Origin: a virus
Strand: one strand, 5' to 3'
Virus record (IMG/VR): IMGVR_UViG_3300044716_001482
Location: 1 to 23,155 of that record
Length of the DNA stretch: 23,155 nt
In this document: piece by piece, positions 1 to 23,155 of the stretch
Position numbering within the stretch: position 1 is the first letter of the stretch
Layout: each line of letters starts with the position of its first letter
Notes under the pieces: generated by a model
What the model saw: only the letters and a program-made list of their open reading frames with translations
Told to the model about the DNA's origin: nothing
The model's database searches: none
Translations under genes and position numbers: made by a program

Positions 1-224
1 AAGTTGATTTTCCACATTGGTGGCAATCTAAAATCATCAAGGCAAAAGAAATGATGTCTAGTGCTAAGCACTACCTTGATTTCGAATTAAAAGAACCAGA
101 AATCGATGCTGCTGTAGATGTTATTGATGCTTCAGATGCTTTAAATAGCACTGGTATAGAGATAAACGAAAAAAGAACGGAAACATTAGCTGAAAGAATA
201 GCTAAACAATTAAAAGCTAGATAA
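1..224 (+). CDS. C-terminal part of an unknown phage protein (5' end outside window)
   Basis: An open frame enters the window and reads from base 3 to the TAA at 222-224, giving about 73 residues. The visible part begins with an aromatic, basic stretch (FPHWWQSKIIKAKEMM), then SSAKHYLDFE, then an acidic and Ala/Asp-rich linker, and ends in a helical basic tail (ETLAERIAKQLKAR). The stop overlaps the next start by one base (TAATG), so it belongs to the same operon. The WWQSK...SSAKHYLD segment looks like a helical motif seen in small proteins of environmental T4-like phages, but I cannot attach a function. No membrane segment or catalytic motif is visible. The missing N-terminus could change this picture. 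Confidence 0.7.
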   Translation, partial: VDFPHWWQSKIIKAKEMMSSAKHYLDFELKEPEIDAAVDVIDASDALNSTGIEINEKRTETLAERIAKQLKAR

Positions 225-694
225 TGACTCGTGAAGATCTTGTAGCAAAAATTAAAACGTTAGCTAAGGATGTCTATAAAGGCAGACTTAAGGCTGACGT
301 TGCTGCTGCCGAGTACGATGAACTAACCAAATTTCCAGAACTCAAAAAAGTTATAGTCGATTTACTTACAGCAGATTTCGACTACTTTTTAGCCTCAATT
401 GATTGGGTTGCTCCTCGTCCTACTACTTTCCGTATTAATTTAAAAAACGGACAAGATTTCTATCTTATTTATACACCTAAAACTTTTATTGCTCAAATAG
501 AAGGTAAAAAATACTATCTACTTAACCTAAACGAGGAAGAATCGGCTTGTGAATCTATAGCTCGTATATTACGTTACGGAGGTAAAACAGAAGCATCTAC
601 TGAAGGAACAGAAACAGGAACAGAAACAGAAACCTCAATAGAAGAACCAGTAGCTGAACCAGTAGCTGAACCAGTAGCTGAACCAGTAGCATAA
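224..694 (+). CDS. Unknown protein with C-terminal EPVA tandem repeat
   Basis: This 156-residue protein is not recognised. Residues 1-60 look helical and charged. Residues 65-105 alternate hydrophobic and polar residues (FRINLKNGQDFYLIYT, then FIAQIEGKKYYLLNL), suggesting a small beta-rich domain. From about residue 122 the chain becomes low complexity: a Thr/Glu stretch (TEGTETGTETET), then four copies of EPVA encoded by a perfect 12-base tandem repeat. Such a tail is probably disordered and may vary in copy number. Start and stop each overlap the neighbouring gene by one base (TAATG), so it is translated within the same operon as the nuclease candidate downstream. The start has no Shine-Dalgarno sequence. 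Confidence 0.75.
   Translation: MTREDLVAKIKTLAKDVYKGRLKADVAAAEYDELTKFPELKKVIVDLLTADFDYFLASIDWVAPRPTTFRINLKNGQDFYLIYTPKTFIAQIEGKKYYLLNLNEEESACESIARILRYGGKTEASTEGTETGTETETSIEEPVAEPVAEPVAEPVA
644..691 (+). repeat. 12-bp tandem repeat, four copies, coding for EPVA
   Basis: The unit GAACCAGTAGCT occurs at 644-655, 656-667 and 668-679, and as GAACCAGTAGCA at 680-691. It lies in frame at the very end of the gene, so copy-number changes would lengthen or shorten the protein tail by four residues without a frameshift. Confidence 0.95.
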
Positions 695-1668
695 TGGATA
701 ATTTGGATAAATTTATCAAAAGTGTAGCTTGGAAATTCCCAAAAGGATATCCTGACATGAACGATTCAAAAGATAAAGCTATGTTATTTGAACTAGCTGA
801 AAATTTTATGGGTGAAATTATCATCAACGAGGCACAAGCAGATTATGATATCAGAATTCGTAAAGCTTTAAATTTAAAAGAAGGCGAAAAAATTCCAACT
901 TGTAATACTCCCTTAAGTTTAGGTGATGATTTTAACTTAGGTGGAGAAGACGAAAAAATTTGGGTACAATTATATTCAACTCTCCCACTAAAAAAAGATA
1001 GCGAAATTCCAACAGCAGGAGCTGGTAAAGGAGAAATTGCTACTTACTGGGCGTTTGAATATAATGTCAATAGACATAACGTTACAGACTCTAGAAAAGG
1101 AGAAGACCCGGATTTAACCATTGATGGTATTGGGTGCGAAATCAAATCATACGAGACATCCAATATCACATTAGGTAAATTTGCCGGCGATAAAGAAAAC
1201 GTTGCTTTGTTAAACAAAGTATTTGGCATCTTAACTCTATTTAGTGAATTTGACGAAAACTCCCAAATCACAGTTAACCCAGGTAACTTTAAAGCAATGG
1301 ATATAGTCCCAGCATTCGATATAATGTCTAGTTTTGAAAAAAACAAGTCACTAAGAGATATAGATATGTTTGAGCCCCTATATAAAAGTATTGATTCGCT
1401 ATATAATAAATTAGATATATCACCTGAAGCTACTGCTAAAGAAGGTGCTGCTAAACTTTTAAAAAGAGTACTATCTAACAAACTCTACAAAAAACCTAGA
1501 ATGGGTAAAGATATAGGGTATATCTTAAACGTAAGTGAAAAAGGAAAAGGTAAATTTTATCTTATGAATGATGCTGTAGTAGATGCTATAGATGTCGAAA
1601 GAATCTTAAGTGGGGTTTATGTCTCATCTTCAGAACTAGGTATGAACTTTAAGAATTTATTTTTATAG
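694..1668 (+). CDS. Candidate PD-(D/E)XK-fold nuclease
   Basis: This 324-residue protein carries a pattern typical of the PD-(D/E)XK nuclease fold. GAGKGEIATYW (residues 109-119) supplies a helix with a conserved-type Glu114. DPDLTI (138-143) provides the metal-binding Asp140. Nine residues later CEIKSYE (148-154) provides Glu149-x-Lys151. The spacing PD-(8)-ExK is what restriction-like and phage repair or packaging nucleases show. Residues 1-100 are helical and charged; residues 200-324 are helical with a basic stretch (KLLKRVLSNKLYKKPRMGK). It starts on a one-base overlap with the upstream gene and ends two bases before the next. The function as a nuclease is inferred from motif spacing only. 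The substrate is unknown, and an inactive structural descendant of the fold is possible. Confidence 0.6.
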   Translation: MDNLDKFIKSVAWKFPKGYPDMNDSKDKAMLFELAENFMGEIIINEAQADYDIRIRKALNLKEGEKIPTCNTPLSLGDDFNLGGEDEKIWVQLYSTLPLKKDSEIPTAGAGKGEIATYWAFEYNVNRHNVTDSRKGEDPDLTIDGIGCEIKSYETSNITLGKFAGDKENVALLNKVFGILTLFSEFDENSQITVNPGNFKAMDIVPAFDIMSSFEKNKSLRDIDMFEPLYKSIDSLYNKLDISPEATAKEGAAKLLKRVLSNKLYKKPRMGKDIGYILNVSEKGKGKFYLMNDAVVDAIDVERILSGVYVSSSELGMNFKNLFL

Positions 1669-1670
1669 AT

Positions 1671-2282
1671 ATGTGTGACTGCGGCTGCAATACTTGCGAT
1701 ACTAAAAAACCAGTGATGCTAAACGAAAGTGTAGCACCAAGAGCAATCCTTTCCGAGGGGTTGAAATATCACTTAGATAACGCACGACCTCTTACAGAGC
1801 ACATATATCGTGCAGGCTCGGAAAGCTATTTCAATTTATGGGCAGAAGCACGCGCTTTATACAGCCGTAACATCATTGAGGTACAAGGAGATGATTTAGA
1901 GATACTAACTGAAACTGATCTAGGTCATTTTGGTATGTATGAGGATAAAAAAGTTCCTTTAGATTTTATCTTCGAGGAGGTAGAAGTAAACGAGGCAGAT
2001 AAAAAGAAAAAAGACCCTCCAATTGGTAAACCAAAGCGTGGTGGCTCTAAAAAATTCTATGTCTACGTAAGAAAACCAGGTGGTGGAACTAAAAAAATAT
2101 CATTTGGTGATACAACAGGTCTATCAGCTAAGATAAACAATCCACAAGCACGTAAAGCATTTTCAGCACGTCATGATTGTCCTAATAAAAAAGATAGAAC
2201 AAAGGCTTCATACTGGAGCTGCCGTTTACCACGTTATGCTAAACTTTTAGGTTTGAAGTCTAACTTCTCAGGATTCTGGTGA
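1671..2282 (+). CDS. Cys-cluster protein with basic C-terminal domain, possible virion or head protein
   Basis: This 203-residue protein has three parts. Residues 2-9 form a dense cysteine cluster (CDCGCNTC) that could bind a metal. Residues 27-105 form a folded domain (SEGLKYHLDNARPLTE, then LDFIFEEVEV). Residues 106-203 form a Lys/Arg/Gly-rich domain containing KFYVYVRKPGGGTKKISFGD, FSARHDC and ASYWSCRLPR. I recall the FGD...FRARHDC...YW(A/S)CR pattern as recurring in structural or unassigned proteins of marine phages, but I cannot name a function. LSE|G at residues 27-30 and VNE|A near 107 resemble T4 prohead-protease sites. It begins two bases after the preceding stop and has no Shine-Dalgarno. 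A virion or prohead location is a hypothesis. Confidence 0.65.
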   Translation: MCDCGCNTCDTKKPVMLNESVAPRAILSEGLKYHLDNARPLTEHIYRAGSESYFNLWAEARALYSRNIIEVQGDDLEILTETDLGHFGMYEDKKVPLDFIFEEVEVNEADKKKKDPPIGKPKRGGSKKFYVYVRKPGGGTKKISFGDTTGLSAKINNPQARKAFSARHDCPNKKDRTKASYWSCRLPRYAKLLGLKSNFSGFW

Positions 2283-2296
2283 TAAAATAAAATAAA

Positions 2297-2623
2297 ATGA
2301 TTAAACTACTCCAACTACTAACCGAAGCAAAAAAAACAAAAGAAACTTTTGAAGAATTTGCTACCACACGTGCAGCAGGAGCTGCTAAAATAGCATCAAC
2401 TGCAGAAGAAAAAGGTGGTTTAGCAATGTTAACTTACAATCACTTTTATGTTAAGGCTCCATACTACAAAAAAGCCATAAACGGAAAATTTGATAAAGAG
2501 GCAGCTAAAAAAGAATTTGCTGAAATCCTAAAGAGCATATCCCTAGATATGAACCAAAACGAGTTTCAAAGACAGGTAGGTAAAATGGAGGTATTAGGTG
2601 AACTTCTTATAAGAGAAAACTAA
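2297..2623 (+). CDS. Small unknown protein with internal-protein-like N-terminal leader
   Basis: This 108-residue, Lys/Ala-rich and mostly helical protein is not recognised. Its first eleven residues, MIKLLQLLTEA, match in layout the capsid-targeting leader of T4 internal proteins (MKTYQEFIAEA), including (I/L)-x-E followed by Ala at exactly residues 8-11. If a gp21-type protease cuts there, the mature protein would start at Ala11. The start lies in an extreme A-rich context (repeated TAAAATA) with no Shine-Dalgarno, and the stop overlaps the next start by one base. A packaged internal protein or prohead-core component is plausible but unproven. Confidence 0.65.
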   Translation: MIKLLQLLTEAKKTKETFEEFATTRAAGAAKIASTAEEKGGLAMLTYNHFYVKAPYYKKAINGKFDKEAAKKEFAEILKSISLDMNQNEFQRQVGKMEVLGELLIREN

Positions 2624-3246
2624 TGCTTAACGCAAACATCCCTAGCTTTAAAGCGCTAGTTCGTAAATCATATTTTACAAAAAACCAAGAAGATCATAAC
2701 GAATTCTATAATGTATACGTTTTTGGTCTTCAATCATGCGCTGGAACTATATTAACATTTCATGTTATGACAGATAACGGGATGATTCGTTCTCGTGTTC
2801 CACTTTCCGAAATTTATACAGAAATCCCAACAAACGACATTCCATTTAATTTTAAACAGTTATGGGATTGTTTTAGTGAAAACGTAGCTATTATAGAATA
2901 TAGCTTTTTAGCATATCATAGAGCACAAATTGTTTTAAGAGACGGAAATAAAGTTTGGGGCACCTATATGTTTACAGTAGATTGGTTCAATAATCCATAT
3001 AGCGATGAACCAACAGATTACAAATGTGGTCATATATTCGAATCAGACGAAGGGTATTTAATGTGTATGCCCAATAATAGAATATTCTGGAAAGACTCAA
3101 ACTGGGTAACCAAACCACTCCCAGAGAATCTAAAGCAATATAAGGTAGATACAGAACTTCCAAGCGTGGAAAACCAATCAGATAGATGGGTTACCGAAGA
3201 TGGAGATTCTTTTTATTACGATATGAATGAAACTTCTATAAAATGA
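2623..3246 (+). CDS. Conserved hypothetical T4-like phage protein
   Basis: This 207-residue protein has a mixed alpha/beta pattern rich in aromatic residues (FYNVYVFGLQSCAGTILTFH, VWGTYMFTVDWFNNPYSDEP, GYLMCMPNNRIFWKDSNWV). I recognise the style as a conserved protein of environmental T4-like phages, but no function is known to me. There is no signal peptide, P-loop, Cys-pair metal site or nuclease motif. Tryptophans in several short beta-like segments could suggest a compact single domain. It overlaps the upstream gene by one base (TAATG) and the kinase-like gene downstream by four bases (ATGA). Confidence 0.65.
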   Translation: MLNANIPSFKALVRKSYFTKNQEDHNEFYNVYVFGLQSCAGTILTFHVMTDNGMIRSRVPLSEIYTEIPTNDIPFNFKQLWDCFSENVAIIEYSFLAYHRAQIVLRDGNKVWGTYMFTVDWFNNPYSDEPTDYKCGHIFESDEGYLMCMPNNRIFWKDSNWVTKPLPENLKQYKVDTELPSVENQSDRWVTEDGDSFYYDMNETSIK

Positions 3247-3758
3247 TTAAACTATCAGACATATTAAAAGAAACATACTTGGGTAGAGGAGAACAAGGTA
3301 AAGTATATGCTATAGGTAAAGATAAAATTAAAAAACAAAGTAATTTTTTAGATGGTTTCACTCAAGATGAATTATATTTTTATAATCAATTTAATAAACA
3401 TCTTGATATATTTCCTAAAATATATGAATTAACTAAATCATATGTTATTATGGATAGATTATATGACATGCCTGATCTTAGTAATGTTTTAAACTATTTA
3501 GAACAAATTAACGTGTGGCGAGATAAAGATCCTATGACAATGATTTATTATTTATTAAAAAATAATGATTCATCTGAAATAGATACATTATTAAATAAAA
3601 CAAAAAATAATAAATCTGTATATAATTCTCTTTTAAAATATATTAAATTTACTCAAGATGTATTAAATGTATTTCCTAATAAATCTATTGATTTTCATAC
3701 AGGTAATATTGGAGTTGATAATAATGGAGATCTTAAAATTTTTGATTTAGCAATATAA
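3243..3758 (+). CDS. Protein-kinase-fold protein
   Basis: This 171-residue protein shows the hallmarks of a minimal eukaryotic-like or aminoglycoside-phosphotransferase-like kinase. LGRGEQGKVYAIG (residues 13-25) is a glycine-rich loop. Lys30 or Lys31 could be the ATP-binding lysine, and Glu43 the helix-C glutamate. YVIMDRL (67-73) looks like the hinge. IDFHTGNIGV (149-158) matches the catalytic loop Asp150...Asn155. KIFDLA (165-170) replaces DFG with metal-binding Asp168. The chain stops right after that motif, so the usual C-terminal lobe is almost absent and the protein is shorter than known kinases. Base composition is much more AT-rich than its neighbours (AAT, TTA and ATA codons dominate), suggesting separate origin. 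The N-terminus MIKLSDILKE resembles leaders of other proteins here. Phosphotransfer activity and target are unknown. Confidence 0.65.
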   Translation: MIKLSDILKETYLGRGEQGKVYAIGKDKIKKQSNFLDGFTQDELYFYNQFNKHLDIFPKIYELTKSYVIMDRLYDMPDLSNVLNYLEQINVWRDKDPMTMIYYLLKNNDSSEIDTLLNKTKNNKSVYNSLLKYIKFTQDVLNVFPNKSIDFHTGNIGVDNNGDLKIFDLAI

Positions 3759-3778
3759 AAATATGATTAACCTATAAC

Positions 3779-4039
3779 ATGACCCCATACACTGATCTAG
3801 AGATTACAGACCAATACATCATTAGGGAGTTCAACGAGAACATAGACCCGATTGAGCTATTATGGCATCGGGACGATGAAGATCGTACTATAGAGATTTT
3901 AGAGGGAATAAATTGGATGGTTCAATTAGATAACCAATTGCCAGCTTTACTAAACTCTCATATATTTATACCACGAGGTATGTGGCACCGAACCATTAAA
4001 GGGGAGGGACCACTTAAAATTAAAATATATAAAGAATAA
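3779..4039 (+). CDS. Small cupin-like protein
   Basis: This 86-residue protein fits one cupin-like beta barrel: WHRDDEDRTIEILEG (residues 29-43) followed by FIPRGMWHRTIKG (about 63-75) and a closing strand LKIKIYK. The two His-containing strands (WHRD and WHR) could hold a metal in the way cupins do. The family is common in T4-like phages as small unassigned ORFs, and some cupins isomerise or oxidise sugars or amino acids, but the reaction here cannot be deduced. The gene starts 20 bases after the kinase-like gene, has no Shine-Dalgarno, and overlaps the next gene by one base. Confidence 0.6.
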   Translation: MTPYTDLEITDQYIIREFNENIDPIELLWHRDDEDRTIEILEGINWMVQLDNQLPALLNSHIFIPRGMWHRTIKGEGPLKIKIYKE

Positions 4040-4782
4040 TGGCTAACTACGTAACAACAGGATATGTTTTTTGGTACCCCACTCAATCATTAGCCGGGGG
4101 TCTAGCAGGTGTAGTTAATGATCCTGATCGTACTTATTTTATTGGTGCACCTGGAGGAGCCCCTTGTACTAAATTCTGGAGAATTTCAGGATCTAATGGT
4201 GATATAGGAGTAACTATTATAGACCAGGGCTTAACATGGGCTACAGGCTCATCTGCCCCTACAACTGACCCCAACACAGCTAGAGCTATAAATGGACAAG
4301 ATGCATATAGTGCTAGTTTAGGGGGCCAACCAGTTCAAACTGTATTATATAATCCATCTTTTAATGGAAATTTAGCTGGAGAAGGACCCACAATTTTACC
4401 TTCATTTTTTATTGATGGTGGTAATTATGATTTTGGTGTAGGAGGAGGTATTATATTATTAACAGGATCATTTATAGGAAGTCCTGAAAAAGGAATGAAA
4501 GAAGTAAGATGGTATTGGACAGCCGAAGATGATCCAAGCGATTCAGGAGCTTATACTCCCATAATTTATACCGACCCAGGAGACCAAGCTGATTTTTTAA
4601 TTAGAAATTTTGGGGCAACTGATAATAGTGCGGGAGGAGAAGAAAAATTAGCAGGAGCAGTAGCCAGTATAGGTGGTATATTTTTAGCACCTAAAGATCT
4701 AGGTGGTGGGGATTTTATTTTAGATATTCCCTCTAATTTTAAACCTGGAGGAGCTTTTCCTATATATAAATTTGTTACATAA
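4039..4782 (+). CDS. Gly-rich beta protein, possible virion or decoration protein
   Basis: This 247-residue protein is not recognised. It is rich in Gly, Ala, Ser, Thr and aromatic residues, nearly devoid of long helices, and full of short beta-prone segments (GYVFWYPTQSL, GGGIILLTGSFIG, RWYWTAEDD, GGIFLAPKDLGGGDFILDI). It has no cysteine pair, membrane span or signal peptide; the only cysteine is near residue 43. Such composition is common in virion surface, decoration or tail-associated proteins, so a structural role is a reasonable guess. Codon use is AT-rich (TTA, AAT, GGA). It is the last gene before a hairpin terminator at 4838-4880, so it closes the first transcription block. Confidence 0.6.
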   Translation: MANYVTTGYVFWYPTQSLAGGLAGVVNDPDRTYFIGAPGGAPCTKFWRISGSNGDIGVTIIDQGLTWATGSSAPTTDPNTARAINGQDAYSASLGGQPVQTVLYNPSFNGNLAGEGPTILPSFFIDGGNYDFGVGGGIILLTGSFIGSPEKGMKEVRWYWTAEDDPSDSGAYTPIIYTDPGDQADFLIRNFGATDNSAGGEEKLAGAVASIGGIFLAPKDLGGGDFILDIPSNFKPGGAFPIYKFVT

Positions 4783-4837
4783 ACTGAAAATTTACTATTT
4801 AGACTGATTCATAGCCAGTCGCTTATTAAAAATTTTG

Positions 4838-4880
4838 ACAGCTGTGGCGTCACCAAATTTGGAGATGTCACAGCTTTTTA
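4838..4880 (+). terminator. Rho-independent-type terminator after the first gene block
   Basis: Bases 4840-4851 (AGCTGTGGCGTC) pair with 4864-4875 (GATGTCACAGCT) using two G-U pairs. The stem continues across one A-A mismatch through CCAAATTTGG, and a run of T follows at 4875-4879. It sits 55 bases after the stop of the Gly-rich gene and separates it from the dehydrogenase cassette. Confidence 0.8.
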
Positions 4881-4907
4881 TTATCTTAACGCGTAACAAA
4901 TAAAAAT

Positions 4908-6278
4908 ATGAAGGAAAAGAAAATCGTAATTGTAGGTGCAGGTGTAGCAGGAGTTAATGCTGCAACCAAACTGGTTGATAGCGGGTATCCTGGTGAACTA
5001 ATCACAATCATTGATATGGGTAAAGACCCATATAACCGTTTACCCGAAGAGGTAATGACTGGATTTTTAGGTGCCGGAGGATGGTCAGATGGTAAACTAA
5101 CCTACCACACAGCCATTGGTGGTCAGTTATCTAAGTATTGTGGTGAGGAAAAAGCAATGGAATTGATGGATCAAGTTATCACTAATTTCAAGCGTTTCCA
5201 CCCTAAACCAGAAGAAGTACAATGCTCAAATCCAGATACAGAACCCGAATTTATTAAACCATATTTTGGTTTGCGTTTGTTTCCAGTTTGGCACGTAGGT
5301 ACAGATTATCTATCTGAAATTGCTAAAAACTGGTATGATTATTTAGTGTCTAAAGGTGTAGAGTTTAAATGGGAAACCAAGGTAACCAGTATTAACTTCA
5401 GACACAACGAGGTTGTAATGCATTCGGTTAAACCCGAATTTGCAACTATGGATAATGATGGGGTATTTTATGATGAACTTATCTTTGGTGTAGGTAAATC
5501 AGGTATTGATTTTGCTCAACAATTGGCTAACCAATATGAACTACCAGATGAACCTAAATCAGTTCAAATTGGAGTACGTTTTGAGGCACCACAAAAACAC
5601 TTTCAAAAACTAATTGATATTTCATATGATTTTAAGTTGTATAGAAAATTTGACGATAAAGGTGTTTCACTTCGCTCATTCTGTACAAACAATAATGCTG
5701 CGTACGTTGCTGTAGAGGAAACATATGGTGACCACAGCTATAATGGTCACGCTAAAAAAGATCCAAAATATCTAAACGGGATGACCAATTTTGGCATCTT
5801 GATGGAAATCAATGGCATTGAAGATCCATTTACTTGGTCACGTGATGTAGTAAATAAGCTTCAGTTTAATGGTACTGGTTTATATTATTCACCAACTCGA
5901 GTTCCATCTACCACAGCAGAAGGAAACAATGTTACAGCTTTCCAAATCGATAATTTAAGTGGAGTAGAACATGTAATGGGTGAATATTGGAACTATATTA
6001 TGGACTTTATCGAGGATATGAAAAAAGTATTCCCTACATTAAAAGACGATTGGGGTATTTACGTTCCCGAGGTAAAATATCTTTCACCTGAACCACTTGT
6101 AAACTACCGCAACTTGTCTCTAACCAAGTTCCCCAATGTACACTTTGTAGGAGATGCATTATCAGCTAGAGGTATAACAGTTTCAGGAGCTCAGGCAATA
6201 TACGTTGCCGAGGACGTTCTTTCTTATTACCTTCGCGATACCGAATATCCGGAATTTATTAGCCATTATGTAGCATGA
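4908..6278 (+). CDS. FAD-dependent dehydrogenase (COG2509-like)
   Basis: This 456-residue cytosolic flavoprotein has a Rossmann FAD-binding start, IVIVGAGVAGVNAA (residues 6-19, GxGxxG). GAGGWSDGKLT follows at 55-65 and FGVGKSGIDF at 193-202. IGVRFEAP is at 221-228, and the C-terminal FAD-contact motif VHFVGDALSARGITVSGAQA follows near 410-430. This arrangement resembles the uncharacterised FAD-dependent dehydrogenases of COG2509, where SDGKLT and a GVR(V/F)E segment are characteristic. The natural substrate is unknown. The gene heads a four-gene overlapping set, placed between a terminator and a late-type promoter, so it forms a separate unit within the structural region. The start context is A-rich (aacaaataaaaat) without a Shine-Dalgarno. 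The gene appears full-length and intact; an auxiliary metabolic or tRNA/nucleotide-modifying role is speculative. Confidence 0.8.
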   Translation: MKEKKIVIVGAGVAGVNAATKLVDSGYPGELITIIDMGKDPYNRLPEEVMTGFLGAGGWSDGKLTYHTAIGGQLSKYCGEEKAMELMDQVITNFKRFHPKPEEVQCSNPDTEPEFIKPYFGLRLFPVWHVGTDYLSEIAKNWYDYLVSKGVEFKWETKVTSINFRHNEVVMHSVKPEFATMDNDGVFYDELIFGVGKSGIDFAQQLANQYELPDEPKSVQIGVRFEAPQKHFQKLIDISYDFKLYRKFDDKGVSLRSFCTNNNAAYVAVEETYGDHSYNGHAKKDPKYLNGMTNFGILMEINGIEDPFTWSRDVVNKLQFNGTGLYYSPTRVPSTTAEGNNVTAFQIDNLSGVEHVMGEYWNYIMDFIEDMKKVFPTLKDDWGIYVPEVKYLSPEPLVNYRNLSLTKFPNVHFVGDALSARGITVSGAQAIYVAEDVLSYYLRDTEYPEFISHYVA

Positions 6279-6547
6279 AAAAACAAACAATTTACGAAGA
6301 ACGCCGAATGAGATCTAAAGGAGCATATCATCACTTCTTTAAAGAAAGTGGCAGCACCTCTTGGAAATACCACAACTGGGAAGGTCCAGCAATTCAACCT
6401 ATTGAAGGCGAGCAAACCGAACATAAAAAAGAATACTATCTATATGGCAAACATATGATTTTGGAACAATGGGAAGAAGCTCGTAAAAATAGAGAAGGTT
6501 TACCTTGGTATAAGAACGCTTCAATGAAAGGAACAACACGATTCTAA
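6275..6547 (+). CDS. Small unknown protein with degenerate W/GPA repeat motif
   Basis: This 90-residue protein is basic and rich in Trp, Tyr and His (SWKYHNWEGPAI, EYYLYGKHM, GLPWYKN). The WxGPA...YYLYGK order recalls the short HREDGPA/WYxxG repeat modules often found as small phage proteins of unknown role, here reduced to about one unit. It overlaps the dehydrogenase by four bases (ATGA) and the cupin gene by one base, so it is translated with them and may act with them. There is no catalytic motif. Confidence 0.55.
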   Translation: MKKQTIYEERRMRSKGAYHHFFKESGSTSWKYHNWEGPAIQPIEGEQTEHKKEYYLYGKHMILEQWEEARKNREGLPWYKNASMKGTTRF

Positions 6548-6930
6548 TGGGACATAAGTATCAACCAGTACCCCGTAAAGGGGATATTTACAAAAAAGCT
6601 TGGGGACACGAACTTTGGATCGCAAACCACGAAGCATATTGTGGTAAACTCCTTGTATTTGAAAAAGATAAAAAATTCTCAATGCACTACCACTTGATTA
6701 AAGAAGAATCGTGGTACGTTTCTGAGGGCGAATTTGAATATAGCTGGATTGATACTGAAAAAGCCTCCATTCACTCAACTTTGATTCGTAAGGGAGACGT
6801 CGTAGATTTAGAGGTCGGACAACCACATCAACTAAAGGCACTTACTGAAGGTGCTACAATTTTTGAGGTATCCACCAAACACTACGAGGAAGACAGTTAC
6901 AGAGTAATACCAGGATCATCACAATTATGA
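6547..6930 (+). CDS. Cupin-domain protein (mannose-6-phosphate isomerase-like)
   Basis: This 127-residue protein is a single cupin barrel. KAWGHELWIANHEAYCGKLL (residues 17-36) resembles the entry strand of type II phosphomannose isomerase cupins. MHYHLIKEESWYV (46-58) contains the metal ligands His47, His49 and a following Glu (53 or 54). GQPHQLKAL (91-99) supplies the third histidine, His94. IFEVSTKHYEEDSYR (105-119) is the closing strand and tail found in the sugar-isomerase branch. A metal-dependent sugar or small-molecule role is likely, but the substrate cannot be read from sequence. It overlaps the upstream gene by one base and the kinase downstream by four, tying it to the flavoprotein operon. 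Confidence 0.75.
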   Translation: MGHKYQPVPRKGDIYKKAWGHELWIANHEAYCGKLLVFEKDKKFSMHYHLIKEESWYVSEGEFEYSWIDTEKASIHSTLIRKGDVVDLEVGQPHQLKALTEGATIFEVSTKHYEEDSYRVIPGSSQL

Positions 6931-7457
6931 AAATAGGATTATGTGGAACAATGAGTGTAGGTAAAACCACACTTGTAAACGCACTTAAGGAATTACCAGA
7001 GTTCAAAAACTATACGTTTAGAACTGAACGTTCAAAATATTTAATGGAGCAAGGTATTCCCTTAAACACGGATTCTACACTTAAGGGTCAAACAGTATTT
7101 TTAGCTGAACGAGCTATGGAGCTTATGCAAGAAAATATCATTACAGACCGTACCATAATTGATGTAATGGCTTTTGCTCGTGCTTCTAAGTCAATGGATC
7201 CCGTTGAAAAATATGATTTTGAGCAACTAGCTATGTTGTTAATTAAAGACTATGACTATATTTTTTATATAAACCCAGAAGGAGTAGATATAGAAGATAA
7301 TGGCATACGTGAAACAGATACTGAATATCGTAAGCTAATTGATTTTATAATTGTTAACTATCTTAAATCAAGACGTTCTCTTATTAAAAATTATGGTATA
7401 TTGGAAGGTCCTACTGAAGAGCGTATTAAACAGCTTAAATTTCAATTAGGTTTGTGA
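6927..7457 (+). CDS. P-loop nucleotide or nucleoside kinase-like ATPase (AAA_28/NadR type)
   Basis: This 176-residue protein starts with a clear Walker A loop, GLCGTMSVGKTTLV (residues 4-17). ITDRTIIDVMAFARAS (about 71-86) corresponds to the DR-type acceptor-binding segment of small nucleotide and nucleoside kinases. YDYIFYINPEGVDIEDNGIRETD (about 108-130, in parts) includes the Walker B-like strand followed by an Arg-containing lid. The pattern best fits AAA_28/NadR-like ribosylnicotinamide kinases or deoxynucleoside kinases. Length is normal for such enzymes and no frameshift is visible. It is the last gene of the dehydrogenase-cupin cassette and its stop touches the first base of a late-type promoter box. 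Phosphorylation of a nucleoside or NAD precursor is an inference. Confidence 0.7.
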   Translation: MKIGLCGTMSVGKTTLVNALKELPEFKNYTFRTERSKYLMEQGIPLNTDSTLKGQTVFLAERAMELMQENIITDRTIIDVMAFARASKSMDPVEKYDFEQLAMLLIKDYDYIFYINPEGVDIEDNGIRETDTEYRKLIDFIIVNYLKSRRSLIKNYGILEGPTEERIKQLKFQLGL

Positions 7458-7466
7458 TATTTATAA
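7457..7466 (+). promoter_or_regulatory. Late-promoter-like box ATATTTATAA
   Basis: ATATTTATAA begins at the last base of the kinase stop codon and ends 22 bases before the ATG at 7489. It is one of seven similar intergenic boxes in the window and would drive the AT-hook to terminase unit. Confidence 0.6.
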
Positions 7467-7488
7467 GAAAACTATAATATATTTGAAG

Positions 7489-8244
7489 ATGAGAATATCT
7501 GAATTAAAAAAAGCCATCCGCGAAATGATCGTAAGCGAGTTAAACGAAGAGGAAAGGATTGTTAAAAAAGGAACCCCAATGCCAACAGATGTACAAGTCG
7601 GTGATACTTTAGCAGTAGTTAAAGCAGACGAGGCACTTAATGAAATGGCTAAAATCGCAGGCGATCTAAAAGCAGCAATCGAAAAAGTAATCGAAAAAAA
7701 TAAAGACGCTGAAAAGAAAGACGTTCGTAAGGCTATTAAAACAGACAACGAAGTTCAAGCTGCACTAGGACCTGATGATGATTTATTCGATAACCAACTT
7801 AACAAATTTATCGATCTAGTAAGAGGCGAAAGAGAAGTTGGACAACGCGGACGTAAAGCAGATCCAAACAAACCAGCTAAAGAGCCTAAAGAACCAGGAA
7901 GGCGTGGTCGCCCCAAATCAGCAAATCTTGCTGCCAAGAAAAAAGACGAGAAGGTAAAAACATTCTCAATGACTAAAAAATATTATTCTGATAGCGAAGA
8001 CCAAGACGGACCATCCGATTTGGAACTACGTAAACTAGCTGGTTCAGGTGGTAAACTTGAAAAAGGTAAAACAGCTCAACTCCGTGCTCAAGAAAAAACT
8101 AAATTAGTTAAAGCATTCCTAAAGGATATGAGAGATGCTGGGGTAGTAGATAATGCTAACCGTGTCTTAGATAAAGACAAGTACGCTACAGAGTGGTCAA
8201 AAGCCAAAATCGAAATCGAAGATAAGGTATCTAAGCTTAAATAA
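7489..8244 (+). CDS. Basic AT-hook protein upstream of terminase
   Basis: I chose the ATG at 7489; an in-frame TTG lies at 7483 but adds only two residues. The 251-residue protein is highly charged. Residues 1-20 are an amphipathic leader (MRISELKKAIREM, then SELNEE). Residues 50-120 are helical. Near residue 140 there is an AT-hook-like minor-groove motif, GRRGRPK, in a Pro/Lys-rich linker (PNKPAKEPKEPG). The C-terminal third is helical and basic (KTKLVKAFLKDMRDAG). DNA binding is likely from the AT-hook and charge. Its place two genes before the large terminase makes a small-terminase or packaging-accessory role possible, but there is no direct similarity I can see to gp16. A late-type box lies 22 bases upstream. 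Confidence 0.65.
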   Translation: MRISELKKAIREMIVSELNEEERIVKKGTPMPTDVQVGDTLAVVKADEALNEMAKIAGDLKAAIEKVIEKNKDAEKKDVRKAIKTDNEVQAALGPDDDLFDNQLNKFIDLVRGEREVGQRGRKADPNKPAKEPKEPGRRGRPKSANLAAKKKDEKVKTFSMTKKYYSDSEDQDGPSDLELRKLAGSGGKLEKGKTAQLRAQEKTKLVKAFLKDMRDAGVVDNANRVLDKDKYATEWSKAKIEIEDKVSKLK

Positions 8245-8819
8245 TGAAATATTTTAAAAATATTCAATCACTACTTATAGTAGTGTTGATAGTTGTGATT
8301 TTTTTAATGAGAAGTTGTTCAGGTAAGGGTACACCTACTGAACCACAGATCATTAGAGATACTATTGTTGAATCTATTATGATTGAAAAGCAATACCCTG
8401 TATATGTACCTAAAGTAAAGTATATCACCCAAGTAGATATTGATACATTTAGTACCCCAATCGATACATCAGCTATCTTATCGGACTATTATGCTATCAA
8501 AACCTACGAGGACAAACAAGTATTAGATAGTTTAAACTTAACTATTATCGACACTATATCTCAAAATCAAATTAAAAGCAGAAAAATTAGTTATACTTTT
8601 ACTTACCCTCAAACTACCATTAGAGAAACTATTATTCTAAATAAAAGAGAATTATATTTTGGAATTGGAGCAACTGGAAACCAAGACCAATTACAATATT
8701 TAGGTGGAGAAGTGGTTTTTAGAAATAAAAAAAGACAGGCGTACGGCTTGGGAGTTGGTGTTGATCAAAATCTAGTTCCAGTAATCTCTGCTCGTATGTA
8801 CTGGAAACTAGGAAAATGA
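8244..8819 (+). CDS. Membrane-anchored protein with outer-membrane-like C-terminus
   Basis: This 191-residue protein has one N-terminal hydrophobic span (SLLIVVLIVVIFLM, residues 9-22) preceded by two lysines, so it is probably anchored with the rest outside the cytoplasm. MRSC (22-25) is a weak lipobox-like site. Residues 40-130 contain Thr/Ile-rich strands. The C-terminal part (LYFGIGATG, AYGLGVGVDQ, VPVISARMYWKLGK) reads like beta-hairpins of outer-membrane proteins and ends on an aromatic-basic tail, a style common in Bacteroidota. It overlaps both neighbours (one base upstream, four bases with terminase). A lysis (spanin-like) or envelope role is possible; the family is unknown to me. 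Confidence 0.6.
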   Translation: MKYFKNIQSLLIVVLIVVIFLMRSCSGKGTPTEPQIIRDTIVESIMIEKQYPVYVPKVKYITQVDIDTFSTPIDTSAILSDYYAIKTYEDKQVLDSLNLTIIDTISQNQIKSRKISYTFTYPQTTIRETIILNKRELYFGIGATGNQDQLQYLGGEVVFRNKKRQAYGLGVGVDQNLVPVISARMYWKLGK

Positions 8820-10381
8820 GTGATCAGGATTTAAGAAAAATAATACAACAGGAATACGTAAAATGCGCCCAAGATCCGGCTCACTTTCTACGCAAATACT
8901 GTTATATTCAACACCCCCAACGTGGCCGTGTTGTCTTCAATCTATTTCCATTCCAAGGTAAGGTACTTAACCTTTGGAAAGAAAACCCATATTCGGTTGT
9001 ACTTAAATCTCGCCAGTTAGGTATTTCAACTTTAGCGGCCGGATATTCTTTATGGATGATGACTTTCCATAAAGACAAAAACATACTTTGTTTAGCTACA
9101 AAACAGGAAACAGCTAAAAACATGGTAACCAAGGTAAAATTCATGTATGAAAACCTACCTTCATGGCTTAAAGTACCATCAGACGAAAATAACAAATTAA
9201 CATTAAGATTAAATAACGGTTCTCAAATCAAAGCAGTATCGGCAGCAGGTGATGCTGGTCGATCAGAAGCAGTATCTTTGCTTATAGTGGATGAGGCCGC
9301 GTTTATCGAAAACATCGGAGAAATATGGGCATCAGCACAACAAACACTAGCAACGGGTGGTGGAGCAATAGTACTCTCAACCCCCTATGGAACTGGAAAC
9401 TGGTTCCACCAGCAATGGGTAAGAGCGGAAGCAGCAGAGAACGACTTCTTACCTATCAAGTTACCTTGGTACGTACACCCGGAGAGGGACGAGGCGTGGA
9501 GGAAACGACAAGATGAACTTCTAGGTGATCCTAGAATGGCAGCACAGGAATGTGACTGTGATTTTAGTACCTCGGGAGAAACGGTATTCTATCCCGAATG
9601 GATCGAATTTATAGCCCAAACTACCGTTAAAGAACCGGTTGAAAGACGCGGGGCAGACAAGAACCTATGGGTTTGGCAACCTGCTGATTATTCGCGAGAT
9701 TACATGGTTGTAGCCGACGTGGCTAGGGGTGATGGTAGAGACTTTTCGGCCGCTCACGTGCTCGATATTGAAACAAACACCCAAGTTGCCGAATACAAGG
9801 GACAATTATCGCCAAAAGAATTCGGACATTTTCTAGTAGGACTAGCCGCCGAATACAATAATGCTCTATTGGTAGTAGAGAACGCCTCAATAGGTTGGGC
9901 AACAATAGAAACTGTTATAGAACGCGGCTATCAAAACTTCTACCAGTCACCCAAGAGTGACTTAGTGACAGCTGATTCGTATTTTAACCGATATGAATTT
10001 GGTAATAATTTAACCCCTGGTTTTACAATGTCGCTAAAAACCAGACCACTTGTGGTAAACAAGTTTAGAGAATATATTGGCGATCGTTCTGTAACAATTC
10101 ACTCAAAACGTTTACTAGAGGAAATGAAAGTATTCATTTGGAAAAACGGTAGACCAGAGGCACAAAGCGGATACAACGATGATTTAGTAATGTCGTTTGG
10201 TATTGGAATGCTTTTAAGAGACACATCACTTAAATTCCAGCAACACGGTTTAGACATGACCCGAGCTGCTTTAAACGGGATGACAAAAACACACGGAGGA
10301 GCATATTCAGGCAACGCTGTCCAAAATCCATATACACAAAAAATAGGCAATCAGCAGGAAGATCTCCGTTGGCTCCTTTGA
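8816..10381 (+). CDS. terL: Terminase large subunit (T4 gp17-like)
   Basis: This 521-residue DNA-packaging motor has an N-terminal ATPase and a C-terminal RNase H-like nuclease. The ATPase shows VVLKSRQLGISTL (residues 61-73, Walker A), LLIVDEAAF (155-163, Walker B with Asp159 and Glu160) and IVLSTP (185-190, coupling motif). The nuclease shows VVADVARGDGRDFSAAH (298-314, Asp301), LLVVENASIGWAT (351-363, Glu355) and GYNDDLVMSFGIGM (452-465, Asp455/456), giving the expected acidic triad. The Walker A loop has Ile where T4 gp17 has Lys (GIST versus GKTT), a deviation seen in some terminases where an upstream basic residue takes over. Length is slightly below T4 gp17 (610). It acts at the portal vertex, and the portal gene follows directly behind a late-type box. 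Confidence 0.95.
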   Translation: MSDQDLRKIIQQEYVKCAQDPAHFLRKYCYIQHPQRGRVVFNLFPFQGKVLNLWKENPYSVVLKSRQLGISTLAAGYSLWMMTFHKDKNILCLATKQETAKNMVTKVKFMYENLPSWLKVPSDENNKLTLRLNNGSQIKAVSAAGDAGRSEAVSLLIVDEAAFIENIGEIWASAQQTLATGGGAIVLSTPYGTGNWFHQQWVRAEAAENDFLPIKLPWYVHPERDEAWRKRQDELLGDPRMAAQECDCDFSTSGETVFYPEWIEFIAQTTVKEPVERRGADKNLWVWQPADYSRDYMVVADVARGDGRDFSAAHVLDIETNTQVAEYKGQLSPKEFGHFLVGLAAEYNNALLVVENASIGWATIETVIERGYQNFYQSPKSDLVTADSYFNRYEFGNNLTPGFTMSLKTRPLVVNKFREYIGDRSVTIHSKRLLEEMKVFIWKNGRPEAQSGYNDDLVMSFGIGMLLRDTSLKFQQHGLDMTRAALNGMTKTHGGAYSGNAVQNPYTQKIGNQQEDLRWLL

Positions 10382-10390
10382 TATTTATAA
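10381..10390 (+). promoter_or_regulatory. Late-promoter-like box ATATTTATAA before portal
   Basis: ATATTTATAA starts at the last base of the terminase stop and ends 15 bases before the portal ATG at 10406. The following bases create TATAAT, so it could also be read as a host-type -10 element. Confidence 0.6.
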
Positions 10391-10405
10391 TAATAAAACA
10401 CACAA

Positions 10406-12295
10406 ATGGCTGATACTAGTTTATTTTCCCGATTAAGAAGACTCTTTTCAACTGATGTAATCATCAGAAACGAGGGTGGAAGTCAGCTAAAAGTAGTTGA
10501 TACGGATCATATCCAAACCAGTGGTGAATTCCAAACAAATTCTCTAGTAGATAGGTTTGGAAAAATCTACACTAACCCAGCCTCTACATCTCTTTTAGGT
10601 TCACAATTCAACATACAATATCAGTATCTAAGAACTTATCTTTATAGTGATTACGATGTAATGGATACCGATGCTATTGTAGCTTCTGCCCTTGATATTA
10701 TCTCGGATGAATGTACTTTAAAGAACGATATGGGAGAGGTACTTCAAATTAGAAGTAGCGACGATGATATTCAAAAAATCCTTTATAATCTATTTTACGA
10801 TGTACTTAACATTGAGTTTAATCTATGGTCTTGGGTTCGTCAAATGTGTAAATACGGTGATTTTTTCTTAAAGCTAGAGATCGCAGAAAAATTTGGTGTA
10901 TATAACGTAATTCCTTATACAGCATACCATATTCAAAGACGCGAAAACTTTGACATGGAAAACCCAGCAAAAGTTCAATTCCTTTATTCTCCCGATGGAT
11001 ACTATACGGGTGGTTCAGGTTACTATGCTACTCCAAATACTAAACCATCTGAAAATCAGATTGTATTTGATAACTACGAGGTAGCTCACTTCCGCTTATT
11101 AACGGATGTAAATTATCTTCCCTATGGTCGTTCATATCTTGAACCAGGACGTCGCTTATTTAAGCAATATGTGTTGATGGAGGATGCTATGTTGATCCAC
11201 CGTATTGCTCGTGCCCCAGAAAAACGTATTTTCTATATCAACGTAGGTAATATTCCACCACAAGAGGTTGATGCATTTATGCAAAAAACTATCAACACAA
11301 TGAAGAAAACTCCATTGATGGATGAAAAAACAGGTGAATATAACTTAAAGTACAACATGCAGAATCTACTTGAGGATTTCTACATCCCAGTAAGAGGCAA
11401 TGACACTGCAACTAAAATAGACACTACAAAAGGTCTAGAATACAATGGTATCGAGGACGTAGCTTACCTAAGAGATAAACTATTTGCTGCCCTTAAGGTA
11501 CCTAAAGCGTTCATGGGCTATGAAAAAGACTTAACTGGTAAGGCTACGTTAGCGGCTGAAGATATTCGTTTTGCTCGCACCATTGACCGCATTCAACGAA
11601 TCCTATTATCTGAGCTATACAAGATTGCTTTAGTACACTTGTACTCACAGGGATATGATGGTGAGCAATTAACAAACTTTGAACTTAAGTTAACTACTCC
11701 ATCAATCATTGCAGAGCAAGAAAAAGTTGCTCTACTAAAAGAAAAAGTAGCCCTAGCTAAAGAAATGTTGGATACTAAAATCATCCCATCAGATTGGATT
11801 TATGATAACGTATTCCAATTCAGTCAGGACCAATACGATGAATACCGAGATTTAATTATCCAAGACCAAAAACGCGCATTCCGTAACCAACAAATAGCTG
11901 AAGAAGGTAATGACCCGATCGAAACTGGCCGTTCATACGGAACACCACACGATCTAGCTTCTTTATATGGTAGAGAAAGATACGCTGATAATTCAGTACC
12001 AGATGGGTACGATGAAAAAGCTGAATTAGGTCGCCCTAAAGAAAAAGCATCTAATATAGACACTCAGGATAACCCATTGGGTAGAGATCGTTTAGGTAAA
12101 AAAGATATGAAAAAAGACGACCAAGAAGGTACAGGTAGAACTCAATTTAAAGGTGGTTCACCATTAGCGCTAGAAGGTACTAAACTTGAACTATCTAAAA
12201 ATAGAACATTATTGGAAGGTCTTCACAAAAAACTAGTATTCCAAAGCGATAAAGCTAAAGAATCGTTATTAGATGAGTCTAATCTGACTGATTAA
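10406..12295 (+). CDS. 20: Portal protein (T4 gp20-like)
   Basis: This 629-residue protein matches the T4-type portal that forms the dodecameric DNA entry ring. Recognisable stretches include YLYSDYDVMDTDAIVASALD with ISDECT (around residues 77-102) and the conserved core VNYLPYGRSYLEPGRRLFKQ with MEDAMLIHRIARAPEKRIFY (about 230-275). GNIPPQEVDAFMQ and APKVP-like ALKVPKAFMGYEKDLTGKAT (around 365-385) complete it. It is about 100 residues longer than T4 gp20, and the extra length is a polar, Gly/Lys/Asp-rich C-terminal tail (from about residue 500) that looks disordered. The gene directly follows the terminase, whereas T4 has sheath and tube genes between them. Transcription probably starts at the box at 10381. 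Confidence 0.93.
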   Translation: MADTSLFSRLRRLFSTDVIIRNEGGSQLKVVDTDHIQTSGEFQTNSLVDRFGKIYTNPASTSLLGSQFNIQYQYLRTYLYSDYDVMDTDAIVASALDIISDECTLKNDMGEVLQIRSSDDDIQKILYNLFYDVLNIEFNLWSWVRQMCKYGDFFLKLEIAEKFGVYNVIPYTAYHIQRRENFDMENPAKVQFLYSPDGYYTGGSGYYATPNTKPSENQIVFDNYEVAHFRLLTDVNYLPYGRSYLEPGRRLFKQYVLMEDAMLIHRIARAPEKRIFYINVGNIPPQEVDAFMQKTINTMKKTPLMDEKTGEYNLKYNMQNLLEDFYIPVRGNDTATKIDTTKGLEYNGIEDVAYLRDKLFAALKVPKAFMGYEKDLTGKATLAAEDIRFARTIDRIQRILLSELYKIALVHLYSQGYDGEQLTNFELKLTTPSIIAEQEKVALLKEKVALAKEMLDTKIIPSDWIYDNVFQFSQDQYDEYRDLIIQDQKRAFRNQQIAEEGNDPIETGRSYGTPHDLASLYGRERYADNSVPDGYDEKAELGRPKEKASNIDTQDNPLGRDRLGKKDMKKDDQEGTGRTQFKGGSPLALEGTKLELSKNRTLLEGLHKKLVFQSDKAKESLLDESNLTD

Positions 12296-12305
12296 ATATC
12301 TCAAT

Positions 12306-12315
12306 ATATTTATAA
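12306..12315 (+). promoter_or_regulatory. Late-promoter-like box ATATTTATAA
   Basis: ATATTTATAA lies in the 35-base gap after the portal stop and ends 15 bases before the ATG at 12331, the same spacing as the portal box. Confidence 0.6.
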
Positions 12316-12330
12316 TAAATCCTAATAGGA

Positions 12331-13197
12331 ATGAATATCAAACACTCGAAATATAAAAATACGGGCATTCTATTTGAATTGCTGGTACGCCAAGTAACAG
12401 CTGACACCCTTAACGGTGATCAATCTCCCGCATTAAATATTATTAAGAAATTTTTTGTTAAAAGCGAATTAGGTAAAGAACTCAAATTATATGAGACTTT
12501 AACTAAAAGTAAAAAAATAAACGAATCTCGTTCTAATTTACTTATCCAAACTCTATTAGAGTCATCTAAAAAGCTTAACAAGAAAACGCTTAAAAGAGAA
12601 AAATATAATCTTATTAACGAGATTAAAAAACACTATAATTTAGATGAGTTTTTTAAGACAAAACTTCCTAACTATAAAACACAAGCTGCTTTTTATACAC
12701 TAGTTGAAGCACAAAGCTCAATAGAGATGATCAGTCCTGATCAAATTGTAGCTAATAAGTATAGTATTTTAGAGCACTTAACACTGGGACCAGTTAACCC
12801 AGAAAAAGTAAAAGACGAGGTTTTACAAGAATTCCAAACATACGATAAGGACATAAGAATGTTAACCTATAAAATTTTATTAGAGAAATTTAACGGTAAA
12901 TATTCAGATTTACACGAATCACAAAAAGAGGTACTTAAAGAATTTATCACATCAGTTGATTCAACCCCCAAGCTAAGAACATTCTACAATAATAGAATCC
13001 AGCAACTTAAAGAAGAGTTAGCTATTATTAGCAATACTATAGCAGATAAAGCTGTTCAAATTAAGTTAAACGAGGTGTTACCTCTTATAGTTGAGATAGA
13101 AAAAAATCAACCCATCAGAAACGAAAATATAGTTGATTTACTCCAATACTGCGAACTCGTAGAAGAACTTAAATCAGCTCATGGGTCCTCTATTTAA
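12331..13197 (+). CDS. Conserved helical protein of the portal-protease interval
   Basis: This 288-residue, Lys/Glu/Leu-rich, almost wholly helical protein begins MNIKHSKYKNTGILFELLV. I recognise that N-terminus as conserved in T4-like phages of cyanobacteria and other environmental bacteria, in the same place next to the portal, but its function is not known to me. There are no cysteines in metal-site spacing, no P-loop and no membrane span. Long heptad-like stretches (for example residues 215-255, NNRIQQLKEELAIISNTIAD) suggest coiled coils. Position between gp20 and gp21, where T4 has the prohead-core genes 67 and 68, suggests a role in prohead assembly. It overlaps the following gene by 17 bases. 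Confidence 0.7.
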   Translation: MNIKHSKYKNTGILFELLVRQVTADTLNGDQSPALNIIKKFFVKSELGKELKLYETLTKSKKINESRSNLLIQTLLESSKKLNKKTLKREKYNLINEIKKHYNLDEFFKTKLPNYKTQAAFYTLVEAQSSIEMISPDQIVANKYSILEHLTLGPVNPEKVKDEVLQEFQTYDKDIRMLTYKILLEKFNGKYSDLHESQKEVLKEFITSVDSTPKLRTFYNNRIQQLKEELAIISNTIADKAVQIKLNEVLPLIVEIEKNQPIRNENIVDLLQYCELVEELKSAHGSSI

Positions 13198-13756
13198 CAA
13201 AATTCGGGAAATAGTTAGAGGTAGAAAGTTTATTCTTACCCCTACACCCGGAGGCGAAGAAAACGAATCAGACGTAACATATGTTCCTGATTTTGAAATT
13301 CTTTTAGCAGACATTAATCGCGCTTTAGAAACTCTTAGAGCAATTGCTACTGATCCCCAGGTAATAAATGACCCTAAATTTGGAGAAATATATAACCAAT
13401 TTAGAGTTTTAAGAAATAATCTTAGAACCCACATGCGCACCAAATACCCTTCAGAATACCAAAAGATTAAAGGTATGTTTGAAATGAGTGGTACTGGTGG
13501 TGGTGCCGGAGCCGGATCATTCTCTCCTGGAACTGGTGGTCAATATGCTACCCCATTTGCTTTTAAAAAGATGGGAAAACAAGAATTACCTGAAGCCTCC
13601 CTAGGTGCATCATTAGGTAAGGGACCCAAAGCAGGTCCTAAAGGAGTAACAAATAACTACTATACTAAAAACTTTAAGTATAAACTGGTTAATCCCGTAA
13701 AATTAGCGGCCCAATCTAAGGCAGTAGATACTAAATACCTCTGGGGAAAACCTTAA
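13181..13756 (+). CDS. Unknown head-region protein with Gly-rich centre
   Basis: This 191-residue protein starts inside the end of the previous gene (17-base overlap in another frame). Residues 30-100 are helical (DFEILLADINRALETLRAIA, then FRVLRNNLRTHMRTKYP). Residues 103-122 are a Gly/Ser linker (SGTGGGAGAGSFSPGTGG), followed by YATPFAFKK and a basic, Asn/Tyr-containing tail ending YLWGKP. Linkers of the form TGG.AGAGSF.PG..QYATP.AFKK recur in environmental T4-like phage head-region proteins as I recall. LPE|A at 136-139 resembles a gp21 cleavage site just after the linker. A prohead-core or scaffold-associated role is inferred from position and this site. Confidence 0.65.
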   Translation: MGPLFNKIREIVRGRKFILTPTPGGEENESDVTYVPDFEILLADINRALETLRAIATDPQVINDPKFGEIYNQFRVLRNNLRTHMRTKYPSEYQKIKGMFEMSGTGGGAGAGSFSPGTGGQYATPFAFKKMGKQELPEASLGASLGKGPKAGPKGVTNNYYTKNFKYKLVNPVKLAAQSKAVDTKYLWGKP

Positions 13757-13764
13757 TATTTATA
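13756..13764 (+). promoter_or_regulatory. Late-promoter-like box ATATTTATA close to a start codon
   Basis: ATATTTATA starts at the last base of the preceding stop and ends only three bases before the ATG at 13768. If it works as a -10 element, the transcript would start at or just inside the ORF, so it may mainly serve the genes further downstream or make a leaderless message. Confidence 0.45.
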
Positions 13765-13767
13765 GGT

Positions 13768-14016
13768 ATGTATAAGTATAAACTAAAGACTAGAATCAAC
13801 GAAGCGGATCCTAAAAGAATAGAGTTCCAAAATCAACGCATTGATGCTTTCAAAGCTATTGAATCTAGATTAAACAGTTTATATCCAGCAATTGATAGAG
13901 CAAAAGACGAAACAATAGCATTCTATAAAGAAAAACCAGAATCCTTTGCTGTGGTAAAACCTACAGATCTAATTATGGATTATTTAAACGACATCGAAAA
14001 ATTATTAAATCAATAA
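13768..14016 (+). CDS. Small helical protein, possible prohead-core (gp67/gp68-like) protein
   Basis: This 82-residue charged, helical protein has a basic leader (MYKYKLKTRINEA) with INE|A at residues 10-13, a T4 gp21-type cleavage pattern, followed by a helical body (RIDAFKAIESRLNSLYPAID, then PTDLIMDYLNDIEKLLNQ). Its size, position between portal and protease, and the leader fit T4 prohead-core proteins gp67/gp68, but similarity is not evident at residue level. A GTG or later start is not suggested; the ATG lies just behind a late-type box. Confidence 0.6.
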   Translation: MYKYKLKTRINEADPKRIEFQNQRIDAFKAIESRLNSLYPAIDRAKDETIAFYKEKPESFAVVKPTDLIMDYLNDIEKLLNQ

Positions 14017-14019
14017 AAT

Positions 14020-14283
14020 ATGGCAAATACTGCTTTTAATACAAACGGAACTATTTCTACTACTAGTGTTACTGGCTCATTTGCTGGTTTTACTGTAGTA
14101 TCAGGTTCAGCAACTTTTACAGGTCTTAAAGATTATTCAAATAATAATGTATCTACAGGCAGTATAGCTCTATGGACAGCACTCCCAGTAGGTACTACAG
14201 TACCACTATATATAACAAGTGCTTCTTTATCATCAGGAGCTGTAGTATTTTACCCAGTTTCAACTGTAATCCCACAACAATAA
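14020..14283 (+). CDS. Small Ser/Thr-rich beta protein, possible capsid decoration protein
   Basis: This 87-residue protein consists almost entirely of short beta-prone Ser/Thr/Val/Gly segments (ISTTSVTGSFAGFTVVSGSA, LPVGTTVPLYITSASLSSGA) and has no helix or cysteine. Charge is very low. Such composition is typical of surface decoration or spike-like beta proteins. The wording VSGSAT and ITSASLSSGA also resembles the Ser/Thr-rich insertion in the major capsid protein downstream, so association with the capsid surface is a reasonable guess. It starts three bases after the preceding stop in an A-rich context. Confidence 0.6.
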   Translation: MANTAFNTNGTISTTSVTGSFAGFTVVSGSATFTGLKDYSNNNVSTGSIALWTALPVGTTVPLYITSASLSSGAVVFYPVSTVIPQQ

Positions 14284-14284
14284 T

Positions 14285-14959
14285 ATGAAAACCCTACAAG
14301 AACAATTCAATCTAATCCAGGAAGGAAAAGGACATAAAGATATGTTCTTAAAATCCGCTCGTAGATTATTCCCAGAATATTTAACAAACTATGCCTCCTA
14401 TAATGAGGTTACTACCATTTTAAAGCAAAGAGGTGTTTTAAGTGAAATAATTGTAGGTGGTGGTATTGTTACTCAACGCACTTTTGATCCATTTAAGGCA
14501 TTTGATGCATACGTAAACGAAGAATACACAGTAGCTGGTGGCGTTGGTAAAACATATGCTGCCCAACAATTAAACCCAGTTTCTGCTCCTAAATCCCAAG
14601 GTGCTCAAACTACTAAATCGGTAGAAAAGAATCTATCTAAAGAGGTAGCAGATCGCCAGGAAATGGCTGGCTATGATTATAGTAATGAAAAAAATATTGA
14701 CAACGTATATGGTCAAGAATTTTTAGAGGGATACTACGCGGAGATGAAAGATCCTAAAAATGTTGATAAAACAATAGATGAATTAAAAGACATTGTTAGA
14801 AAAAATTTAGTTAAAAATTCTTCATACTATGTAGAGAATGCCGCATTTGGTATTAAAGGGATTGGTTATACAAAATCAGCACCTGGTTTAGGTGAAGGAG
14901 AACCCGCTAAAGGCAAATACAAAGCCAGCGGATATGGTGATTTACCTAAGAAAAAATAA
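14285..14959 (+). CDS. Unknown head-region protein with T4 internal-protein-like leader
   Basis: This 224-residue protein begins MKTLQEQFNLIQEGKG, strikingly like the capsid-targeting leader of T4 internal proteins (MKTYQEFIAEA), with IQE|G at residues 11-14 as a likely prohead-protease site. The next part, HKDMFLKSARRLFPEYLTNY, is helical and basic. A Gly-rich patch (IIVGGGIV) follows, then a helical body with DYSNEKNIDNVYGQEFLEGY and a Gly/Lys-rich end. It lies immediately upstream of the protease gene with a one-base overlap. The leader and location make a prohead-core or packaged internal protein the best hypothesis. There is no known enzymatic motif. Confidence 0.65.
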   Translation: MKTLQEQFNLIQEGKGHKDMFLKSARRLFPEYLTNYASYNEVTTILKQRGVLSEIIVGGGIVTQRTFDPFKAFDAYVNEEYTVAGGVGKTYAAQQLNPVSAPKSQGAQTTKSVEKNLSKEVADRQEMAGYDYSNEKNIDNVYGQEFLEGYYAEMKDPKNVDKTIDELKDIVRKNLVKNSSYYVENAAFGIKGIGYTKSAPGLGEGEPAKGKYKASGYGDLPKKK

Positions 14960-15567
14960 TGAAACAAGTATTAATTGAAACCCAAGCGTTTCAGGTTAAT
15001 CCTGTTCAATTAACTGAAGGTACTAAATCTCCAGCAGGCAACCCCATTGTAGAAGGTATTTTAGCTACGGCTGAAGTTAAAAACGGAAACGGCCGTTACT
15101 ACAAAAAAGATCTATGGCAACGCGAAATAGATAGATACATGGAAGTTGTTAAAGAAAACAGAGCAACAGGTGAGCTAGACCATCCAGACTCCTCTATCAT
15201 CAATCTTAAAAACGTATCTCATATTATCCGAAGTATCTTTTGGGATGGAGACCACGTAGTAGGAAAGATAGAAATACTACCAACTGTTTCAGGTAATATT
15301 TTAAAAGCATTAATTGAAAATAATGTTCAAGTAGGTGTTTCTTCTCGCGGTATGGGTTCTTTAAAACAAATGAGTGAAGGTACACTAGAGGTACAAGACG
15401 ACTTTGAACTTCTATGTTGGGATTTTGTTTCTACACCTTCCAATCCAGGTTCATATATGCACTTAGTGCGCGAAGGAAAAGAATACAACACAAGTAACCA
15501 TTACAGTAAAGCAAGTGGAATTTTAACAGAAATTCTATGCGCTAAGGGCACCTGCCCTATTATATAA
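14959..15567 (+). CDS. 21: Prohead maturation protease (T4 gp21-like)
   Basis: This 202-residue serine protease cleaves scaffold, core and capsid proteins during head maturation. Catalytic features are GELDHPD (residues 71-77, His75), GVSSRGMGSL (126-135, Ser128 or 129) and the acidic stretch VQDDFELLCWDFVSTPSNPG (145-164), which supplies the third residue. NGRYYKKDLW (44-53) and the strand VVGKIEIL are typical of the family. LTE|G at 18-21 is a probable self-processing site. Length is close to T4 gp21 (212). The last residues ILCAKGTCPII with two cysteines are unusual. It precedes the scaffold gene as in T4, but a strong terminator lies between them. Confidence 0.93.
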   Translation: MKQVLIETQAFQVNPVQLTEGTKSPAGNPIVEGILATAEVKNGNGRYYKKDLWQREIDRYMEVVKENRATGELDHPDSSIINLKNVSHIIRSIFWDGDHVVGKIEILPTVSGNILKALIENNVQVGVSSRGMGSLKQMSEGTLEVQDDFELLCWDFVSTPSNPGSYMHLVREGKEYNTSNHYSKASGILTEILCAKGTCPII

Positions 15568-15592
15568 ATTTCCCTAGGGCGCTACCTTGGGT

Positions 15593-15618
15593 GGGGAAAC
15601 GCAAGTTTCCCCTTTTTT
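15593..15618 (+). terminator. Strong rho-independent terminator after protease gene
   Basis: A perfect 8-bp stem GGGGAAAC (15593-15600) and GTTTCCCC (15605-15612) with a GCAA tetraloop is followed by six T (15613-15618). It lies 25 bases after the gp21 stop. Confidence 0.93.
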
Positions 15619-15633
15619 ATCTTTGAATAATCC

Positions 15634-15718
15634 ATACATATGTATAGACATAATATGCTATCCTTATATAGCATTTACAAATATATAAATTCCGATTACG
15701 GTTGAATAAATAACCGTA
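15634..15718. promoter_or_regulatory. Palindrome and two hairpins upstream of scaffold gene
   Basis: Three dyad symmetries lie in the 181-base gp21-gp22 gap, after the terminator. They are the palindrome ATACATATGTAT (15634-15645), the hairpin ATGCTAT/ATAGCAT (15655-15661 with 15668-15674) and the hairpin TACGGTT/AACCGTA (15697-15703 with 15712-15718). The last has loop gaataaat. Between them is AATATATAAATTCC. No ATATTTATA box is here, so the scaffold/capsid promoter or a 5' leader structure probably uses these elements; their role is not established. Confidence 0.5.
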
Positions 15719-15748
15719 CCCCCCAAATCAAATTTTGTGGATAAAACA

Positions 15749-16972
15749 ATGGCGAATAGAAACCTATTGAAAGAAGCTATTGCTGATGCTAAATCTGTTA
15801 AAGAAGCAGCCATCGCAAATGCTAAAGCCGCTCTTGAGGAAGCTTTTACACCATACCTAAAGGAAAAATTTTCTGCCAAATTAGCAGAAATGGAAACCGA
15901 AGAAGGTATGTATTATGAAGACGACAAAGAGATGGAAGAAAACTACAGCGAAGGAGAAGTAGAAGAAATGTCAAACTATACCGAAGAAAAACGTACTGAA
16001 AAGATGCGTGAAAAACCTGAAGTAGAAGAGATGGATCTTGACGAACTTTTAGCTGAACTCGATGAGGAAATGAGTAAAGAAAAAGAAATGGAAGAAACTT
16101 TAAACGAAGCTGAAGAAGAAACCGAAGAGGAAGAATCTGAAGAAGTTGAAGGTGAAGAGGACGATGAAATCGACCTTGAAGACATGACTGAAGACGAGCT
16201 TAAAGACTTAATCGAAGACGTAATCGCAGACATGGTTAGAGCTGGTGAGCTCGAAGCCGGTGAAAAATTCGAAGACGAAGAAGACGACGAAGACGACGAA
16301 GAAATCGATTTTGAAGAAGAAGACGAAGAAGAAATAGTATCTGAAAGAAAGCACTACGGTGGTAGTAAAGAGAATATTCCTTCTGCTAAGCGTGGTAAAA
16401 TTAAAAAAGACACCGCTGAAGAAGAAGGCATTGCTGACTATGAAAGATCTAAGAAAAAGATGGACGAAGGAGTAATAGATAAGTTAAAAGATCTTTACAC
16501 TGATAAAGAATTACTTTCTAAAATCATTACTATTGACGGTGAAAAAGTATCTATTCAAGATCTTATTAATTTAGTAAAATCAGGAGCTCCGGCTCGTGAA
16601 GGTATGAATAGAACTGAAGACGAAATGGATGAAATGAAGAAAGAAATTGAAGAATTAGCTTCAACACTTTCTGAAACTAAACTTTTAAACGCTAAACTTC
16701 TTTATACTAACAAAATCTTCAGAGCTAAGAATTTAAACGAAACACAAAAAGTAAAGGTATTGGAAGCTTTTGATAAAGCTGCTTCCGTAAGAGATGCTAA
16801 ACTTATCTACGAGACATTAACCACAGTTAAGGAAACTAAAACTGCTGTTACTGAATCAATGAGAGGTATGGCCTCAAAAGCGGCAGGTATGGCTCCAGAA
16901 AAGAAACCAATCCTTGAGGTAAACGATCAATTCGCTAGATGGCAAATCTTAGCGGGTATCAAAAGAAATTAA
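15749..16972 (+). CDS. 22: Prohead scaffold/core protein (T4 gp22-like)
   Basis: I chose the ATG at 15749; an in-frame GTG at 15737 would add four residues. The 407-residue scaffold has an N-terminal helix MANRNLLKEAIADAKSV with LKE|A at residues 7-10. A very acidic central region follows (residues about 50-205, dominated by Glu/Asp with LNE|A in the middle). The C-terminal half has DLYTDKELLSKIITIDGEKV and a coiled coil (EMKKEIEELASTLSETKLL). It ends with FARWQILAGIKRN, like the conserved end of T4-type gp22. It builds the core around which gp23 assembles and is then degraded by gp21. It is much longer than T4 gp22 (269) because of the acidic stretch. The capsid gene follows 24 bases later, with no promoter or terminator between. 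Confidence 0.88.
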   Translation: MANRNLLKEAIADAKSVKEAAIANAKAALEEAFTPYLKEKFSAKLAEMETEEGMYYEDDKEMEENYSEGEVEEMSNYTEEKRTEKMREKPEVEEMDLDELLAELDEEMSKEKEMEETLNEAEEETEEEESEEVEGEEDDEIDLEDMTEDELKDLIEDVIADMVRAGELEAGEKFEDEEDDEDDEEIDFEEEDEEEIVSERKHYGGSKENIPSAKRGKIKKDTAEEEGIADYERSKKKMDEGVIDKLKDLYTDKELLSKIITIDGEKVSIQDLINLVKSGAPAREGMNRTEDEMDEMKKEIEELASTLSETKLLNAKLLYTNKIFRAKNLNETQKVKVLEAFDKAASVRDAKLIYETLTTVKETKTAVTESMRGMASKAAGMAPEKKPILEVNDQFARWQILAGIKRN

Positions 16973-16996
16973 TAAACAAAAAACCCCTGTAATAAT

Positions 16997-18763
16997 ATGT
17001 CACAAGTACAACAATTACTCGAGTCTGCAGCTTCCGGTTGGAAGAATATGCAGTCTGACGCGGCTAAATTAGCTGCAAAATGGGATAGGACAGGTTTACT
17101 TGAAGGACTCCGTACGGAGACCGACAAGAACAACATGTCTTTAATCCTAGAAAACCAAGCCAAGCAACTAGTAGTAGAGCAATCTTCTGTAGGTGGTGGT
17201 TCAGGTTTCGGTAACTTCACAGTCGGCACAGGTGCCGAATGGGCTGGTATCGCTCTTCCATTAGTACGTAAGGTATTCGGTCAAATCGCTGCTAAAGAAT
17301 TCGTTTCTGTACAGCCTATGAACCTACCTTCCGGTCTTGTATTCTTTTTAGACTTCCAATACGGAACTACTAAGAATCCATTCTCTACTGGAAAATCACT
17401 CTATGGTAACACTGGTTCAGCTAATGGTAACTACCCATTCTCTACAAACCCTAATAACTTAGGTGAGAATAACAACGGTGGTCTATACGGTGCTGGAAGG
17501 TTTACCTATTCAACTAACCAATTCTCATCTTCATTACTAGGTCTTATATCTGGTTCGTCTGCAGCTCCTGCAAATGCTTCCACTGGTAGTCTTACAACCG
17601 CTACTTGGGCAGAATTAAATTTTGATTCAGATATGTCAGCCTCTATTGTTGGTGGTACAGTACTGAAAGCTACTATTTCTGCTTCTGCATTATCTAGCTA
17701 CGATGCTGATGCTGTAAGAGGATTTGTATTAGTATCAGGTTCAGCTACAACTGAGACTGGAGTAAATGGTTTAACTGTAGCTACTGCATTACCACAATTT
17801 ACTACTTTAGATTACACTAACCAAAGAATTTCTTTCTTCTTTACTGCTTCCGCAGCTGTTATTGCAGCAACCGGTTCTTACACTGCGTTTTACAATAAGG
17901 CAACTACAATGAGCCCATACAACGTAGGTGATTTCGAAGCTGGAAACGCATTCGCTGCTCCCAACGCTGAAAGCTCAACTGAAATTGTAATTCCAGAAAT
18001 CAACATCCAACTTCAGTCACAAGCAATTGTTGCTAAGACTAAGAAGTTAAAGGCTGTTTGGACTCCAGAATTCGCCCAAGATCTTAATGCCTACCAGGCA
18101 CTTGACGCAGAAGCTGAAGTAACAAACATCATGAGCGAGTACATTTCTCTTGAAATCGACCTTGAAATTCTTGACATGTTGATCGAAGACGCAGCTGCTG
18201 GTACTGAGTACTGGACTGTATTGAACAACGGTGTTTACAATCCTAGTAATACTAACGGATTTGATTTCCCAACTTCAAGTACAATGACCGGTTACTACAA
18301 TACTCAAGGCCAGTGGTTCCAAACCCTTGGTACTAAGATGCAGAAACTTTCTAACAAGATTCACCAGTTAACCCTTCGTGGTGGTGCAAACTTCTTAGTA
18401 TGTTCCCCAACTGTAGCTACAGTAATTGAATCAATCCCAGGATTCGCTTCAAACTCTGATGGCTCTGCAGACAAAATGGAATACGCGTTTGGTGTACAGA
18501 AAGCTGGTCAATTGAACAGCCGCTATACAGTTTACAAGAATCCTTACATGACTGAAAACACGATCCTTATGGGATTCCGTGGTACTCAGTTCTTGGAGGC
18601 CGGTGCTGTATTTGCTCCTTACATTCCTTTGATCATGACTCCTCTTATCTACGATCCCGATACCTTCACTCCAAGAAAAGGTCTCTTGACTCGCTACGCT
18701 AAGAAGATGCTACGTCCCGAATTTTATGGTAAAATCTTCGTTTCTGGTCTTAACAGCCTCTAA
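16997..18763 (+). CDS. 23: Major capsid protein (T4 gp23-like)
   Basis: This 588-residue shell protein shows the T4-type layout. There is an N-terminal helical propeptide (residues 1-60, WKNMQSDAAKLAAKWDRTGL, then SLILENQAKQLVVEQ). TGAEWAGIALPLVRKVFGQI with AAKEFVSVQPMNLPSG follows at about 79-112, then a Ser/Thr/Gly-rich insertion at about 165-310, then the conserved C-terminal core. The core includes IPEINIQLQSQAIVAKTKKL, KAVWTPEFAQDLNAYQALDA and the C-terminal RKGLLTRYAKKMLRPEFYG. Cleavage by gp21 could occur at VVE61 (same place as T4 Glu65) or LLE36|G37. T4 gp23 is 521 residues; the insertion explains the extra length. Codons in the core favour C/G-ending synonyms more than neighbouring genes, typical of high expression. 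A terminator follows 27 bases after the stop. Confidence 0.96.
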   Translation: MSQVQQLLESAASGWKNMQSDAAKLAAKWDRTGLLEGLRTETDKNNMSLILENQAKQLVVEQSSVGGGSGFGNFTVGTGAEWAGIALPLVRKVFGQIAAKEFVSVQPMNLPSGLVFFLDFQYGTTKNPFSTGKSLYGNTGSANGNYPFSTNPNNLGENNNGGLYGAGRFTYSTNQFSSSLLGLISGSSAAPANASTGSLTTATWAELNFDSDMSASIVGGTVLKATISASALSSYDADAVRGFVLVSGSATTETGVNGLTVATALPQFTTLDYTNQRISFFFTASAAVIAATGSYTAFYNKATTMSPYNVGDFEAGNAFAAPNAESSTEIVIPEINIQLQSQAIVAKTKKLKAVWTPEFAQDLNAYQALDAEAEVTNIMSEYISLEIDLEILDMLIEDAAAGTEYWTVLNNGVYNPSNTNGFDFPTSSTMTGYYNTQGQWFQTLGTKMQKLSNKIHQLTLRGGANFLVCSPTVATVIESIPGFASNSDGSADKMEYAFGVQKAGQLNSRYTVYKNPYMTENTILMGFRGTQFLEAGAVFAPYIPLIMTPLIYDPDTFTPRKGLLTRYAKKMLRPEFYGKIFVSGLNSL

Positions 18764-18789
18764 ACTAGAATAACCTAAAGTTAAATATT

Positions 18790-18818
18790 GAGCCCCGCGA
18801 AAGCGGGGCTCTCTTATT
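18790..18818 (+). terminator. Terminator after major capsid gene
   Basis: A perfect 9-bp stem (GAGCCCCGC, 18790-18798, with GCGGGGCTC, 18803-18811) with a GAAA tetraloop is followed by a short T-rich tail (tcttattt). It is the most GC-rich hairpin in the window. Confidence 0.9.
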
Positions 18819-18820
18819 TA

Positions 18821-18829
18821 ATATTTATA
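18821..18829 (+). promoter_or_regulatory. Late-promoter-like box ATATTTATA before phoH
   Basis: ATATTTATA lies 10 bases after the capsid terminator stem and 35 bases before the phoH ATG at 18865, so it can restart transcription after the capsid unit. Confidence 0.6.
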
Positions 18830-18864
18830 CACGGTAATTATTTATTTAACTTATTAATTAATAT

Positions 18865-19596
18865 ATGGCTTCACACCATCACGAAGATTCAATCTTCCAG
18901 GAAAAACGCAAACCCAAAACACCAATCAAATTTAAAACAGAACTAAATTTAGAACAAAAAGAAGCCAAAGCAAAAATATTACAACACACAGTTACGTTAT
19001 TAGCCGGTTCAGCTGGCTCAGGTAAAACATTTTTAGCGTGTCAAATAGCACTAGAGAAGCTATTTATGAAAGAAGCTGAAAAAATAATCATTACAAGACC
19101 TACCGTATCAAAAGAGGAAATAGGATTTCTACCAGGTGATCTACGCGAAAAAATGGATCCGTGGGTCCAACCCATATACCAAAACATGTATGCTCTATAT
19201 GATAAGGTTAAAGTAGAACAATTTATACAAGCAGGCCAAATTGAAATAGTACCTTTATCATTTATGCGAGGTCGCACTTTTTTAGATTCAATAGTGATAG
19301 TGGACGAGGCACAAAACGTAACACACGAGCAAATGGAAATGATTGTAACACGATTAGGTTTACGCAGTAAAATGATCATTTGTGGAGACGATAACCAAGT
19401 GGATTTAAAATCCAAGCGCGAATCCGGTTTTAGGTTTTTATATACGGGTGCTAAAAAGATAAAAGATCTTTGCGCTATATCCCTTAAAACAAATCATCGC
19501 CACCCAATCGTAGAAGATCTCGTTTCATATTATGAAGAGGCAGCATACCAAGGTATATCATTGGGCACATCTGGTTCAAACGGAAGGAAGAGTTAA
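18865..19596 (+). CDS. phoH: PhoH-like ATPase
   Basis: This 243-residue P-loop ATPase has LLAGSAGSGKTFLACQIAL (residues 45-63, Walker A) and KIIITRPTV (73-81). EIGFLPGDLREKMDPWVQPI (85-104) is a PhoH signature. PLSFMRGRTFLDSIVIVDEA (130-149) holds Walker B with Asp147/Glu148, followed by NVTHEQMEMIVTRLG, and ICGDDNQVD (about 185-193) acts as the sensor. PhoH proteins are cytoplasmic ATPases related to the helicase domain of RecD, often found in marine and environmental phages; the phage function is unsettled. The N-terminus has a short His patch (MASHHHEDS). It sits alone between the capsid terminator and a second box in front of the neck genes, so it may be an independent unit. T4 itself lacks this gene. 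Confidence 0.92.
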   Translation: MASHHHEDSIFQEKRKPKTPIKFKTELNLEQKEAKAKILQHTVTLLAGSAGSGKTFLACQIALEKLFMKEAEKIIITRPTVSKEEIGFLPGDLREKMDPWVQPIYQNMYALYDKVKVEQFIQAGQIEIVPLSFMRGRTFLDSIVIVDEAQNVTHEQMEMIVTRLGLRSKMIICGDDNQVDLKSKRESGFRFLYTGAKKIKDLCAISLKTNHRHPIVEDLVSYYEEAAYQGISLGTSGSNGRKS

Positions 19597-19606
19597 ACCT
19601 TCTTAC

Positions 19607-19616
19607 ATATTTATAA
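19607..19616 (+). promoter_or_regulatory. Late-promoter-like box ATATTTATAA before neck genes
   Basis: ATATTTATAA ends nine bases before the ATG at 19626, in the 29-base gap after phoH. A start site about six bases past the box would leave only a few bases of leader. Confidence 0.55.
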
Positions 19617-19625
19617 CGAAAACGT

Positions 19626-20840
19626 ATGGCAAACATTCCAATTTGGCCTGGGTCCTCTTCATTTGCTGCCGTATCAGCCTCATTTTATAATACTCCATCA
19701 ACAGGTAGTTCACCTACTTCATTTGGGTTTTATGATAATGACTCTGCTTTTAAAACAGACGCAAATAAGGTAGCTAATTTTTGTTCTAGGCGTTTAGGAT
19801 ATCCTATTGAAAACGTAGAACTACAGGATTTAAACTTTTGGACTGCCTTTGAGGAAGCAACAACTATCTATGGTAACGAATTATATGCTTACCAAATTAG
19901 AGAAAACATGCTTAACTTGGAGGGTTTACCTATATCTACCCCCACATTAAACAATACTCAAATTACCCCTAATATGGGTAATATTATCCGTATCTCAGAA
20001 CAATATGGAGAGACAGCCGGGGTAGGAGGAAATACCAATTGGTATTCAGGTTCGGTTATTTTAACTGGCTCAGTTCAGGATTATGATTTAGATGTTTGGG
20101 CCCAACAAAATGGCATTTCAGGAAGTAATTTAGAGATCCAAAACGTATTTTACCACGGTGTTCCCGCTTCAGCTACCTACTACTATGGAGGTGCTGTAGG
20201 TTTAGGATCAGGATTTGGTGGTTTCTTTGGCGCTTTAGGTGGTGTAGCAGGTGCGGGTGGTATAGGTTATTTACAGAACCCCCTAGCATACAACGTAGCG
20301 GCAATTCAGCAAGTAGAATTAGCGGATGAAATTCTTTTATCTGGTTATAGTTTTCAACTTATAAACAATAAGCTAAGAATATTCCCTTGCCCCACAGAAG
20401 GTGATACAGGAACTAATTACTATTTCCAATACCTACTTAAAAGCGAACGTTTAGGGAATTCATTAGTTTCCGGAAGTGGAGTTAGCGGTAGTGGATTAAT
20501 CACTAACGTCTCAAACGCTCCATATGGCAACCCAGTTTATTCTCAAATAAATTCAATAGGGCGTTCCTGGATTTTTGAATATACTTTAGCACTTTCAAAA
20601 GAAATGTTAGGGTATGTTCGCAACAAATATTCACAAATTCCGATTCCGGGTGCTGAAGTTACTTTAAACGGGGATACTTTAACCTCATCTGCAGCTACTG
20701 ATAAAGAGGCTTTAATAACAAGGTTAAGAGAATATTTCAATGAAACCTCTCGCCAATCCATGCTTGAAAGAAGATCATTAGAAGCAGATTTTTCTCAAAC
20801 TGAACTGAATAAAAGCCCAATGACAATCTTCATAGGATGA
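19626..20840 (+). CDS. 13: Neck / head-completion protein (T4 gp13-like)
   Basis: This 404-residue protein probably forms part of the neck that seals the filled head. The N-terminal region has VANFCSRRLGYPIENVELQD and LNFWTAFEEATTIYGNELYA (about 48-90). A Gly-rich loop (about 190-218) follows, then a core with VELADEILLSGYSFQLINNK. The conserved C-terminal block has WIFEYTLALSKEMLGYVRNK, IPIPGAEVTLNGDTL and ALITRLREYFNET. The last block is the part I recognise from gp13-type neck proteins of T4-like phages. It is longer than T4 gp13 (309), mainly through Gly/Ser-rich insertions. Order gp13-gp14-gp15 is kept in the three genes around it. The call is by context plus partial motif recognition; the exact T4 number could differ. 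Confidence 0.7.
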   Translation: MANIPIWPGSSSFAAVSASFYNTPSTGSSPTSFGFYDNDSAFKTDANKVANFCSRRLGYPIENVELQDLNFWTAFEEATTIYGNELYAYQIRENMLNLEGLPISTPTLNNTQITPNMGNIIRISEQYGETAGVGGNTNWYSGSVILTGSVQDYDLDVWAQQNGISGSNLEIQNVFYHGVPASATYYYGGAVGLGSGFGGFFGALGGVAGAGGIGYLQNPLAYNVAAIQQVELADEILLSGYSFQLINNKLRIFPCPTEGDTGTNYYFQYLLKSERLGNSLVSGSGVSGSGLITNVSNAPYGNPVYSQINSIGRSWIFEYTLALSKEMLGYVRNKYSQIPIPGAEVTLNGDTLTSSAATDKEALITRLREYFNETSRQSMLERRSLEADFSQTELNKSPMTIFIG

Positions 20841-21178
20841 TAAAGTTTGCTGATATATTAACTGAGATATTAAACACCTACGAGGTAGATGTTATAATAA
20901 AATCTAATAAAAACCAAAATATTAGCGATATATTGGATCAAATCCGTGCTCTAAGAAAGATCACCACGGTACGAAATATAACCCCACCAGACTATCCACA
21001 AAAAGAGAATATTGAATACACTCGTATTAATATTAAATTTTTAAGCAAAACAGGTAAACCAGAAGAAGATATAAAAGAATTTGAACAAGAAATTCTTACC
21101 TCAGATCAGGACGATAACCTAAAAATACTAGGGGTTATAGGAGCTAATTTTGATATAAATACTTTAAGACGTTTATAG
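20837..21178 (+). CDS. Small unknown protein with conserved leader
   Basis: This 113-residue protein begins MIKFADILTEI, closely matching the leaders at 2297 and 3243, though Ile follows LTE so a protease site is less certain. The body alternates strands and helices (YEVDVIIKSNKNQNISDILDQ, then EYTRINIKFLSKTG, then EEDIKEFEQEILTS) in a beta-alpha-beta-beta-alpha-beta order, like a small ferredoxin-like fold. No function is known to me. It overlaps gp13 by four bases and the next gene by one base, so it is produced with the neck proteins. Confidence 0.6.
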   Translation: MIKFADILTEILNTYEVDVIIKSNKNQNISDILDQIRALRKITTVRNITPPDYPQKENIEYTRINIKFLSKTGKPEEDIKEFEQEILTSDQDDNLKILGVIGANFDINTLRRL

Positions 21179-21714
21179 TGGCTTTATTTGGGCAAGCAAG
21201 AGACATCTCAATGTTTAGATACGTTAACCGTGAGTTGATGCATAACATCATCTCGCAACAGTGTGCTTTTTACCAATTGCAACTAAACGAAACAGCATTT
21301 AATATGTACGGGGAAGCTGCTGAAGATAAATACTATAATGGTCCTTTCCTTTTATACACATTAATAGATCTACCAGACCAAAATTTTCCAACAGGAGAAA
21401 TGGGTGTAGATTTTGATTGGAAACCCACATTCAGATTTTTAAGAGACGATTTAACAACCGGTTCTTTAGGGTATTCTAATCTAACAGAAGACATTGTTCC
21501 CCAAGTAGGTGATATAATCTTCTATCAAGAATCATATTACGAGATCACCAACATAAACGAGGCACAATATTTTGTAGGTAAAAACCCAGATTACCCTAAT
21601 AATCCTAATCCATTAGAAACAGATTTAGCAGAGTTTGGATATAATGTCTCCATTATATGCAGCACAATCTATGTTCCTGCTGATAAGGTCGGACTAAGTA
21701 AAGAAAGAACATAA
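21178..21714 (+). CDS. 14: Neck protein (T4 gp14-like)
   Basis: This 178-residue protein starts with GTG overlapping the previous TAG by one base (no in-frame ATG lies earlier in the ORF). It contains DISMFRYVNRELMHNIISQQ, then CAFYQLQLNETAFNMYGEAA (residues 9-48), FDWKPTFRFLRDD and the block VGDIIFYQESYYEITNINEA (about 112-131) with QYFVGK. The GDxIxF...YEIxxI...F.xG pattern also occurs in T4 gp14 (GDLIYF...FEINWVEP...YQLG), supporting a neck role. It is shorter than T4 gp14 (256), lacking the C-terminal extension. Order between gp13-like and gp15-like genes agrees. Confidence 0.72.
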   Translation: MALFGQARDISMFRYVNRELMHNIISQQCAFYQLQLNETAFNMYGEAAEDKYYNGPFLLYTLIDLPDQNFPTGEMGVDFDWKPTFRFLRDDLTTGSLGYSNLTEDIVPQVGDIIFYQESYYEITNINEAQYFVGKNPDYPNNPNPLETDLAEFGYNVSIICSTIYVPADKVGLSKERT

Positions 21715-22568
21715 TGCCACAATATAGAAAACCTACCCCTAAAACTCAGAAACAATTATCTGAGGAACAGCACGTACCTACTTACCCTCAATACGGGAAT
21801 CCTAATGCATCAGTTCCGGCAAGCAATAATAGGGGTACAAAAATTTCATGGGAAGGGGATGATGCCAAACTTTTTTCTATTGGTATTAAAGACATAGATG
21901 AGGCTGTAATGTATTATATGAAAAGTATAATTAAACCTTACGTTCTACAAAATGGTGAAAGAATAGAAGTACCTGTTATTTATGGTTCTCCTGAAAGATG
22001 GAAATCAGTTCAACGCGATGGGTATTACAAGGATAAAAACGGGGCTATAATGCTTCCTTTAATTATATTTAAAAGAGATAGTATTGAAAAAGTTAGAAGT
22101 TTTGGTAATAAATTAGATGCTAATACACCTAACAATTACCAAATCTTTGAAAAAAAATACACAGCTAGAAATGCTTATAATAGTTTTGATGTTTTAAATG
22201 GGATAAAACCACAAAAAGAATACTATGCTGTAGTTATACCTGATTTTGTTAATGTAACATACTCTTGTATTGTGTCTACCTATTATATAGAACAACTAAA
22301 TAAAATAGTTGAAGCTATCAATTATGCCTCTGACACATACTGGGGTGATCCCGACCGTTATAAATTCCGTATTAGTATTAATACAATTCAAACTCCAACC
22401 GAATTAGTACAAGACAGTTTACGTTCAGTAAAAGCCAATTTTTCACTGACTTTATACGGGCAAATAGCTCCGGATGTACCACAAAAAGATTTATCAGCTA
22501 TTAATAAGTTTTTTGATAAAACTAAAGCAATATTTTCTATAGAAACCGTATCTCAGTTACCTAAATAA
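21714..22568 (+). CDS. 15: Tail completion / sheath stabiliser protein (T4 gp15-like)
   Basis: This 284-residue protein has a disordered N-terminus (PTPKTQKQLSEEQHVPTYPQ, residues 7-26, then an Asn/Pro stretch). The fold starts at DIDEAVMYYMKSIIKPYVL, with ERIEVPVIYGSPERWKSVQR (about 82-101) and MLPLIIFKRD. YYAVVIPDFVNVTYSCIV is followed by YYIEQLNKIVEAINYASDTY (about 173-210) and SVKANFSLTLYGQIAP. The order VPVxYxSxExx, PxIxFxxxx, YxxxIxTxxxxQxxxIVExI and LxWSLTFEVNG-like is the one shown by T4 gp15, the hexamer capping the tail tube and sheath. Length is close to T4 gp15 (272). It overlaps gp14 by one base and ends in a weak terminator. Confidence 0.8.
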   Translation: MPQYRKPTPKTQKQLSEEQHVPTYPQYGNPNASVPASNNRGTKISWEGDDAKLFSIGIKDIDEAVMYYMKSIIKPYVLQNGERIEVPVIYGSPERWKSVQRDGYYKDKNGAIMLPLIIFKRDSIEKVRSFGNKLDANTPNNYQIFEKKYTARNAYNSFDVLNGIKPQKEYYAVVIPDFVNVTYSCIVSTYYIEQLNKIVEAINYASDTYWGDPDRYKFRISINTIQTPTELVQDSLRSVKANFSLTLYGQIAPDVPQKDLSAINKFFDKTKAIFSIETVSQLPK

Positions 22569-22587
22569 GACATTCGCCTTATTTTTT
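22563..22587 (+). terminator. Weak AT-rich terminator after gp15-like gene
   Basis: A 7-bp stem AAATAAG (22563-22569) with CTTATTT (22578-22584) spans the stop codon and is followed by T residues. It is AT-rich, so it may only attenuate. Confidence 0.5.
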
Positions 22588-22588
22588 A

Positions 22589-22597
22589 ATATTTATT
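22589..22597 (+). promoter_or_regulatory. Degenerate late box ATATTTATT before fibre gene
   Basis: ATATTTATT differs from the common ATATTTATA at one base and lies 28 bases before the ATG at 22626. Confidence 0.45.
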
Positions 22598-22625
22598 ACA
22601 AACTGGAAGATATAAGTTTAGTTAC

Positions 22626-23155
22626 ATGGCTGAAAATAAAAGATATACTACTCAAAAGAAACAGAATTCAGGACAAGATAGTGTCATTAAGGATGATTTA
22701 TATCTGTTCTCAATCCCTACTGGCTCTTCTGAAGATCTTACTTTAGTTTTAAATCCCCAATCCAAACAAGTTAGATACGTAACAGGAGGAACAGGAGGAA
22801 CAGGCACATCTGGTACATCCGGTTCTTCAGGGGGCGCTAATACATCTGGTACCTCTGGTGCAGCTGGTTCTTCAGGCAGTTCAGGTAGCAGTGGTATTTC
22901 AGGCTCTTCCGGCTCTTCAGGTACAAGTGCTTCAACAGGTCAATCTGGCAGCTCAGGTAGTTCAGGTTCTAGAGGTTTATCAACTTCTTCAGGTTCATCA
23001 GGTATTTCAGGTTCAGGTGGTTTAAGTACTTCTTCTGGCACCTCTGGTAGCTCTGGTAGTTCCGGCACTTCAGGTGTAGCAGGTCTTTCAGGTTTAAGTA
23101 CTTCCTCAGGCTCAACTGGTTCATCTGGTTCTTCAGGCTTATCTGGTTCTACAGG
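22626..23155 (+). CDS. Collagen-like fibre protein, 5' part (3' end outside window)
   Basis: The frame opens with ATG at 22626 and stays open to the window end, giving 176 residues. Residues 1-52 are a non-repetitive anchor (MAENKRYTTQKKQNSGQDSV, then DDLYLFSIPTGSSEDLTL). From residue 54 the sequence becomes Gly-X-Y triplets, mostly Gly-Ser-Ser, Gly-Thr-Ser and Gly-Ile-Ser, with short breaks such as NTS, AST and STS. Such Gly-X-Y runs form collagen-like triple helices in phage tail fibres and virion appendages; here Pro is absent and Ser/Thr fill both positions. Position right after the tail completion gene and a degenerate late box supports a fibre or virion appendage role. The receptor-binding end lies outside the window. 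Confidence 0.8.
   Translation, partial: MAENKRYTTQKKQNSGQDSVIKDDLYLFSIPTGSSEDLTLVLNPQSKQVRYVTGGTGGTGTSGTSGSSGGANTSGTSGAAGSSGSSGSSGISGSSGSSGTSASTGQSGSSGSSGSRGLSTSSGSSGISGSGGLSTSSGTSGSSGSSGTSGVAGLSGLSTSSGSTGSSGSSGLSGST
22785..23155 (+). repeat. Collagen-like Gly-X-Ser codon repeat
   Basis: An imperfect 9-base periodic repeat (ggt-tct-tca and variants such as ggt-agt-tca and ggt-aca-tct) runs in frame to the window end. It is broken by occasional non-Gly triplets and includes a longer recurring block around ggtttaagtacttc at 23019-23032 and 23091-23104. Confidence 0.85.

Follow-up and report, generated by a model that had tools for sequence, protein, structure and literature searches.

A conserved flavoenzyme and nucleoside-kinase-type gene pair headed by a candidate RNA switch in a large family of uncultured phages

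A FAD-dependent oxidoreductase gene (FAD gene) and a P-loop kinase gene are the conserved core pair of a large family of uncultured phages, and a previously undescribed two-hairpin RNA element, a candidate RNA switch, is found at the head of their operon. The pair was analyzed in a 23-kb virus record (23,155 nucleotides, the window) from a T4-like phage that is kin of Flavobacterium phage Immuto (portal proteins 59% identical). A related locus, taken from a 54-kb contig, carries genes that match the window with 100% identity. A sequence-only reading of the window had described four packed genes with enzyme motifs, with a terminator hairpin on one side and a late-type box on the other; the open reading frames (ORFs), the hairpin and the box were all confirmed, and the view of the cassette as its own transcription unit is supported. 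The structured RNA and a promoter-like element at the operon head had been overlooked. All features described below are on the + strand.

Gene content and conservation of the operon

The cassette opens with the FAD gene (4908-6278; 456 aa), a core gene that encodes a divergent COG2509/VP0956 relative. It is followed by a 90-aa ORF without known family (6275-6547), shared by many loci, though not by all, and at lower identity, a cupin gene (6547-6930) and the second core gene, which encodes a P-loop nucleoside-kinase-type protein of the AAA_28 family (6927-7457). The four ORFs overlap by 4, 1 and 4 nt, in this order. These overlaps are real, as the sequence-only reading had noted, but about ten other gene junctions in the window are similar; short overlaps are thus a general style of this genome, and their interpretation as a sign of co-translation or special coupling within the cassette was rejected. 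Fusions of the 90-aa ORF with the kinase or the cupin, suspected from ORF lengths, were put down to alternative starts that lie upstream in a different frame. The late-type box ATATTTATA (7457-7465) opens the next, structural unit. Seven copies of this box occur in the window against 1.07 expected, and six of them lie at gene boundaries (7457, 10381, 12306, 13756, 18821 and 19607). In this lineage, the box likely serves as late promoter; a genome-wide count in one relative gave no enrichment.

A homologue search over 2.9 million viral contigs returned at least 599 confirmed FAD homologues. For the best 80 of these, the kinase gene was located downstream of the FAD gene in 76 loci, and the synteny was repeated in a second draw of loci with a divergent query. 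Across 153 related viral loci, which are not fully independent because some overlap on the same contigs, the kinase is present in 145 (~95%), the 90-aa ORF in 51 (strict coverage) and the cupin in 27. The two core genes keep their position upstream of terL and are sometimes directly adjacent, with a gap of less than 20 nt in about 15 loci. In terms of sequence, the FAD protein is better conserved than both terL and portal: its identity to the window has a median of 78%, exceeds that of terL in 94 of 110 loci and shows a median of 76% where terL falls to 63%, values that may be somewhat inflated since the FAD gene was used to find the loci.

The conserved co-occurrence proposed for the whole cassette therefore applies to the FAD gene and the kinase and does not extend to the cupin (phrog_7851, 6e-35; Pfam Cupin_2 below cut-off only). 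The proposal of a metal cupin as a joined core partner was abandoned, as the gene is missing in most loci and its slot takes other genes. Elsewhere, this slot contains a type II mannose-6-phosphate isomerase or a cupin fused to an FkbM methyltransferase, and cyanophage relatives of the cupin are located in sugar-nucleotide operons. Genes for a DUF6884 protein, a metallophosphoesterase, an Fe-S protein and AAA/VWA proteins also occur between the FAD and kinase genes, as does a cytidylyltransferase-like gene in one locus. The DUF6884 gene occupies this position in seven loci (L014:4565-5038 and relatives). In some operons, a relative of pyrimidine-dimer glycosylase is inserted as first gene before the FAD gene.

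A cellular donor in Bacteroidota was sought with a profile search of 296 genomes, which yielded only distant partial matches besides a phage contig in a MAG, while a pattern scan of genome contigs returned two contigs, both apparently of phage origin. One candidate locus from human feces (L086; MT836509, 'Bacteriophage sp.') looks like a bacterial chromosome with ABC-transporter and DXS-like ORFs and was set aside. The search of a defence library gave no meaningful match. Further genes of the window were noted in passing. An 86-aa protein (3779-4039) with an HxD...H pattern that resembles a mini-cupin is encoded upstream of the FAD gene in most loci and also found in Immuto and in Methylophilales and Tenacibaculum phages. 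The ORF at 3243-3758 weakly matches the phage kinase family phrog_18305 (9e-5), and the ORF at 2623-3246 matches phrog_3704 'ferredoxin' (2e-39), a name that is shared by Immuto gp081 and looks doubtful.

The flavoenzyme and the kinase

The FAD-binding motif ascribed to the dehydrogenase is present: the protein contains GxGxxG and matches Pyr_redox_2 (3e-7), and residues G10, G12 and S60-D61-K63 are invariant (alignments A2 and A3). Its description as COG2509-like also holds. Profile searches identified 3NLC as the top match (8.5e-8), the profile comparison with a cellular COG2509-type protein reached 99.7% probability, and the predicted structure (pLDDT 84.5) superimposed on 3NLC with a Z of 29.8 and 3.1 A for 387 aligned residues (second best hit: Z 19.0). 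Pfam FAD-depend_C (PF21688) is matched by a cellular relative and not by the phage protein; since the structural alignment with 3NLC nevertheless spans residues 1-447 of the model, the phage protein is called a divergent COG2509 relative. As 3NLC is an uncharacterized structural-genomics protein, the reaction cannot be read off from the fold, and a literature search on COG2509-type proteins gave no functional paper.

A small-molecule kinase fold is likewise borne out, on the basis of the AAA_28 domain (PF13521; 3e-11, 44.3 bits against a cut-off of 27) and of a structural model (pLDDT 88.4) that places the protein in the nucleoside-kinase class. The P-loop residues G7, G12 and K13 are invariant, as are the ERS and DR motifs. 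In the predicted fold, deoxynucleoside kinases rank level with the NadR riboside kinase as nearest neighbors (Z about 16.5). The sequence profile searched against the PDB finds deoxynucleoside kinases and not NadR, while a match to phrog_3462 NadR (2e-4) covers the kinase domain.

The RNA element and transcription signals

The RNA element consists of hairpin 1 (4802-4820), with a 5-bp stem (4802-4806 with 4816-4820) and the loop AUUCAUAGC (4807-4815), and hairpin 2 (4836-4852), with a stem of 3-4 bp and the loop AGCUGUGGC (4840-4848). It is found about 100 nt upstream of the FAD gene in most loci, hairpin 2 follows hairpin 1 after about 20 nt, and both 9-nt loops are near-invariant while the stems covary freely. 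For 75 distinct sequences, 94.4% of cells were paired in comparison to 78% after shuffling and 26-52% after sliding, where related sequences can also exceed shuffles and the slid control is partly favored because the structure was picked after viewing the sequences. RNAalifold predicts both hairpins unaided and serves as an independent check. The covariation is 0.408 against 0.114, and all nine stem pairs vary on both sides. In hairpin 1, all five pairs covary and 99.7% of cells are paired (75 sequences); in hairpin 2, the inner two pairs are paired in 100% of cases, with compensatory changes. The loops are complementary to each other (CAUAGC in loop 1, GCUGUG in loop 2). Pair 16-60 between them occurs as GC, AU and UA, a U-G pair is nearly invariant (74/75) and the last pair is not formed in 13 of 75 sequences. 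The compensatory changes are few and confined to one pair, and this pattern supports a contact of loop 1 with loop 2 but does not prove it.

An intrinsic terminator (4840-4879) overlaps the element. Its stem (4840-4875) has a folding energy of -22.7 kcal/mol (z -6.0) and is followed by a T run. Loop 2 and the 3' arm of hairpin 2 make up the 5' arm of the terminator, so that hairpin 2 and the terminator are mutually exclusive; by folding, this overlap is kept in 88 of 100 relatives, 86 of them with the T run. A model search detected one copy of the element in each of two near-complete genomes of 166-170 kb, and of 106 informative cases in a scan of viral contigs with the loop motifs only, 102 had the FAD gene downstream. 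The arms of the four matches without FAD are unpaired, and these hits look like chance. The element stays at the operon head even if a gene is inserted before the FAD gene. It matches no Rfam family at the gathering score and was not found in 197 other Bacteroidota genomes, in Immuto or in the Campylobacter and cyanophage stretches.

Between the hairpins and the FAD start lies the promoter-like element TTTGG-N19-TATCTT (4858-4887), with TTTGG at 4858-4862 and TATCTT at 4882-4887. The Bacteroidetes -33/-7 promoters resemble this arrangement. The exact 19-nt spacing of TTTGG-N19-TAnnTT is present in 72 of 104 loci (0.1 expected), and the motif is enriched genome-wide in two relatives. In relatives, this promoter class also precedes homologues of QueE, ssDNA-binding protein and DNA polymerase. 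Due to its position downstream of the hairpins, transcripts starting at this promoter-like element would lack the RNA element. No conserved promoter was detected upstream of hairpin 1 across the loci.

Proposed function and alternative explanations

The operon is tentatively viewed as a regulated nucleotide or base-chemistry module under an attenuator-like RNA, a reading that is favored here at somewhat less than even confidence. The flavoenzyme would oxidize or reduce a small molecule and the deoxynucleoside-kinase-type enzyme would phosphorylate a nucleoside or nucleotide; together, they would most likely make, salvage or clear an unusual (deoxy)nucleotide tied to phage DNA chemistry. The operon would be driven by its own promoter-like element and not by the late box. 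The two-hairpin RNA would form on read-through transcripts, where its loops can pair; as long as this fold persists, it should keep the overlapping terminator from forming (antitermination). A weakly suggested link to base modification comes from near-complete relatives that encode FolE, QueC and QueE, in one case with QueD and a DpdA-like gene, and from Immuto, where the kinase homologue is a neighbor of QueF; a set of FolE, QueD, QueE, QueC and transglycosylase is present in one relative (G001) and partly in a second (G005). QueC occurs in five of 17 FAD-bearing contigs, and neither QueC nor QueD was found in two 130-kb FAD-bearing contigs, which are possibly incomplete. This absence speaks against the module, as does a Fletchervirus FAD homologue (24% identity) without adjoining kinase. 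The position of the promoter-like element behind the RNA and the few compensatory changes in the loop-loop pairing also weigh against the proposed scheme. The promoter class shared with QueE, ssDNA-binding protein and DNA polymerase homologues and the inserted pyrimidine-dimer glycosylase relative are counted in its favor. QueF was not found in seven FAD-bearing contigs and Immuto is without the FAD gene; the idea of the flavoenzyme as a QueF replacement was dropped, since it comes down to an anti-occurrence in few genomes. A bolder version, considered a long shot, takes the loop-paired hairpins as a phage riboswitch of a new class; its ligand would be a modified nucleobase or nucleotide, and the flavoenzyme-kinase pair under its control would make a previously unknown DNA base or the precursor of one.

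Other substrates can be envisaged for the same two enzymes. The kinase might be a NadR-like nicotinamide-riboside kinase and the flavoenzyme might catalyze an associated redox reaction; the pair would then replenish NAD+ in the face of a host defence that depletes it. The tie of the NadR kinase domain in the fold comparison, the phrog_3462 match, Immuto genes annotated as NadR and NAD synthetase, which have homologues in relatives, and the cytidylyltransferase-like gene of one locus fit this idea, which is nonetheless improbable: the PDB profile search favors deoxynucleoside kinases, these phages carry a NadR-like gene apart from the kinase and the operon shows no recurring NAD gene. Equally doubtful is an action on proteins, RNA or a glycan precursor instead of nucleotides. 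The slot genes point to sugars, given the sugar-nucleotide operons of the cyanophage cupin relatives, the mannose-6-phosphate isomerase and the FkbM fusion, but these genes are optional, the slot is also occupied by DUF6884, metallophosphoesterase, Fe-S and AAA genes, and the kinase fold is that of the nucleoside-kinase class.

The role of the upstream element can also be read differently. As the 3'-end or a small RNA of the upstream gene, it would act as a stabilizer or terminator and leave the operon unaffected. The promoter-like element, located past the RNA and ahead of the FAD gene, is in accordance with this, and in many loci only a short distance separates hairpin 1 from the stop codon of the upstream gene; such a role is unlikely rather than far-fetched, as it is the downstream FAD gene that is conserved and not the upstream gene. 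There is little probability that the element is a DNA site, i.e. a replication origin or packaging site. A single copy per genome, the location upstream of terL and the promoter-like element inside it would suit such a site, yet near-invariant loops, covarying stems, the U-G loop-loop pair and the terminator overlap fit an RNA, and the element is retained at the operon head despite gene insertion before FAD. 

That the flavoenzyme is better conserved than terminase and portal throughout a large family of aquatic phages implies that its chemistry, as yet uncharacterized, is needed. The RNA element provides a concrete, testable single-copy handle whose ligand, once found, would name the pathway, and the module may give COG2509-type proteins a first function.

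Comparison with known systems

The phage flavoenzyme shares its fold with VP0956 (PDB 3NLC), and GxGxxG and SDGK-type motifs are common to the phage protein and a cellular relative. It differs by an identity of only 17-19%, a length reduced by about 80-100 residues and a phage-specific clade. Gp008 of Campylobacter phage NCTC12673, a Fletchervirus NAD(FAD)-utilising dehydrogenase, is homologous over 88% of the length (about 24% identity); this gene is located near dUTPase and clamp loader genes, with no annotated kinase beside it and no RNA element found. The homologue of the window kinase in Immuto, gp203 (29% identical), is encoded between a formyltransferase and QueF in a 7-deazaguanine cluster near DpdA, with no flavoenzyme beside it. 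Two small hairpins with pairing loops also characterize the guanidine-II (mini-ykkC) riboswitch, from which the window element, without Rfam match, differs in the sequence of its 9-nt loops and in their overlap with a terminator. The manA and wcaG motifs of cyanophages are structured RNAs of T4-like phages for which control of metabolic genes has been proposed (PMC2864571). The window element, while matching neither of these nor any other Rfam family, is like them in its T4-like phage origin and its association with metabolic genes.

Follow-up and report, generated by a model that had tools for sequence, protein, structure and literature searches.

A probable variant of the T4 late promoter, with the same sense as the genes, in phages related to Flavobacterium phage immuto

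The late promoters of phage T4 consist of an 8-bp box, TATAAATA, which has no -35 element, is followed by an AT-rich stretch and lies 5’ of virion genes (PMC2988020, PMC7892883). The box is recognised by gp55, a phage-encoded protein with sigma region 2, whose deep pockets take the bases A-12 and A-8 and whose shallow pocket takes A-9 (PMC7892883). In a promoter of this type the transcript begins roughly one helical turn 3’ of the box. Variants of this box have been described across T4-like phages, including cyanophages, KVP40 and Aeh1, the last with a/gC at -13/-12; none of the promoters named there has a central TT or is described with a leaderless spacing (PMC2988020). The sigma A promoter of Bacteroidota combines a TTG at -33 with a -7 element, TAnnTTTG, which in F. 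psychrophilum extends from -12 to -5 (PMC9723704). Furthermore, the leaderless ‘TA-led’ genes of bacteria carry a -10-type box about 12 nt 5’ of the ATG, which was taken there as a mark of leaderless transcripts; these are host genes, with almost none in Bacteroidetes/Chlorobi (1 of 37 genomes) (PMC3160421). With regard to the boxes discussed below, TATTTATA and ATATTTATA, nothing relevant on their use as a phage promoter was found in the open-licence literature, which is not proof of absence.

The window, that is the whole stretch of 23,155 nucleotides analysed here, is 100% identical to positions 30542-53696 of a viral contig of 53,717 bases (IMGVR_UViG_3300042997_001874, hereafter G004), which encodes a T4-like terminase, portal, scaffold and capsid. 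The nearest named phages are Flavobacterium phage immuto, whose portal protein is 59% identical, and Microcystis phage Mel-JY01. The host is probably a member of the Bacteroidota, since relatives of the portal occur in MAGs assigned to Flavobacteriaceae and to Bacteroidetes (one each); other matches fall in Pelagibacter and Euryarchaeota bins, and MAG bins may contain foreign contigs. Mel-JY01 (PP395634.1) has Microcystis as its reported host, yet it is most closely related to Bacteroidota phages that carry the same box. The reading that we favour, with a probability of roughly 0.85, is that the boxes are late promoters of T4-like phages, oriented in the same sense as the genes and read by a gp55-like sigma factor of the phage. 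The relevant features of the window are the following.

3962..3970, + strand: ATATTTATA within the ORF 3779-4039, 68 nt from ATG 4039, probably a chance occurrence
7457..7465, + strand: predicted late promoter box ATATTTATA, 20 nt to ATG 7486, predicted +1 at about 7469-7470
10381..10389, + strand: predicted late promoter box of the portal gene, 16 nt to ATG 10406, predicted +1 at about 10393-10394
12306..12314, + strand: predicted late promoter box, 16 nt to ATG 12331, predicted +1 at about 12318; 42 sites at orthologous genes keep the box
13756..13764, + strand: predicted late promoter box, 3 nt to ATG 13768, predicted leaderless mRNA with the A of the ATG as +1
15638..15646, + strand: possible weak box ATATGTATA with one mismatch, weakly supported, in the gap 5’ of the scaffold-like gene at 15737 and upstream of the capsid gene
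18790..18819 (approximate), + strand: intrinsic terminator-like hairpin GAGCCCCGCGAAAGCGGGGCTC and T-rich run, ending just 5’ of the box at 18821
18821..18829, + strand: predicted late promoter box of a PhoH-like gene, terminator directly 5’, 35 nt to ATG 18865
19607..19615, + strand: predicted late promoter box, 10 nt to ATG 19626
22589..22597, + strand: box variant ATATTTATT, 28 nt to ATG 22626; its last-position T occurs in 29% of the mapped sites

The + strand of the window has seven copies of ATATTTATA and the - strand none, against 1.07 copies expected, and seven copies were reached in 0 of 100 shuffles. Six of the seven are intergenic, where 0.19 would be expected in the 673 gap bases counted, and none of the gap copies is reversed. 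The earlier note had listed these six sites and the one-base variant at 22589 as a repeated box 5’ of + strand genes, which holds, with the copy at 3962 overlooked; it was likewise correct about the short gaps ahead of the next gene (28, 24, 35, 11, 101, 29 and 57 bases) and about the three boxes (7457, 10381 and 13756) that begin on the final base of the preceding stop codon. Upstream of the capsid gene a perfect box is missing, and the one candidate there is the box at 15638 with its single mismatch. The 169-base gap 5’ of the scaffold-like gene (15567-15737) contains a hairpin together with several AT-rich palindromes, and no perfect box. Among the other genes, inspection by eye revealed a kinase-like fragment (3243-3758), an FAD/NAD-type oxidoreductase (4908-6278), two cupin-like proteins (3779-4039 and 6547-6930) and, truncated by the window end, a gene with long collagen-like Gly-Thr-Ser-Gly repeats (22626-23155).

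When the sites are aligned, the core is TATTTAT, preceded by A or C and followed by A or T, with the flanking A or C depending on the lineage; the search pattern itself imposes the invariance of this core in the alignment, including A-12 and A-8. Upstream of the box the information content of the alignment is close to zero and there is no -35 element. An AT-rich segment follows immediately 3’, with A enriched at nucleotides 3-6 (frequencies of 0.6-0.86; among the leadered sites, 0.86 at nucleotide 4 and 0.79 at nucleotide 5). Compared in the same sense, TATTTATA and the T4 box are identical at 6 of 8 positions, although the full TATAAATA sequence is not attained: the two central bases at -9 and -10 differ, TAT[AA]ATA in T4 becoming TAT[TT]ATA. 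A-12 and A-8, the deep-pocket bases of T4 gp55, are present in all the boxes of the window, and a new factor may use the same gp55 pockets for them, by analogy with T4. On these sequence features, the box appears to be a variant form of the T4 late promoter.

The earlier note had described the box as the reverse complement of the T4 promoter and proposed that a sigma-like factor might read it in the opposite sense. Its view of a late-promoter-like element related to T4 stands, as the box recurs and a gp55-like sigma gene is encoded in the same phage. The opposite-sense part does not: read in one and the same direction, both TATAAATA and TATTTATA fit T-A-T-x-x-A-T-A, and the bases for the deep pockets are retained; because the T4 box is nearly palindromic, two central bases account for the whole difference and a reverse-complement reading is unnecessary. 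It was right that TATAAATA is absent from the coding strand at the box sites, the sole sense copy (21154) lying within a gene. A second suggestion, that the functional element is the TATAAT created at 10381 and 12306, was dropped: the word is real at both sites, but across 91 sites TATTTAT forms the core, and TATAAT depends on the first T after TATTTATAA, a base conserved in just 43% of them.

The strand bias that the earlier note had proposed to count is pronounced, with sense to antisense box counts of 14:0 in G004 and 243:7 among the portal relatives. Similar counts were obtained for the contigs with a sigma gene of the window type (158:2), for CTATTTATA where the contig carries a distant sigma gene of the immuto type (101:1) and for other long records (36:3 in G002, 20:2 in G001 and 16:1 in immuto). 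In five genomes the box core is the first or near-first 8-mer of the gaps and its reverse complement is nearly absent. A coding-strand box precedes the portal start in most of 80 relatives, as well as in immuto and Mel-JY01, and the approximately 12 relatives without a box at the portal have it elsewhere. A search for the box signal in the first 50 kb of RM378 found none. Hairpins followed by a T-run lie directly 5’ of some boxes, both in the window (18821) and in immuto gaps (118931, 130514 and 149689), which fits a restart of transcription after the terminator.

The comparison with immuto also bears on the best surviving alternative, according to which the box is read by a sigma factor of the host, either sigma A or an alternative one, and the sigma-like protein of the phage serves otherwise. 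Like the Bacteroidota -7 element, the box has TA and T at corresponding positions, and it would occupy the same -12 to -5 position, at a similar distance from the start and probably on the same polymerase, in hosts that appear to be Bacteroidota (PMC9723704). Nevertheless, the boxes have neither the -33 TTG signal upstream nor the TTTG with its G, and the box is a distinct word that is nearly invariant where the host motif is free. Moreover, of the immuto gene starts 23 have the box, 16 the host-like TATATTTAG/TATATTTG and none both; in the structural arm (78-160 kb) there are 16 boxes and no host-like motifs (Fisher 7e-6), and the genes preceded by a box include those for the portal, terminase, tail sheath, tail tube, hub and tape measure. 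We therefore regard recognition by a host sigma as unlikely. The TATATTTAG/TATATTTG class itself (immuto NC_055915, L091, 60-77 kb; gaps of G002) resembles host sigma A promoters, mostly precedes small early-type genes and is accompanied in G002 by an upstream GTTTGGC.

The distance from the box end to the ATG spans 3 to 35 nt and is bimodal, with a class at 3-5 nt, a dearth at 6-9 and a second class at 10-22. Counting each orthogroup-distance pair once gives 29 pairs at 3-5, 11 at 6-9 and 47 at 10-13, and the portal orthogroup, in which the N-terminus is the same, shows 6 sites at 3-4, none at 5-9 and 47 at 10-21. The pooled and deduplicated test of the 6-9 gap in four genomes is marginal (p 0.03), and the family-wide test is stronger. 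The close class comprises 69 of 343 deduplicated sites, approximately 20%, with 10527 and 142474 as examples in immuto, and the 3-nt spacing of box 13756 is found at 4 of 5 orthologous sites. In the T4 control this class is absent and the minimum distance is 13 nt, as opposed to 3 nt in the immuto-type phages.

The A at the fourth and fifth nucleotide after the box is conserved even where the ATG is distant, and together with the spacing this places the predicted transcription start at that A, the simplest reading, with the same geometry relative to +1 as the -7 box of F. psychrophilum (PMC9723704). Starting there, about a fifth of the mapped sites, 13756 among them, would yield leaderless mRNAs, as in the TA-led genes. 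The dearth at 6-9 nt would then most simply mean that leaders of zero or of at least about 6 nt are tolerated and those of 1-5 nt avoided.

The spacing likewise weighs on the proposal of an RNA or translation element, such as a site of ribosome landing or mRNA processing, instead of a promoter. The box is always near start codons, and Bacteroidota do without Shine-Dalgarno signals and use upstream A’s instead (PMC6847099). Yet most genes, including early genes of the same phage, lack the box, the boxes come after terminators, and a spacing that runs from 3 to 35 nt and breaks at 6-9 is what a transcription start would give and a strange pattern for a ribosome site, so that this explanation seems improbable. 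Still less credible is antisense transcription from a genuine T4 box in the template strand: the opposite strand does read exactly TATAAATA, but the terminators upstream, the conserved A’s downstream and the bimodal spacing to the start codon indicate initiation towards the gene, and with two central bases separating the box from T4 in the same sense no reversal is needed. Chance recurrence of an AT-only word in AT-rich gaps is practically negligible, given six gap copies against 0.19 expected and the strand bias across the relatives.

Returning to the late-promoter reading, a candidate for the factor that would read the box is encoded on the same contig by a previously unannotated sigma-region-2 gene (G004:1506-2228), the outcome of a search for gp55/gp33-like proteins that the earlier note had suggested and that detected no gp33. 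The gene is also present in G001, G002, Mel-JY01 and immuto (gp118, annotated as hypothetical); a scan of viral contigs for the Mel-JY01 sigma found none. The Pfam search with sigma region 2 matched four relatives weakly. Of 43 members, 31 match Sigma70_r2 (best 2.5e-4), with scores under the curated cut-off in those records that the search covered, and 20 match the PHROG late sigma family (phrog_234), more than match any other PHROG (best 0.0012). Against a profile of T4 and cyanophage gp55, hhalign returned an E-value of 9e-4 with a probability of 23% and a score of 27.5, compared with at most 19.8 in 30 shuffles, and the alignment of the family to T4 gp55 singly was not significant. For the predicted N-terminal fold (pTM 0.77) the matches are for the most part domains of sigma region 2, at weak Foldseek E-values (>0.001); the search with the full-length predicted fold (pTM 0.43) was not significant, and a PDB sequence search with the sigma alignment gave no match.

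With regard to the residues that line the gp55 pockets, Y97 of the -12 pocket is kept, F86 corresponds to Y/F, L54 to I and H95 to Y/F, and N13, R57 and T99 are changed. A link between the box change and H95 was abandoned because cyanophage gp55 likewise has F at that position. Thus, the identification of the protein as a sigma factor appears well supported by sequence and predicted fold, and it is likely a gp55 orthologue, although ‘sigma-region-2 protein’ is preferable to ‘gp55’ as a name because the homology to gp55 is marginal. Its co-occurrence with the box suggests that it would be the reader. Unlike T4 gp55, the protein has a conserved C-terminal extension of about 100 residues (residues 148-234 in L097:1506-2225), with possible HTH helices (FNKKALYIYIRE..KTPKITKIAN). 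A further difference concerns the T4 sliding clamp gp45, an activator of late transcription, and the co-activator gp33: the gp45 profiles PF02916 and PF09116 detected nothing in the relatives (PF09116 finds T4), nor did the gp33 profile PF16805, which also finds T4, although a diverged clamp or a short diverged gp33 could escape such profiles.

Taken together, each box, [A/C]TATTTAT[A/T], may act on its own as a -10-type element, with AT-rich sequence behind it and no need of a -35 element. A phage sigma distantly related to T4 gp55 would recognise it in concert with the host RNA polymerase, and the first transcribed base would be the A that lies 4-5 nt 3’ of the box. Genes with a spacing of 3-5 nt would accordingly give leaderless mRNAs, presumably translated as such, and most remaining genes mRNAs with short leaders of some 6-17 nt, unaided by Shine-Dalgarno signals. 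Gene identity suggests that this transcription is late. More tentatively, and at somewhat less than even odds, the C-terminal domain of the sigma itself might replace gp33 and the clamp across a widespread set of T4-like Bacteroidota phages, with the altered box fitting it and many virion mRNAs being leaderless.

If true, a sizeable fraction of virion mRNAs would be leaderless in hosts that seldom use leaderless translation, since mapped mRNAs are leaderless in only 5.5% of cases in F. psychrophilum (PMC9723704). The late-promoter reading itself provides a readable rule for such promoters, and a candidate sigma, for a group of environmental phages that is large and known chiefly through metagenomes. 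The cultured phage immuto (Flavobacterium LMO8) makes it testable how a gp55-like factor alters the box it reads and whether late transcription of the T4 type can proceed without a sliding clamp. Furthermore, the predicted leaderless late mRNAs bear on how the ribosomes of Bacteroidota, which do without Shine-Dalgarno signals, find their starts.
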